In this document: positions 1 to 64,000 of the stretch, one piece after another
Layout of the letters: the number at the start of each line of letters is the position of its first letter
How positions within the stretch are numbered: the first letter of the stretch is position 1
Source of the DNA: Flavobacterium sp.
GTDB lineage: Bacteria > Bacteroidota > Bacteroidia > Flavobacteriales > Flavobacteriaceae
Assembly (NCBI GenBank): GCA_018401995.1
Contig: JAGYJR010000010.1
Location: 1 to 64,000, forward strand
Direction: 5' to 3'
DNA length: 64,000 nucleotides
Position numbers and translations under genes: made by a program
Notes under the pieces: model-generated
What the model saw: the letters and a program-made list of their open reading frames with translations, nothing else
Told to the model about the DNA's origin: nothing
Databases searched by the model: none

Positions 1-823
1 TCTTGTAAAGAATAGCGTTGTTAGTGAATTGTTTAATTATTATTGCAGGTTCTCCATACAATTCTATTTCTGATTTTCCTGAAGAGGCGATTGTGATTTC
101 GTTGGCTACATTTAAGTTACTTTTTGCGTAATGTTCGCTAGTAATTTCTAATGTTTTACAAGTTAACTTTTTTGCTGTCAAATTTGCGTTGTTGTCTAAA
201 CGAAATTTTCCATTTACTGCATCGCCTTCAATTTGTGCCTCAGCTTTTTCATACATGTCAAGCTTCAATTCGCTAGTTACCAAAAGCGATTTCAATTTGG
301 CACTTTTACTTATTTCTAATACGGTGTTTTGTGCTTTTATGTTTAGTTCGGCTTTACTTTTATCGTTTAGAATTAAAGTGAAATCGGTTGCTTTAACGTT
401 TAAGAATGAGCTAGATTTGTCATAGTTTTTAATAGTGATGTTCTCCAATTGCAAATCATTTAATGCGAATATTTTTGTTTCATGTTTAGCTACCACTAAT
501 TTTAAATTATCGGCATAATTAACTCGAACGGAAAATTTCTTAGCACTAACTACATCTTTTTGAGAAGTAATTCTCAATGTGTTTCCCATTACATTATAAC
601 TAATAGCATCGTGTAAATTGTCATCAGCTTCAATTTCGATAGATGGTTTATCGCCTTTTACTAAATAAACTTCCAAATTATCTTCGACTTCGATATTTTC
701 GAAACTTTCCAATTCATGAATAGCATGTGTGATAATCTTTGAACCTTTTATTTTTTCTTTTCCTTGAGCCAAAATAATTGAAGATGTAAATAATAAGGCT
801 ACAAGTAGTAATGCTTTTTTCAT
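1..823 (-). CDS. DUF2807/GIN-domain auto-transporter-like adhesin family protein, partial (runs off the left edge)
   Basis: Minus-strand open frame MKKALLLVALLFTSSIILAQGKEKIKGSKIITHAIHELESFENIEVEDNLEVYLVKG...; signal peptide; similar layout to the neighbouring GIN protein. Confidence 0.75.
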   Translation of the reverse strand, partial: MKKALLLVALLFTSSIILAQGKEKIKGSKIITHAIHELESFENIEVEDNLEVYLVKGDKPSIEIEADDNLHDAISYNVMGNTLRITSQKDVVSAKKFSVRVNYADNLKLVVAKHETKIFALNDLQLENITIKNYDKSSSFLNVKATDFTLILNDKSKAELNIKAQNTVLEISKSAKLKSLLVTSELKLDMYEKAEAQIEGDAVNGKFRLDNNANLTAKKLTCKTLEITSEHYAKSNLNVANEITIASSGKSEIELYGEPAIIIKQFTNNAILYK

Positions 824-925
824 TTGTGTTTTGTTTTTATGGGCTAATGCAATTTTTATTCCAAAATTTCTTAAAACACAAATATAAAAAAAAACATCAG
901 TTTGAGCTGATGTTTTTACTAGATC

Positions 926-1666
926 TTATTTCATTCGTACTTCACCACCCGAACTCTTTTTTATTTCGATGGTTTTTGGTTGGCTGGAGTAGGAAATAGT
1001 AGCACCACTTGAAGCTTTGGCTACTAATTTTTCTATTGGATTCAATTTTATTTCACTTCCACTAGAAGCTTCTGCTTCCGCCTCATTAGTGGTCAGTTTT
1101 GCTGCTGCAATTGTACTTCCGCTTGAACTATCCGCTTTCAATTTATTGGTTTCGCCTATTAGAATAATTTCACTTCCACTGGAGCTTTCGCATATTATTT
1201 CGCTAGCTATTACCTCAATTTTTATTTGGCTTCCGCTGCTTGATTCTAGATCGAGTGTGGTTGTTTTAATAGTATTTTTATTGGTAATTGAAGCGCCACT
1301 AGAGGTTTGTAATCCTTCAATTATTGGCATTTGAACAAATACTCTCTTAGCAGCTACATTTTTTAAGTTGGCATCACAATAGATTTTTAATTTACCATCT
1401 TTTACTTCTGTAAAAATATGTTCATGTAAATTAGAATCTGCTTCAACTTTAATTCCGTGTGAATTTTCTTGAGTCACTATTACTTCGATTCCTGTTTTGG
1501 CGTCAATAGAAGTAAAGTCTTCAGAAAAGTTTCGTATTTCAGAAGTTACGTCGCCATTGCCTTTGACAATTTCGAAATTTCCATCAATATTCACACACGA
1601 TTGAAAGAGTAGACTTGCTATCGCGGCAATAATAATTCTCGTAATTTGAATAATTAGCTTGATCAT
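926..1666 (-). CDS. head GIN domain-containing (DUF2807) lipoprotein-like protein
   Basis: Full ORF; N-terminal lipobox-like LLFQSC; repeated SSSGS/ASSGA motifs typical of DUF2807 beta-helix proteins. Confidence 0.85.
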   Translation of the reverse strand: MIKLIIQITRIIIAAIASLLFQSCVNIDGNFEIVKGNGDVTSEIRNFSEDFTSIDAKTGIEVIVTQENSHGIKVEADSNLHEHIFTEVKDGKLKIYCDANLKNVAAKRVFVQMPIIEGLQTSSGASITNKNTIKTTTLDLESSSGSQIKIEVIASEIICESSSGSEIILIGETNKLKADSSSGSTIAAAKLTTNEAEAEASSGSEIKLNPIEKLVAKASSGATISYSSQPKTIEIKKSSGGEVRMK

Positions 1667-1691
1667 GATAGTTTTTTATAGTTGTTGTGTT

Positions 1692-3359
1692 TTATTTTGT
1701 TTGAATGTTGACACCGTCTTCTTTAACGTTAATTTGAATTTCTTTATTGTTAACTTTGATGGATAGATTTTCATCTAATGGATCATTATTATCTTTATCA
1801 GGACAATTTAAGCATTCCATTTCTTTGTTATTTACTATGTAATAATAATTCTCTTTTCCATAATATATATCAATATCAGAGTTATATGAGCTTAAAAATT
1901 TACTGATACTTTCATCAGGATAAAGAACTGTGCCCTCAGGTAAATACAGATAAATATGTACTTCTTGGTTTCTAAATTTATTTTCGAAGGCAGTAGTAAA
2001 ATAATTGTCTAAATTAATTCTATTTCCTTGAATATCAAAATTATAGTTTATTTTTTCTGCTCTACCTTTGGCATCTTTATACGATTTGCCATCAGCTTCT
2101 TTTTCGATTTGAACAAAAGGAACTGTTTCATCCGTATGCATCAAATGAATTCGTACGCTATTGGAATAAATAACTTCATTATTGTTTTCATCTTGTACCA
2201 ATTTGTTTCTTTCTCTTTGATTTACATTTTTTGCAAAAAAGTCATTGAAACGCATTTTTACATATAATGTATCTGTTAGTTGCAAACTAACTTGTTCTTT
2301 TTGCGTGGTTTTTCCGTTGTACCCAATTTCATTATACTGTTGAATTCCTAAATAAATACAACTAGCTAAAGATATAATCCAAATTGCCAACAAAGTGTAT
2401 TTTACATAGTTTCCAATGGATTTCATATTGCTAATTAATAATTTCAAGCCTAGTATCAAGAAAAAGAAAAGTGGAATTCCAATACTCAATAACAATAAGA
2501 TACCTTGCAACCAAAGAGGAACGTCAGTGTTAAACGGACTTTCAATATTGTTAAAAATAAAAGTATCTGGCATGGTTGATGAAAAAATCATAAAAAGCGA
2601 TCCAACAAGAACTCCAATTAAACTCATTGCTGCAAAAAAGAAGACAAATGCTCCAATTATTTTCCCAATAGCTTTAAATAAAGCAGTTAGGATTTCGCCT
2701 ATTGCTGATGCGACTTTATCCGCACCTGTTTTTGCTCCAGCCGCAATTTTTTGATGGTCTAAATTGTTGATTTTACCTGAAATTTCATCAAATCCTTCCT
2801 TTACTTTTTTTTCGATATTTGAAATGGTTATGGGTTCACCACGCATTTCTAATTTTTGCGCTGTTGTTTCGGCAGCTGGAATTAATATCCATAAAATAAG
2901 ATATACTAAAATTCCTGTTCCAAAACCAAATATTAAAACCACCATTAATAAACGTAACCATAATGGATCTACACCTACATAATGTCCAAAACCTGATAAA
3001 ACTCCACCTAAAATAGCATTGTCTTTATCTCTATATAATTTCTTGCTTTGTGGTATGTTATAATAGTTTTTAGAACTTTCTTTATAATTTGGTTCTTCAT
3101 CAATTTTATAGTCTTCAGGTTGCCCCATGATACTAATTACTTCTTCAACTTCAGAAAGACCAATCACTGTTTTTTCGTTTTTCAATTTATCTTGAAAAAT
3201 TTCAGCCACTCTACTTTCAATATCTTTCATGATTTCCTCTCTTCCTTCAGGAGAAAGTGAACGTTTAACCGCCTCAAAATAGCGACTTAACTTTTGGTAT
3301 GCATCCTCATCAATGTGAAAGAAAAATCCACCTAAATTTATACTAACTGTTTTGTTCAT
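1692..3359 (-). CDS. PspC domain-containing membrane protein
   Basis: LYRDKDNAILGGVLSGFGHYVGVDPLWLRLLMVVL PspC motif, multiple TM segments. Confidence 0.88.
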   Translation of the reverse strand: MNKTVSINLGGFFFHIDEDAYQKLSRYFEAVKRSLSPEGREEIMKDIESRVAEIFQDKLKNEKTVIGLSEVEEVISIMGQPEDYKIDEEPNYKESSKNYYNIPQSKKLYRDKDNAILGGVLSGFGHYVGVDPLWLRLLMVVLIFGFGTGILVYLILWILIPAAETTAQKLEMRGEPITISNIEKKVKEGFDEISGKINNLDHQKIAAGAKTGADKVASAIGEILTALFKAIGKIIGAFVFFFAAMSLIGVLVGSLFMIFSSTMPDTFIFNNIESPFNTDVPLWLQGILLLLSIGIPLFFFLILGLKLLISNMKSIGNYVKYTLLAIWIISLASCIYLGIQQYNEIGYNGKTTQKEQVSLQLTDTLYVKMRFNDFFAKNVNQRERNKLVQDENNNEVIYSNSVRIHLMHTDETVPFVQIEKEADGKSYKDAKGRAEKINYNFDIQGNRINLDNYFTTAFENKFRNQEVHIYLYLPEGTVLYPDESISKFLSSYNSDIDIYYGKENYYYIVNNKEMECLNCPDKDNNDPLDENLSIKVNNKEIQINVKEDGVNIQTK

Positions 3360-3364
3360 GATTT

Positions 3365-3694
3365 CTAGTTTTGTTGGGTTATAATGTTTACAGCGTCAGA
3401 CAATTCAGTCCAAGTGTTGTTTAGTTCTAATAAAAATTCTTTGCCTTCATCTGTTAAGCCATAATATTTCCTTGGCGGCCCGGAAGTGGATTCTTCCCAT
3501 CGGTAATGAAGTAATCCGTCGTTTTTCAATCGTGTTAATAGTGGATATACTGTTCCTTCTACCACTAGTAATTTTGCATCTTTGAGTGTTTGTAGAATTT
3601 CTGAAGTGTATGCATCACTGTTTCTTAAGACAGATAAGATACAAAACTCCAAAACTCCTTTTCTCATTTGTGCTTTAGTGTTTTCTATATTCAT
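3365..3694 (-). CDS. PadR family transcriptional regulator
   Basis: RKGVLEFCILSVL...YPLLTRLKNDGLL...GPPRKYYGLTDEGKEFL PadR wHTH signature. Confidence 0.92.
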   Translation of the reverse strand: MNIENTKAQMRKGVLEFCILSVLRNSDAYTSEILQTLKDAKLLVVEGTVYPLLTRLKNDGLLHYRWEESTSGPPRKYYGLTDEGKEFLLELNNTWTELSDAVNIITQQN

Positions 3695-3859
3695 GGTTTT
3701 TTCATTAAAGATTTATAACCTATTAATTTCTTATACAAAGATAAGTCTAAAAAAAGGTAGTGTGTTACACATAGTACTAATATTTAACAAAATATTAACA
3801 AACATCATTTTGTATGAGTGCATAGTATTTTTTGTATTTTTACCAAAAATAAAGGCCTT

Positions 3860-4315
3860 ATGAAGTTTACACCATTTAAATTAAATCTTTACATGTTTTT
3901 CAAATTGCCATCGGCATTTTGGGCTGGAGTGCGCGTAAAAAGTATTACGGCGGAGCAATGTAGCACTAAAGTTACTCATCGTTGGTTTAATCAAAACCCT
4001 TTTAATTCGATGTATTTTGCAGTACAAGCAATGGCAGCTGAATTTACTACAGGAGCTTTAGTGATGTATCAAATTAAGCAGGCTAACCTAAATATTTCAA
4101 TGTTAGTTGCGAGAAATAAAGCTATATTCACGAAAAAAGCTACTGGAAAAATAGTGTTTTTATGTAAGGAAGGTGAACTCGTTAAGGAAACAATTGCAAA
4201 TGCAATTACAACTCGAGAAGGGCAAACGATTTGGTTAACATCAATAGGTCTCAATTCAAAAGGAGAACAAGTTTCTGAGTTTCAGTTTGAATGGACAATC
4301 AAAGTAAGGCAGTAA
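3860..4315 (+). CDS. DUF4442 / thioesterase-like hotdog protein
   Basis: MKFTPFKLNLYMFFKLPSAFWAGVRV...HRWFNQNPFNSMYFAVQAMAAEFTTG. Confidence 0.75.
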   Translation: MKFTPFKLNLYMFFKLPSAFWAGVRVKSITAEQCSTKVTHRWFNQNPFNSMYFAVQAMAAEFTTGALVMYQIKQANLNISMLVARNKAIFTKKATGKIVFLCKEGELVKETIANAITTREGQTIWLTSIGLNSKGEQVSEFQFEWTIKVRQ

Positions 4316-4397
4316 AGGTTCCCTAACTTTTGTTAATATAAGTTAATTGTCATTCTTTTCCAGATTTTCGTTCGTAAATTTGAAAAAATATCTGAAA

Positions 4398-5303
4398 ATG
4401 AAAGTTTTAATTACAGGAGCAACAGGATTAGTTGGAAGTGAGATTGTGAAATTGTTTCTTCAAAATGGAGTTCAAATACATTATCTGTCATCTTCTAAAC
4501 GTAAGTTAGAACAACAAGACAATTACAAAGGGTTTTATTGGAATCCAGCAACTTCAGAGATGGATATAAAAGCTTTTGAAGGTGTTACAACCATCATTCA
4601 TTTAGCAGGAGCTTCAGTTGCTAAGCGTTGGACAAAATCACACAAGCAAGAAATTATTGAAAGCAGAGTTTTAAGTACTAAATTGCTATTTCAATTTTTA
4701 GCTAAAAATTCACATCAAGTTACTCATTTTATAGGTGCATCTGCTATTGGTATTTATCCAAATAGTTATGATACCATTTACAACGAAACTAATTTAGAAG
4801 TCGATAATTCATTTCTAGGAAGTGTTGTAGCTAAATGGGAAGATGAAGTAAATGCTTTTGAACGTTTGGGGATAAAAGTTGCTAAAATAAGAATTGGAAT
4901 TGTGCTTGCTAAAAAAGGAGGTGCATTGCAAGAAATGGTGAAACCGATACAAATGGGGTTAGGTGCGGCTTTTGGTTCTGGTGAACAATACCAATCCTGG
5001 ATTCATATTCAAGATTTAGCTCAGATTTTCTATTTTATTATGAAATACCAATATGAAGGTGTTTTTAACGGTGTTTCTCCTTATCCCGTTACTAATAATG
5101 AAATGACAAAAGCCATTGGAAAAGTTGTTGGAAAACCTGTTTTTCTTCCCAACATTCCCAAGTTTGCGATGAAATTTATTTTGGGAGAAATGCACGAAAT
5201 ATTGTTTTCAAGTCAACATGTAAGTGCTCGGAAATTATTAGATAAAGGTTTTCAATTTCAATTTGCTTCTCTAGATAAAGCATTGGAAAATTTATTAAAA
5301 TAA
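4398..5303 (+). CDS. TIGR01777 family NAD(P)-dependent epimerase (SDR)
   Basis: MKVLITGATGLVGSEI Rossmann motif; IIHLAGASVAKRWT; internal ATG preferred over the ORF-track start. Confidence 0.88.
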   Translation: MKVLITGATGLVGSEIVKLFLQNGVQIHYLSSSKRKLEQQDNYKGFYWNPATSEMDIKAFEGVTTIIHLAGASVAKRWTKSHKQEIIESRVLSTKLLFQFLAKNSHQVTHFIGASAIGIYPNSYDTIYNETNLEVDNSFLGSVVAKWEDEVNAFERLGIKVAKIRIGIVLAKKGGALQEMVKPIQMGLGAAFGSGEQYQSWIHIQDLAQIFYFIMKYQYEGVFNGVSPYPVTNNEMTKAIGKVVGKPVFLPNIPKFAMKFILGEMHEILFSSQHVSARKLLDKGFQFQFASLDKALENLLK

Positions 5304-5332
5304 AAAAAGCACCATTTTTGGTGCTTTTTGTA
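5304..5332. terminator. bidirectional intrinsic terminator between convergent genes
   Basis: aaaaaaGCACCatttttGGTGCtttttg hairpin with A/T tracts. Confidence 0.75.
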
Positions 5333-5341
5333 TACTTTTAA

Positions 5342-5998
5342 CTATTTCTTTGCAGTAACTTTTACCACTAATTCAATTTCATCATCTATAAATTTATCTT
5401 TTAAATCATCAAAAATACTTTTTGAAGCATAATTTATATTCCAAAGAGTTCTATTGATTTTAAAAGGGTCAGAAATTAGTTTGATTTCTGTTTCTGTCAT
5501 AATTATTTCAGACGAAAAATTAACTTCTTTTGAAACTCCTTTTAAAGTCAAAATTCCTTTAACAAAGTAATGTCCATTTTCTGGTTCTGCACTTAACATT
5601 TTAAAGTTTCCAGTTGGATACTTTGCTACATTAAAGAAATGATCTTCAGATTCTTTATCGCCTGTTCCTTTTAAATGTGTTTCCAAATTCATTTTGTCTT
5701 CACCTTCTAAATCTGTAACAGTGATACTATTCATGGCAATTGTAAAATTACCACCTGTTACTTTACCATCAGTAACTTCAAAATTACCGTCAGTTAAAGA
5801 AATAGTTCCAGTATGTTTACCTGCAGGCTTTGAACCTACCCAATCAATTACTGAATTTGCAGTATCAACAGAGTAAGAACCTGAAGTACTTGATTCAGTT
5901 GCTTCTTCTGTTTTTGTAACATCTTCAGTTGATTCTTTTTTGCAACTTGTAAAACTAATAAGCGCAATAATAGCAAAACTTAATAAAGATTTTTTCAT
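5342..5998 (-). CDS. YceI family protein (lipoprotein)
   Basis: YSVDTANSVIDWVGSKPAGKHTGTISLTDG; signal peptide with SCKKE lipobox. Confidence 0.9.
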   Translation of the reverse strand: MKKSLLSFAIIALISFTSCKKESTEDVTKTEEATESSTSGSYSVDTANSVIDWVGSKPAGKHTGTISLTDGNFEVTDGKVTGGNFTIAMNSITVTDLEGEDKMNLETHLKGTGDKESEDHFFNVAKYPTGNFKMLSAEPENGHYFVKGILTLKGVSKEVNFSSEIIMTETEIKLISDPFKINRTLWNINYASKSIFDDLKDKFIDDEIELVVKVTAKK

Positions 5999-6153
5999 AG
6001 TAAAATAAATTTTATTGGTTTAATTTTTTCTATGACTCTCAAAAGTCACCTTCAAATATAATTAAATTAAATGATAAAATAGGTGTTAAAAAGTATAAAA
6101 TTATCTACAAAAACTATAAAATTCGAATAATTTCGCAAAATGAGTATGACAAT

Positions 6154-6185
6154 TTGACATTTATTCAGGTTTGGCAATACATTTG
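6154..6185 (+). promoter_or_regulatory. Bacteroidota-type promoter upstream of grpE
   Basis: TTG (6154-6156) - 21 nt - TACATTTG (6178-6185). Confidence 0.5.
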
Positions 6186-6207
6186 CAATCCAATATAAAA
6201 TAAAAAA

Positions 6208-6771
6208 ATGTTCAAAAAAATATTTAAAAATATGAGTCAAGATACTACTGAAAACATCGAAAAAGATAACATTCAAGAGGAAAATGTTTCAGAAAATCAA
6301 GAAATACAACAACCAGAATTAACCATTGAAGAGCAATTACAAGAAGAGTTAGCAAAGGAAAAAGATCGTTTTTTGAGACTTTTTGCTGAGTTTGAAAACT
6401 TCAAAAAACGTACTTCAAAAGAGCGTATAGATTTGTTTAAAACGGCTAATCAAGAGGTTTTACAAGCTATATTGCCAGTTTTAGATGATTTTGATAGAGC
6501 TTGGATTCAAATCGAAAAATCGGAAGATGAAGCACTTGTTCAAGGGGTTGCATTGATTCATGAAAAACTAAAATCTACTTTGGTAGGTAAAGGTTTGGAA
6601 CAAATTGATGTAAAGCCGGGAGATGCTTTTGATGCTGATTTTGCAGAAGCTATTACGCAAATTCCAGCGCCTACAGCAGAATTAAAAGGAAAAATTGTGG
6701 ATGTAATTGAAAAAGGATACAAGTTGGGCGATAGAATCATTCGTTTTCCAAAGGTTGTAATTGGAAATTAA
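6208..6771 (+). CDS. grpE: nucleotide exchange factor GrpE
   Basis: EEQLQEELAKEKDRFLRLFAEFENFKKRTSKER...VLDDFDRAW; adjacent to dnaJ. Confidence 0.96.
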   Translation: MFKKIFKNMSQDTTENIEKDNIQEENVSENQEIQQPELTIEEQLQEELAKEKDRFLRLFAEFENFKKRTSKERIDLFKTANQEVLQAILPVLDDFDRAWIQIEKSEDEALVQGVALIHEKLKSTLVGKGLEQIDVKPGDAFDADFAEAITQIPAPTAELKGKIVDVIEKGYKLGDRIIRFPKVVIGN

Positions 6772-6825
6772 TTTTACTGTAGAGACACAATTTATCGTGT
6801 TTTAATTGTTATTATATATTTTAAA

Positions 6826-7941
6826 ATGAAAAAAGATTTTTACGAAATATTAGGTATTGGAAAAAGCGCAACGGCTGAAGAAATTAAAAAAGCCTACCGA
6901 AAGAAAGCCATTCAATACCATCCTGATAAAAATCCAGGCGATAAAGAAGCGGAAGAAAATTTTAAATTGGCAGCTGAAGCTTACGAAGTATTAAGCGATC
7001 CTAACAAGAAAGCGAAGTATGATCAATACGGTCATCAAGCTTTTGAAAATGGCGGATTTGGTGGTGGTCATCACATGAATATGGATGATATTTTCAGTCA
7101 ATTTGGTGATATTTTTGGAAGTGCTTTTGGTGGTGGATTCGGCGGATTTGGCGGCGGTGGCGGTCAAAGACGTGTAAAAGGAAGCAACTTAAGAATCAAA
7201 GTGAAACTTACTTTGGAAGACATCGTTAACGGTGTTGAAAAGAAAGTAAAAGTAAAACGTAAAGTACAAGCTAAAGGCGTAACTTACAGAACGTGTCCTA
7301 CGTGTAACGGTTCTGGACAAATTATGAAAGTGGCCAATACGATTCTAGGAAGAATGCAAACTGCGACGACTTGTCATGTTTGTAGTGGTTCCGGACAAAT
7401 CTTAGATCAAAAGCCTGCTGGTGCTGATGCACAAGGGATGATTATGGATGAAGATACGGTTTCAATCAAAATTCCAGCTGGAGTAGTGGATGGAATGCAA
7501 TTAAAAGTAGCTGGTAAAGGAAATGAAGCCCCTGGAACCAACAGTATTCCTGGAGATTTAATTGTAGCAATAGAAGAAGTTGAACACGAATTCTTAAAAC
7601 GCGAAGGTGAAAACCTACATTACGACTTGTATATCAGTTTTCCAGAAGCAGCATTAGGAATTTCAAAAGAAATTGAAGCTGTTGGAGGTAAAGTTCGTAT
7701 CAAATTAGATGAAGGTATTCAATCAGGCAAAATTTTACGTTTGAAAGGAAAAGGAATTCCAAATATAAACGGCTACGGAAATGGCGATTTATTAGTTCAT
7801 GTAAATGTTTGGACTCCAAAAACATTAAACAAAGAACAAAAACAATTTTTTGAGAAAATGCTTACAGATGAGAATTTCTTACCTTCTCCTGAGAAGACAG
7901 ATAAATCTTTTTTTGAAAAAGTAAAAGATATGTTTTCGTAA
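6826..7941 (+). CDS. dnaJ: molecular chaperone DnaJ
   Basis: J-domain [40 protein letters not shown] region, CPTCNGSG zinc-finger repeats. Confidence 0.97.
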
Positions 7942-8104
7942 TTAAATAAAAATATATACATTTGAACTTCACTTTTTTAGAAAAGTGATTTTCTTTTTCA
8001 TAGCAATTTTTCCCATCCTGTTGTCAAAGATAGGGTGGGTTTTTTTTTGTAACAAAATCCTTATTTTTACTACTAATAAAACAAAAATCACTAAAACTTA
8101 TTCA

Positions 8105-9025
8105 ATGAGTGCTATTTTAGAAGTTCAAAATGTCATCAAACAATATGGTGATTACACCGCACTAAATAATGTTTCATTAACCATTCCAAAAGGAAGTATT
8201 TATGGTTTATTGGGACCAAATGGAGCTGGAAAAACATCTTTAATCCGTATTATCAATCAAATTACTATTCCAGATAGTGGAACCGTTTTATTTGATGGTG
8301 AAGTTTTAAAACCAGAACACGTGAGTGCCATTGGTTACTTGCCAGAGGAACGCGGTTTGTACAAAACCATGAAAGTGGGTGAACAATGTTTGTATTTGGC
8401 ACAATTAAAAGGATTGAGTCAGCAAGAAGCCAAAAAACAATTGAAATATTGGTTCGAAAAATTTGAAATTGAAAGTTGGTGGGACAAAAAAATCCAAGAA
8501 CTTTCCAAAGGAATGGCGCAAAAAATTCAGTTCGTAGTAACGGTTTTACACCAACCTAAATTATTGATTTTAGACGAACCTTTTTCAGGATTTGACCCAG
8601 TAAATGCCAATTTAATCAAAGACGAAATCATTGAACTAAATAAAAAAGGCACTTCTGTAATTTTCTCCACGCACCGAATGGAGTCAGTAGAAGAAATGTG
8701 TGATCATATTGCATTAATTCACAAATCCAATAAATTAATCGAAGGAAAATTAAACGATGTAAAACGCCAATACAGAAGTAATTCCTTCCAAGTTGGAATT
8801 TTAACCAATAATGTAGAAGGCTTGATGTATCAATTGACTCAAAAATTCACCGTTGGACAAACCAATTTTAAATCACTTAATGAAGATTTGAAGTTGGAAG
8901 TACAATTAGGCAATCACAACTCAAACGAATTGTTAGCCATTTTAACCGAATTCGGTCAAGTAACGCATTTCGTAGAAAAAATCCCGAGTGTTAATGATAT
9001 TTTTATTCAAACTGTAAGCCAATAA
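8105..9025 (+). CDS. ABC transporter ATP-binding protein (ABC-2/Nat type)
   Basis: Walker A GPNGAGKTS, LSKGMAQKIQ, LLILDEPFSGFDP; internal ATG at 8105. Confidence 0.93.
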   Translation: MSAILEVQNVIKQYGDYTALNNVSLTIPKGSIYGLLGPNGAGKTSLIRIINQITIPDSGTVLFDGEVLKPEHVSAIGYLPEERGLYKTMKVGEQCLYLAQLKGLSQQEAKKQLKYWFEKFEIESWWDKKIQELSKGMAQKIQFVVTVLHQPKLLILDEPFSGFDPVNANLIKDEIIELNKKGTSVIFSTHRMESVEEMCDHIALIHKSNKLIEGKLNDVKRQYRSNSFQVGILTNNVEGLMYQLTQKFTVGQTNFKSLNEDLKLEVQLGNHNSNELLAILTEFGQVTHFVEKIPSVNDIFIQTVSQ

Positions 9026-9027
9026 TT

Positions 9028-10335
9028 ATGAGCAAATTAAATTTAATTATAAAAAGAGAATTTATTGCCAAAGTGCGTAATAAATCATTCATCGTAATGA
9101 CGTTTTTAAGTCCGTTGTTGTTTGTGGGAATGGCCGTTTTAATTGGTTTTTTAGCATCAATGAATAAAGATTCGGTAACCCAAATTGCCATTCATGATGA
9201 AGCTGGTTATTTGATAAACGATTTCAAAAGTGATAAACATACGCAGTATACCAATTTATCCGAAATGCCATTTGCCATTGCCAAAGATACGGCTGGAAAA
9301 AACTACAAAGGCTTACTTTTTATTCCAAAAGTAGCTTCTTTACCAGAATTAGATGGAAAAGTAGAATATATTTCAGATGATAGTCCAAGTATCGAATTTA
9401 TTAGCAATGTAGAACGTGTGATTAATTCCAAAATCACGCAAGAAAATTTAGACGTTCTAGGTTTTGACACCGAAAAAATTGAAAAAGCAAAAGCAAAAAC
9501 TTCCTTGAAATTATCGAAATTTTCAGGTGAAGAGAGCCTAAAAGGCCTAAACGAAATCAAAGTAGCAATTGGCGGTTTCATGGGCTATTTAATCATGATG
9601 TTCATTATTATTTATGGAAATTTTGTAATGCGAAGCGTGATTGAAGAAAAAACCAATCGTATTATCGAAATTATCATTTCATCTGTAAAACCATTTCAAT
9701 TGATGATGGGTAAAATCATCGGAAATTCATTGGCTGGAATTTTACAGTTTATGATTTGGGCAGTCGTTGGCGCATTATTGTTTTTTATTGCTTCTTCGTT
9801 TTTTGGTTTGCAAATGGGCGCATCTTCCGCTGTTTCTCCAGAAATGATGGAACAAGCTCAACAAGCTGCTGGTTTGTCAAAAGTGCAATTGTATATCAAT
9901 GAGATTTTGAATTTACCATTGACATTAATGTTGGTATCATTCGTTATCTTTTTCATTGGTGGTTACTTTTTATATAGCTCGTTGTACGCAGCCATTGGAG
10001 CAGCAGTTGATTCAGAAACTGATTCGCAACAATTTTTATTGCCAATTATAATGCCATTGATGCTTGCTGTTTACATCGGGTTCTTCACTGTAATTAATGA
10101 TCCACACGGAACTGTAGCAACTGTTTTCTCCATTATTCCGTTTACATCACCAATTGTAATGTTAATGCGAATTCCTTTCGGAGTTCCTATTTGGCAACTG
10201 GTTTTATCAATAGTATTATTATTTGCTACATTTGCTTTTGTAGTTTGGTTTGCTTCCAAAATTTATCGCGTAGGTATTTTAATGTACGGCAAAAAACCAA
10301 CTTGGAAGGAATTGTATAAGTGGATGAAATACTAA
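9028..10335 (+). CDS. ABC transporter permease (ABC-2 family)
   Basis: MSKLNLIIKREFIAKVRNKSFIVMTFLSPLLF...IEEKTNRIIEIIISSVKPFQLMMGKI. Confidence 0.92.
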   Translation: MSKLNLIIKREFIAKVRNKSFIVMTFLSPLLFVGMAVLIGFLASMNKDSVTQIAIHDEAGYLINDFKSDKHTQYTNLSEMPFAIAKDTAGKNYKGLLFIPKVASLPELDGKVEYISDDSPSIEFISNVERVINSKITQENLDVLGFDTEKIEKAKAKTSLKLSKFSGEESLKGLNEIKVAIGGFMGYLIMMFIIIYGNFVMRSVIEEKTNRIIEIIISSVKPFQLMMGKIIGNSLAGILQFMIWAVVGALLFFIASSFFGLQMGASSAVSPEMMEQAQQAAGLSKVQLYINEILNLPLTLMLVSFVIFFIGGYFLYSSLYAAIGAAVDSETDSQQFLLPIIMPLMLAVYIGFFTVINDPHGTVATVFSIIPFTSPIVMLMRIPFGVPIWQLVLSIVLLFATFAFVVWFASKIYRVGILMYGKKPTWKELYKWMKY

Positions 10336-10375
10336 CAAAGTGAAAAGTGTAAAGTACAAAGTTTAAAGTAAAGAG
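10334..10375. repeat. heptanucleotide degenerate tandem array (NNNAAAG)6
   Basis: aacaaag tgaaaag tgtaaag tacaaag tttaaag taaagag, read by eye with constant 7-nt phase. Confidence 0.75.
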
Positions 10376-10407
10376 TTCAGAAGTTTTTCTTTTGAACTCT
10401 TTTTTTT
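10370..10407 (+). terminator. intrinsic terminator after ABC permease
   Basis: AAAGAGTTCAgaagtttttctttTGAACTCTTTttttt. Confidence 0.75.
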
Positions 10408-10434
10408 GTAACTTACAATTCAATTTAAAAACAC

Positions 10435-11268
10435 ATGGAAATAATAGAACAAGTAAAAGAAGTTTTAGGGTTTAGTTTAATAAAAACAGAAGATATTAAT
10501 ATTACATTAGGAGCAATAATCGCTTTAGTAATTGCTTTTTTATTAACATCATATGTTTTAAATGTTATAAGAAAGGTTGTTACAAGAAAATTGCCTGAAG
10601 ATGACAAAAATAAGTTTGTCAGTATTTTTCAGTTTATACAATATATTGTATATGTTTTTGTGATTATGTTTACTTTGAAAACTTCTGGAGTAGACGTAAG
10701 TGTTTTGTTAACGGCATCTGCAGCAATTTTCATTGGTTTAGGTTTTGCTCTGCAACAGTTGTTTCAGGATTTAATCTCTGGAGTATTAATTATTCTTGAC
10801 CAATCCCTTCATGTAGGCGATATTATTGAAATTGATGGAAAAGTGTGTCGAGTTGAAAAAATAAGTTTGCGTTCTACCAAAGCCGTTACCAGAAACGATC
10901 GTGTTATGGTGATTCCTAATCACAAGTTTTTAAGCGATATTTTATTCAATTGGACACAAAATAGTTCGGAAATTAGAGAAAACATTACGGTTGGGGTTGC
11001 TTATGGTTCCGATACCCAATTGGTAAAAACCATTTTAGAGAATTGTGCTAAACAGCACTCAGCAGTTTTGAAAAATCGTCCAATAGTTGCATTGTTTCAA
11101 GATTTCGGTGATTCTTCTTTAGATTTTGAATTGTTCTTCTTTATAAATGATGCTTTTACTGTTCCGAAAACTAAAAGTGAAATTCGTTTTGCAATTGACC
11201 AAGAATTTCGTGCCAACAAAGTTAGTATTCCTTTTCCACAACGCGATATTCACATCATTTCAAAGTAA
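10435..11268 (+). CDS. MscS family mechanosensitive ion channel
   Basis: IFIGLGFALQQLFQDLISGVLIILDQSLHVGDIIEIDGKVCRVEKISLRSTKAVTRNDRVMVIPN. Confidence 0.93.
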   Translation: MEIIEQVKEVLGFSLIKTEDINITLGAIIALVIAFLLTSYVLNVIRKVVTRKLPEDDKNKFVSIFQFIQYIVYVFVIMFTLKTSGVDVSVLLTASAAIFIGLGFALQQLFQDLISGVLIILDQSLHVGDIIEIDGKVCRVEKISLRSTKAVTRNDRVMVIPNHKFLSDILFNWTQNSSEIRENITVGVAYGSDTQLVKTILENCAKQHSAVLKNRPIVALFQDFGDSSLDFELFFFINDAFTVPKTKSEIRFAIDQEFRANKVSIPFPQRDIHIISK

Positions 11269-11327
11269 ATTGGTCTGATTCTTGATTTACAAAAAAAGAA
11301 ATTCTATATTTTTGTTAACTTTGCCAA

Positions 11328-11362
11328 TACCAATTACCTGAAACCTATTACCAAATACCAAT
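11328..11362. repeat. heptanucleotide degenerate tandem array (TACCAAT-like)5
   Basis: taccaat tacctga aacctat taccaaa taccaat, ending 5 nt before ATG 11368. Confidence 0.8.
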
Positions 11363-11367
11363 AAAAA

Positions 11368-12531
11368 ATGCCAAAAATTTTAATCATTGAAGACGAAGCA
11401 GCCATCAGAAGAGTACTAAATAAAATTCTTTCCGAAGAAAATGATACCTATCAAGTAGAAGAAGCGGAAGATGGTTTACAAGGTGTAGAGAAAATAAAAA
11501 ATGAAGATTATGATTTGGTGTTGTGCGACATCAAAATGCCAAAAATGGACGGTGTTGAGGTTTTGGAAGCGGTAAAAAAGATAAAACCTGAAATTCCAAT
11601 GGTGATGATTTCCGGTCATGGTGATTTGGAAACAGCCGTAAATACCATGCGATTAGGTGCTTTCGATTATATTTCAAAACCACCCGATTTGAATCGTTTA
11701 TTGAATACGGTTCGTAATGCATTGGACAGAAAACAATTGGTAGTTGAGAATAAAATCTTGAAAAAGAAAGTTTCCAAAAACTACGAAATGATTGGAAACA
11801 GCGAAGCCATCAATCACATCAAAACGATGATTGAGAAAGTAGCGCCAACAGATGCCAGAGTGTTAATCACAGGTCCAAATGGAACAGGAAAAGAATTAGT
11901 AGCACACCAATTACACGAAAAAAGCGAGCGTTGCAATGCGCCAATTATTGAGGTGAATTGTGCTGCAATTCCATCAGAACTTATTGAAAGTGAATTGTTT
12001 GGTCATGTTAAAGGAGCATTTACATCAGCAGTAAAAGATAGAGCAGGAAAATTTGAAGCCGCCCATAACGGAACTATTTTTTTGGATGAAATTGGTGATA
12101 TGAGTTTGTCAGCGCAAGCTAAAGTTTTACGCGCATTACAAGAAAATTTAATCCAACGTGTTGGTGCTGATAAAGATATTAAAGTGGATGTTCGTGTGAT
12201 TGCAGCAACAAACAAAGATTTGAAAAAGGAAATAGCAGAAGGTCGTTTTCGTGAAGATTTGTATCATCGATTAGCGGTTATTTTAATAAAAGTTCCTGCT
12301 TTGAATGAAAGGAGAGAAGATATTCCTGAATTGATAGCGCATTTTGCAACAAAAATTGCACTTGAACAAGGGAATGCTACAAAACAATTTTCGAAAGCAG
12401 CAATAAAATTACTCCAAGAGTACGATTGGACCGGAAATATTCGCGAACTTCGCAACGTGATAGAACGATTGATTATTTTGGGTGGAAATGAAATTTCGGA
12501 ACAAGATGTGCAACTATTCGCAAGCAAATAA
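11368..12531 (+). CDS. sigma-54-dependent response regulator (NtrC/AtoC-like)
   Basis: Receiver domain (KILIIEDEAAIR, DIKMPKMDG) plus AAA+ ELFGHVKGAFTSA; C-terminal Fis HTH appears short or absent. Confidence 0.92.
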   Translation: MPKILIIEDEAAIRRVLNKILSEENDTYQVEEAEDGLQGVEKIKNEDYDLVLCDIKMPKMDGVEVLEAVKKIKPEIPMVMISGHGDLETAVNTMRLGAFDYISKPPDLNRLLNTVRNALDRKQLVVENKILKKKVSKNYEMIGNSEAINHIKTMIEKVAPTDARVLITGPNGTGKELVAHQLHEKSERCNAPIIEVNCAAIPSELIESELFGHVKGAFTSAVKDRAGKFEAAHNGTIFLDEIGDMSLSAQAKVLRALQENLIQRVGADKDIKVDVRVIAATNKDLKKEIAEGRFREDLYHRLAVILIKVPALNERREDIPELIAHFATKIALEQGNATKQFSKAAIKLLQEYDWTGNIRELRNVIERLIILGGNEISEQDVQLFASK

Positions 12532-12598
12532 CTAAATCTAAATTTGAAAACAATTAATGTTTTAGATTTTTTAGATTTTTCAATTTTTAGATGATACA

Positions 12599-13231
12599 AT
12601 GCAGTTAAAAAAAATAAACGAAGGTTTACAACAACGCCTAATAGCTCAAGGTTTAACAGAAGCTAATGAATTGCAACGAGAAACTTTTTCAACGATTAAA
12701 AGTGGAGCTGATGCAGTAATTCAATCGCCAAAAGGAACTGGAAAAACCACAACTATTGTTATTAATGTTATTCAACGCTTAGTAAAACCAACGGAAGAAT
12801 CACCACGAGCTTTAATCATGGTTGAGGATAAACCTCAAGTTCTAGAAATGCTCGATTTGTTCAACCAATTAGGAAAAAACAATGATTTGCGTGTTTATGG
12901 TGTTCACGATAAAACCGATTTAGACGAAGATAAAAACCAAATTTCATTAGGAATTGATGTTTTGATTGGAACGCCAAATAAATTAAACATCATGTTTTCA
13001 ACCGCAGGATACAATGTGAACCGACTACAAATGGTAATTGTTGACGATGCAGATATTTTATTGAAATACCGATTGGATGCTGTAATTAAAAGAATTTCGG
13101 ATAGTATTGCTAAAGTACAACGCCTTTTCTTTTGTAGTGAAATAACAGAAAAAGTTGAATTTCTTGCCGAAAAAATCATGATTGAGCCCTTGTTTTTCGA
13201 AATGGATGAAACAGAAGACGAAACTAACTAA
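12599..13231 (+). CDS. DEAD/DEAH-box helicase domain protein (N-terminal helicase lobe only)
   Basis: QLKKINEGLQQRLIAQGLTEANELQRETFSTIKSGADAVIQSPKGTGKTTT; IVDDADILL. Confidence 0.85.
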   Translation: MQLKKINEGLQQRLIAQGLTEANELQRETFSTIKSGADAVIQSPKGTGKTTTIVINVIQRLVKPTEESPRALIMVEDKPQVLEMLDLFNQLGKNNDLRVYGVHDKTDLDEDKNQISLGIDVLIGTPNKLNIMFSTAGYNVNRLQMVIVDDADILLKYRLDAVIKRISDSIAKVQRLFFCSEITEKVEFLAEKIMIEPLFFEMDETEDETN

Positions 13232-13241
13232 AATAAAGAGA

Positions 13242-13460
13242 ATGGCATTAAAAAAGATTTTTTCCGGAAGCGAAATTATGGCAATGGGATTAAAACAAAA
13301 ACTCGAAGAGATTTCAATTTTTCCAATAGTGAAAAACAATCTTCAAGCAGCACGCGTTTCAGGTTTTGGAAATATGGGCTTAGCGGTAGAACTTTTTATA
13401 GAAGAACGCGATTTACTAAAAGCCGAAAAAGTAATTGAAGATTTTAAAATGAATTTATAA
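13242..13460 (+). CDS. DUF2007/DUF6952-like small protein
   Basis: Internal ATG; MALKKIFSGSEIMAMGLKQKLEEISIFPIVKNNLQAARVSGFGNMGLAVELFIEERDLLKAE. Confidence 0.75.
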   Translation: MALKKIFSGSEIMAMGLKQKLEEISIFPIVKNNLQAARVSGFGNMGLAVELFIEERDLLKAEKVIEDFKMNL

Positions 13461-13496
13461 AAAAATGTCCCGATTTTATCGGGACATTTTAGTTTT
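13461..13496. terminator. bidirectional intrinsic terminator
   Basis: aaaaATGTCCCGATtttATCGGGACATtttagttttttt. Confidence 0.9.
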
Positions 13497-13497
13497 T

Positions 13498-14097
13498 TTA
13501 TTCAAATAGTACGGAGCCTGAAATGGCAACTTCACTCCAAGTTTTACTCACGCCATCTGGACCTTTATGTAAGTCGAAACAAGCTTTATTGATAGATTCA
13601 ACAGCGCCAAGAGCGCCAAAATCTTCCAAATTTAAAGTATGATTCACGGTAAATTTATTATTTGAAAAAGTATGTGCAACTTCTAATTGTTTGGTTACGT
13701 CATTTAAAGTTAATGTCATAAAACATTTTCCATCTCTAAAATTGAATGTACCACCAATCATTTCTGTGTCTCTTAAAACACTAAAAAAGAATTGTTTAAT
13801 TTTTCCATCTCTATCAGGATTATCGGTAAAAATGCTGCTCACTGGAATAGAAAAACTCGCGCCTTCTAAAACGGTTTCAGGTGTTTCTCCACTTTGAGTA
13901 TTTTTTAATTCTAGTTGTGTAAATTTACCATTAACGCCCACTTTATCCGTTGTTTTATAGGCTGTCCAATTAACTTGAGTTGAATCTGCTATAATTTGTA
14001 AGCCAGTTGGTTTTTCAACCATAACAGCTGTTTTTTCTTCTTTTTTACAGCTAACCAAAAATAAGGTTGCCAAAGCTAATACTGCTATTTTTTTCAT
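13498..14097 (-). CDS. YceI family lipoprotein
   Basis: MKKIAVLALATLFLVSCKKEE; GLQIIADSTQVNWTAYKTTDKVGVNGKFTQLEL. Confidence 0.85.
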   Translation of the reverse strand: MKKIAVLALATLFLVSCKKEEKTAVMVEKPTGLQIIADSTQVNWTAYKTTDKVGVNGKFTQLELKNTQSGETPETVLEGASFSIPVSSIFTDNPDRDGKIKQFFFSVLRDTEMIGGTFNFRDGKCFMTLTLNDVTKQLEVAHTFSNNKFTVNHTLNLEDFGALGAVESINKACFDLHKGPDGVSKTWSEVAISGSVLFE

Positions 14098-14211
14098 TTC
14101 AATTGTTTTAATTTATCCCAAAGATACTAAGAATTGTAAGTTGAATCAACATACGAAAGTTAAAAGAATGTTTATTTTCAATTATTTTTGGTTTTAACTT
14201 TCTTATTATAA

Positions 14212-14241
14212 TTGCGCAATTGGTTTATTGAATTATCTTTG
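14212..14241 (+). promoter_or_regulatory. Bacteroidota-type promoter upstream of the ABC-F gene
   Basis: TTG (14212-14214) - 19 nt - TATCTTTG (14234-14241). Confidence 0.6.
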
Positions 14242-14270
14242 CCCATCAAAAAAAATCAGCAGTTTTTTAG

Positions 14271-14298
14271 TCTTCCAACTTCCAACTTCTGACTTCCA
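14271..14298. repeat. heptanucleotide array (ACTTCCA-like)4
   Basis: tcttcca acttcca acttctg acttcca, 11 nt before ATG 14310, downstream of the promoter. Confidence 0.8.
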
Positions 14299-14309
14299 AT
14301 AGTATAATT

Positions 14310-15944
14310 ATGATTACAGTTAACGACATTGCCGTAGAATTTGGCGGAACTACACTTTTTAGCGAAGTTACTTTTGCCATAAATGAAACCGATAAAATTG
14401 CCTTAATGGGTAAAAATGGAGCTGGAAAATCTACACTTTTAAAAATTGTTGCAGGACAAAACAAACCAACTCGCGGAAATATTTCGGCACCAAAAGAAGC
14501 AGTGATTGCCTATTTGCCTCAGCATTTGTTGTCAAATGACAATTGTACGGTTATGGAAGAAACTTCAAAAGCTTTTGCCGATGTTTTAGATATGAAAGCT
14601 GAAATTGAAGAAATCAATGAACAATTGACTATTCGTACGGATTATGAGAGTGATGCTTATATGAAGTTGATTGAAAGGGTTTCGGAACTTTCTGAGAAAT
14701 ATTATGCTATTGAAGAAGTAAATTATGAAGCCGAGGTTGAGAAAGTTTTAAAAGGTTTAGGTTTTGAAAGAGCTGATTTTACTCGTCAAACTTCTGAATT
14801 TTCTGGAGGTTGGAGAATGCGTATTGAATTGGCAAAAATTCTTCTAAAAAAGCCCGATTTGATTTTATTAGATGAGCCAACCAATCACTTGGATATGGAC
14901 AGTATTCAATGGTTGGAAGATTTTTTGGTAAACCAAGCCAAAGCAGTTATGGTAATTTCGCACGATAGAGCTTTCGTAGATAATATTACCAATAGAACTA
15001 TAGAAGTCACAATGGGAAGAATTTACGATTACAAAGCCAAATATTCGCACTATTTAGAACTTCGAAAAGATAGAAGAATACACCAACAAAAAGCATACGA
15101 AGAGCAACAAAAGTTCATTGCCGAAAATCAGGCATTTATTGATCGTTTTAGAGGAACTTTTTCAAAAACAGAATCGGTGCAATCGCGTGTTAAAATGTTA
15201 GAAAAAATTGTTCCAATTGAAGTGGACGAAGTGGACAATTCAGCTTTAAAATTGAAATTTCCACCTTCGGCTCGTTCTGGACAATATCCAGTTATAGTAA
15301 AAGATTTGTGCAAGAGTTATGGTGACAAAGTAATTTTCAAAGATGCCAATATCGTTATCGAACGCGGACAAAAAGTAGCATTCGTAGGAAAAAATGGTGA
15401 AGGAAAATCAACCATGATTAAAGCCATTATGAAAGAAATTCAAATTGATGGTGGAAGCGTTGAAATTGGTCATAATGCGCAAATTGGTTATTTTGCCCAA
15501 AACCAAGCGTCGTTATTAGATGAAAATGCTACTATTTTTGAAACTATTGATAGAATTGCTGTTGGAGATGTTCGTACCCAAATTAAAAACATTCTTGGCG
15601 CATTCATGTTCCAAGGCGACGATATTCAGAAGAAAGTAAAAGTGCTTTCTGGAGGAGAAAAAACGCGTTTGGCGATGATTAAATTGTTGTTAGAACCTGT
15701 GAACTTGTTGATTTTGGACGAACCTTCGAATCACTTGGATATGAAAACCAAAGACATCATCAAAGATGCCTTAAGAGATTTCGACGGCACTTTAATCTTA
15801 GTTTCTCACGACCGTGATTTCTTGGATGGTTTAGCAGAGAAAGTGTTCGAATTTGGTAATAAACGTGTAAAAGAACATTTCGAAGATTTAAAAGGCTTCT
15901 TAGAAATCAAAAAAATGGATTCCTTGAAAGAGATTGAGAAGTAA
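14310..15944 (+). CDS. ABC-F family ATP-binding protein
   Basis: Two ABC cassettes (GKNGAGKST, GKNGEGKST), LILLDEPTNHLDMDSI, no TM segments. Confidence 0.94.
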   Translation: MITVNDIAVEFGGTTLFSEVTFAINETDKIALMGKNGAGKSTLLKIVAGQNKPTRGNISAPKEAVIAYLPQHLLSNDNCTVMEETSKAFADVLDMKAEIEEINEQLTIRTDYESDAYMKLIERVSELSEKYYAIEEVNYEAEVEKVLKGLGFERADFTRQTSEFSGGWRMRIELAKILLKKPDLILLDEPTNHLDMDSIQWLEDFLVNQAKAVMVISHDRAFVDNITNRTIEVTMGRIYDYKAKYSHYLELRKDRRIHQQKAYEEQQKFIAENQAFIDRFRGTFSKTESVQSRVKMLEKIVPIEVDEVDNSALKLKFPPSARSGQYPVIVKDLCKSYGDKVIFKDANIVIERGQKVAFVGKNGEGKSTMIKAIMKEIQIDGGSVEIGHNAQIGYFAQNQASLLDENATIFETIDRIAVGDVRTQIKNILGAFMFQGDDIQKKVKVLSGGEKTRLAMIKLLLEPVNLLILDEPSNHLDMKTKDIIKDALRDFDGTLILVSHDRDFLDGLAEKVFEFGNKRVKEHFEDLKGFLEIKKMDSLKEIEK

Positions 15945-15954
15945 AAAAAATCAC

Positions 15955-15987
15955 AGTAATAAAGCTCCAAATTATGGAGCTTTATAT
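15955..15987 (+). terminator. intrinsic terminator
   Basis: AATAAAGCTCCaaattatGGAGCTTTATatttttt. Confidence 0.8.
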
Positions 15988-16038
15988 TTTTTAAAGTATT
16001 CCAATATTTGATATATTTGTTAATCAATAGAAAATAAA

Positions 16039-17679
16039 ATGAAATACAGTTACTTATTTTTAGTTTTTGCTTTTTTATCTTGTTCTAAAAATATTACAAC
16101 CAATAAAAATTGGACTCCTTATGATGAAACTTCTCAAATAGAAAGTTTTGCTACTAAAGAGAATGAAAGAATGCGTTTTAAACTCATTCAATCTAAAAAT
16201 TTAGATAAAAATCTAATTCTTAAATCAATCCAAAATCAGATTGGTAATTTTACTGAAAGTGATTACATTGAATTATTGCCTTATATTTTAGATAAAGACA
16301 TTTTAAGTATTCAAAGTAGTATTGATGATAAAAAATTGAATTACGAAAAGTTGACTAAATGGTATTTGTATAGAATTTTAAAATTTGAAAGCAATAAAGA
16401 AACTTTTTTAAATGCAATTCTTTCCATAAATGAGAACGCCGTTGAAGAAGCAAGACAATGCGATAGTAAAAGAAGTAAATACAAATCACATCCTATTTTT
16501 GGAATGCCAATTTTACTTAAAGACAACATAAATACGAAAGCAATGCCAACTACTGCTGGTGCAGTTGCATTAAAAAATAATTCAACAGAAAATGCATTTA
16601 TTGTAGAACAACTTATTGCCAAAGGAGGCATAATTTTAGGAAAAGTAAATCTAAGTGAATGGGCTTACTTTCTTTGTAACGGTTGTCCTAGCGGTTATAG
16701 CGCTTTGGGTGGACAAACTTTAAATCCTTATGGACGTACGATTTTCGATACAGGCGGATCAAGTTCTGGTAGTGGAGTAGCGGTAGCTGCAAATTATGCA
16801 GCAGTGGCTGTTGGATCAGAAACATCGGGGTCAATTATTTCACCTTCAAGTCAAAACTCTTTAGTTGGGTTAAAACCTACTATTGGGTTAATTAGTAGAA
16901 CCGGTATCATACCAATTTCTTCAACTTTAGATACTGCAGGTCCAATGGCTAAAAACACAATTGATGCAGCTATACTTTTGTCTGCCATTTCAGGATATGA
17001 TAAAAATGATGTGTCGACTGTCACTGGAGCTGTTACTAATTTTTGGACTAATCTTTCAACTTATGGTCTAAAAGGAAAACGTTTTGGTGTATTTAAGTCG
17101 CATTTGAATAATCCTATTTACAAAAAAACAATAGAAAATTTGAAGCAACAAGGAGTTGAAATTATCGAAATTCAACCTCAAAATATGGACTTTAGTTCCT
17201 TTGTTACTTTTTTAAATGCTGACATGAAAGTAGATTTGCCTAAATATTTAGAAACACATTCTTCTGTTTCAGCTAGTTTTAAAACGGTTAATGATATTGT
17301 CAACTTTAACAAACAAGATTCACTTTTAAGAATTCCATACGGACAAGCTTTATTTGAAGGAATTGTGGCAGAAACTATTTCCGAAAATGATTTCGAGCAA
17401 TTGAAAATTAAATTTAATAAAGAAGCTGTTTCTTTTTTCGAAACTCCAATGCAAGAGTTTAAATTAGATGCCATTTTATCGATAAATAATTATAATTCTG
17501 GTCATGCAGCAATGGCTAAACATCCTTGTTTAACTGTTCCTATGGGATATAGTGATTTAGGAGAGCCCATTGGTATTACATTTATAGCTAGACCATTTGA
17601 AGAGGAAAAGTTACTGCAAATAGGTTATGCATTTGAAAAAGAATTTCCAGTTAGAATGTCACCGAAAGGTTTTAATTAA
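16039..17679 (+). CDS. amidase-signature family protein (lipoprotein/secreted)
   Basis: GMPILLKDNINTKAMPTTAGAVAL...GGSSSGSGVAVAANYAAVAVGSETSGSIISPSS catalytic signature. Confidence 0.93.
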   Translation: MKYSYLFLVFAFLSCSKNITTNKNWTPYDETSQIESFATKENERMRFKLIQSKNLDKNLILKSIQNQIGNFTESDYIELLPYILDKDILSIQSSIDDKKLNYEKLTKWYLYRILKFESNKETFLNAILSINENAVEEARQCDSKRSKYKSHPIFGMPILLKDNINTKAMPTTAGAVALKNNSTENAFIVEQLIAKGGIILGKVNLSEWAYFLCNGCPSGYSALGGQTLNPYGRTIFDTGGSSSGSGVAVAANYAAVAVGSETSGSIISPSSQNSLVGLKPTIGLISRTGIIPISSTLDTAGPMAKNTIDAAILLSAISGYDKNDVSTVTGAVTNFWTNLSTYGLKGKRFGVFKSHLNNPIYKKTIENLKQQGVEIIEIQPQNMDFSSFVTFLNADMKVDLPKYLETHSSVSASFKTVNDIVNFNKQDSLLRIPYGQALFEGIVAETISENDFEQLKIKFNKEAVSFFETPMQEFKLDAILSINNYNSGHAAMAKHPCLTVPMGYSDLGEPIGITFIARPFEEEKLLQIGYAFEKEFPVRMSPKGFN

Positions 17680-17703
17680 AAAAGATTAAGAGTAGTTTAC
17701 GAC

Positions 17704-18423
17704 TTATTCTTTCTTTTTCCATTTCTCAAAACCCAAAGTAGATGCTTTCATTTCCTTTTGCCAATCAGTTCCATAGGTTTCATTAAGCCAATCGAAAACT
17801 TGCGCATTCTTGGATTCATATTTTTCAAAATCTACTGGAGCAATACAACCAAAATCATGAAATATAAAACCATATTTGTTGGCAAATTCTAAATCTTCTT
17901 TGGTTAAAGAAGCTGTAATTCCACCCAATAAATAGATTGTTTTGTGCTTAATTAATTTTCTAAATTTAGGGTTGCTATTTAAACTATATTTCTTTCTCAG
18001 TTCTTCTAATTCGGATTCTTTAATTTTTTTTGTAGTTAAACTTATAGTTTGAAATTTTTTTTGGGATGTATATAGTTTGTCTTTTACAACATATACATTT
18101 TTAACCTTTTTTTTATCAATTTTATTTAATAATTCTATATTAGTCAAATGTTTTTTATTTAAAATAATGATGGATAAAGTGTCTTTAAGAGTTACTTCAA
18201 TTACACCGTTTTTTCCTTTATCACCATATTTTCCTAACGCTTTTTCATTTTTCAAAACTATTACACTTTCTATAATATTTGGATCAATTTCATTAATTAG
18301 ACTTTCAAATACAATCTCATTATTGACAACAAACAACGGTTTCTCTTTAGTTACTATTTTAGTTTGACTGATGCAAAATGAAAAATTAGCCAAGAGTAAA
18401 AGTAATGTAAAAATTGTTTTCAT
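17704..18423 (-). CDS. secreted hypothetical protein with TonB plug-like KYGDKGKNGVIEVTLK motif
   Basis: Signal peptide; plug-like motif near residue 62. Confidence 0.6.
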   Translation of the reverse strand: MKTIFTLLLLLANFSFCISQTKIVTKEKPLFVVNNEIVFESLINEIDPNIIESVIVLKNEKALGKYGDKGKNGVIEVTLKDTLSIIILNKKHLTNIELLNKIDKKKVKNVYVVKDKLYTSQKKFQTISLTTKKIKESELEELRKKYSLNSNPKFRKLIKHKTIYLLGGITASLTKEDLEFANKYGFIFHDFGCIAPVDFEKYESKNAQVFDWLNETYGTDWQKEMKASTLGFEKWKKKE

Positions 18424-18441
18424 GTTTTTGTTTTTTATAAT

Positions 18442-18467
18442 CCCGCAAGGCTGTTACACCTTGCAGG
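18442..18467. repeat. short palindromic element (cccGCAAGGctgttaCACCTTGCagg)
   Basis: Imperfect inverted repeat in the 3' region of the flanking minus-strand genes. Confidence 0.5.
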
Positions 18468-18498
18468 ATGAATTATTATTATAAACTGCGACTGTAAA

Positions 18499-20376
18499 CT
18501 AATTAACCGCTTCAACTAATCGAATAAACTCTGAACGATAACCGTCTTCATCTTTTGATTTTCCTTGTAATGCCAAGGCTTTGATGTCTTTGGAAGATTT
18601 ATTGGTTACCAATTTAGAATCGCGCAATTTTAATCCAAACCAAGCAACAGCAGCGCTAAATTTGAAATCTTCAGAAGTTTTGTCTAACAAAAGTACATTG
18701 TTTTTGATTGTTTCAACCATTTCAATACTTTTTTCTCCATCCGGTTTTTTATAACGGAATTTGATAGTTGCTAATTCATCTGAATAGTCTTTTGGTGCTG
18801 TTTTAATTTCGGAATATTTCAAATCGGCAATATCTTGATTGAAACTACTTTCCACACCTGTTGGGATGATTTCATACAATGCTGTAACCGTGTGACCGCT
18901 TCCTAATTCGCCCGCATCAATAGCATCATTTTTAAAATCTTCTGGACGTAATTTTCGGTTTTCGTAGCCAATTAAACGGTAACTTTGTACGTGTTTTGGA
19001 TTGAATTCAATTTGAATTTTTACATCTTTTGCAATGGCAAACATGCTTCCTTTAAATTCTTTTCCAAGGAAACGATTCGCTTCTTGGATGTTGTCGATGT
19101 ATGCATAATTTCCGTTGCCTTTATTGGCTAAAATTTCCATTTTACTGTCTTTGTAATTGCCCATTCCAAAACCCAAACACGTTAAGAAAACACCTGATTT
19201 TCTTTTTTCTTCGATTAAGGTTTCCATGTCTTTATTAGAAGAAGCACCCACATTAAAATCGCCATCTGTTGCCAAAATTACTCGGTTATTACCACCTTTG
19301 ATGAAGTTTTCGGTTGCCATTTTGTATGCCAATTCAATTCCTGCTCCGCCAGCCGTACTTCCGCCAGCACTCAGTTTGTCTAATGCTTTTATGATAGTTT
19401 CTTTTTCATCGCCAGATGTTGGAGGTAAAACCATTCCAGCTGCTCCAGCATAAACTACGATGGCCACTTTGTCATTTTTACGCAATTGGTTGACCAAAAC
19501 TTTCATCGATTCTTTCAGTAAAGGCAATTTGTTTTGTGAATTCATAGAACCCGAAACATCAATCAAGAACACAAAATTGGAATTTGGTAATTCGTTGGTT
19601 GGAATTTCTTTTCCTTGTAAACCAATTTTCACTAATTTATGTTTTTCGTTCCAAGGACAATCGCCGTATTCAGTAGCAATGGCAAACGGATGATTTCCTG
19701 TTGGTTTTTCGTAATTGTATTTAAAAAAATTCACCATTTCTTCTACTCGAACGGCATCTTTTGGAACGGTTTGTCCTTGGTTAATGAAACGACGGACATT
19801 GGTATAAGAAGCATTGTCAACATCAATCGAAAACGTTGAAAGAGGCTCACTTTTTGGACTAGTAAACTGGTTTTCAACGATAGCACCATAATCTTCATCG
19901 TCAGTAAAAATTACATTTTTATCATTTGGAATAATGCTAGTAGGTTTCACTTCTTTTACATACATTACATCTGATGAATTTGGTAATACATATCCAATAT
20001 TTTCTTGCATTCGTATTTCACTTTTTCCTTTTTTAACACCATTATGTCCTTGAATGATAACTTCACTTGCAGTCAAAATGTCTTCTTTCATCACAATATT
20101 AATAGTGCTTATTTTTCCAACGGTTTATGTGGCTTGTGATTTGAATCTGTGTAAGTAAACAATAAAAACATCATTTTCTTCAATTTTGTATTTTCCATCA
20201 AAATCGGTTGAGGTTCTTTTGTTTGTTCCTTTGATCGTTACAGAAACACCAGGTAACGGACCAAGAGCATCTGAAACTACTCCAGAAATCTTTTGTTCGG
20301 TGAATTTTAAGGTAGTTAGATTAAGGAAAGTTATAAGCATAACAATCCCTAATGAAATAATTTTTACATTTTTCAT
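18499..20376 (-). pseudogene. YfbK-like vWA-domain protein with N-terminal carboxypeptidase-regulatory-like domain, split by frameshift(s) at about 20.10-20.17 kb
   Basis: ORF 20125-20376 (GVVSDALGPLPGVSVTIKGTNKRTSTDFDGKYKI) and ORF 18499-20094 (VFLIDVSGSMNSQNKLPLLKESMKVLV) are collinear parts of one typical protein; the break is probably a sequencing indel. Confidence 0.75.
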
Positions 20377-20415
20377 GATACTAAAATTTAAATGAAACGA
20401 TTGAATTAGAAGGCC

Positions 20416-21327
20416 TTACTTTTTGGGTCTGCCATCTTTGGTTTTAATAATGACTACTCCTTTTTTTCCTTTTTCACCATAGGTTTTCAGAGCGTCCTCT
20501 TCTTGTAAAATGGTGGTGGAAATAATATCTTGCTTGTGCAAGGGCGCATACGGACTCGTTGGGTTAGGGCCAAAAAGTTCTTGTTCTGTGTACATCACTC
20601 CGTTAATAATGTATATGGGGTCATTGAGGACAATAACTGCTTCTAAATCCTCTTTTGGGATGTTTTTTAACTCACTTACTTTTGATTTTTGTCCGTTAAT
20701 AATTACCAAAGGCGGCAGTTTTTTCTCAACATCATCAGTGCTTGAAGCGGCAAAATTAGATTGCAATTCACTCTTTTTTGCATTTGTTATAGGCGTGTAG
20801 CTTATTTTATCTTTATCAATTATTCTTGCACTTTCACTAAGTTTTTCATTGACTTTATATCCTTGAGTGATGACCTCTGAAAGTACTTCGTCATTTTTAA
20901 TTACGGGTTCATCATCAAAATAAGTGTCGTTTTTAACAATTACTTCTTCAGCCATAACCAGTTTTGGTTTTTCAATTGCCTTCTGTAGAATAATTTCTTT
21001 TTTCTCTACAATTTCGATTTTTTCGTTCGTTACAATTGCATCTTCTGGTTCAGTTAAAACAGGTTGTAAAGTATCAACAGTAACTACGGTTTCGTTTGTT
21101 GTTATGATATTTTCAGGTTGCAAGAATTGATAAACTAAGGTTCCAACAATTATAACTGCAGCAGCTACACTAAATTTCTTCCAACGGTTATTTTCTTTTT
21201 TCAATACATTAGTGTCGAGTTTTTCTTCTACTCGTGACCAAACTTTATCCATACCAGGAATGCTTTCATTGGGCAACTTTTCGGATGCTTGCTGTATTTT
21301 TTTGTATATTTTATCTTCAGTGTTCAT
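20416..21327 (-). CDS. anti-sigma-like membrane protein with C-terminal plug-like motif
   Basis: MNTEDKIYKKIQQASEKLPNESIPGMDKVWSRVEEKL, one TM segment (FSVAAAVIIVGTLVYQFL), ALKTYGEKGKKGVVIIKTK; true start at the internal ATG, downstream of the sigma factor. Confidence 0.7.
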   Translation of the reverse strand: MNTEDKIYKKIQQASEKLPNESIPGMDKVWSRVEEKLDTNVLKKENNRWKKFSVAAAVIIVGTLVYQFLQPENIITTNETVVTVDTLQPVLTEPEDAIVTNEKIEIVEKKEIILQKAIEKPKLVMAEEVIVKNDTYFDDEPVIKNDEVLSEVITQGYKVNEKLSESARIIDKDKISYTPITNAKKSELQSNFAASSTDDVEKKLPPLVIINGQKSKVSELKNIPKEDLEAVIVLNDPIYIINGVMYTEQELFGPNPTSPYAPLHKQDIISTTILQEEDALKTYGEKGKKGVVIIKTKDGRPKK

Positions 21328-21849
21328 GATTATCGTGCTTTTTTGGTAATAAAAAGTTGTGACTAATTCTTTCAATTTGGTTTTGGCAGCATTTAGTGAT
21401 TTGGGATGTTCCTTCTGAAATTTGTAGTTGTTGGGCAATCTCTTTATGCGAATATCCTTCAACAACAAATAAATTAAATGTCGCTTTACAACCTTCGGGA
21501 AGATAATTGGTAAATTCATCAAATCGGCTTTAAATCAGTAACTTCATCTGCTAAAGGTTGATTGGTATAACTCATGTCTTCCAAATACAAATTGAAATTC
21601 AAATTTTTACGCAATTGCAGCAAACAGTGATTCACAGCTATTTTTGCCCAAGCTTCAAGTATGTAACTCCCTTTAATTGGTCAATTTTAGTGAAAATGGT
21701 ATAAAAGTATCGGCCAAAACTTCTTCAATCTCTTCCTCTTTTTTTAATGACGTTTGCACATGGTACAACTTGGTCGCCATTTTTTCATAGACGAGCCGTT
21801 GGGCTTCCCGTTGTTGTTTTTTGCAGGCTTGTATAATGGTTATATCCAT
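21328..21849 (-). pseudogene. ECF-type RNA polymerase sigma factor, frameshifted (probably sequence error)
   Basis: Fragments in different frames: MDITIIQACKKQQREAQRLVYEKMATKLY; LKKEEEIEEVLADTF; DEFTNYLPEGCKATFNLFVVEGYSHKEIAQQLQISEGTS; SLNAAKTKLKELV. Confidence 0.75.
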
Positions 21850-21923
21850 ATTTTTTTTGTTTCAAATGTCAAGTTCAAGTTAAAAATCAAATTCAATTTA
21901 AAAATTCTGAAAAAGCCTCTTCT

Positions 21924-21948
21924 AATCTCGACTTCGCTCGATTTGACA
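21924..21948. repeat. CGAGCGAAGTCG inverted-repeat element, copy 1
   Basis: aatctcgacttcgctcgatttgaca, reverse complement of TGTCAnATCGAGCGAAGTCGAGAT. Confidence 0.75.
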
Positions 21949-21965
21949 AATTGCTAATTAATATT

Positions 21966-22016
21966 TTGAACTTGAGCTTGTACTTGATTTTTGAGTTTGT
22001 CCTTGCTCTTGTTTTT
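21966..22016. repeat. hexanucleotide (NNCTTG) degenerate tandem array
   Basis: ttgaa cttgag cttgta cttgat ttttgag tttgtc cttgct cttgtt. Confidence 0.75.
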
Positions 22017-22176
22017 TTTATATAGAGTACTAAAAAGTTGGAAAAGGTTGGGACGATAGTAAAATATTTTTAAAATTAATACAAATGTTTTAATTACAGC
22101 TTTGTTTTTAAATACAGTTGGTCCAAAAAATATTTCAGACTTGCTTTATTCTGTATATTTGCACCAAAATTGCAAA

Positions 22177-23598
22177 ATGACCTTAGCGACCTACACCAAA
22201 GAGTTTTCCTATAACCTTCGATTGGCCTATCCCATAATTTTGGGAATGTTAGGTCATACAGTTGTGGGTATTGTAGATAACATCATGGTTGGGAAATTAG
22301 GTCCAGCGGAATTGGCAGCGGTTTCTTTGGGAAATAGCTTTGTATTTATTGCGATGTCATTAGGAATTGGATTTTCTACAGCAATTACGCCATTAGTTGC
22401 AGAAGCCGATGGAAAAAATGATGTAGAAAAGGGCAGAAGTGCTTTTCACCACGGATTGTATTTATGTACAATTTTAGGAGTTGTACTTTTTGGAATCATT
22501 TACTTTTCAAAGCCATTAATCGCTTATATGGGACAACCAGAACATGTAGTAACATTGGCAAAACCTTATTTGGATATTGTTGCTTTTTCGTTGATTCCCT
22601 TAATTATGTTTCAAGCGTATAAGCAATTTGCCGATGGTATGAGTGAAACCAAATATTCCATGTGGGCAACCATTTTAGCTAATATTGTCAATGTAGTTTT
22701 GAATTATTTGTTGATTTACGGTATTTGGATTTTTCCAGAATTAGGAATTGTTGGTGCAGCCATTGGAACTATCGCTTCTCGTTTTGTGATGTTGGGCTAC
22801 ATGCATTATATGATGAATTTGAAAAAGAAATTTCATCCGTATTTCAAAGGATTTTCATTGAAAGAAATTAAACGCGAGGTAAATCTAACCATCATCCGAT
22901 TAGGAACGCCTTCTGCGATGCAAATGTTTTTTGAAGTGGCACTTTTTACTGGAGCTATTTGGCTTTCGGGTCGATTGGGTACTACTAGTCAGGCGGCAAA
23001 TCAAATTGCTTTGAGTTTAGCTTCATTCACATTTATGTTTGCCATGGGATTGAGTGTAGCGGCGATGATTCGTGTTGGAAATCAAAAAGGTTTGGAAGAT
23101 TATAAAAAACTGCGAATTGTAGCGCTTTCCATTTTTCTATTAGCCACATTTTTAGAGATTCTTTTTGCTCTGTTCTTCGTTTTGTTTCATCAATATTTAC
23201 CCCAACTTTTCGTAAATTTAAGCGATGTTTCGACTTTAGTAGAAAGTCAAGAAGTAATGGCTATTGCTGCTAATTTATTATTGGTTGCAGCAGTATTCCA
23301 AATTTCAGATGGATTACAAGTTGTAGTTTTAGGAGCCTTGAGAGGATTGCAAGATGTAAAAATTCCAATGTACATGACTTTTGTGGCGTATTGGGTAATA
23401 GGATTTCCAATTTCAATCTATTTAGGATTGTATACTGATTTGAAAGCAACAGGAATTTGGTTAGGATTATTAGCTGGATTAACAGCTGCAGCATTATTTT
23501 TGTATATTCGCTTTAATTATTTGACCAAAAAAATGATTCAAGAACAAGAGCAAGAGCAAGAACAAGAGCAAGAACAATTTCAAGTTCAAAAACAATAA
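22177..23598 (+). CDS. MATE family efflux transporter with repeat-encoded (QE)n C-terminus
   Basis: 12 TM-like segments; YNLRLAYPIILGMLGHTVVGIVDNIMVGKLGPAELAAVSLGNS; start at the internal ATG. Confidence 0.93.
   Translation: MTLATYTKEFSYNLRLAYPIILGMLGHTVVGIVDNIMVGKLGPAELAAVSLGNSFVFIAMSLGIGFSTAITPLVAEADGKNDVEKGRSAFHHGLYLCTILGVVLFGIIYFSKPLIAYMGQPEHVVTLAKPYLDIVAFSLIPLIMFQAYKQFADGMSETKYSMWATILANIVNVVLNYLLIYGIWIFPELGIVGAAIGTIASRFVMLGYMHYMMNLKKKFHPYFKGFSLKEIKREVNLTIIRLGTPSAMQMFFEVALFTGAIWLSGRLGTTSQAANQIALSLASFTFMFAMGLSVAAMIRVGNQKGLEDYKKLRIVALSIFLLATFLEILFALFFVLFHQYLPQLFVNLSDVSTLVESQEVMAIAANLLLVAAVFQISDGLQVVVLGALRGLQDVKIPMYMTFVAYWVIGFPISIYLGLYTDLKATGIWLGLLAGLTAAALFLYIRFNYLTKKMIQEQEQEQEQEQEQFQVQKQ
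23539..23598 (+). repeat. hexanucleotide tandem array (CAANNN)10 within the MATE C-terminus, including the stop codon
   Basis: CAAGAA CAAGAG CAAGAG CAAGAA CAAGAG CAAGAA CAATTT CAAGTT CAAAAA CAATAA encodes QEQEQEQEQEQEQFQVQKQ*. Confidence 0.9.
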
Positions 23599-23624
23599 AC
23601 AACAAACCATAAACCACAAACAAA
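23590..23624. repeat. heptanucleotide array (AAACNAN)5
   Basis: aaacaat aaacaac aaaccat aaaccac aaacaaa, 7 nt before ATG 23632. Confidence 0.8.
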
Positions 23625-23631
23625 AAATAAA

Positions 23632-23862
23632 ATGGATTTACCAAAATTTGTAATCGGAGACAATACCGATTTTCCTGATGATATTTTTATTATTCACTTA
23701 GAATTTCCAAGATTCGTAATCAATTTAAAAGATGACGAAGTAGAATTTTTAGAAGACATCGAAGAAGAAGACGAAAAAGAATTAGAATCAGAAATGGAAC
23801 ATTTAATTACCATTGCTGGAGAATTCTACGATAGAGAAATGGAGCGTTACGAGCAGGAATAG
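23632..23862 (+). CDS. small acidic conserved hypothetical protein
   Basis: MDLPKFVIGDNTDFPDDIFIIHLEFPRFVINLKDDEVEFLEDIEEEDEKEL. Confidence 0.8.
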   Translation: MDLPKFVIGDNTDFPDDIFIIHLEFPRFVINLKDDEVEFLEDIEEEDEKELESEMEHLITIAGEFYDREMERYEQE

Positions 23863-23886
23863 ATTGGTTAAGATGTAAAAATAAAT

Positions 23887-24498
23887 ATGAAGAAAGAATT
23901 CTTAAATGTTGAACATACTAATCCTGCTCTAATTTTTATATTTATCTTATTCCTTTGTTTTATTTTTTTTGCAATTATAACTTTTTTAATGTTGTTTTTG
24001 TCAAAATTAATTTCAATTATTTTTTCATTATTTATAGTTGTAATTTTTTATTTTCTTTTTAAAAAAAAGTTAGTGCTAAAATCAAATTTCATATTGTTTG
24101 ATGATAAATTAAAAATCAATAATTCTATTATAAGTTTTAATGAGATAAAAAGTTTTAAAATCCATTTTATTAAAGGAGCAGGATTAAAACTGAGTCTTAA
24201 AAACGGTAAGTCAATTTATTGTAGTTCTAATGATAATTTTTGTAATAGTGATAGATTTATTAATTTCTGTAAAGCATTAAGAAAAAAATTAATAAAGTTT
24301 GATGGAGGTGTAATTATCAATAAAAAGTCTTTTATGCAAACTAAAATTGCATATTATTTCTTAATATTTATTACGATATCAATTTTTGGAATTTTTATTC
24401 ATTCTCTAACAACTGGAAAAGAATTGAAAATTGGAACTTTTGGTTTAATGATTGCAAGTTTGTCAACTTTATGGGCTTCAATAAAAACTAATAATTAG
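23887..24498 (+). CDS. hypothetical membrane protein
   Basis: Four TM-like segments; full ORF, lower complexity. Confidence 0.6.
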   Translation: MKKEFLNVEHTNPALIFIFILFLCFIFFAIITFLMLFLSKLISIIFSLFIVVIFYFLFKKKLVLKSNFILFDDKLKINNSIISFNEIKSFKIHFIKGAGLKLSLKNGKSIYCSSNDNFCNSDRFINFCKALRKKLIKFDGGVIINKKSFMQTKIAYYFLIFITISIFGIFIHSLTTGKELKIGTFGLMIASLSTLWASIKTNN

Positions 24499-24506
24499 TA
24501 CTAATA

Positions 24507-25592
24507 TCATTTATTAAAATATTCTTCCAATAAATTTACAGCCGCTGCAAAAGGTGAAATTTCATTGTTTTGCACGGCTTTTTTATTTTCTTCCAACAGT
24601 TGTATGATATTCGGATGATTGTAAAAATGCGATTTCAATTGTTCGTTAATCGTTTCCATCATCCAAAATTGGTTTTGATTTTGTCTTTTTTCTTCGAAAT
24701 AGTGATTCGATTTTACCAATTCGAAATACTCTGAAATAATTTCCCAAACACTATCAATTCCCGTTTTTTCGAAAGCACTACAAGTCGTCACTTTTGGAAT
24801 CCAACCTGAAGATTTGGCTGGAAATAAATGCAACGCTCTATTGAATTCGGTTTTGGCTAATTTAGCTTTGGCAATGTTATCACCATCCGCTTTGTTGATT
24901 ACGATAGTATCTGCCATTTCCATAATGCCGCGCTTGATGCCTTGTAATTCATCGCCAGCACCTGAAATTTTCAACAACAAAAAGAAATCCACCATACTGT
25001 GAACCGCAGTTTCGCTTTGACCAACACCAACGGTTTCAATCACAATGGTATCAAAGCCGCAAGCTTCACAAAGAATGATAGTTTCACGTGTTTTTCTTGC
25101 AACTCCGCCTAATGTATCGCCCGAAGCACTTGGTCGAATATAAGCATTTTCGTCTTTTACCAATTCTTCCATTCGGGTTTTATCGCCCAAAATACTTCCA
25201 TGGCTAATAGATGAACTTGGGTCAACCGCTAAAACAGCGACTTTCTTTCCAATGGAAGTCAAATATTTACCAAAAGCTTCTATAAATGTACTTTTCCCAA
25301 CGCCAGGAACACCAGTAATTCCAATACGAACCGATTGATTCGCATGCGGCAAGCAACCTTTAATTACTTCATTGGCTTTGGCTAAATGTTCAGGATTCGT
25401 ACTTTCTACCAAAGTTATAGCGCGACTCAAAGCCGTTTTATCACCTTTCAAAATTCCAGACACTAATTCTTCTGCCGAAGGTTGTTTTCTTCGGAATTGC
25501 TGAATTTGGCTTGCAACAACGCTACTCAAGGTTTCGGGTTGTTCCACGCCGTGAATTTCTGAAAGTGCAGATTTTTTCTTTGGTGTTTTCAA
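24507..25592 (-). CDS. meaB: methylmalonyl-CoA mutase-associated GTPase MeaB
   Basis: GITGVPGVGKSTFIEAFG, AVDPSSSISHGSILGDKTRM, ETVGVGQSE. Confidence 0.95.
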   Translation of the reverse strand: MKTPKKKSALSEIHGVEQPETLSSVVASQIQQFRRKQPSAEELVSGILKGDKTALSRAITLVESTNPEHLAKANEVIKGCLPHANQSVRIGITGVPGVGKSTFIEAFGKYLTSIGKKVAVLAVDPSSSISHGSILGDKTRMEELVKDENAYIRPSASGDTLGGVARKTRETIILCEACGFDTIVIETVGVGQSETAVHSMVDFFLLLKISGAGDELQGIKRGIMEMADTIVINKADGDNIAKAKLAKTEFNRALHLFPAKSSGWIPKVTTCSAFEKTGIDSVWEIISEYFELVKSNHYFEEKRQNQNQFWMMETINEQLKSHFYNHPNIIQLLEENKKAVQNNEISPFAAAVNLLEEYFNK

Positions 25593-25687
25593 AAGACAAT
25601 TACTTTGTGTAAAAATACAAAAATTGTAGGAATATAAAACATCGAAATCTCAAGGTTTAATTACCTTTGTATTCTTGATTTCAGTAC

Positions 25688-26596
25688 ATGGAAAACATCC
25701 TACTTTTATTTTTGTGTTTGCTTTTTGGTGTTGCGCTCCAAAAAGTGCCGCAATTTCCAAAAAATGCCTACCAAAGTTTGAACCAATACGTCATTTACGT
25801 TTCGCTTCCGGCTTTGGCGTTGTATTATATTCCAAAAATCACGATTTCATTGGCGTTGCTTTATCCGTTAGGAATTGCTTGGTTGGGATTCGGACTTTCT
25901 TTTGTGTTTTTTTACGCTTTGGGAACCTATTTCAAATGGTCGAAAAAATTAACGGGTTGTTTGATTTTAACTGCTGGTTTGAGCAATACGTCATTCGTAG
26001 GATTTCCTATAATTGAAGCTTTATATGGCGCGGAAGGATTAAAAACCGCCATAATTGTAGACCAACCAGGTTCATTCGTTGTAGTAACTACTTTAGGAAT
26101 TTTAGTAGCTGCCAGTTTTTCAAGAGGCAATTTGAGTACTTCTGAAATTCTGATGAAAATTGTAAAGTTTCCACCTTTTATCGCTTTCACAATTGCATTA
26201 TTTTTTACGATTTTTTCTTTTGAATTTCCCAATGCTTTACAAAACGCTTTCTTACGAATTGGAAATACGGTAACGCCAGTAGCATTGGTAGCTGTTGGTT
26301 TGCAATTAAAAATTGACAAGAAGAGTAAACATTGGTCTTTTTTAGGTTTGGGATTGTTTTTCAAACTGCTCATAATGCCCGCATTTTTCTATCTGTTATA
26401 CAAAATAATTTTAGGAGGAAATGGCTTAGAAATCAACGTTTCCATTCTAGAATCAGCGATGGCACCAATGATTACAGGAACTATTTTAGCTGCGAATTAT
26501 GGTTTAAAACCCAAATTAAGTAGTATGATGGTTGGTGTTGGCATTCCGTTGTCTTTGGTTACTGTTGCTTTTTGGTATTTTGTTTTGAAGTTGTAA
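25688..26596 (+). CDS. AEC family transporter
   Basis: Ten TM-like segments; GLSNTSFVGFPIIEALYG; GNTVTPVALVAVGLQL. Confidence 0.88.
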   Translation: MENILLLFLCLLFGVALQKVPQFPKNAYQSLNQYVIYVSLPALALYYIPKITISLALLYPLGIAWLGFGLSFVFFYALGTYFKWSKKLTGCLILTAGLSNTSFVGFPIIEALYGAEGLKTAIIVDQPGSFVVVTTLGILVAASFSRGNLSTSEILMKIVKFPPFIAFTIALFFTIFSFEFPNALQNAFLRIGNTVTPVALVAVGLQLKIDKKSKHWSFLGLGLFFKLLIMPAFFYLLYKIILGGNGLEINVSILESAMAPMITGTILAANYGLKPKLSSMMVGVGIPLSLVTVAFWYFVLKL

Positions 26597-26709
26597 CACA
26601 AAGTCTCACAAAGTTCAACACGAAGTTTCACAAAGAGTCTTCAAGCCTTTGCGATTTAGGGGCTAAAAAAATCTGTGTTAATCCGTTTAATCTGTGTCAT
26701 CCGCGTTCC
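26594..26709. repeat. degenerate short repeats (CACAAAGTTT series, then AATCTGTGTT/AATCCGTTT series)
   Basis: cacaaagtct cacaaagttcaa cacgaagttt cacaaagagt ... aatctgtgttaatccgtttaatctgtgtcatccgcgttcc. Confidence 0.6.
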
Positions 26710-26766
26710 AAAATAAAATAGTAAAATAGTAACGATTTATTTATATTTACACTTCAATTCCATACT

Positions 26767-28165
26767 ATGAATCCTGAAATTATTAACCAACTTCAAGCTA
26801 TTGTTGGACCGAATTATATTTTTACCGACGTTTCCACAAGAACGGATTATGGACATGACGAAACGGAAGATTTGAATTTTCCGCCGCAAGTCGTGGTGAA
26901 ACCAGCAACAACGGAAGAAGTCGCGCAAATTCTAAAGATTTCCAATACATATAAAATTCCAACGGTTCCTATTGGTGGAAGAACGGGTTTGAGTGGTGGT
27001 GCTTTATCGATTTATGGTGGTATTGCAATTTCGATGGAGCGTTTCAATAAAATTTTGGAAATTGACGAGAAAAATCTTCAAGTTACTACCGAACCTGGTG
27101 TAATTACGCAAGTTTTACGTGAAACAGTTGCCGAAAAAGGCTTGTTTTATCCTGTAGACCCTAGTAGTATGGGAAGTTGTTTCATTGGCGGAAATATTGC
27201 GGAAAATTCGGGTGGCGCTAGAGCTTTGAAATATGGTGTGACCAAAGATTATGTGCTGAATTTAGAAGTTGTTTTACCAACAGGCGATATCATTTGGACA
27301 GGAGCCAATACGTTGAAAAACTCAACCGGTTATAATTTGACACAGTTACTAGTTGGTAGCGAAGGAACTTTGGGAATTGTTACTAAAATTGTCTTGAAAT
27401 TATTGCCTCAAAATAAGCATAATGTGTTGCTTTTGGTTCCGTTTTATAAAGCGGAGCAAGCTTGTGAAGCGGTTTCGGCTATTTTTAGAGCGGGAATTAC
27501 GCCAAGTGCTTTGGAATTCATGGAACGCGATGCTATCGATTGGACATTGCGCTACATTGACGGCGTAAATATAGAAATTAAGGAAAATATTGCAGCTCAT
27601 TTGTTAATTGAAGTGGATGGGAATTATCCTGAAATTTTGATGCAAGAAGCGGAACAAATTTTGCAAGTGGTCGAACAATTTGAAATTGATGAGGTTTTAT
27701 TTGCCGATACAGAAGAACAGAAAAATGCTTTGTGGAAAATGCGTAGAGCAGTAGGTGAAGCTGTAAAATCGAATTCGGTTTATAAGGAAGAAGATACGGT
27801 TGGTTCCAAGGTATGAATTGCCAAAATTATTACATGGTATCAAAGCAATTGGGAAGAAATATGGCTTTCATTCGGTGTGTTATGGTCATGCGGGCGATGG
27901 CAATTTACACGTAAACATCATCAAAGGCGAAATGAGTTGACAGTTTTCAATCTGAATGCCGAAGTTCCCAGTTATCATGATTTTTGAATTGACGGTACAA
28001 TTAAAAGGAACGTTATCTGGCGAACACGGCATTGGTTTGGTGCAAAAAAACTATATGGATATTGCGTTTTCCAAAGTGCATTTGGAATTAATGGAACGCA
28101 TCAAAGCCATTTTTGACCCTAATAATGTATTAAATCCAGGGAAGATTTTTCCTGATGGGGAATGA
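26767..28165 (+). pseudogene. FAD-binding oxidase (GlcD/LDH-D type), frameshifted
   Basis: VVKPATTEEVAQILKISNTYKIPTVPIGGRTGLSGGA; the expected EEDTVVPRYELPKLL frame breaks at about 27.80 kb and again at about 27.93 kb; C-term GTLSGEHGIGLVQKNYM...FDPNNVLNPGKIFP resumes in another frame. Confidence 0.85.
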
Positions 28166-28640
28166 TTTTTAATATAAAAATCAACTTTTTTAAAACCTAA
28201 TTTCATATAGCCACTTTCCATTTCCATCTCAATAAATAATAATTCATTTTTATATAAACAGTTTAACTCATCTTTTTTCCTTTATCATCAATCAGTATTA
28301 TTTTATTATTAGGGTTTGTCAAATTGATATTTACCTTTCTTTATAGTATCCATTGTTGAAAATTCATAATAAAATTACCTTTGTCATCAAAAATAAGTTA
28401 TTGAAAAGATTAACATATTTATTACTTTTTAAAATTATCAGCTTCATTTTTACGTAAAGAATTCATAATAAATTGAATCAGTAATTTCTGTATTATAATA
28501 GACAATTTCATCTTCATAAGAAATTACTTTCCAGCTTCCTTCTTTCATTTCTCTTGTGATTGACAATTAAACTTAGGACTACTAAAATTAAAAAGAAAAC
28601 TCTTATATCCTTTCGCTATTTTTAAATTAAAATTTAAGTT
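28165..28640 (-). pseudogene. unidentified small protein gene, apparently frameshifted
   Basis: Minus strand reads MNLNFNLKIAKGYKSFLFN... in short frames broken by indels; contiguous with the indel-rich 3' end of the oxidase gene. Confidence 0.35.
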
Positions 28641-28659
28641 CATTTTGTTGAAAATTATT

Positions 28660-29061
28660 TTACTTCCCCAAAAACTCCACCAAATTCGCATCCGCATTTT
28701 TGAACGTTGGTGGTTGTTCGATGATGTTGGCGATGCGTTTTTTGTTTAATTTCATGGTAATGTCCGCTTCCGTAGTAAATAACAAAGCAGTTAAAAACGG
28801 ATTGTTGATATGCGGAATTAGCTCAGCTTCTAAATCGGCTAAATCGCAAATTTTTACCAACTCTTGTTTTTCGGTAGTGTAAATTTTATACGTCATGTTC
28901 AACTTTAGTACGTTGTCTTCTACTATAGTTTTTACGTAAATGTTTTGTAATTCGGGTTTTCCTACGGTTTTGGCTAATGTTAGTTTGGCAAAAGTGCCAT
29001 TGGCAATACTAGCTCTAACTTGGTTGAAAAACTCGGTATAAGTGATGTTATTTTCGTTCAT
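28660..29061 (-). CDS. conserved hypothetical protein
   Basis: Intact ORF, overlaps no other gene, 1-nt gap to the upstream ORF. Confidence 0.65.
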   Translation of the reverse strand: MNENNITYTEFFNQVRASIANGTFAKLTLAKTVGKPELQNIYVKTIVEDNVLKLNMTYKIYTTEKQELVKICDLADLEAELIPHINNPFLTALLFTTEADITMKLNKKRIANIIEQPPTFKNADANLVEFLGK

Positions 29062-29062
29062 G

Positions 29063-29635
29063 TTACAATCCTAAAGCTTTTTTGGTTTCTTCATCAAAAA
29101 TCATTGCGAACAAACGATTTTCTTTGTCTTTGTTTAGAAATTTCCATTTGTTGTTGGTCACTTCATCCGCTACAGCAATTAATGTTGCGCGTAATTTGAT
29201 GGTAAAAGAATTGGTAGCTTCGTCAAACGTAACCTCTGTTGCGTCCATCGAGGTTTTGAAAATATCTATCATCATGTTTACGTCATCACCCATAGGTTCT
29301 ACAAAAGTCATTCGCATTACATTGTCGTGATCAATCATACAAAAGCTTTTCTTACCAATTTTTTTAATTTCACCAAAAGTAAAGTTAGGAGTAGTTTCCA
29401 CCATTTTGATAGCAAATTGCTCGGTTTCCATCATTTGCTCCATCATTTGTTTCATTTGCTCTCTTGGAATAATATCAAAAACTTTTGGATACGTAGTTTC
29501 AAAAATAGCGTCATAATTCATGCTTGCTCCAGCTTTGTAGGCTTTTAAAGCTTCTACTTTCAATACATTCATGTCTTGCGCCACAACGGAGCTAATAGCT
29601 AGAAAGCATATGATAATAAGGGATTTCAATTTCAT
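29063..29635 (-). CDS. secreted DUF2059-like hypothetical protein
   Basis: Signal peptide MKLKSLIIICFLAISSVVAQ; intact ORF. Confidence 0.65.
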   Translation of the reverse strand: MKLKSLIIICFLAISSVVAQDMNVLKVEALKAYKAGASMNYDAIFETTYPKVFDIIPREQMKQMMEQMMETEQFAIKMVETTPNFTFGEIKKIGKKSFCMIDHDNVMRMTFVEPMGDDVNMMIDIFKTSMDATEVTFDEATNSFTIKLRATLIAVADEVTNNKWKFLNKDKENRLFAMIFDEETKKALGL

Positions 29636-29707
29636 AGTGTTTATTTTTATGTAGAATTACCAAAGATAAAAAATCCCCAACTACTTATCATAGTTGAGGA
29701 GAAATAT

Positions 29708-29818
29708 TTAATCTCTTTTAGGTGTATTTTTCTTTTGTCGTTTGTCTTCTTTCTTTTCTTTGGCCGTTTTTAACGGTTCTTTTTTTGCTGTTTTCTTAGC
29801 ATCTTGACTTTTTGCCAT
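29708..29818 (-). CDS. small Lys-rich basic protein (36 aa)
   Basis: MAKSQDAKKTAKKEPLKTAKEKKEDKRQKKNTPKRD; below the ORF-track length cutoff. Confidence 0.5.
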   Translation of the reverse strand: MAKSQDAKKTAKKEPLKTAKEKKEDKRQKKNTPKRD

Positions 29819-29870
29819 ATTTTCTATGATTTATTTTAGTAAATATAGTGAATTTTATTCGTTTATTTTG

Positions 29871-29940
29871 TTTCAGGTTTCAAGTCTCAAATTGATTTTT
29901 GTATTTGTTCTTGAGCTTGAACTTGATTTTTGACCTTGTC
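29871..29940. repeat. composite array: (GTTTCAA)3 heptads followed by (NNCTTG)n hexads
   Basis: gtttcag gtttcaa gtctcaa ... ttcttgagcttgaacttgatttttgaccttgtc. Confidence 0.75.
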
Positions 29941-30008
29941 TCACATTAATAAAAAATCCCTAACTACTTTTCAGTAACTAGGGATGTTTTTATTTAGTAA
30001 GTTTTAGT

Positions 30009-33000
30009 TTATTCGTTAACCAAAACCCATTCGCCAGAAGCTATCATGCTTTCAGCCTTTTTGTATTTCATGGTTTCGCTTTTGCCACTCATTACGTGTT
30101 TGATTGTAACGGTGTCATTACGATTGATTTTTGGCATTTCACGCGTAATCGTTTCTGTTACTTGCGGACGATTTTGTGTTTGTGCTCCTGCTTCTCTGTT
30201 ACGAGAGGCTAATTCATCCGAATTTAAAACTTCCTCTTTAGTTTCAGTGTAATTTACTTTTTGTTTTACTTCTTTTGCTTCGCTAATTTCATTTGGATTT
30301 TGCGAAGGTAAATCACCTTTAAACAAGAACGAAATTACTTCTTTATTTACGCCATCCATCATGCGTTTGAACAAATTGAAAGCTTCAAATTTGTAAATTA
30401 ACAAAGGATCTTTTTGCTCATGAACCGCCAACTGAACCGATTGTTTCAATTCGTCCATTTTGCGTAAATGTTTTTTCCAAGCTTCGTCAATAATTGCCAA
30501 AGAAACGTTTTTCTCGAAATCGGTAATTAAGGATTTGGCTTCGGTTTGGTATGCTTTTTCTAAATTGGTAACAATATTCAGCGATTTGATTCCATCAGTA
30601 AACGGAACTACAATTCGCTCGTATTGACCATTGTTAGTTTCGTAAACATTTTTGATAATTGGGAACGCTTCGGCTGCATTTCTAGCAGTTTTATCTTCAT
30701 AATGTGCTAAAACGGCTTTGTATGTTTTTCCAACGATATCCTTTTCTTGTAATTTTCCAAATTCCGCTTCCGTAACTGGTGCGCTAATTGAGAAATAACG
30801 AATCAATTCGAATTCGTAGTTTTTGTAATCACCTGCTAATTTGTTGTTTTGAACGATTAACTCGCAAGTATCATACATCATATTCGCGATATCCACTTTC
30901 AAACGTTCTCCATGTAAAGCATGACGACGACGTTTGTAAACGACTTCACGTTGCGCATTCATCACGTCATCGTATTCCAATAAACGTTTACGAACACCAA
31001 AGTTGTTTTCTTCTACTTTTTTCTGTGCTCTTTCAATAGATTTAGTCATCATCGAGTGTTGGATAACTTCTCCTTCTTTCAAGCCCATTCTATCCATTAC
31101 TTTTGCTACTCTATCTGAACCAAATAAACGCATTAAGTTATCTTCCAATGATACATAGAACTGCGAACTTCCCACATCACCTTGACGACCTGCACGACCA
31201 CGCAACTGGCGATCCACACGACGCGAATCGTGACGTTCTGTTCCAATAATAGCCAAACCACCTGCTTTTTTAACTTCGTCAGAAAGTTTGATATCGGTAC
31301 CACGACCAGCCATATTGGTTGCGATTGTTACTACGCCAGGTTTTCCAGCCTCGGCAACAATTTCAGCTTCACTCTTATGCATTTTGGCATTCAAAACATT
31401 ATGGTTGATGCCGCGCATTTTAAGCATTCGACTCAATAATTCAGAAATTTCTACTGAAGTAGTACCAATTAAAACTGGACGACCTGAGTTTGATAATTGA
31501 ACAACATCTTCAATAACCGCATTGAATTTTTCGCGAACGGTTCTATAAATTAAATCATCTTTGTCTTTTCTTGCAATTGGACGGTTTGTTGGTATTTCAA
31601 CTACATCTAATTTATAAATTTCCCAAAATTCACCAGCTTCAGTAACAGCAGTTCCTGTCATACCTGCTAGTTTGTTGTACATACGGAAATAATTTTGAAG
31701 CGTTACAGTAGCAAAAGTTTGTGTAGCTGCTTCAATTTTTACGTTTTCTTTAGCCTCAATCGCTTGGTGTAAACCGTCTGAATAACGACGACCATCCATA
31801 ATACGACCGGTTTGTTCGTCAACAATCATGACTTTGTTGTCCATGATTACGTATTCCGTATCTTTTTCAAACAAAGTATACGCTTTCAGCAATTGTGTTA
31901 ACGTATGAATTCTTTCAGCTTTGATAGAGAAATCTTTGTATAATTCTTCTCTTTTTTCAGCTTCTTCCTCTGTAGAAAGTTGTAGTTTTTCAATTTTAGC
32001 GATTTCTGTTCCAATGTCTGGTAAAACAAAGAAACTTTCGTCAGTATCTTGAGAAAGGAATTTAATTCCGTTATCAGTTAATTCTACTTGATTGTTTTTT
32101 TCTTCGATAACAAAGTATAGTGCCTCATCAATTTTTGGCATTTCTCTGTTGTTATCTTGCATATAGAAGTTTTCGGTTTTTTGCAACAATTGCTTAATTC
32201 CTTCTTCTGATAAGAATTTGATTAACGCTTTGCTTTTTGGTAAGGCTCTGTGCGAACGCAACAAATAAAATCCACCGTCTTTGGCATTTCCTTCTTTAAT
32301 TAAACGTTTCGCTTCTGTTAAACATTCTGTAGCAATTTTACGTTGTAAAGTCACAAGGTTGTCTACTTTTGGTTTTAGTTCATTGAACTCATGACGATCA
32401 CCTTGAGGAACTGGACCAGAAATAATTAATGGTGTACGAGCATCATCAATTAAAACAGAGTCAACTTCATCCACAATAGCGTAGTTGTGTTTTCTTTGAA
32501 CCAAATCTTCTGGCGAATGCGCCATATTATCACGTAAATAGTCAAAACCAAATTCGTTATTGGTTCCATACGTGATATCAGCTTCATATGCTTTTCTTCT
32601 TGCAGCTGTATTTGGTTGGTGATTATCAATACAATCAACCGTTAAACCGTGAAATTCGAAAATTGGAGCTTTCCACGTACTATCACGACGTGCTAAGTAA
32701 TCATTTACCGTTACTAAGTGTACGCCATTTCCAGTTAAAGCATTCAAATACAATGGAAGTGTTGCTACCAATGTTTTACCTTCTCCGGTTTGCATTTCGG
32801 CAATTTTACCTTGATGAAGAACCACACCACCAATTAACTGTACATCATAGTGAATCATATCCCAAGTGATGGCTTTTCCAGCAGCATCCCAAGAGTTTGC
32901 CCAAACAGCGTTATCACCTTCTATAGTGATGTATGATTTTGAAGCAGATAATTCACGGTCTTTTGGAGAAGCTGTTACAGTGATATGTGTATTTTCTTTG

Positions 33001-33368
33001 AATCGACGTGCTGTTTCTTTTAATACCGCAAATGCTTCAGGAAGAATATCGTTTAATACTTTTTCTGAAATTTCGTACGCTTCTTTTTCAATTGTATCGA
33101 TTTGTGCGTAAATGTCTTCACGCAAATCAATATCAGATGTTTGTTCAGCATCTTGTTTTAAAGAAGCAATTTTTGCGTCTTTTTCAGCACGAGCGTCTTT
33201 TATCGTTTTTTTGAAAAATTCGGTTTTAGCTCTTAACTCATCATGAGAAAGCGCTTGTAAAGCCGATTCAAAAGTTTTTACTTTGTTAATAAGCGGTTTG
33301 ATGGCTTTGATATCTTTTTCAGATTTATCGCCTACAAATGCTTTTAATATGGAATTAATTAAACTCAT
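30009..33368 (-). CDS. secA: preprotein translocase subunit SecA
   Basis: MQTGEGKTLVATLPLYLNAL, YGTNNEFGFDYLRDNMA, GRAGRQGDVGSSQFYVSLED. Confidence 0.98.
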   Translation of the reverse strand: MSLINSILKAFVGDKSEKDIKAIKPLINKVKTFESALQALSHDELRAKTEFFKKTIKDARAEKDAKIASLKQDAEQTSDIDLREDIYAQIDTIEKEAYEISEKVLNDILPEAFAVLKETARRFKENTHITVTASPKDRELSASKSYITIEGDNAVWANSWDAAGKAITWDMIHYDVQLIGGVVLHQGKIAEMQTGEGKTLVATLPLYLNALTGNGVHLVTVNDYLARRDSTWKAPIFEFHGLTVDCIDNHQPNTAARRKAYEADITYGTNNEFGFDYLRDNMAHSPEDLVQRKHNYAIVDEVDSVLIDDARTPLIISGPVPQGDRHEFNELKPKVDNLVTLQRKIATECLTEAKRLIKEGNAKDGGFYLLRSHRALPKSKALIKFLSEEGIKQLLQKTENFYMQDNNREMPKIDEALYFVIEEKNNQVELTDNGIKFLSQDTDESFFVLPDIGTEIAKIEKLQLSTEEEAEKREELYKDFSIKAERIHTLTQLLKAYTLFEKDTEYVIMDNKVMIVDEQTGRIMDGRRYSDGLHQAIEAKENVKIEAATQTFATVTLQNYFRMYNKLAGMTGTAVTEAGEFWEIYKLDVVEIPTNRPIARKDKDDLIYRTVREKFNAVIEDVVQLSNSGRPVLIGTTSVEISELLSRMLKMRGINHNVLNAKMHKSEAEIVAEAGKPGVVTIATNMAGRGTDIKLSDEVKKAGGLAIIGTERHDSRRVDRQLRGRAGRQGDVGSSQFYVSLEDNLMRLFGSDRVAKVMDRMGLKEGEVIQHSMMTKSIERAQKKVEENNFGVRKRLLEYDDVMNAQREVVYKRRRHALHGERLKVDIANMMYDTCELIVQNNKLAGDYKNYEFELIRYFSISAPVTEAEFGKLQEKDIVGKTYKAVLAHYEDKTARNAAEAFPIIKNVYETNNGQYERIVVPFTDGIKSLNIVTNLEKAYQTEAKSLITDFEKNVSLAIIDEAWKKHLRKMDELKQSVQLAVHEQKDPLLIYKFEAFNLFKRMMDGVNKEVISFLFKGDLPSQNPNEISEAKEVKQKVNYTETKEEVLNSDELASRNREAGAQTQNRPQVTETITREMPKINRNDTVTIKHVMSGKSETMKYKKAESMIASGEWVLVNE

Positions 33369-33461
33369 TAGTTTATTGTTATTTATAGTGTAAATATCGA
33401 CAAAATTACAAAAAAAAAGCCTCTAGGTGAGACTTTTCTAAGGTTGTGTTTTTATCTTTTT

Positions 33462-33683
33462 TTAATACTCATCCTCGTTCCAAAGATAGTCTTCGTCTGT
33501 AGGATAGTCAGGCCAAATTTCTTCCATCAACTCATAAACTTCACCTTCATCTTCTATTGACTGCAAGTTCTCTACTACTTCAAGTGGAGCACCAGTTCTA
33601 ATAGCATAATCGATAAGTTCATCTTTGGTAGCTGGCCAAGGGGCATCACTTAAATAGGATGCTAATTCTAATGTCCAATACAT
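33462..33683 (-). CDS. DUF2795 domain-containing protein
   Basis: MYWTLELASYLSDAPWPATKDELIDYAIRTGAPLEVVENLQSIEDEGEVYELMEEIWPDYP. Confidence 0.9.
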   Translation of the reverse strand: MYWTLELASYLSDAPWPATKDELIDYAIRTGAPLEVVENLQSIEDEGEVYELMEEIWPDYPTDEDYLWNEDEY

Positions 33684-33782
33684 CTTTATACTGATTTTAG
33701 TTTTATGCAAAAATAAATTTTTAACTTAAAAAGTCAAGTTTTTTTTGATTTATTTTACTATTATTTTTAAGAACGTGTTTTT

Positions 33783-33814
33783 AGTCGCAGTTTTCAGTCT
33801 CAGTTTTCAGTTAA
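33783..33814. repeat. 13-nt tandem repeat (CAGTTTTCAGTCN)2+
   Basis: agtcgcagttttcagtctcagttttcagtt. Confidence 0.7.
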
Positions 33815-33851
33815 ACCTATTGTTATAAGCCATTTTACCTTTGACTGAAAA

Positions 33852-34421
33852 TTATTTCCTCGGAATCCATTTTACTTCATCCGCGTTCAAATCTTGGGAC
33901 AACTTTCGTGCCAACACAAAAAGATAGTCAGAAAGACGGTTTAAGTAGGTTAATACCTGAACATCTGTCGGTTCTATTTCATGTAAATGCACTGACAAAC
34001 GCTCGGCTCTACGGCAAACACAACGTGCAATATGACAATATGACACGGTAGTGTGACCACCAGGCAATACAAAATGCGTCATTTGAGGTAATTCGGCATC
34101 CATTTTGTCGATTTCAGTTTCTAAATAGGTGATATCTTCGTCTGAAATTCGGTTGATGTTTAATCGTGGTTGACCATTTTTAAGTGTTTCTTTTTCTGGT
34201 GGAGTGGCTAAAATAGCGCCAACAGTAAACAAACGATCTTGGACTTCAATTAAAACAGCTTTGTATAGCGGATTAATATCTTGATCACGAATTAACCCAA
34301 TGTGTGAGTTTAATTCATCAACAGTTCCGTAGCTTTCTATGCGAATATGGTGTTTTGGAACACGTGTACCACCAAAAAGTGCCGTGGTTCCTTTATCTCC
34401 TGTTTTGGTATAAACTTTCAT
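33852..34421 (-). CDS. cob(I)yrinic acid a,c-diamide adenosyltransferase (PduO type)
   Basis: MKVYTKTGDKGTTALFGGTRVPKHHIRIESYGTVDELNSHIGL. Confidence 0.95.
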   Translation of the reverse strand: MKVYTKTGDKGTTALFGGTRVPKHHIRIESYGTVDELNSHIGLIRDQDINPLYKAVLIEVQDRLFTVGAILATPPEKETLKNGQPRLNINRISDEDITYLETEIDKMDAELPQMTHFVLPGGHTTVSYCHIARCVCRRAERLSVHLHEIEPTDVQVLTYLNRLSDYLFVLARKLSQDLNADEVKWIPRK

Positions 34422-34472
34422 TTTTTATGTTTAAAGCGTTTTATAGATAAATTTTGGAATTTGACTCATTAT

Positions 34473-34604
34473 CTAATCCTCTTGTTTCTTTTTATAGGAT
34501 TTTAATTTGAATGATTTTCTATGATTCAAATTTCTTGACTCTTTCTTTTTGACTAAACGCAAAGCAAGGTACAAAAAAGTTAAAATCGCGATTAGGAAAT
34601 ACAT
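34473..34604 (-). CDS. small membrane-anchored basic protein (43 aa)
   Basis: MYFLIAILTFLYLALRLVKKKESRNLNHRKSFKLKSYKKKQED; below the ORF-track length cutoff. Confidence 0.45.
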   Translation of the reverse strand: MYFLIAILTFLYLALRLVKKKESRNLNHRKSFKLKSYKKKQED

Positions 34605-34651
34605 TTTTAAAATTTTGGTAAAGATAACCGAAAAAAATCAAGGGTAAAAAT

Positions 34652-34690
34652 CAAGTTCAAGTTCAAAAATAGTCTCAGTCTCAGTCTCAG
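34652..34690. repeat. hexanucleotide arrays (CAAGTT)n then (AGTCTC)n
   Basis: caagttcaagttcaaaaatagtctcagtctcagtctcag. Confidence 0.75.
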
Positions 34691-34796
34691 TAAAATCTGA
34701 GTTGTTAGAGTTCTATTAAAATTCTAATTTCAACATTTAAAAAATTGCGCCATAAACTTAGAACCTGAAACTTGATACTTGGAATTAAAATTAAAA

Positions 34797-34883
34797 ATAT
34801 AAGTCCTATAAGCTTTTTTTGAAATTTTAATATGGTTATGTTTAAAAGTTCATATAAGTCTTATAAGCTTTTTTTGAAATTTT
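34797..34883. repeat. 32-bp direct repeat pair (34797-34828 and 34852-34883)
   Basis: atataagtcctataagctttttttgaaatttt vs atataagtcttataagctttttttgaaatttt (1 mismatch). Confidence 0.9.
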
Positions 34884-34936
34884 CTAATCTATGTTCTAAA
34901 AAATCAAGTTTAAATCTGAAAATCTAACCTCTAAAA

Positions 34937-35626
34937 CTATCTATTCTTAACATCACTTTCAATAACACCATCACGTAAACGAATAATTCGGTGTGCGTGA
35001 CTAGCAATATCTTCCTCATGTGTAACCAAAATAACGGTATTTCCATTGGCATGAATTTCGTCAAAAAGATTCATGATTTCCACTGAAGTTTTACTGTCTA
35101 AGTTTCCTGTTGGTTCATCGGCTAATATGATTGATGGTTTGTTAACCAATGCTCTCGCTACTGCTACACGTTGACGTTGACCACCTGATAATTGGTTTGG
35201 TTTGTGATCCATTCTATCATCTAATCCAACTTGTGTCAACACTTCAGTAGCACGTTCCACACGTTCCGATTTGGAATGACCTGCGTACACCATTGGTAAT
35301 GCCACATTATCCAAAGCCGTTGTTCGTGGCATTAAGTTGAACGTTTGAAAAACGAATCCAATTTCTTTATTGCGAATTCCTGCTAATTCATCGTCTTGCA
35401 TTTCACTTACGTGTTTTCCGTTCAAAATGTAAGTACCAGAAGTTGGCGTGTCTAAACAACCTAAAATATTCATTAAAGTGGATTTTCCAGAACCCGAAGG
35501 CCCCATCAACGCAACATATTCACCTTTGTTGATTTCCAAATCGATGCCTTTTAATACATACACGATTTCGTTTCCTAAAGGAAAATCTCTTTTGATATTG
35601 GTTATTTTGATTAACGGATTTGCCAT
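34937..35626 (-). CDS. ABC transporter ATP-binding protein (LolD/MacB-like)
   Basis: [58 protein letters not shown]; internal ATG. Confidence 0.93.
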
Positions 35627-35643
35627 AATGAAATTAGAATTTA

Positions 35644-35670
35644 GACTCTCGACTTTGCTCGAGATGACAA
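35644..35670. repeat. CGAGCGAAGTCG inverted-repeat element, copy 2
   Basis: gactctcgactttgctcgagatgacaa, about 20 nt upstream of the ABC gene start. Confidence 0.75.
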
Positions 35671-35723
35671 TATTATTGATTTTAATACTTTTATAAGTAG
35701 AAAAAACATTGAATTTGTTACAA

Positions 35724-36548
35724 CTAAAAACGAATTCTTTCAAACAAATGAGAACTGATGGTTTTATTCGGATTAATTACAAAGTGTTCCTTTTGTTGTT
35801 CGGCTCTAAAAAATACGATGCCCCATTGAAACGTGTCAATTGTAACTGAAACTTTTGAATGATTTTTTATGATTTCCCAAGCTTCTTCCATATCGGCCGA
35901 CCAATGAATGTCATCGAAAATCCATACAGAATCATTGGAAATTGTTGGAAGTAAGGATTCAAAATAATCTAAAGTAGCTTTTTTGGAATGGTTGCCATCG
36001 AAATAGATTAGGTGATGGGTAATGGGTGAAAGGCGAAGGGTTTTAAAATAGCTTGAAAATTCAGTATTAACGAATTCAATATTTTGAAAATTTGAATTTT
36101 GTTCTTGCAATTGAACTTGCGCTTGTTTTTGCGTATTCGGACAACCTTCTAAAGTGATAATTTTAGCTTTGTCATTTCCTAAAGAAAGTGCAGAAGTCGC
36201 TAATCCTAATGAAGTGCCAATTTCTAAAATGCTTTTTGGTTGAAAATAACGAACAATTCTAAAAAGCAATTCCGCATTTTTTGGCGTAATTCCAGCGGTT
36301 TGTGCAATTTTTGAAATCTCTCTAGTATTTGATTTAAAAACTCGTGAACCAGCACCAAAATCAGTTACTTCAATCGTGTTTTTATTTTCTAAAAGTGATT
36401 TTCGATATGATTTTAAATGTTCGTACTCTGGATATTTGGTAGTATCATAAAAACATTTCGTAACCAAATCAAACACAAATGGCGAATGCACTCCATGCTC
36501 GTTTTTTGAATGGAAAAGGAATTTTATGTAAGATTTAATTATAGTCAC
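35724..36548 (-). CDS. class I SAM-dependent O-methyltransferase-like protein, GTG start
   Basis: [59 protein letters not shown]; start codon lies in the 13-nt repeat. Confidence 0.85.
36011..36044. repeat. in-CDS heptanucleotide array (GGTGATG-like)4
   Basis: ggtgatg ggtaatg ggtgaaa ggcgaag gg; encodes [10 protein letters not shown] on the minus strand. Confidence 0.8.
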
Positions 36549-36624
36549 AGTTTTCAGTCACAGTTTTCAGTCACAGTTTTCAGTCACAGTTTTTCCTTTA
36601 TACTGAGACTGAGACTGCAAACTA
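36543..36624. repeat. 13-nt tandem array (AGTCACAGTTTTC)4 followed by opposed ACTGAG/ACTGCAAACTAG units
   Basis: agtcacagttttc x3 + agtcacagttttt ... actgagactgagactgcaaactag. Confidence 0.9.
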
Positions 36625-36628
36625 GTTT

Positions 36629-38491
36629 TTATTCCATTTTCGAACTCAATTCAAACCAACGTTCTTCTTTTTCTTCTAAAGTTTGAATGATTTTTTGTAA
36701 TTCGTTGGCTTTTGCTTCAATTTTATCATCTGAAACTTTTCCGTCGGCGAATTCTTGTTCGATTTGTTTTTTATTGTATTCTAAATCTTTGATTTCTTTT
36801 TCAATTTTATTGAATTCCTTTTGTTCGTTGAAATTTAAACCTGTTGAAGCCGTTTGCTTTTCTTTCCAATTTGTCTTTTCAGTACTAACCGAATTCAAAA
36901 CTTTTGGTTCAGCCGAATCTTCATATGCTCTAAAATCAGAATAATTTCCTGGGAAATCTTCAATCTCACCTTCGCCTCTAAACACAAATAAGTGGTCTAC
37001 AATTTTATCCATGAAATACCTATCGTGACTTACCACTAACAAACAGCCAGGATAATCTAAAAGAAAACTTTCTAAAACGTTCAACGTTACAATATCTAAA
37101 TCATTTGTTGGCTCATCCAAAATTAAGAAATTCGGATTTTGAATTAAAACGGTACATAAATACAAACGTTTCAATTCGCCACCACTTAATTTTTCTACGA
37201 AATCGTATTGTTTTTTGGCATCAAATAAAAATCGTTCCAATAATTGCGAAGCGGAAATAATTTTTCCTTTCGTTAACGGAATATATTCGCCATATTCTTT
37301 GATGATATCGATAACTTTTTGTCCGGGTTTTGGATTGATTCCACTTTGTGTATAATACCCAATTTTAATCGTATCACCAATAATTACTTTACCCGAATCG
37401 GGTTGAATCGTTTGGGTTAAAATATTTAAGAAAGTCGATTTTCCTGTACCATTTTTACCAATGATTCCAATGCGTTCGCCACGTTGAAACGAATAGGAAA
37501 AGTCGTCCAAAATTTTTCTATCAGGAAAACTTTTATTCAATTTTACCATTTCGATAATCTTGCTTCCCATGCGCTCCATGTTGATTTCGAGCTCTACTAC
37601 ATTTTCTTTTCTTCGACTTTCGGCTTTTTCTTTAATCACGTAAAAATCATCTTGACGTGATTTCGATTTGGTGGTTCTAGCTTTTGGTTGACGACGCATC
37701 CAAGCTAATTCTTTTACGAATAAATTTTGTGCTTTGTCGATACTCGCATTTTCAGAAGCTAATCGCTCTTCTTTTTTAGCTAAATAATAAGAATAATTCC
37801 CTTTGTATTGGTAGATTTTTCCGTTGTCTAATTCGATGATTTCATTACAAACGCGTTCCAAAAAGAAACGGTCGTGTGTAACCATAAACAACGTGATATT
37901 TTCTTTTGCAAAATAGTCTTCTAACCATTCAATCATCTCTAAATCCAAGTGATTGGTTGGCTCGTCTAAAATCAATAAATCTGGTTTACTAATTAAGATA
38001 ATGGCTAATGACAAACGCTTTTTTTGTCCACCCGACATGTTTTTGACTTTCATTTTCAAGTCTTCCAACTTCAGTTTGTACAAAATTTGCTTGAATTGCG
38101 TTTCAAAATCCCAAGCATTGTGTCGGTCCATATCGTCAAAAGCTCTTTGGTAGGCTTCCTCATCATTCGGGTTTTCTAACGCTTTTTCGTAACGTTCAAT
38201 TACTTTCAGAATTTCATTATCCGAAGCAAAAATATTTTCCTCAATGGTTAATTCGTCTTGCAAATTATTATTTTGCGACAAAAACGCCATGTTGATTTCT
38301 TTTCGAATCACCACTTGACCTGTATCTGGTTCGTCCAAACCATTAATCATGTTCATAATGGTGGTTTTTCCCGAACCGTTTTTAGCAATAAAAGCAATTT
38401 TTTGATCTTTGTTAATTCCAAACGAAACGTCTTTAAAAAGAATACGTTCGCCATAGGATTTCGATATATTTTCGACTGATAAGTAATTCAT
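36629..38491 (-). CDS. ABC-F family ATP-binding protein (Uup-like)
   Basis: Two ABC cassettes, LLILDEPTNHLDLEMI, C-terminal coiled coil. Confidence 0.94.
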   Translation of the reverse strand: MNYLSVENISKSYGERILFKDVSFGINKDQKIAFIAKNGSGKTTIMNMINGLDEPDTGQVVIRKEINMAFLSQNNNLQDELTIEENIFASDNEILKVIERYEKALENPNDEEAYQRAFDDMDRHNAWDFETQFKQILYKLKLEDLKMKVKNMSGGQKKRLSLAIILISKPDLLILDEPTNHLDLEMIEWLEDYFAKENITLFMVTHDRFFLERVCNEIIELDNGKIYQYKGNYSYYLAKKEERLASENASIDKAQNLFVKELAWMRRQPKARTTKSKSRQDDFYVIKEKAESRRKENVVELEINMERMGSKIIEMVKLNKSFPDRKILDDFSYSFQRGERIGIIGKNGTGKSTFLNILTQTIQPDSGKVIIGDTIKIGYYTQSGINPKPGQKVIDIIKEYGEYIPLTKGKIISASQLLERFLFDAKKQYDFVEKLSGGELKRLYLCTVLIQNPNFLILDEPTNDLDIVTLNVLESFLLDYPGCLLVVSHDRYFMDKIVDHLFVFRGEGEIEDFPGNYSDFRAYEDSAEPKVLNSVSTEKTNWKEKQTASTGLNFNEQKEFNKIEKEIKDLEYNKKQIEQEFADGKVSDDKIEAKANELQKIIQTLEEKEERWFELSSKME

Positions 38492-38555
38492 AATACAATT
38501 TAGAGCTGCAAAAATAGTTTATTGTAACTGATGATACAATCTTTTAGAATTAAAT

Positions 38556-38588
38556 AAAAAAAGCCATCAGTTTTGACGGCTTTGGATT
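38556..38588 (-). terminator. intrinsic terminator for the CocE gene
   Basis: aaaaAAAGCCATCAgtttTGACGGCTTtgg hairpin. Confidence 0.6.
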
Positions 38589-38590
38589 TA

Positions 38591-40483
38591 TTATTTTAAA
38601 ATTTCTACTTCTAAATTACTTTCTTCAAAGATTTTAATAAAAGCCTTAGTGTAATCTTGTTTTTCTGCTAAATATGGGTTTTCCAAAAATTTCTGAGGAT
38701 TTACTGCAATTAACGGATACCAAGTGCTCTGTACTTGAATTTGAATTTTATGTCCTTTTTTGAAGGTGTGTAACACATCTTGTAATCTAAAATTAACTTC
38801 AGTAGTTGCGTTTGGAGTTAATGTTTCTGGTTTTTCGAAACTATTTCTAAAACGAGCTGGCATAACTTCGCTACGCACCATTTGGTGGTAGTTGGCATAA
38901 AGTACATTTGGTTTGTCTTTATTTTGAGGTTCGTTCGCTGGATAAATATCGATTATTTTTACAATAAAATCAGCATCTGTTGCAGTTGTAGCAATTTTTA
39001 ATTTTGCCATAATTTCTCCTGCCAAAGTAATATCTTCTGTTAAATAATCTGTTGTAAAAGTAACTACATCAGGACGGCTTAAAGCGAATCTTTGGTCTTC
39101 CGACATGTAATTTCTTGGCGTGAAACCATTATATTCTGCATAATTGATACTGCTTGGAACAGGATTGTTCGGATCGCTGTAGTATTCGCTAAATTGATTA
39201 TTTTCGCTTTTTTCTGTTTCTAATTTTCCATTGGAACTTAGATAGAAATTCAATTTGGTACTTTCTTTTGGCGGCCAATTTTGAAATGTTTTCCATTCTT
39301 TTTTTCCTGTATCAAACATATAAGCTTCAGGAAGTTGTGCAGCTTCCTTAGATTTTTCTTTCAAGTAATGATTGAAGAATTTATGTTCGATATTCTTTTG
39401 ATAGAAAGTTGCGATGCTGTCTCCAAAATAAATATCGTTGTGATAGTGCTTTCCAGTTTCTCTCGACCATCCTCCGTGAGAAAAAGGTCCCATTACAATC
39501 GTATTTTTTGCTTTAGGATTATTTTTTTCAATTGTTTTGTAAATATTTAATGGTCCGGCTAAGTCTTCGGCATCATACCAACCACCAACTGTCATTACGG
39601 CGTGATTAATTCCTTTTAAATGTGGTAATAAATTTCTAGATTTCCAGAAGTCATCATAGTTAGGATGGTTTACAATTTCTTGCATGAAAAAATTATCCTT
39701 GTAATATTTATCAACCGCTTCTTTTAAAGTTCCAATTTCTCTATAAAAAATGGAACCATCTCTTGAAATTGTTTTGATCGATTGGTCTGAATACCAAGAT
39801 TTGGTTTCAGGTTTGGTTTTTTGAACTCCAAACACAGGAAAAGTTTTAAAATATCCCATTAGGAAAGCACCATTATGATGAAAATCATCGAAAAAGAAAT
39901 CTGAAATTGGGGCTTGAGGCGATGATGCTACTAAAGCAGGATGATTCGCTAAAGTTCCAACAGCGGTGTAAAATCCAGGATATGAAGTTCCATATTGTCC
40001 AACTTTTCCGTTATTATTTTTGATGTTTTTGATTAACCAATCAATGGTGTCATAAGTATCAGAGCTTTCGTCAACATCTTTCTTAGTTTTTTTTGCAACT
40101 TGTGGCGTCATGTTAGTGAAAGTTCCTTCACTCATATATCTTCCTCTCACGTCTTGATAAACAAAAATATACTTGTCCTTTTGAAGATAAGTATTTGGGC
40201 CTAAAGACCTTCTGAAATTCTCTTCACCGTAAGGAGCAATACTGTAACAAGTCCTTTGCATCAAAATAGGATATTTGTTAGTAGAAGAAATGTCTTTAGG
40301 GGTGTAAATGGCAGTGAAAAGTTTTGTGCCATCTCGCATTGGTATATACACTTCTTTTTTGTCATAATTTGCTTTTATATCCTCTTGCGAGAAAATAGAA
40401 AGTGAAGTTAAGAATAAAATCAGGATAATTATATTTCTCATAAAATGTGTTTTAGTTTTCGAAGATATTAAGTTTTTATTCAA
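38591..40483 (-). CDS. CocE/NonD family hydrolase
   Basis: YIPMRDGTKLFTAIYTPKD, GQYGTSYPGFYTAVG, MTVGGWYDAEDLAGPLNIYKTI. Confidence 0.93.
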   Translation of the reverse strand: MNKNLISSKTKTHFMRNIIILILFLTSLSIFSQEDIKANYDKKEVYIPMRDGTKLFTAIYTPKDISSTNKYPILMQRTCYSIAPYGEENFRRSLGPNTYLQKDKYIFVYQDVRGRYMSEGTFTNMTPQVAKKTKKDVDESSDTYDTIDWLIKNIKNNNGKVGQYGTSYPGFYTAVGTLANHPALVASSPQAPISDFFFDDFHHNGAFLMGYFKTFPVFGVQKTKPETKSWYSDQSIKTISRDGSIFYREIGTLKEAVDKYYKDNFFMQEIVNHPNYDDFWKSRNLLPHLKGINHAVMTVGGWYDAEDLAGPLNIYKTIEKNNPKAKNTIVMGPFSHGGWSRETGKHYHNDIYFGDSIATFYQKNIEHKFFNHYLKEKSKEAAQLPEAYMFDTGKKEWKTFQNWPPKESTKLNFYLSSNGKLETEKSENNQFSEYYSDPNNPVPSSINYAEYNGFTPRNYMSEDQRFALSRPDVVTFTTDYLTEDITLAGEIMAKLKIATTATDADFIVKIIDIYPANEPQNKDKPNVLYANYHQMVRSEVMPARFRNSFEKPETLTPNATTEVNFRLQDVLHTFKKGHKIQIQVQSTWYPLIAVNPQKFLENPYLAEKQDYTKAFIKIFEESNLEVEILK

Positions 40484-40532
40484 AATGAAGATAGACTAAT
40501 GTTAAAATTAAACTTTTAATTATATTCGCATC

Positions 40533-41657
40533 ATGCAAATATCCGTAATCATTCTCAATTACAATGTCCGCTATTTTTTAGAGCAATGTGTTTTCAGTGT
40601 TCAAAAAGCGTTGAAAGGTATTGATGGAGAAATTATTGTGATTGATAATGCTTCTTCAGATGATAGTTGTGAAATGATGAAAACCAAATTCCCGCATATA
40701 AAACTCATTGAAAATGCAGCAAATTCAGGTTTTCCAAAAGGAAATAACATCGGTGTCGCTCAAGCAAAAGGTGAACACATTTGCATTTTAAATCCCGATA
40801 CTGTGGTTGCGGAAGATACTTTTACCAAAATTTTAAACTCGCAACTCATAACTCATAACTCGCAACTTGGAATAATCGGTTGTAAACTAATCGACGGTGC
40901 GGGTAATTTTCTTCCCGAAAGTAAACGTGGCGTTCCAACTCCTTGGGTAGCTTTTACTAAGATTTTCGGATTGTATAAAATTTCAAATTATTTCGGGAAA
41001 TATTACGCGCAACATTTATCTGAAAACGAATCTGGGAAAGTGGATATTTTGGTGGGGGCTTTTATGGTTATGAAGCGCGAATTATATCTCGAAGTAGGTG
41101 GTTTTGATGAAAATTGCTTTATGTATTCCGATGATATCGATTTGAGTTATTTGGTTTTGAAAACTGGAAAATCGAATTATTACTTTCATGAAACTTCTGT
41201 AATTCATTATAAAGGAGAAAGTACGGTTCGCGATGGAACGTATATGAAACGTTTTCGTGAAGCGATGCAGTTTTTCTATAAAAAACACTTCAAGAAATCA
41301 TGGCTTTTTGATGTGATGATGCAAGTGGGAAGTTTCGTTTTTAGTCTTTTGAAGAAAAATCAGCAGAAGAATGAAGTCAGAATTATTGATGAATATGTCG
41401 TTTTTTCAAGAGAAAATTTAGAGTTAAATCTATCAAAAAAAGCAACTTATTTGTCTGATTTTAATCAATTTGTAGGTCAGTCTCAAAAAAATCTTGAAAT
41501 AATATTTGATACTACTACTTTTAGTTTTGCTGAAATTATTACTTTTATGCAGTTAAATAAGAGTAAAAATCTAAGTTTTAAGAATTATATTTCGAGTTCG
41601 AATTACTTAATTGGAAGTAATAATTCGAACGATAGAGGACAAATAACTTTATTGTAA
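40533..41657 (+). CDS. GT2 family glycosyltransferase
   Basis: MQISVIILNYNVRYFLEQCVFSVQKAL...IIVIDNASSDDSCEMM; GGFDENCFMYSDDIDLSYL. Confidence 0.93.
   Translation: MQISVIILNYNVRYFLEQCVFSVQKALKGIDGEIIVIDNASSDDSCEMMKTKFPHIKLIENAANSGFPKGNNIGVAQAKGEHICILNPDTVVAEDTFTKILNSQLITHNSQLGIIGCKLIDGAGNFLPESKRGVPTPWVAFTKIFGLYKISNYFGKYYAQHLSENESGKVDILVGAFMVMKRELYLEVGGFDENCFMYSDDIDLSYLVLKTGKSNYYFHETSVIHYKGESTVRDGTYMKRFREAMQFFYKKHFKKSWLFDVMMQVGSFVFSLLKKNQQKNEVRIIDEYVVFSRENLELNLSKKATYLSDFNQFVGQSQKNLEIIFDTTTFSFAEIITFMQLNKSKNLSFKNYISSSNYLIGSNNSNDRGQITLL
40835..40869 (+). repeat. in-CDS heptanucleotide array (AACTCNN-like)5
   Basis: aaactcg caactca taactca taactcg caacttg; encodes NSQLITHNSQLG. Confidence 0.85.
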
Positions 41658-41741
41658 AAAATTATTGATTTCTTTATAAAACGAATGAAAAATTAGTATT
41701 TTTGCAAACCAAATACAAAAACACAACTTTAGTTTAAAGAT

Positions 41742-43040
41742 ATGGCAAAGTTTGAATTGAAATTACCTAAAATGGGTGAGAGTGTTGCAGAAGCAACAGT
41801 TACTAACTGGTTAAAAAAAGTTGGTGATAAAATTGAAATGGACGAAGCAGTACTTGAAATTGCTACTGATAAAGTAGACAGTGAAGTGCCTTCAGAAGTT
41901 GCAGGAACACTTGTTGAAATTTTATTTAATACCGATGATGTAGTTCAAGTAGGACAAACAATCGCTATTATCGAAACCGAAGGCGGTGCCGTTGCAGCAA
42001 CTCCAGAAGTTAAAGCAGAAGCGCCAGTTGCTGTTGCAGAAGTTGCGAAAGCAGTAGAAGTTGCAAAGGAAACTGTTGCGCCAGCTGATTTTTCAGCGTC
42101 AGATAAATTCTTTTCACCTTTAGTTAAAAACATTGCAAAAGAAGAAGGAATTTCATTAGCAGAATTAGAGTCTATCGCGGGTTCTGGTAAAGATGGTCGT
42201 GTTAATAAAGAAGATTTATTATATTATATCAAAAATAGAGGAAGTCAGCCTGCAGTTGTTGCAACTCCAGCGGCGGCTCCAAAAGCAACTCCAGCACCAG
42301 TAGCTCAAGCCGTTCCGGTTTCTGTTAATGGTGGTGATGAGATTGTAGAAATGGATAGAATGCGTAAGTTGATTTCGGGTTACATGGTAGCCTCGGTACA
42401 AACTTCGGCTCACGTTCAGTCCTTCATTGAAGTTGATGTTACCAACATCGTAAAATGGAGAGATAAAGTGAAAAACGCTTTCGAAAAGAGAGAAGGTGAG
42501 AAGTTAACTTTTACACCAATTATGATGGAAGCGGTTGCAAAAGCATTGAAAGATTTCCCAGGAATGAATATTTCAGTTGATGGTGAATTTATCATTAAAC
42601 GTAAAAATATCAACTTAGGAATGGCAGCTGCTTTACCAAACGGAAACTTAATCGTTCCGGTAATTAAAAATGCGGACCAACTGAACTTAGTTGGAATGGC
42701 AAAAGCAGTTAACGATTTAGGAAACCGTGCAAAAGCAGGAAAATTAAAACCAGACGATACACAAGGCGGAACTTATACAGTTACTAATGTGGGAACTTTT
42801 GGTTCTGTTTTCGGAACTCCAATTATCAATCAACCACAAGTAGGTATTTTAGCTTTAGGTGCTATCAGAAAAGTACCAGCGGTTATTGAAACTCCAGAAG
42901 GTGATTTCATTGGAATCCGTCAAAAAATGTTCTTGTCGCACTCTTATGACCATAGAGTAGTAGATGGAGCATTAGGAGGAAGTTTCGTAAAACGCGTAGC
43001 AGAATATTTAGAAGCTTTTGATGTAAATAGAGATTTTTAA
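41742..43040 (+). CDS. 2-oxo acid dehydrogenase E2 (dihydrolipoamide acyltransferase)
   Basis: Lipoyl domain ATDKVDSEVPSE, E3-binding domain, catalytic SHSYDHRVVDGALGG. Confidence 0.95.
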   Translation: MAKFELKLPKMGESVAEATVTNWLKKVGDKIEMDEAVLEIATDKVDSEVPSEVAGTLVEILFNTDDVVQVGQTIAIIETEGGAVAATPEVKAEAPVAVAEVAKAVEVAKETVAPADFSASDKFFSPLVKNIAKEEGISLAELESIAGSGKDGRVNKEDLLYYIKNRGSQPAVVATPAAAPKATPAPVAQAVPVSVNGGDEIVEMDRMRKLISGYMVASVQTSAHVQSFIEVDVTNIVKWRDKVKNAFEKREGEKLTFTPIMMEAVAKALKDFPGMNISVDGEFIIKRKNINLGMAAALPNGNLIVPVIKNADQLNLVGMAKAVNDLGNRAKAGKLKPDDTQGGTYTVTNVGTFGSVFGTPIINQPQVGILALGAIRKVPAVIETPEGDFIGIRQKMFLSHSYDHRVVDGALGGSFVKRVAEYLEAFDVNRDF

Positions 43041-43062
43041 TCTGAAAATAAATTATAAATGT

Positions 43063-43096
43063 AAACCCGATAGTTTTTAAAAGCTATCGGGTTTTT
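43063..43096 (+). terminator. intrinsic terminator
   Basis: AACCCGATAGtttttaaaaGCTATCGGGTTtttct. Confidence 0.85.
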
Positions 43097-43122
43097 CTAT
43101 CTTTGTAATCCAAATAAAAAAT

Positions 43123-43893
43123 ATGGAATTAAAATTAACACGCCCAATCTGCTTTTTTGACCTTGAAACTACTGGAATTGATGTTGCTAGAGACCGAATT
43201 GTAGAAATCTCAATATTTAAAGTATATCCCAACGGAAATAAAGAAAGTAAAACTTGGTTGGTTAATCCGACGATTCCCATTCCGCCTCAAACTACGGCGG
43301 TGCATGGAATTACTGATGAAAAAGTAGCCAATGAACCCACATTCAAAGAATTGGCAACGCAAGTTCATAATATGATTAAAGATTCTGATTTGGCTGGATT
43401 TAATTCGGACCGATTTGATATTCCGCTTTTGGCAGAAGAATTATTACGTGCTGAGGTTGATTTTGATATGAAAAACCGAGTTTCTGTCGATGTTCAAACG
43501 ATTTTTCATAAAATGGAAGAACGTACTTTAAGTGCGGCTTACAAATTCTATTGCGGACAAAGTTTAGAAAATGCGCATAGTGCGGAAGCCGATACAATGG
43601 CTACTTATGAAATTCTAAAAGCACAATTAGATCGTTACGAGAATTTAGAAAATGATATGAAATCATTAGCTGAATTTACAACACGTAAAAAGTCAGTTGA
43701 TTTCGCTGGATTTATTGCATTAAATAATGAAGGAAAAGAGATTTTTACCTTCGGAAAACACAAAGGCGCTCTGGTAGACGATGTTTTTGATAAAGAACCG
43801 GGTTATTTTGGTTGGATCCAAAACGCCGATTTTCCATTGTATACCAAAAAAGTACTTACAGCAATTAAATTGAGAAAGTTAAATACTAAATAA
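43123..43893 (+). CDS. 3'-5' exonuclease (DNA Pol III epsilon-like DnaQ family)
   Basis: ICFFDLETTGIDVARDRIVEISIFKV; AHSAEADTMATYEIL. Confidence 0.92.
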   Translation: MELKLTRPICFFDLETTGIDVARDRIVEISIFKVYPNGNKESKTWLVNPTIPIPPQTTAVHGITDEKVANEPTFKELATQVHNMIKDSDLAGFNSDRFDIPLLAEELLRAEVDFDMKNRVSVDVQTIFHKMEERTLSAAYKFYCGQSLENAHSAEADTMATYEILKAQLDRYENLENDMKSLAEFTTRKKSVDFAGFIALNNEGKEIFTFGKHKGALVDDVFDKEPGYFGWIQNADFPLYTKKVLTAIKLRKLNTK

Positions 43894-43956
43894 GGTTATA
43901 GGTAATTGGTAATGGGTTATAGGTTTTGCCCATCACCAATCATCCATCACCCATCA
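43894..43956. repeat. two-armed heptanucleotide array (GGTNATN)5(CCCATCA)4
   Basis: ggttata ggtaatt ggtaatg ggttata ggttttg | cccatca ccaatca tccatca cccatca; starts right after the stop codon, ends 11 nt before ATG 43968. Confidence 0.92.
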
Positions 43957-43967
43957 TCTAAAAGAAC

Positions 43968-44579
43968 ATGAAAATAATCTGCATAGGGCGAAATTACGCC
44001 GACCATATTACTGAATTAAACAACGAAAGACCGTCGGAACCTGTTATTTTTTTAAAGCCAGAAACCGCTGTGGTTTTGAAGAAATTTCCATTTGTAATTC
44101 CTGAATTTAGCCAAGATGTGCACCATGAAGTGGAGGTTTTGGTTAAAATTAATAAAGTGGGGAAGTATATCGAAACCAAATTTGCTCATAAATATTACGA
44201 TGAAATTGGTCTAGGAATTGATTTTACCGCTCGCGATGTTCAAAGTCGTTTGAAAGAAAAGGGTTTGCCATGGGAAAAAGCAAAAGCATTTGACGGTTCA
44301 GCGATTATTAGTGACTTTTTACCGAAAAAAGATTTTTCTTCCATGGAAAACATTAATTTTGAGTTAACAAACAATGGTCAAAAAGTTCAAAGTGGCAATA
44401 CGAATTTAATGCTTTGGAATATTGATGAGATTATTGCTTTTGTTTCCCAATATTTTACGCTTAAAAAAGGTGATATTATTTTCACCGGAACACCAAAAGG
44501 AGTTGCAGCAGTAAAAGAAGGCGATCTTTTAGAAGGTTTTTTGGAAGGAAAATCAATGTTTAAAGTTAAAGTGAAATAA
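43968..44579 (+). CDS. fumarylacetoacetate hydrolase family protein
   Basis: MKIICIGRNYADHITELNNERPSEPVIFLKPETA; DFTARDVQ; GDIIFTGTPKGVA. Confidence 0.95.
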   Translation: MKIICIGRNYADHITELNNERPSEPVIFLKPETAVVLKKFPFVIPEFSQDVHHEVEVLVKINKVGKYIETKFAHKYYDEIGLGIDFTARDVQSRLKEKGLPWEKAKAFDGSAIISDFLPKKDFSSMENINFELTNNGQKVQSGNTNLMLWNIDEIIAFVSQYFTLKKGDIIFTGTPKGVAAVKEGDLLEGFLEGKSMFKVKVK

Positions 44580-44580
44580 A

Positions 44581-44925
44581 ATGGCATTGCAATACAATTT
44601 AGCGAAGGTTTATGAAATATCGGAAAATGATATCGAGTTTGCTTTGCAAATTGTGAATTTGTTTTTACAAGAAGTTCCAGATGAATTGAAGTCAATAAAA
44701 GTTGGTATCGAAGAAAAAGACTATTCTAGAGTTTATGCTGCTTCACATAAGATTAAACCATCACTAGATTTATTAGGAATGGATTTGGCTTATGATGAAA
44801 ACTTGCAAATTATGGCATGGTCAAAATTGGAAGGCAAGAAAAAAGAAATTAAAGAAACCTACAAGTCTTTAAAAGAGCGCGTTGATTTAGCTGTAAAAGA
44901 AATCAAAAAGGATTTTAAAATTTAA
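44581..44925 (+). CDS. Hpt domain-containing protein
   Basis: [19 protein letters not shown] histidine-phosphotransfer motif. Confidence 0.85.
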
Positions 44926-44948
44926 ATTTATCCCCAAATAAACCTAAA

Positions 44949-46196
44949 ATGAAAGCTGCAATTGTTACCATTGGTGATGAAATTCTCATTGGTCAAATAT
45001 TAGATACAAATTCTTCTTATATCGCTAAAGCATTAGATAAAATTGGCATCGGGACTTACGAAATGCGTTCGGTTTCAGATGACAGAATACATATTTTAAA
45101 TACACTTGAAAAATTACAGAATAAAGTAGATGTCGTTATTGTTACTGGCGGATTGGGTCCAACAAAAGATGACATTACCAAAAAAACATTTTGTGATTAC
45201 TTTGAAGATGAGTTGGTTGAGAATGCTTCGGTTTTGGCTCACGTCAAAGAATTAATTGAAGGAATCTACAAAAGACCAATTACTGCAATCAATATTGAGC
45301 AAGCTCAAGTGCCGTCAAAAGCTAAAATTCTTTTCAATAAAATGGGAACTGCTCCCGGAATGTGGATGGAGAGAAAGGATACTGTATTTATTTCTTTACC
45401 AGGCGTGCCTTATGAAATGAAATATTTGATGGATAATGAAGTAGTGCCTAGTTTGGTAGCCAAATTCAAACGACCGTTTATTGTTCATAAAACGATTATG
45501 ACCTATGGAAGAGGGGAAAGTCTAATAGCAGAACAAATTGAAGATTGGGAAGATAATTTACCTTCATTCATTAAATTAGCTTATTTGCCTAGTCCAGGAA
45601 GAGTTCGTTTGCGCTTAACTGCTAAAGGAATAGATGAAAAAATATTGCATGATGCAATTGCAAATGAAGTAAGTAAATTGACTGTTTTAATAGGAGATAT
45701 TATTGTTGGGTTTGAAGAAGATCAATCTATTGAAGTGGTTTTAGGGGATTTATTGAAGTCGAAAAAACGTACTTTAGCTACGGCTGAAAGTTGTACTGGC
45801 GGAAAAATTGCTCAACAAATAACTTCCGTTTCGGGTTGTTCGGCTTACTTTAAAGGAAGTGTTGTTAGTTATGCTACGGATGCTAAAATTGAAGTTTTAG
45901 GAATTCCTGCTGAATTAATTGCAACGCATTCAGTGGTAAGTGCACCTGTAGCAAAAGCAATGGCATTGGCAGTACAAAAAATGATGCATTCCGATTACGC
46001 AATTGCTACAACTGGAAATGCTGGTCCGTCAAAAGGAGATGCTGATGCAGAAATAGGAACTGTTTTTATAGCTTTAGCTACACCAAAAACGGTTATTGTT
46101 GAAGAATTTAACTTTGGTCAACCGCGTGAAAAAGTCATTGATAGAGCGGTTAGTAAAGGGTTTGAATTGCTTTATAAAGAAATTTTAAAAAATTAA
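44949..46196 (+). CDS. cinA: CinA family nicotinamide mononucleotide deamidase-related protein
   Basis: [25 protein letters not shown]-terminal [34 protein letters not shown]. Confidence 0.95.
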
Positions 46197-46206
46197 TAAA
46201 AGATTG

Positions 46207-46237
46207 TTGTGTAATTCGATTCAATTTTGTTTCTTTG
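46207..46237 (+). promoter_or_regulatory. putative promoter of the rpmB operon
   Basis: TTG - 20 nt - TTTCTTTG upstream of rpmB; -7 element imperfect. Confidence 0.4.
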
Positions 46238-46275
46238 CACCCTGATTTTGAATAACGAAATAAAAGATTAGAATA

Positions 46276-46512
46276 ATGTCAAGAGTTTGTGAACTTACAG
46301 GTAAAAGAGCAATGGTAGGAAACAATGTTTCTCACGCTATGAATAAAACAAAGAGAAAATTCTCTGTTAACTTATTTAAAAAACGTTTCTATATTTCTGA
46401 AGAAGATAGATGGGTTACTTTAAAAGTGTCTACTGCTGCGTTAAAGACAATTAATAAAAATGGTATTGCTGCTGTGTTAAAACAGGCTAAAGCAGACGGA
46501 TTTATAAAATAA
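46276..46512 (+). CDS. rpmB: 50S ribosomal protein L28
   Basis: MSRVCELTGKRAMVGNNVSHAMNKTKRKF. Confidence 0.98.
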   Translation: MSRVCELTGKRAMVGNNVSHAMNKTKRKFSVNLFKKRFYISEEDRWVTLKVSTAALKTINKNGIAAVLKQAKADGFIK

Positions 46513-46540
46513 TTCGGTAATCCTTAAAAAATAGATTAAA

Positions 46541-46723
46541 ATGGCAAAGAAAGGAAATAGAATCCAAGTAATTTTAGAGTGCACAGAGCATAAAGCATCT
46601 GGTGTAGCAGGAACTTCTCGTTACATTACTACTAAAAACAAAAAAAACACTCCAGATAGATTAGAGATTAAAAAATTTAATCCAGTTTTAAAGAGAGTAA
46701 CAGTTCACAAAGAAATCAAATAA
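46541..46723 (+). CDS. rpmG: 50S ribosomal protein L33
   Basis: [42 protein letters not shown]. Confidence 0.98.
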
Positions 46724-46758
46724 TTGAAATTTTAAATTTCAAATAAAAATTATAAGTC

Positions 46759-46911
46759 ATGGCAAAGAAAACCGTAGCAACTTTACAGACAGCTTCTAAA
46801 AGATTAACCAAAGCTATTAAGATGGTTAAATCTCCAAAAACAGGTGCTTACACATTCGTAGAATCAGTAATGGCTCCTGAATTAGTTGATGAGTTCTTAA
46901 AAAAGAAATAA
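46759..46911 (+). CDS. DUF4295 domain-containing small protein
   Basis: MAKKTVATLQTASKRLTKAIKMVKSPKTGAYTFVESVMAPELVDEFLKKK; conserved Bacteroidota position between rpmG and ftsY; missed by the ORF track. Confidence 0.92.
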   Translation: MAKKTVATLQTASKRLTKAIKMVKSPKTGAYTFVESVMAPELVDEFLKKK

Positions 46912-46932
46912 TTTAGTTTACAACTATATATA

Positions 46933-46966
46933 GAAAAGCTACTTTCGTTTGAAAGTAGCTTTTTTA
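46933..46966 (+). terminator. intrinsic terminator
   Basis: AAAAGCTACTTTCgttTGAAAGTAGCTTTTtta. Confidence 0.85.
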
Positions 46967-47031
46967 TTTTTACATTTGCTCCATTATTAGTGTTTTCATA
47001 AATACTATAATCATTTTTAATCAATTGGAAT

Positions 47032-47985
47032 ATGAGTTTTTTCAAAAAGTTATTTACATCAGATAAAAAGGAATCTTTAGATAAAGGATTAGAGAAATCT
47101 AAAACCTCTTTTTTTACTAAACTGTCGAAAGCAGTTGCCGGTAAATCTAAAGTTGACGATGAAGTTTTAGATAATTTAGAGGAAATTTTGGTTTCGTCTG
47201 ATGTTGGTGTATCAACTACACTTAAAATTATAGAACGTATTGAAAAGCGTGTTGCCGTTGATAGATTTCTTGGAACTGAAGAGTTGAATCAAATTCTAAG
47301 AGAAGAAATTGCGGGATTATTATCTGAAAATAATTTAGGTAACGCCACTGAGTTTGAAGTGCCAAAGAATAAGAAACCGTATGTTATTATGGTAGTTGGT
47401 GTAAATGGTGTTGGAAAAACTACAACAATTGGTAAGTTAGCATTCCAATTTAAAAAAGCGGGTTACAATGTTGTACTTGGTGCTGCCGACACTTTTAGAG
47501 CTGCTGCTATCGACCAATTACAAATTTGGGCAGATAGAGTAGGAGTTCCTCTAGTGAAGCAACAAATGGGAAGTGATCCAGCTTCTGTAGCATTTGATAC
47601 TTTACAAAGTGCCGTAGCTCAAAATGCAGATATTGTAATCATTGATACTGCAGGTCGTTTACATAATAAAGTAGGCCTAATGAATGAGTTAGCCAAAGTC
47701 AAAAAAGTAATGCAAAAAGTGGTTGCAGATGCGCCAAATGATGTTTTATTGGTTTTAGATGGTTCAACTGGACAAAATGCATTTGAACAAGCCAAACAAT
47801 TCACTGCTGCTACAGAAGTAAATTGTTTAGCAGTTACCAAATTAGATGGAACTGCCAAAGGTGGAGTTGTAATTGGAATTTCAGATCAGTTTAAAATTCC
47901 AGTGAAATATATTGGTGTTGGTGAAGGTATTGAAGACTTACAGGTTTTTAATAAATTCGAGTTTGTTGATTCTTTTTTTAAATAA
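47032..47985 (+). CDS. ftsY: signal recognition particle receptor FtsY
   Basis: VVGVNGVGKTTTIGKLA, GAADTFRAAAIDQL, DTAGRLHN, TKLDGTAKGG. Confidence 0.98.
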   Translation: MSFFKKLFTSDKKESLDKGLEKSKTSFFTKLSKAVAGKSKVDDEVLDNLEEILVSSDVGVSTTLKIIERIEKRVAVDRFLGTEELNQILREEIAGLLSENNLGNATEFEVPKNKKPYVIMVVGVNGVGKTTTIGKLAFQFKKAGYNVVLGAADTFRAAAIDQLQIWADRVGVPLVKQQMGSDPASVAFDTLQSAVAQNADIVIIDTAGRLHNKVGLMNELAKVKKVMQKVVADAPNDVLLVLDGSTGQNAFEQAKQFTAATEVNCLAVTKLDGTAKGGVVIGISDQFKIPVKYIGVGEGIEDLQVFNKFEFVDSFFK

Positions 47986-48004
47986 TTAATTCATTTGTCC
48001 CAAA

Positions 48005-48181
48005 ATGTTACAATCTTTAAAAAACCTAACCTCATTTAAATTGCTACTAATAGCAGTAGTTATTAGCGTTTTGACTTTTTTTATTGAAAAGCCATTTCCT
48101 ACCATTTTTATTTTATCAAGGCTTATAGTTTTTTTAATGGTTTTTTATGCGATTATTAAATTTTTGAATAAAAAGTTTTAA
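48005..48181 (+). CDS. 58-aa hydrophobic membrane protein
   Basis: MLQSLKNLTSFKLLLIAVVISVLTFFIEKPFPTIFILSRLIVFLMVFYAIIKFLNKKF; below the track cutoff; stop overlaps the convergent gene stop by 4 nt. Confidence 0.5.
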   Translation: MLQSLKNLTSFKLLLIAVVISVLTFFIEKPFPTIFILSRLIVFLMVFYAIIKFLNKKF

Positions 48182-49239
48182 TTAATTACCGCGTTTATTT
48201 TTTCCCAAAGGGTATTATCAAAATCAGATAAACCAAAAGTTGCACTATCTGCTTCGTCACCCATTCTTATAATGACAAGTTTTTTACTTGGTATAACATA
48301 TAGCTTCTGATCATCTTTTCCTAGTGCGCAATACATGTCATTTGGTGCATTTGGAATTAATTTTCCATTAAATTGGAGTTGAGTTTGTGGCAATCTATAA
48401 CTGCTTTTCCCGTTTAGCCACCACATGTAACCATAAGCTAAGTTTAAATTTTGAGAGGTATTGGTAGATAAATTAAAATAAGTGCTATTTACAATTTGAG
48501 TTCCATTCCAATTACCTTGGTTTAGTGTTAATAAACCAAATCTTGCCATACTTCTAGCAGTACTTCCATAAACTCTGTTATTACCGCTTTGAAACCAAGC
48601 TCCAGTCATTCCAATCGGATTTTTTAGTTTGGTATTAAAATAAGTATCCCATGTTTGACTGGTAGCAGAAGCAACAACATCTTGTAGTTTCACATATACA
48701 TTATGATACGCCCAACGAGTTCCTGCATCAGCAATATATTCTAAGTCAATTGGTTCAATACCTTGATTTGTATCATCTAAGCCTGATGTCATCGTTAATA
48801 GGTGTTTGCAAGTAATCAAATTTTCTTTTGCCAATGGCGCATTTGTCCAACCTGTTCCAATGTAATCGGAAACTTTGTTATTGGTATTGATGAAATTTTC
48901 TTGTTCCGCTATTCCAACAACTGCTGTCGTTAGCGTTTTTCCAGCACTAGCCCAATACCAAGCGGTATTTGCGGTATGCCCATTGAAATAATGTTCCATC
49001 ACAATTTTTCCATTATGAAGTACAATGAAGCTTTTTGAATTTTTTTGTTCCAAATAATCCAATAAATCGGGGACATTATTTTCATTCCAACCTAGTGAAC
49101 TTGCTGTTTTGGTTTCCCATGTTGTAGCATCATTAGGCGGAAAATACATAGTCTCATTTATTGGTTGTTCAGTAGTTTCATCAGGAGAACTACAACTGAA
49201 AATGGCAAAGCAAGCGAAAAAGAAAAATAGTGGTTTCAT
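48178..49239 (-). CDS. serine hydrolase (beta-lactamase class C family)
   Basis: ASAGKTLTTAVVGIAEQ (SxxK), lipobox FSCSS, TRWAYHNV. Confidence 0.92.
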   Translation of the reverse strand: MKPLFFFFACFAIFSCSSPDETTEQPINETMYFPPNDATTWETKTASSLGWNENNVPDLLDYLEQKNSKSFIVLHNGKIVMEHYFNGHTANTAWYWASAGKTLTTAVVGIAEQENFINTNNKVSDYIGTGWTNAPLAKENLITCKHLLTMTSGLDDTNQGIEPIDLEYIADAGTRWAYHNVYVKLQDVVASATSQTWDTYFNTKLKNPIGMTGAWFQSGNNRVYGSTARSMARFGLLTLNQGNWNGTQIVNSTYFNLSTNTSQNLNLAYGYMWWLNGKSSYRLPQTQLQFNGKLIPNAPNDMYCALGKDDQKLYVIPSKKLVIIRMGDEADSATFGLSDFDNTLWEKINAVIN

Positions 49240-49332
49240 AATGTTTTTTCTTAATTAGATATTAAATGTACAAAATAGTTTAATTGCTGATGCTAAAATT
49301 TGTATTTTTAAACTTTCAAATGAAATTAAAAA

Positions 49333-49743
49333 ATGAGAAATAGTATCCTGATTTTTACATTGTTACTTTTTACGGCTTGTTCAAAATCAATTGCTGAAAC
49401 AGATTTGGTACATATTAATGGCTATTGGGAAATTGAAAAAGTAATCTTACCTAATGGAGAAGCAAAAGATTATAAAATCAATGAAAATTTAGATTACTTT
49501 TTTATTGAAAAACAATCTGGTTTTAGAAAGAAAGTTTTACCACAATTGGATGGAACATATCTTACCAATGATGTTGAAGAAACAGTGAAAGTGAGTTTTG
49601 AAAAAGGAGACTGTTTACTCAATTATAAAACAGATTTTGCATCTTGGCAAGAAGAAGTTGTTGATTTAACGGCTGAGAAATTGGTCTTGAAGAGTTTGTC
49701 AAATAACTTGGTTTATCATTATAAAAAAATCAAAACGGAATAA
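49333..49743 (+). CDS. lipocalin-like lipoprotein
   Basis: MRNSILIFTLLLFTACSKS lipobox; WEIEKVILPNGE. Confidence 0.75.
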   Translation: MRNSILIFTLLLFTACSKSIAETDLVHINGYWEIEKVILPNGEAKDYKINENLDYFFIEKQSGFRKKVLPQLDGTYLTNDVEETVKVSFEKGDCLLNYKTDFASWQEEVVDLTAEKLVLKSLSNNLVYHYKKIKTE

Positions 49744-49744
49744 A

Positions 49745-50041
49745 ATGGCGAAACGATTGAATGAAGAAAATACGATTTCAGATGTTTTAAAGCAGTTTGT
49801 TACTACTTATAAATTACATGATGGTATTGTAAAAGTTGATGTTAAAACAGCTTGGTTTAGATTAATGGGAAATGGTGTTACCAATTATACAGAAGAAGTT
49901 GTTTTGAAAAATAGTACACTTTATGTAAAGTTAACTTCGTCTGTGTTAAGGGATGAATTGGCTTATGGAAAAGAGAAAATCATAAAAATGATTAATGAAG
50001 AAATAGGCGAAGAAGTGGTAAAAGCTTTGGTGTTAAGATAA
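49745..50041 (+). CDS. DUF721 domain-containing protein (DciA-like)
   Basis: TISDVLKQFVTTYKLHDGIVKVDVKTAWFRLMGNGVTNYTEEVVLKNSTLYVKLTSSVLRDEL. Confidence 0.9.
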   Translation: MAKRLNEENTISDVLKQFVTTYKLHDGIVKVDVKTAWFRLMGNGVTNYTEEVVLKNSTLYVKLTSSVLRDELAYGKEKIIKMINEEIGEEVVKALVLR

Positions 50042-50075
50042 AAATCCCGCTTCAATTAAGAAACGGGATTTTTTG
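50041..50075. terminator. bidirectional intrinsic terminator
   Basis: aaAATCCCGcttcaattaagaaaCGGGATTttttg. Confidence 0.85.
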
Positions 50076-50107
50076 TATTTTTTATGAACTGAGATGAAAA
50101 CTGAATA

Positions 50108-50527
50108 CTAGAACATTTCTCTTCCAGCAAAGTGGAATGCTCCTTCGATAGCTGCATTTTCATCAGAATCAGAACCGTGAACTGCATTTTCACCAATAGA
50201 AGTTGCATACTTTTTACGGATAGTTCCCTCAGCTGCATCAGCAGGATTAGTAGCACCGATTAAGGTTCTGAAATCTTCAACTGCATTTTCTTTTTCTAAG
50301 ATAGCCGCTACAATAGGACCTCTTGTCATAAATTCAACTAATTCACCAAAGAAAGGTCTTTCACTGTGAACAGCATAGAATTTTTGAGCATCAGCTACAG
50401 TTAATTGTGTTAATTTCATTGCTACAATTCTGAAACCACCTTCAGTAATCATATTTAAAATTCCACCGATGTGACCGTTTTCAACCGCATCTGGTTTAAT
50501 CATTGTAAAAGTTCTGTTACTTGCCAT
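50108..50527 (-). CDS. ndk: nucleoside diphosphate kinase
   Basis: [59 protein letters not shown]. Confidence 0.98.
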
Positions 50528-50585
50528 TTTTTAAATTTTTTGCAAAGGTATTATTTTGGTAGTTAAAAACAACTACAAATTGAAA

Positions 50586-51400
50586 TTATTCTGTAATCGT
50601 TCTTGCTACTCTAAATCCGTAAAATTCGTGTGTTTTATTTGGTGGAGTTGAAATTCTATTAGCTGGTCTTAAGTAATTTACTTGGCTATCCCAAGAACCG
50701 CCTCTAACCGTTCTTCTTTCTCCCATTTCTGGTCCTTTTGGATTATCCCCTTTTTCAATTTTGTAGTAATCTTTGTTGTACCAATCCCAACACCATTCCC
50801 AAACATTACCACTCATATCGTATAAGCCTAATTCGTTTGGTAATTTTGTTCCTACAGTATGAGGAGAATTTTTACTAATCGCTTTATGCCAAGCTACTTC
50901 ATTAGCGTTATTACCACCGCTAAATTTATAACCTTTTGATTTTACACCACCTTTTGCAGCGAATTCCCATTCTGCTTCTGTAGGTAATCTATAGCCGTTT
51001 GCTTTAAAATTACAAACATAGTTTGGACCTTGTTTACTATAAACCGGTTGAAGTTTTTCTTTTTTACTTAACCAGTTACAATAAGATAGCTTCTTCCTGC
51101 TATTCCATTAATTGATAATTATCTTGCCATCCCCACTCCAGGTTTTAGGCATTTAATTTGTTAGTTTTAGTGTATTGTTTCCATTCCCAAACAGTAACTT
51201 CGAACTTACTAATTTCAAAGGTTTTTATTGTTACATCGTGTTCTTTTGTTCTGTCATTGTCAGCAGTTTCTACCGCTGTCTTTGAACCCATTTTGTAAGT
51301 ACCACTTCAACGCGGAACCATACGATTCATTTGTAAAGTATTAAAGCGCTATGAAATAATACTCAAAGTAGTTACTACTAATAATAGCAATTTTCTTCAT
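50586..51400 (-). pseudogene. SUMF1/EgtB/PvdO-family (formylglycine-generating-enzyme-like) protein, 3' part intact, 5' part indel-ridden
   Basis: Clean frame 50586 to about 51065 (DMSGNVWEWCWDWYNKDYYKI...RTVRGGSWDSQVNYLRPANRISTPP...GFRVARTITE); upstream part aligns to 54231-54581 with many indels. Confidence 0.85.
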
Positions 51401-51479
51401 AATGATTAAGTTTTGCTAAAATTTGGTGCAAAGATAATTATTTTTTAACATTTTATTATTTTTTGTGAATTTTATAAAA

Positions 51480-53130
51480 TAAATTCTTTTTAAGAATAAT
51501 GAAACTGAATGTGTTTTGTCGAATATTTGGGTATTTGTCGATTTTTATTGTTTGATAAATGTGAAAATTTGCGAAAATGGTAATGTCTCTTGTTTTATTT
51601 TTCTAATAATTCATCTGTATAATTTCTATTGCAATCTCAGAAAAGTTCATTTGACGTTCTTGTAACTATTGTTTGGAAATAATTCATTTTGGATTAAAAT
51701 AATTCTTTTCCAATTGTTCTTAAGTTTTCTTTTCAGCTTTTAACAATCTTTTCTAAATTGTCTAAACCTTTAGTTGCTTTATTTCTGAGCTTTTACTGCA
51801 CCAATAAAAGATTTTATCTGTGTCTGCTGTAATTTTATAGAGGTCCTGAATTGTGTTTTAAGTAATTCCTTTGTTTGGAAAATCAATTTCAAAAGTAGAT
51901 AATTCTTTAGTTTTTTTTTATCGAGTAATTCGTTTTGTTTTCAAGAACAGATCGCTCCATTGCAAAACCAAGTTTGTTTAATTTTTGCTCTTGTTTTCGG
52001 AGTAAATGACTACCGAATTTCAATAATAACATTGGGAAGGAAATTGCATTCGCTTCAAAGTTACTTCATCAGCCACAAGCTAATTCTCCGCCACCACCGA
52101 TATAACACAAATTTGGTAAAATCACTTCTTGATATAACGCGAAGAATTACATTAGACTAAAATTTTGTGATTTTTATCTAATTCTGTGAGTATTTCACTT
52201 TCTGAAAAAGCTAAGTTTTGAATTATTTACTTTGTACAGCCCATTTTCAAAAACAATACGTCTTCAAATTATCTGGAATATAAAATAAATTGATTTCTCT
52301 TGGGTTTACTGAACTTCATAATTATTTTCTGTCAAAATAGCATTGGTTTTGTTAACCAATTCAAAAGAAGTTTGCTTTAGTAATTGTCTTTTAAAAAGGA
52401 ATAAACAGTTTTTTTGGGTTAACATCGTCACCATCAAGGATTACTAAACCTTCATTTTTGAAAATTCGTTTGCTAAAATCGGGTTGCATCAGCTAAATTT
52501 GGATGATTTAAATAGGTATTTTGAAATACCTTTAAGCGCTTTGCTATTATTTCAATTCAAAATCTTTATCAATTCTATGAACAGTCTCAGTCCTGAAGTA
52601 TTTAATTCACCAATGGGACCATTACTTTCCTTTTCCATTGACTTTTTCCTTAAATTTAAAAAAAAGTTAATTTCATCAAAATCAAGGATCTTCAGTTGCC
52701 ATCCAATAAACAGACAAAATTATGCTCTGATGTTGTTTTTAATCTCTACAAAGGTTAATTACTGAACAATTTTGTAAAATAAAATACAAAGGTCCAGTGA
52801 ATAAATTTAATTGATGTCCAGTAGTGATTGTAAAGGTTTTAGCCTCTTTAAAAGTTGAATATTAGTAGAAGTTAAGCCTGAAATTTCAAAATTCTTATAC
52901 TGAAGTTCTAAAGAGTTTACAAAACTTTCTATTTTCAATTAGGAAAATTTTATTTTTCTCCAACTGTAATTTAAAGTTTTCAATTGTTGGAAATCGGCTG
53001 TATAAAGACTTAATTCAGATTTTTCATCTAAATAGTCCACACAAGATTAGGAAAAATATCCAGATTTTGATAAGTCACACAGTCACTTGGCATATTAGCA
53101 ATTATTTTCTGCTAAAATACTAAAAACTTT
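51480..53130 (-). pseudogene. indel-ridden second copy of bshC
   Basis: Collinear with 54733-56331; no long ORF; many homopolymer-length differences. Confidence 0.85.
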
Positions 53131-53179
53131 GTTTACACTGCCTTTAATAAAGGGTTAGGATTTGATTATGTTTATCTTA

Positions 53180-53990
53180 TTAAACTAAAATGACTTTATA
53201 TTCTTTCCATTTTCCTGATTACAACAAACCAATAATCCATTGAAGGTGAATCAATATTGTTAAATTTTCCATCCCAACCCATTGAATTTGGGTAAAATTG
53301 AAAAGGAATTTACTGTATCGATCAAAAAATTGACCTTAGATTTGGTCTGTTCTCTGAAAATTTGATTTTCCAAAATCATTATAACTATCACCGTTTGAGT
53401 GAAGAATTTTGGATACATCAATAAATAGATGTCTTCAGATGAAATTCCACATCCATTTTTTATTCTAACATAAACGGTATATTCGCCATTTTCTAATCCG
53501 TAAAAGTATTGTTGTCTTGAAAATCAATCCTGCTTAAAGAATATTCATAGTTGCCAGTTATTAGGAACCTAGTAAAATGAAATCGTATTTTCATTTTGAG
53601 TCCAACCAGAAGTTAAGGATTTCAGAAATGCTTCCAATGTTCGAGTTTACAACGGTAAAGTTTTGGTTGATGAACATGTAGTGGTTCCATGATTTTTTGA
53701 ACGGTTACTGAGTAATTTCGGTTGTGAAACAGTAATTGAGGAACTTACTTCATTTGTTGACCATAAATAAGCATCATGTCCACTTCTGGCATTTATTGTT
53801 ATTGTTTCGCCTTCGCAGATTGGTGCTAATATCATTTATATTCAAAATGGTTTACTTACTAACTGTAATTCTAATGTTACAATTTGGAACAAGTGTTTGG
53901 CGATTCACCTGAACGTAAAATAGATTATTTCCACAGATAAATTGTAATTGGAACTATTTGCACTTCATCTGAGACTAATTGGTTTTAAAT
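53180..53990 (-). pseudogene. indel-ridden fragment of a T9SS type B / gliding-motility C-terminal domain protein
   Basis: Minus-strand pieces APICEGETITINARSGHDAYLWSTNEVSSSITVSQP and MGWDGKFNNIDSPSMDYWFVV, matching PKD-like and type B CTD motifs in broken frames. Confidence 0.7.
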
Positions 53991-54581
53991 CTGTTTAAAG
54001 AATAGTAATTTTGTTCCTACAGTATGAGGAGAATTTTTGCTGATTGCTTTGTGCCAAGCCACTTCATTAGCTTCATTACCACCACTAAATTTATATCCTT
54101 TTGATTTTACACCACCTTTTGCTGCAAATTCCCATTCAGCTTCAGTAGGTAATCTATAACCATTTGCTTTGAAATTACAAACATAATTAGGTCCTTGTTT
54201 GCTATAAACAGGTTGTAGTTTTTCTTTTTTACTTAACCAATTACAGTATGCGATAGCTTCTTCCCAAGTTATTCCATTAATTGGATAATTATCTTGCCAT
54301 CCCCATTCAGGTTTTAAAGGCATTTTTAGTTTGTTTGCTTTTGTGTATTGTTTCCATTCCCAAACAGTAACTTCAAACTTACTAATTTCAAAAGTTTTTA
54401 TTGTTACATCGTGTTCTTTTTGTTCGTCATTGTCAGCTGTTTTATCGCTGTCTTTGGAACCCATTTTGTAAGTACCACCTTCAACGCGAACCATACGATT
54501 CATTTGTAAAGCAGTTTTAAAAGCGCTAAGTGAAACAATACTCAAAGTAGTTACTACTAATAATAAAGTAATTTTCTTCAT
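53985..54581 (-). pseudogene. SUMF1-family protein, second copy, C-terminally truncated at a junction (about 54.00 kb)
   Basis: MKKITLLLVVTTLSIVSLSAFKTALQMNRMVRVEGGTYKMGSKDSDKT...EAIAYCNWLSKK...; ends abruptly HTVGTKLLFFKQI where copy 1 continues. Confidence 0.85.
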
Positions 54582-54732
54582 AATGATTAAGCTATTAAAA
54601 ATTTGGTGCAAAGATAATTATTTTTTAACATTTTTATGTTTTTTTGTTAATTTTATAAAATAAATTCTCTTTTTTTAAGAATAATGAAACCAAATGTGTT
54701 TTTTGTCGAATATTTAGGTATTTCGTCGATTT

Positions 54733-56331
54733 TTATTGTTTAGTAAATGTGAAAACTTGCGAAAATGGTAATGTCTCTTGTTTTATTTTTCTTAATAATT
54801 CATCTATGCTAATTTCTATTGCAATCTCAGAAAAGTTCATTTGACGTTCTTGTAAACTATTGTTTGGAAATAATTCATTTTGGATTAAAATAATTTTTTC
54901 CAATTGTTCTTTAAGTTTTCTTTTTTCAGCCTTTAACAATCTTTTTTCTAAATTGTCTAAACCTTTTAGTTGCTTTTTTTCTTGTGCTTTTACTGCACCA
55001 ATAAAAGATTTATCTGTGTCTGATGCAATTTTATAAAGCTCCTGAAATTGTGTTTTAAGTAATTCCTTTTGTTTGGAAAAATCAATTTCAAAAGTAGATA
55101 ATTCTTTAGTTTTTTTATTCAGTAGTTCGTTTTGCTTTAAGAACAAATCACTCCATTTCAAACCAAGTTTATTTAATTTTTGCTCTTGTTTTTCACTGTA
55201 AATAACAACAGAATTTCTTAATAATAACATTGGGAAGGAAATTGCATTCGCTTCAAAGTTTGTTTTTAATTGTAGCCAATAAGCTAATTCTCCGCCACCA
55301 CCGATATAACACAAATTTGGTAAAATCACTTCTTGATATAACGGGCGAAGAATTACATTAGGACTAAAATTTTGTGGATTTTTATCTAATTCTGTGAGTA
55401 TTTCACTTTCTGAAAAGCTAAGTTTTGAATTATTTACTTTGTACAGCCCATTTTCAAAAACAATACGCTCTCTCAAATTATCTTGAATATAAAATAAATT
55501 GATTTCTCTTGGGTTTACTTGAACTTCATAATGATTTTCTGTCAAAATAGCATTGGTTTTGTTAACCAATTCAAAAGAAGTTTGCTTTAGTAATTCGTTT
55601 TTTGCAAAAGGAATAAACAGTTTTTTTAAGTTAACATCGTCACCATCAAGGATTACTAAACCTTCATTTTTGAACAATTCGTTTGCTAAAAATCGGGTTG
55701 CATCAGCTAAATTTGGATGATTTAAATAGGTATTTTGAAATAATTCTTTAAGCGCTTTGCTATTATTTCCAATTCCAAATTCTTGCTCAATTATATTAAA
55801 AACAGTCTCTAATCCTAAAGTATTTAATCTACCAACAGGACCATGACTTTCTTTTTTCCATTGTATTTTTTTCCCTTTATATTTAAAAAAGTTGATTTCA
55901 TCAAAATCATGATCTTCAGTTGCCATCCAATAAACAGGGACAAAATTATGCTCTGGATAAGCGTTCTTTAATTCCTTACAAAGGTTAATTACCGAAACAA
56001 TTTTGTAAATAAAGTATAAAGGTCCAGTGAATAAATTTAATTGATGTCCAGTAGTGATTGTAAAGGTTTTAGCCTCTTTTAAAAGTTGGATATTAGTAGA
56101 AGTTGCTTCCGAAATTTCAAAATTCTTATACTGAAGTTCTAAAGAGTTTGTCAAAACTTCGCGATTTTCACTAGGAAAATTTTTATTCTTCTCCTCAAGC
56201 TGTAATTGAAAATTTTCAATTGTTGGAAATCGGTTGTATAACGACTTTATTTCAGCCTTTTGGTCTAAATAATCTACAATTAGTTTTGAAAAATATCCTG
56301 AATATTGATAAGTCACACAGTCGTTTGGCAT
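54733..56331 (-). CDS. bshC: bacillithiol biosynthesis cysteine-adding enzyme BshC
   Basis: FTITTGHQLNLFTGPLYFIYKIVSVINLCKELK; PVYWMATEDHDFDEINFF. Confidence 0.96.
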   Translation of the reverse strand: MPNDCVTYQYSGYFSKLIVDYLDQKAEIKSLYNRFPTIENFQLQLEEKNKNFPSENREVLTNSLELQYKNFEISEATSTNIQLLKEAKTFTITTGHQLNLFTGPLYFIYKIVSVINLCKELKNAYPEHNFVPVYWMATEDHDFDEINFFKYKGKKIQWKKESHGPVGRLNTLGLETVFNIIEQEFGIGNNSKALKELFQNTYLNHPNLADATRFLANELFKNEGLVILDGDDVNLKKLFIPFAKNELLKQTSFELVNKTNAILTENHYEVQVNPREINLFYIQDNLRERIVFENGLYKVNNSKLSFSESEILTELDKNPQNFSPNVILRPLYQEVILPNLCYIGGGGELAYWLQLKTNFEANAISFPMLLLRNSVVIYSEKQEQKLNKLGLKWSDLFLKQNELLNKKTKELSTFEIDFSKQKELLKTQFQELYKIASDTDKSFIGAVKAQEKKQLKGLDNLEKRLLKAEKRKLKEQLEKIILIQNELFPNNSLQERQMNFSEIAIEISIDELLRKIKQETLPFSQVFTFTKQ

Positions 56332-56439
56332 TGGAGCAATTATTTTTTGCTAAAATACTAAAAAACTTTGTTTATTAATTGCCTTTAACAAGCTGTTAGG
56401 ATTTGATAAAAAGACTTATTTTTGCTAAAATAATTTCTT

Positions 56440-58647
56440 TTGAAAGACATCCTTCTCATCACACCGCCTTTTACGCAATTGAATACGCCGTATCCAGCAA
56501 CGGCTTATTTGAAAGGTTTTTTGAATACCAAAAACATTTCGGCATTCCAAATGGATTTAGGTATCGAAGTGATTTTAGAACTATTTTCCAAAAAAGGTTT
56601 AGCCGAGATTTTTTGTCACATCGAACGAAGTCGAGATACTTCAACCATCACCCATCACCCATCACCAAATATCCAAAGAATTTATTCCCTCAAAGACGAT
56701 TACATCAAAACTATTGATTCCACAATCGCTTTTCTCCAAGGGAAAAATCCATCTTTAGCGCGCCAAATTTGTTCTGGAAATTTTTTGCCCGAAGCCTCTC
56801 GTTTTGATCAATTAGACGATATGGAATTTGCCTTTGGTTCCATAGGAATGCAAGACAAAGCCAAACACTTAGCTACTTTATATTTAGAAGATTTATCGGA
56901 TTTTATTGTAGAATGTGTCGATGAGAATTTCGGATTTAGTCGCTATGCAGAACGCTTGGGACGAAGCGCTAATTCTTTTGATGAATTATACAATCATTTA
57001 CAAAACGAATTAACTTTTATAGACAAAATCACAATCAAAATTCTAAAAGAGAGAATAGAGAAAGTTGAACCAAAATTAATCTGTTTTTCTGTTCCATTTC
57101 CAGGAAATTTATACAGCGCTTTCCGAAGTGCCCAATTCATAAAAGCTAATTTTCCGAATATAAAAACAGCAATGGGCGGCGGTTTCCCAAATACCGAACT
57201 CCGTGACTTAAAAGACCAACGCGTTTTTGAATTCTTCGATTTTATTACACTAGATGATGGAGAATTACCTGTTGAATTAGTTTATGATTTTGTCACATCG
57301 AGCGAAGTCGAGATGCCTTTAAAAAGGACTTTTCTTCTAGAAAACAATCAAGTCATCTACAAAAACAACTCCACTCGCCAGGATTACAAACAAAGTGAAG
57401 TTGGAACTCCAGATTATTCTGATTTATTGCTCGATAAATATATTTCTGTAATCGAAGTTGCTAATCCAATGCACAGTTTGTGGAGTGATGGTCGTTGGAA
57501 CAAACTTACCATGGCGCATGGCTGTTATTGGGGGAAATGTACATTTTGTGATATTTCTCTCGATTATATTAAGTTATACGAACCCATCGCTGCCAAAATT
57601 TTGGTCGACCGAATGGAAGAATTAATCGCTCAAACAGGCGAAAACGGTTTCCATTTTGTAGATGAAGCAGCACCGCCAGCTTTGATGCGCGAAGTAGCTT
57701 TGGAAATTATCAAACGAAAATTAGTAGTCACTTGGTGGACCAACATTCGTTTTGAGAAAAGTTTTACAGCTGATTTATGTTTGTTATTAAAAGAATCGGG
57801 TTGTATTGCCGTTTCTGGTGGATTAGAAGTGGCTTCGGACCGACTTTTAGAGCTAATCAAAAAAGGAGTAACCGTTGAACAAGTAGCGCAAGTAACTAGA
57901 AATTTTACAGAATCTGGAATTATGGTTCACGCATATTTGATGTACGGTTATCCAACACAAACGATTCAAGAAACCGTTGATAGTTTGGAAATGGTGCGTC
58001 AATTGTTTGAATTGGGTGTTTTACAAAGTGGTTTTTGGCATCAATTTGCTATGACAGCGCATTCGCCAGTGGGAATGTTTCCCGAAGAATTCGGCGTAAT
58101 TCCAGAACAAAATGAAATCACTTTTGCTAATAATGACATCAATTTTAAAGACAAAAGCGGAATTAATCATGATAAGTTCAGTTTCGGATTAAAAAAATCG
58201 CTTTTCAATTATATGCACGGCATTTGTTTCGATTACGATTTACAAGAATGGTTTGATTTTAAAATTCCAAAAACCAAAATTCCTTCGGATTACATTTACA
58301 ATTGTCTTCAAAACAAACAAAATTTTACAACCAAACCAAATGCGAAAATCATTTGGCTAGGAGCAATGCCTCAAACCGAAATATATACCAAATCCAAAAA
58401 AGGAAATTCTTGGGAAATGATGAGACTATCGTTTCACAACAAAACTCAAAACTTTGAAATTGCTGTCAATGCCAATGAAGGAAAATGGTTGGTTGAAATG
58501 TTGGAGAAAGTTTCCGTTTATTCCAATGATAAAATAACTTTTTCTCAGTTAAAAGCCGATTTCGAACAAGATTTGGAAGATTTTGAGTTGTTTTGGTATT
58601 CCAAACCAATGCTGACTTTAAGAAGTAGTATGTTATTGGTATTGTAA
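56440..58647 (+). CDS. B12-binding domain radical SAM protein
   Basis: N-term KDILLITPPFTQLNTPYPATAYLKGFL; MAHGCYWGKCTFCDISLDY radical-SAM CxxxxxxCxxC-like cluster. Confidence 0.92.
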   Translation: MKDILLITPPFTQLNTPYPATAYLKGFLNTKNISAFQMDLGIEVILELFSKKGLAEIFCHIERSRDTSTITHHPSPNIQRIYSLKDDYIKTIDSTIAFLQGKNPSLARQICSGNFLPEASRFDQLDDMEFAFGSIGMQDKAKHLATLYLEDLSDFIVECVDENFGFSRYAERLGRSANSFDELYNHLQNELTFIDKITIKILKERIEKVEPKLICFSVPFPGNLYSAFRSAQFIKANFPNIKTAMGGGFPNTELRDLKDQRVFEFFDFITLDDGELPVELVYDFVTSSEVEMPLKRTFLLENNQVIYKNNSTRQDYKQSEVGTPDYSDLLLDKYISVIEVANPMHSLWSDGRWNKLTMAHGCYWGKCTFCDISLDYIKLYEPIAAKILVDRMEELIAQTGENGFHFVDEAAPPALMREVALEIIKRKLVVTWWTNIRFEKSFTADLCLLLKESGCIAVSGGLEVASDRLLELIKKGVTVEQVAQVTRNFTESGIMVHAYLMYGYPTQTIQETVDSLEMVRQLFELGVLQSGFWHQFAMTAHSPVGMFPEEFGVIPEQNEITFANNDINFKDKSGINHDKFSFGLKKSLFNYMHGICFDYDLQEWFDFKIPKTKIPSDYIYNCLQNKQNFTTKPNAKIIWLGAMPQTEIYTKSKKGNSWEMMRLSFHNKTQNFEIAVNANEGKWLVEMLEKVSVYSNDKITFSQLKADFEQDLEDFELFWYSKPMLTLRSSMLLVL
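56614..56675 (+). repeat. in-CDS composite: CGAGCGAAGTCG element (copy 3) + heptads (TCACCCA)n
   Basis: tgtcacatcgaacgaagtcgagatact + tcaacca tcaccca tcaccca tcaccaa atatcca; encodes CHIERSRDTSTITHHPSPNIQ. Confidence 0.88.
57291..57317 (+). repeat. in-CDS CGAGCGAAGTCG element (copy 4)
   Basis: tgtcacatcgagcgaagtcgagatgcc; encodes VTSSEVEMP. Confidence 0.88.
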
Positions 58648-58706
58648 TTTTATTTTAGAATTTACAAAATTATCAAACAGAACAAAAAAGAGTATTCGGT
58701 TATTTG

Positions 58707-58875
58707 GTTTCAAGTTTCAAGTTTTTTTGAATTTAATATCGAAGCTAAAGTATTAGTATTTTTATTGAACTCAGTTGAGTCTGATATAACTGTGACTGAA
58801 AACTGTGACTGCGACTGAAAACTACAAACATTGGAATTTGATTTTTGAACTTGAATTTGTCCTTGACCTTGTTCT
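58707..58875. repeat. composite array: GTTTCAA heptads, ACTGTGACTGAAA 13-mers, CTTG hexads
   Basis: gtttcaa gtttcaa gtttttt ... actgtgactgaaaactgtgactgcgactgaaaactac ... tttttgaacttgaatttgtccttgaccttgttc. Confidence 0.8.
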
Positions 58876-58976
58876 TTATTTTCCCCAGCTAACTATATTT
58901 ATTTTCCAAATTTATCACGATTTTCCTCTATTAAAACAGTTCCTTTTTGTAAATTTACGGACTTAAAAAAACGAAT

Positions 58977-59462
58977 ATGAATGTAAATTACAAGCTTTTA
59001 GTTGCCAATGGACCTACTTTTGAAGTTTCAACTCAAGACCTTCAAAATTTTGATGCCATACCAGTAGCGGAAACCCAATTTCATGTACTCAAAGACAACA
59101 AACCCTTCAAAGCTGAAATCATTTCGGCCGATTTTATTTCCAAAAAATATACCGTTAAAGTAAATAATAACACTTACGAAGTGGCGATTTCTGATGCTCT
59201 AGATGAATTAATCAAAAGCATGGGGATCGAACGTGGTAGAACAAAAGTGGTAAATGCCATAAAAGCACCAATGCCAGGTTTAATTTTAGAAATCAATGTT
59301 TCAGTTGGACAAGAAGTAAAAGAAAACGATCCTTTATTAATTTTAGAAGCCATGAAAATGGAAAATTCGTTCCTTTCACCTCGAGATGGAATTATTAAAT
59401 CTATAGCAGTTGAAAAAGGAAACGCCGTAGATAAAGGACAATTGTTAATTGAATTTGAATAA
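58977..59462 (+). CDS. acetyl/acyl-CoA carboxylase biotin carboxyl carrier protein
   Basis: IKAPMPGLILEINVSVGQEVKENDPLLILEAMKMENSF biotinyl motif. Confidence 0.95.
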   Translation: MNVNYKLLVANGPTFEVSTQDLQNFDAIPVAETQFHVLKDNKPFKAEIISADFISKKYTVKVNNNTYEVAISDALDELIKSMGIERGRTKVVNAIKAPMPGLILEINVSVGQEVKENDPLLILEAMKMENSFLSPRDGIIKSIAVEKGNAVDKGQLLIEFE

Positions 59463-59466
59463 AAAA

Positions 59467-59546
59467 AGAGGCAAGATGCAAGAAAAAAGAAGTTAGAATT
59501 TCTCTCTCTTCTTTCTGTAAAGCGGTCTTTCTTCTTTCATTTTAAT
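59467..59546. repeat. opposed heptad arrays: (AGANNNN)5 then TCTTTCT-type units
   Basis: agaggca agatgca agaaaaa agaagtt agaattt ... ctctctcttctttctgtaaagcggtctttcttctttca; precedes ATG 59550. Confidence 0.65.
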
Positions 59547-59549
59547 ATT

Positions 59550-60998
59550 ATGAAAGAAATTAAAAAAATATTAGTTGCCAATCGTGGGGAAATTGCCATT
59601 AGAGTAATGAAAACTGCGAAAAAAATGGGAATCAGAACGGTTGCGGTGTATTCTTCAGCCGATAGAAATGCATTACACGTTAAATATGCTGATGAAGCGG
59701 TTTTAATTGGTGAAGCAGCATCCAATCAATCGTATTTGCGCGGTGATAAAATCATTGAAGTTTGTAAAGAACTTGGAGTTGATGCCGTTCATCCAGGTTA
59801 TGGATTTTTAAGTGAAAATTCATCTTTTGCAGAAGCTTGTGAAAAAAATAACATCATTTTCATCGGACCAAAATCAAAAGCGATTGAAATGATGGGAAGT
59901 AAGTTAGCAGCAAAAGACGCTGTTAAAGCCTACGGAATTCCAATGGTTCCTGGAACTGAAGATGCTATTACGGATATAGAAGCAGCAAAGCAAATTGCGA
60001 CAGAAATTGGTTTCCCAATTCTAATCAAAGCTTCAGCTGGAGGTGGTGGAAAAGGAATGCGAGTGGTGGAGAAAGCAGAAGATTTTGTTTCACAAATGGA
60101 TAGAGCGATTTCGGAAGCTACCAATGCTTTTGGAGATGGTTCGGTTTTCATTGAAAAATATGTAACCAAACCACGTCACATCGAAATTCAAGTTATGGCG
60201 GATAGTCATGGCAATATTGTGTATGTTTTCGAAAGAGAATGTAGTATTCAACGTCGTCATCAGAAAGTAGTTGAGGAAGCGCCATCGGCAGTTTTGACTC
60301 CAGAGAAACGTAAAGAAATGGGTGAAGCAGCGATAAAAGTAGCAAAAGCTTGTGATTATTTAGGTGCTGGAACTGTGGAATTCTTGATTGACGAACATCA
60401 CAATTTCTATTTTTTGGAAATGAATACGCGTTTGCAAGTGGAACACCCAGTTTCAGAATTAATTTCTGGTTTGGATTTGGTAGAATTTCAAATTCGTGTG
60501 GCTCGTGGTGAAGTGTTGCCAATCAAACAAGAAGACTTACAAATCAAAGGTCACGCTATGGAACTTCGTGTATATGCCGAAGATCCAATGAATGATTTCT
60601 TGCCAAATGTTGGTAATTTAACCAAATACCAATTACCTGTTGGTGAAGGAATTCGAGTTGATAACGGAATCGAAGAAGGAATGGATGTGCCTATTTACTA
60701 TGATCCAATGCTTTCTAAATTAATTACTTATGGTGAAACAAGAGAAGAAGCTATCGAATTAATGATCAAAGCTATTGATAATTATTTGGTTGAAGGCGTT
60801 CAAACCACATTGCCATTCGGAAAATTTGTAATGGAGCACGAAGCGTTTCGTTCGGGAGATTTTGATACTGGTTTTGTGAAAGCCTATTACGATGCTGAAA
60901 AACTAAAATCAAAATTAGATACCGAAGCTGAAATTGCAGCTATGCTAGCGTTTCAACAATATGTAGAGGATCAAAAAGTACTAAGATTACCAAACTAA
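59550..60998 (+). CDS. accC: biotin carboxylase (acyl-CoA carboxylase alpha subunit)
   Basis: KKILVANRGEIAIRVMKTAKKMGIRTVAVYSSADRNALHVKYADEAV; ASAGGGGKGMRVV. Confidence 0.97.
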   Translation: MKEIKKILVANRGEIAIRVMKTAKKMGIRTVAVYSSADRNALHVKYADEAVLIGEAASNQSYLRGDKIIEVCKELGVDAVHPGYGFLSENSSFAEACEKNNIIFIGPKSKAIEMMGSKLAAKDAVKAYGIPMVPGTEDAITDIEAAKQIATEIGFPILIKASAGGGGKGMRVVEKAEDFVSQMDRAISEATNAFGDGSVFIEKYVTKPRHIEIQVMADSHGNIVYVFERECSIQRRHQKVVEEAPSAVLTPEKRKEMGEAAIKVAKACDYLGAGTVEFLIDEHHNFYFLEMNTRLQVEHPVSELISGLDLVEFQIRVARGEVLPIKQEDLQIKGHAMELRVYAEDPMNDFLPNVGNLTKYQLPVGEGIRVDNGIEEGMDVPIYYDPMLSKLITYGETREEAIELMIKAIDNYLVEGVQTTLPFGKFVMEHEAFRSGDFDTGFVKAYYDAEKLKSKLDTEAEIAAMLAFQQYVEDQKVLRLPN

Positions 60999-61072
60999 AG
61001 TATTAAGATTTAAGAATTAAGTAGTAAGACAAAAACTTAACTTTTAACTTGAAACCTTAAACTTGAAACAAA
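60996..61072. repeat. heptanucleotide array, 11 units (TTAAGAN then AAACTTG types)
   Basis: taaagta ttaagat ttaagaa ttaagta gtaagac aaaaact taacttt taacttg aaacctt aaacttg aaacaaa; 7 nt before ATG 61080. Confidence 0.9.
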
Positions 61073-61079
61073 AAGTAAT

Positions 61080-62621
61080 ATGGAAGATAAAATCAAAATA
61101 TTAAACGATAAAATAGCTTTGGCCAAATTAGGTGGAGGCGAAAAAAGAATAGCAGCTCTTCATGCCAAAAAACGATTAACAGCAAGAGAACGAGTAGAAT
61201 ATTTATTAGACGAAGGTTCGTTTGAAGAAATCGGAATGCTAGTAACGCATCGTACTACCGATTTTGGAATGGAAAAAGAAATCATTTATGGTGATGGAGT
61301 TGTAACGGGTTACGGTACTATCAATGGAAGATTAGTGTATGTTTTTGCCCAAGATTTTACAGTTTTCGGAGGCTCGTTATCAGAAACGCATGCCGAAAAA
61401 ATCTGTAAAGTAATGGATATGGCAGTGAAGAATGGTGCACCAATGATTGGATTAAACGATTCTGGCGGTGCACGTATTCAGGAAGGTGTTCGTTCCCTTG
61501 GTGGTTATGCGGATATTTTCTACAGAAATGTTCAGGCGTCTGGAGTAATTCCGCAAATTTCTGCGATTATGGGGCCATGTGCTGGTGGAGCCGTTTATTC
61601 TCCAGCTATGACCGATTTTACCATGATGGTTGAAAATAATAGTTATATGTTCGTTACTGGGCCAAACGTAGTAAAAACTGTTACGAATGAAGAAGTAACT
61701 TCAGAAGAATTAGGTGGAGCGACTACTCACGCATCTAAATCGGGAGTTTGTCATATTACGTCACCAAATGGTATTGAATGTTTGGAAGATATTAAGCGTT
61801 TGTTGAGTTATATGCCTCAGAATAATAGAGAAACTACACCAAAATTACCTTTTGTGTTGCAAGATGAAGTTCGTGAAAAATTGGATACAATTGTTCCAGA
61901 TAGCGCCAACAAACCATATGATATGCACGAAGTAATCAGAGGAATTATTGATGAAGATTCGTTCTTCGAAATTCATAAAGATTTTGCTGAAAATATTATT
62001 GTCGGTTTTGCTCGCTTAGGTGGAAGAAGTATTGGAATTGTTGCTAACCAACCTATGGTTCTAGCAGGTTGTTTGGATGTAAACAGTTCGATTAAAGCGG
62101 CTCGTTTTGTTCGTTTTTGTGATTGTTTTAATATTCCTTTATTGGTTTTAGAGGACGTACCAGGTTTCTTGCCAGGAACTGACCAAGAATGGAACGGAAT
62201 CATTACGCACGGAGCTAAATTATTATATGCATTTAGCGAAGCTACTGTTCCAAGAGTTACTGTAATTACGAGAAAAGCATATGGTGGTGCTTATGACGTA
62301 ATGAATTCGAAACATATTGGTGCTGATATGAATTTTGCTTGGCCTGGCGCAGAAATTGCAGTAATGGGAGCAAAAGGAGCATCAGAAATTATCTTCAAAA
62401 AAGAAATTAGCGAAGCGGCTGATCCAGCGGCTAAATTAGCAGAAAAAGAAGCGGAATATGCTGAATTATTTGCAAATCCTTATACAGCTGCACAACGTGG
62501 TTTTATCGATGAGGTAATTTTACCAAGAGATACACGAAGAAAATTAATAAAAGCTTTTTCTATGTTAGAAAACAAAGTGGTCGACTCACCAAAGCGCAAA
62601 CACGGAAATATTCCTTTGTAA
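61080..62621 (+). CDS. acyl-CoA carboxylase carboxyltransferase beta subunit (propionyl-CoA carboxylase beta-like)
   Basis: [54 protein letters not shown]. Confidence 0.96.
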
Positions 62622-62637
62622 AATAAAATATTGTTAA

Positions 62638-62668
62638 AACTCTCTAGTAAAATAGGGAGTTTTTTTTA
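62638..62668 (+). terminator. intrinsic terminator
   Basis: AAACTCTCtagtaaaataGGGAGTTTttttt. Confidence 0.7.
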
Positions 62669-62701
62669 TCTTGCACTTTCATACAGGTTAAGCCATTCAT
62701 T

Positions 62702-63823
62702 ATGATTTTTAAAAAAAAGTTATTTTTTATTTTTTTATTTTCAATTACATTCGTTTTTTCTCAAGAATCGATTAAGCACAAAGTGGTTTCTGGGGAATCA
62801 ATATATGCTATTGCGAAAAAATACAAAGTTACAGAAGCTGATATTTACCAATTAAATCCTAAAGTTAAAGGTGCTGTATTGCAGTTGAATACTATAATAC
62901 TTATTCCAAATAAAAATATAAACAACAAGCAAATAGCTACAGAAGTTGTTGGAGTAGAGGAACATATTGTTCAAAAAGGAGAAACCTTTTTTAGTATTTC
63001 AAAAAAGTACAATATCAGTATTGGTAAACTAAAAGAAAGAAATCCGAATTTAAATGATAGAGGATTGCAAATTGGTGCAAAAATTAATTTAAAACCAATT
63101 GAATCTTCTCAAGTCGCAGTAACTTCAACAGCGAATTCAATTGGTAATGATGTTGATTTTCATATAGTGCAGCCCAAAGAAACTAAATTTGGTATAGCAA
63201 AAAAATACGGTTTAACCATTGCAGAATTAGAAGCGTTGAATCCTGAGATTGTTTCTAATTTACCTGTTGGTTTTCAATTGGTACTAAAGAAAGGAATTAC
63301 GAATTCAAAACCAAATGAAATAGTTGTTCAAAATGAGAATTTGGTAAGTGAAGAGTTAGCAGATGATTCATTGGATGTTTTTGTTCAAGAAGCAGATAAA
63401 AATGAAATTGTTGATGTGGTTCCAATGTCTCTAGATAATACTTTTAAAGCGGATTTTATAATTTCTAATGCTTCTCAAAACCTGGGAGTGCCTTACAGAA
63501 GTGGCGGAACTAGTTCAAGTGGTTTTGATTGCTCTGGATTAGTGTGTACTACTTATGAGAAAGCAAATATTAAACTGCCAAGATCATCTCATGAAATGGC
63601 AACGGTTGGTTTGAAAATTAATAAATTAAAAGCACAAAAAGGTGACTTGATTTTTTTTAAAACAAGAGGAAATAGAATTAGTCATGTAGGAATAATTACC
63701 GAAGTTTTAGATAATGATATTAAGTTTATTCATTCCTCTACGTCCTCGGGAGTGATTATTTCATCTGTAAATGAAGATTATTACAAGAAAAGATTTGTCC
63801 AAATAAATAGAGTTTTAAATTAA
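62702..63823 (+). CDS. LysM peptidoglycan-binding / NlpC-P60 endopeptidase
   Basis: Three LysM repeats (HKVVSGESIYAIAKKYKVTEADIYQLNP) and NlpC/P60 GFDCSGLVCTTY...GDLIFFKTRG...SHVGI. Confidence 0.95.
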   Translation: MIFKKKLFFIFLFSITFVFSQESIKHKVVSGESIYAIAKKYKVTEADIYQLNPKVKGAVLQLNTIILIPNKNINNKQIATEVVGVEEHIVQKGETFFSISKKYNISIGKLKERNPNLNDRGLQIGAKINLKPIESSQVAVTSTANSIGNDVDFHIVQPKETKFGIAKKYGLTIAELEALNPEIVSNLPVGFQLVLKKGITNSKPNEIVVQNENLVSEELADDSLDVFVQEADKNEIVDVVPMSLDNTFKADFIISNASQNLGVPYRSGGTSSSGFDCSGLVCTTYEKANIKLPRSSHEMATVGLKINKLKAQKGDLIFFKTRGNRISHVGIITEVLDNDIKFIHSSTSSGVIISSVNEDYYKKRFVQINRVLN

Positions 63824-63825
63824 AT

Positions 63826-63857
63826 AAAATAACCGCTATTAAAGCGGTTATTTTATT
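63826..63857. terminator. bidirectional intrinsic terminator
   Basis: AAATAACCGCTattaAAGCGGTTATTTtatt. Confidence 0.85.
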
Positions 63858-63858
63858 T

Positions 63859-64000
63859 TTAGTTGTTAGATAAAAAATCGAAAATTTCATCTTTTAATCG
63901 AACTCTCTCAGACCTTAATTGATTTAAAGTCGCATCAGTAGAAGGTTCAGTATCGGTCTCGATTCTATAAATCTCGTGGTCAATTTCATCATAATTATCA
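63859..64000 (-). CDS. DUF465 (YdcH-like) small protein, partial at the right edge
   Basis: Minus frame ...DNYDEIDHEIYRIETDTEPSTDATLNQLRSERVRLKDEIFDFLSNN*. Confidence 0.7.
   Translation of the reverse strand, partial: DNYDEIDHEIYRIETDTEPSTDATLNQLRSERVRLKDEIFDFLSNN

Follow-up and report, generated by a model that had tools for sequence, protein, structure and literature searches.

Degenerate tandem arrays with a 7-nt period lie at many sites in a 64-kb window of Flavobacterium sp. DNA (the window being the whole 64,000-nt stretch that was analysed), mostly between genes and in three cases inside them (Table 1). Segments were scored at lag 7 (match +1, mismatch -1) against dinucleotide-shuffled controls. 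Genes were taken from our own ORF and hexamer calls and not from a curated annotation. Window sites were graded as strong (score of at least 13), borderline (11) or weak (9-10). The initial annotation had listed period-7 arrays here, some of them in coding sequence. All 13 of the 13 places could be read in rows of seven and scored, and the genes that hold the coding arrays have methyltransferase, glycosyltransferase and radical SAM Pfam domains. Since about 3.8 segments with a score of at least 9 are expected in shuffled intergenic DNA of the window, the arrays at 11336-11361 and 29870-29890 are not significant alone.

Table 1. Heptad arrays in the 64-kb window, with strand, lag-7 score, grade and gene context
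Array	Position	Strand	Score	Grade	Context
GTNAAAG words	10337..10381	+	18	strong	begins directly 3' of the stop codon of ABC-2 transporter gene 9028-10335; a partly complementary T-rich arm trails to about 10415
TACCAAT	11336..11361	+	9	weak	7 nt upstream of ATG 11368
CTTCCAA	14272..14296	+	14	strong	upstream of ATG 14310, ABC ATPase gene
AAACNAN	23590..23632	+	22	strong	spans stop codon to next start; 6-nt CAAGAA array just upstream
GTTTCAG/GTTTCAA	29870..29890	+	10	weak	CTTGAA-type words downstream to about 29930
AAACTTG	34755..34798	+	11	borderline	between minus-strand genes
CCCATTA/CCCATCA	36011..36040	-	11	borderline	within methyltransferase gene 35724-36491; encodes loop SPITHHL
AACTCAT	40836..40872	+		strong	within glycosyltransferase gene 40533-41657; encodes NSQLITHNSQL
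GGTNATN / CCCATCA inverted pair	43893..43956	.	23	strong	fills the gap from exonuclease gene 43123-43893 to FAA-hydrolase gene 43968-44579
TCACCCA	56641..56666	+		strong	within radical-SAM gene 56440-58647; adjoins dispersed repeat GTCACATCGAACGAAGTCGAGA
GTTTCAA (short)	58707..58724	+	11	borderline	upstream of accB
AAGAGGC/AAGATGC/AAGAAAA left arm	59466..59501	+	13	strong	accB-accC spacer; right arm is CTTTCTTCTTTC, to about 59540
ATTAAGA left arm	60998..61028	+	14	strong	accC-carboxyltransferase spacer
TTAACTT / TTGAAAC right arm	61037..61069 (scored segment to 61088)	+	14	strong	accC-carboxyltransferase spacer; stops about 10 nt before ATG 61080

Between genes, the arrays usually form an inverted pair of arms that occupies the whole spacer, from the stop codon to the next start; the left arm has G-bearing units and the right arm C-bearing ones. 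In the host genome, 42 arrays had the G outward and 13 the opposite polarity (p = 1e-4); in relatives the ratio was 60:7, in counts that are not independent since many come from one operon. The inverted arms, this polarity, a sister class with an 8-nt period and the slots in coding loops are features absent from the initial annotation. A search of the whole window against Rfam at the gathering score gave zero matches, and thus no RNA family catalogued there accounts for the arrays.

The host sample comprised 864 kb of a 2.37-Mb MAG, analysed in stretches. It held 85 intergenic lag-7 segments with a score of at least 11 (9.0 in shuffles), 62 with at least 13 (3.0) and 40 with at least 15 (0.6), so that the predicted excess over shuffled controls and over lags 5-9 was recovered and pure chance as the source of the arrays was ruled out. 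At the highest threshold, the observed and shuffled counts were 0 vs 0.4 for lag 5, 7 vs 0.6 for lag 6, 7 vs 0.4 for lag 8 and 3 vs 0.4 for lag 9, while multiples of seven were elevated too (lag 14, 24 vs 0.6; lag 21, 11 vs 0.4). Lag 7 was by far the strongest intergenic lag. Coding DNA (742 kb) had a small lag-7 excess at the same threshold, with 9 segments vs 1 expected. At 40 vs 0.6, the arrays fall into the broad class of intergenic heptanucleotide tandem repeats that takes in STRRs, the heptads described by Rehm et al. and the TAACTGA repeats.

The STRRs of Calothrix and Anabaena/Nostoc are short tandem heptanucleotides, mostly intergenic and present at many loci, with few fixed words per organism. 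The Flavobacterium arrays are likewise tandem, heptanucleotide, mostly intergenic and found at many loci; they differ in their many degenerate words, their opposite arms and the switching of words at orthologous sites. The host does not keep to a small set of fixed words: the 51 host arrays sort into about 20 word groups, which also rules out a single dispersed repeat family. The heptads GGGAATC and GGGGA(C/T)T of Xanthomonas and Nostoc are, in the accessible part of Rehm et al. 2015 (PMC4692102), one G-quadruplex-type word that is under-represented in divergent spacers, and that part describes no coding-loop slots and no change of word or period. Their G-strand polarity, on the non-coding strand upstream and the coding strand downstream, is found here as well (42 vs 13); quadruplex-capable G-tracts are not, most units having, by reading, no run of three or more G (GTTTNTN, GTNAAAA, GTTTCAA). 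The direct repeats of TAACTGA, known from Beggiatoaceae, cyanobacteria and five Bacteroidetes, closely precede start codons and are reversed near stop codons (MacGregor 2015, PMC4679880). The two systems have in common heptamer direct repeats before starts, reversed near stops. The earlier repeats are one exact word with relatives rare, whereas the Flavobacterium word families vary and switch, and TAACTGA is absent from the word lists of the host arrays. Other heptamer arrays were noted in Gramella forsetii and Elizabethkingia, and close relatives lack the repeats in the corresponding spacers (PMC4679880). That no equivalent had been established is not supported as regards kind: published accounts cover heptamer repeats between genes in cyanobacteria, Xanthomonas, Nostoc and Beggiatoaceae, and also mention heptamer arrays for Flavobacteriia, Gramella forsetii among them (PMC4692102, PMC4679880). 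A literature search, with most subscription journals outside its reach, found no dedicated description of heptad arrays in Flavobacterium. Intergenic heptad repeats are known as a kind; slots that switch word and period seem new.

The spacer between the exonuclease and FAA-hydrolase genes was followed in an ortholog set of 70 congeners, and array periods were counted in 61 congeners. A 7-nt array was present in 35/61 and an 8-nt array in 17/61 (about 0.7 expected each), while lags 5, 9 and 10 gave 0-1 arrays. At least ten words occur at this one spacer, the gene tree requires 37 changes of word class (minimum 11), and the period switches between 7 and 8 nt at one site in sister species. Slots and period persist across species while words change, as had been proposed when the period, and not the sequence, was described as conserved. 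The two arms match in 6-mers at 0.184 when taken from the same species, while arms of other species at the same locus match at 0.045, which is the shuffled level. Near-perfect expansions of whole units were also seen (CTTCCAT x7 in congener L239, GTTTAAA x6 in L035). Under strict alignment, gaps of 7-8 nt between alleles were in modest excess and did not dominate, which speaks against template switching.

This spacer folds far better than shuffled sequence in most congeners (mean z -4.0), its arms match within species, and its arrays run from a median of 2 nt past the stop codon to a median of 7 nt before the ATG. All three properties would suit functional intercistronic RNA hairpins, serving in attenuation, processing or mRNA protection, for which any stem-forming word would suffice and heptads would be a cheap stem. 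We consider this explanation improbable. When the order of units was shuffled within arms, the hairpin energy stayed the same (-26.1 vs -26.3): the stem is equally stable whichever units face each other, and the bases are thus not matched one by one. The same indifference led us to reject strict quasi-palindrome correction and base-pair selection, and by this measure exact in-register copying between arms is not seen, a point against template switching as well. Furthermore, host spacers that carry arrays have only a slight folding advantage over those that do not (z -2.6 vs -2.1), orthologous spacers are often empty, and the coding loops are left unexplained. At accB-accC, for example, the spacer in 80 genomes was either empty (at most 12 nt in 32/80) or held one of several repeat kinds. 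A Rho-independent terminator with a GC-rich stem and T run was rejected, by reading, for the exonuclease-FAA-hydrolase spacer, where the arrays end a median of 7 nt before the ATG and have an A-rich tail.

In three protein loops, in-frame arrays have unrelated words and mostly constant length. The methyltransferase loop carries a lag-7 array in 20/39 orthologs, with differing words (0.25 expected after codon shuffling); lags 5, 6, 8, 9 and 10 gave none in these orthologs. Its length is 28 residues in 30/39. Since the reading frame would not survive the gain or loss of one unit, change in this loop must proceed by overwriting or by multiples of three units. The radical-SAM loop has a heptad array in 24/36 orthologs, with at least four words, compared with an average of 0.8% for windows elsewhere in the protein. 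In orthologs, the glycosyltransferase loop is occupied by ACTGAAC, by AAATTCC or by further dispersed repeats, or has no repeat at all. Tolerant slots, mainly stop-start spacers and a few variable protein loops, hold degenerate 7-nt and less often 8-nt arrays. Ordinary neutral slippage of simple sequence repeats, and nothing further, would accord with the heptamer SSR excess in bacteria and its polymerase-footprint explanation, both cited in PMC4692102. It strikes us as scarcely probable at all: single-unit slippage cannot give constant protein length in coding slots, and it explains neither the matched opposite arms, nor the 7/8-nt switch at one site in sister species, nor the polarity.

Words had been taken to be specific to their loci. 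This is only partly right: exact word identity is about four times as frequent as expected (25 pairs among 53 arrays vs about 6.5 with matched composition), and loci have stretches of several units in common. Different loci had 33 pairs of common 17-nt stretches vs 8.6 after unit-order shuffling, and a 21-nt stretch of the array at 10337-10381 has a second occurrence elsewhere in this genome, unlinked to the first. The word CCCATNA is present at 36011, 43894 and 56641, CTTCCAA has 47 matches in one congener (G068), and GTTTNTN has 33 pattern matches at period 7 and 0 at period 8 in the host genome. One octad word occurs 14-106 times per genome in one clade and 0 times in the clade of the window. 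Large spacers are mosaics whose modules recur at 85-95% identity, and the same slots also take the non-heptad repeats GTCACCTCGAGAGCAGTCGAGA, CCCCCTTTGGGGATTAGGGG and CATTGCGAGGTACGAAGCAATCTC.

The shared stretches, recurring words, abundant octad, mosaics and non-heptad occupants would all be expected if dispersed miniature palindromic repeats, akin to REP/REPINs, MITEs or Rickettsia palindromic elements, were mobile or recombining and replaced one another, with the period of seven as internal family structure. We hold this to be rather unlikely, for we found neither defined ends nor a target duplication nor a linked transposase. The genome has five hits to the Y1-transposase family PF01797, four of them over the cut-off; a convincing heptad array flanks only one and a T-rich one flanks another, so that RAYT linkage is not evident from their flanks. 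The methyltransferase slot mostly keeps its length, unlike an insertion site, and words recur across six slots barely more often than in letter-shuffled controls (0.48 vs 0.40); as this difference is not significant, we refrain from calling every word a copy. Like REP/REPINs with RAYT, the arrays are dispersed palindromic units in spacers; they differ in keeping period rather than sequence, and among the arrays inspected by eye no conserved short palindrome with a GTAG/CGTC tetranucleotide was noticed. Rickettsia palindromic elements are inserted into proteins in frame, as related sequences. The in-frame presence is similar, and the Flavobacterium loops have mostly constant length and unrelated words. 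Two Flavobacterium genomes have thousands of palindromic REP candidates in the RepRanger table; these may include heptad arms, although the accessible part of that source describes no heptad or octad period (PMC12306157).

Some arrays combine an invariant core with positions that vary freely (CTTAGNAN, AAACNAN), and in the AAACNAN class the free positions are almost never G. This pattern could reflect arrays of binding sites, spaced at 7-8 nt, for a nucleic-acid-binding protein (e.g. of RRM, cold-shock or S1 type) whose specificity the words track, and S1/Csp/CsrA-type proteins have been proposed for the TAACTGA heptads (MacGregor 2015, PMC4679880). Such an origin appears very improbable, given that one genome holds many words, that tree neighbours change word with no visible regulatory link, and that arrays in coding loops have no fixed position relative to any signal.

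We consider it quite possible, if somewhat short of probable, that the arrays arise by local template switching over about 7-8 nt combined with dispersal of arrays. During replication or repair, the growing strand would change to a template position a short and nearly constant 7-8 nt away. In case of a direct switch, the adjacent unit would be copied before the strand returns, which would overwrite sequence with little net change in length. An uncompensated switch would gain or lose whole units, and a fold-back switch would copy the word into the opposite arm. Over many rounds, unconstrained DNA would become arrays whose words drift, while occasional copying of whole multi-unit stretches to other loci would build the vocabulary of a lineage. 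Selection would confine arrays to harmless sites and favour G-poor words before start codons. Function would not be required, and the resulting intercistronic hairpins may still affect transcripts.

Points in favour of this model are the genome-wide dominance of lag 7, the many changes of word class under a retained period at the exonuclease-FAA-hydrolase spacer, the length-conserving heptads of the methyltransferase loop, the expansions of whole units, the match of arms within a species, the dispersed stretches and octad word, and the polarity. Identity inside single arms drops with unit separation, from 0.74 between adjacent units to 0.56 between units five apart, as predicted by stepwise copying and in part because arrays were chosen by their lag-7 score. 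Tags were shared between arms in the octads (0.33 vs 0.19, p = 0.004); in the AGTGTTC class between-arm sharing was not significant. Since multi-unit stretches are shared between unlinked loci, a second process is needed beside switching. The arrays may arise by slippage or template switching, as put forward in the initial annotation; these data are consistent with such an origin. The retained rhythm with a swapped word hints at a DNA-copying process that sets spacing, not letters. With less assurance, we suggest that a process linked to replication or repair might fix the spacing, at 7 or sometimes 8 nt, rather than the sequence, continually overwriting unconstrained DNA of spacers and loops with tandem and fold-back copies, such that slots and period are inherited and words turn over. 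A step of 7-8 nt in Flavobacterium is not explained by the data, a point against the proposal.

Reports of heptamer repeats in bacteria go back decades, and we know of no explanation of why seven. Orthologous slots, some held in frame in proteins, separate period from sequence, so that where the seven-base step comes from can be tested in Flavobacterium that grow in culture. In spacers and variable loops, short-period composition can mimic motifs or homologous elements while being neither, with consequences in this group for the annotation of repeats, the search for regulatory motifs and the alignment of protein loops. In a pattern search across the phylum, the GTTTNTN heptad occurred at period 7 in 13/148 genomes and at period 8 in 6; the array density of the host is thus lineage-specific.

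The window lies within a Flavobacterium MAG (2.37 Mb, 99 contigs, 82% completeness). For every lag k, each base was compared with the one lying k nt further along, and runs of matches were scored at +1 per match and -1 per mismatch; dinucleotide-preserving shuffles served as control, and intergenic and coding DNA were treated separately, with genes called in this analysis by ORF and hexamer scores. DNA repeating itself every k nt is termed a lag-k array (heptad, period 7; octad, period 8) and its repeat unit a word. In the intergenic DNA of the window, seven lag-7 segments scored at least 13, against 0.25 in shuffles. Genome-wide lag counts covered 864 kb of the host genome, including 742 kb coding. 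At a score of at least 15, its intergenic DNA held 40 lag-7 segments (0.6 in shuffles), compared with 7 at lag 6 (0.6), 7 at lag 8 (0.4) and none at lag 5 (0.4); lags 14 and 21, multiples of 7, were likewise raised. The coding DNA held 9 lag-7 segments versus 1 when shuffled. The 7-nt arrays proposed in the initial annotation are thus real; of the 13 sites that it listed, 11 scored at least 11, and those at 11328 and 29871 are weak taken singly. The three arrays it placed in coding sequence do lie inside genes (see table).

Coordinates of arrays, repeats and related stretches (L, sequence stretch compared)
Feature	Sequence	Coordinates	Array or repeat
43894 spacer, between exonuclease (43123-43893) and FAA-hydrolase (43968-44579) genes	window	43894	GGTNATN/CCCATCA
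Methyltransferase gene, 35724-36491	window	36011-36040	GGTGATG
Glycosyltransferase gene, 40533-41657	window	40836-40872	AACTCGCAACTCATAACTCA
Radical-SAM gene, 56440-58647	window	56641-56666	TCACCCA
Dispersed repeat	window	56600-56640	ATCGA(G/A)CGAAGTCGAGA
Dispersed repeat	L006	1684-2496	ATCGA(G/A)CGAAGTCGAGA
13-nt tandem repeat	window	36543-36593	AGTCACAGTTTTC x3.9
13-nt tandem repeat	window	33777-33811	GTTTTCAGTCGCA x2.7
Spacers with several tandem copies of composite element	L005	2638-3389; 6810-7782	~220 nt
2.7 kb without convincing gene or Rfam match	window	51292-53984	
Stretch 87% identical to one part of the 2.7 kb	window	54582-54732	

Spacer arrays start at the stop codon or a few bases past it, and end a few bases short of the start codon (median distances of 2 nt and 7 nt, respectively, at the 43894 spacer). 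Two arms are common, the left with G-bearing units (GTTTNTN, GTTTCAR, GTNAAAA, GTTAGAA, GGTNATN) and the right with C-bearing units (AAACNAN, YTGAAAC, TTTTNAC, CCCATNA). Of the arrays close to gene edges, 42 had the G strand pointing away from the gene and 13 had it the other way round (p = 1e-4); the outward:opposite ratio was 8:3 in convergent and 2:0 in divergent spacers. Read in the direction of the start codons, the AAACNAN arrays of the host genome have A, C or T at the two free unit positions and almost no G (1 in 144 free positions).

Next, orthologous spacers were compared. For accB-accC and accC-carboxyltransferase, 80 congeners and near relatives were used. The accB-accC space was at most 12 nt in 32 of the 80 genomes; the others carried heptads (GTTTCAA, ATTAAGA, GAAGCAA or GAAAATA), CACAAAG-type words of period 8, or repeats of other kinds, in each case between the same stop and start codons. 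At the 43894 spacer (70 congeners including the window, 61 of usable length), lag-7 arrays occurred in 35 of the 61 and lag-8 arrays in 17, against about 0.7 each in shuffles, with 0-1 arrays at lags 5, 9 and 10; such cross-species counts are not independent trials, since ortholog sets have common ancestry. The words include GGTNATN, AGTGATT, AGTGTTC, GTTTGTA, CTTCCAT, CCCAAAA, TTATCTG and the octad CTTAGNAN, and even the period differs between sister species (heptad in L249, octad in L268). On the maximum-likelihood tree of the flanking genes, 37 word-class changes were needed, compared with a minimum of 11 and with 48 for shuffled labels, the count of 37 being approximate because word classes were set by simple patterns.

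The arms of one species shared 6-mers at 0.184, versus 0.045, the shuffled level, between species at the same locus. The 43894 spacers fold far better than shuffled sequences (z about -4), and permuting units within each arm had no effect on the energy (-26.1 vs -26.3 kcal/mol, as against -12.9 after dinucleotide shuffling). The arms have a word in common without being a base-by-base copy. This sharing of the word only, together with the insensitivity of the energy to unit order, argues against both strict pairing selection and simple in-register palindrome correction, and the permutation result allows out-of-register copying between arms.

The coding arrays lie in protein stretches whose variability, rather than a structure, suggests surface loops. 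In the methyltransferase, 20 of 39 orthologs had a lag-7 array (expected 0.20 by dinucleotide shuffle and 0.25 by codon shuffle) and none had arrays at lags 5, 6, 8, 9 or 10; 28 residues were kept in the compared stretch of 30 of the 39, despite differing words (CCCATNA, ACTGAAC, CTTTCGA, AACTCAC, ACCCAAG and others). The radical-SAM loop had heptads in 24 of 36 orthologs (CCCATCA, AACTCCC, GTTTCAA, AAACTAC), while other windows of this protein averaged 0.8%. For the glycosyltransferase the fraction was 6/44, the rest having non-heptad dispersed repeats or plain sequence.

Dispersed repeats were also seen in these genes. ATCGA(G/A)CGAAGTCGAGA, for which the 864 kb contain 10 exact matches to the pattern, is translated in frame as CHIERSRD in the radical-SAM protein. 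Palindromic repeats GTCACCTCGAGAGCAGTCGAGA, CCCCCTTTGGGGATTAGGGG and CCCGATAGCTATCGGG (L286, L298, L347, L355, L338, L342) fill loops that in other species hold heptad arrays. The glycosyltransferase loop of a distant congener (L348, genome G071) has nearly the window's AACTCGCAACTCATAACTCA array, which most other orthologs examined do not have, suggesting recombination or repeated arrival.

Copying between loci was evaluated with one mosaic cluster excluded: identical-word array pairs numbered 25, versus about 6.5 expected from composition. Spacer pairs with a common 17-nt stretch numbered 33 over all loci (8.6 after unit-order shuffling) and 15 with the cluster removed (6.1). In one clade, each genome contains 14-106 matches to the CTTAGNAN pattern, against none in the clade to which the window belongs. 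Congener G068 contains 47 matches to CTTCCAN, the word that its own 43894 spacer carries. Word recurrence across the six studied slots was barely above the letter-shuffled value (0.48 vs 0.40). Therefore, arrays do disperse between loci, yet most word diversity is unaccounted for by dispersal.

From these sequence patterns, we infer that the arrays arise by template switching over about 7-8 nt. The switches would be of two kinds, direct and fold-back, and mostly compensated, leaving length unaltered; whole units would be gained now and then (cf. the compared stretches L239 and L035), and arrays occasionally dispersed to other loci. A polymerase-footprint reason for heptamers was proposed earlier, as cited in PMC4692102. 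That paper describes GGGAATC-type repeats of Xanthomonas and Nostoc as over-represented intergenic heptamers with outward-G polarity and inverted copies; the intergenic heptamer excess and the polarity are common to the Flavobacterium arrays. TAACTGA heptads are known upstream of start codons in Beggiatoaceae, cyanobacteria and five Bacteroidetes, and further heptamer arrays are mentioned in Gramella and Elizabethkingia (PMC4679880). In the open-access literature searched, we found no description of slots keeping period but changing word, of an 8-nt array class, or of coding-loop slots for heptad arrays.

Large spacers have a mosaic make-up, in which modules of period 6, 7 and 13 are combined with longer recurrent blocks. 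The 13-nt word of the window's perfect or near-perfect tandem repeats is a 6+7 composite, found again in several host spacers and at the 43894 site of L256. The L005 element is made of the 13-mer, GTTTNTN heptads, CTTGTT hexads and a GGAACGCGAATGATAC block.
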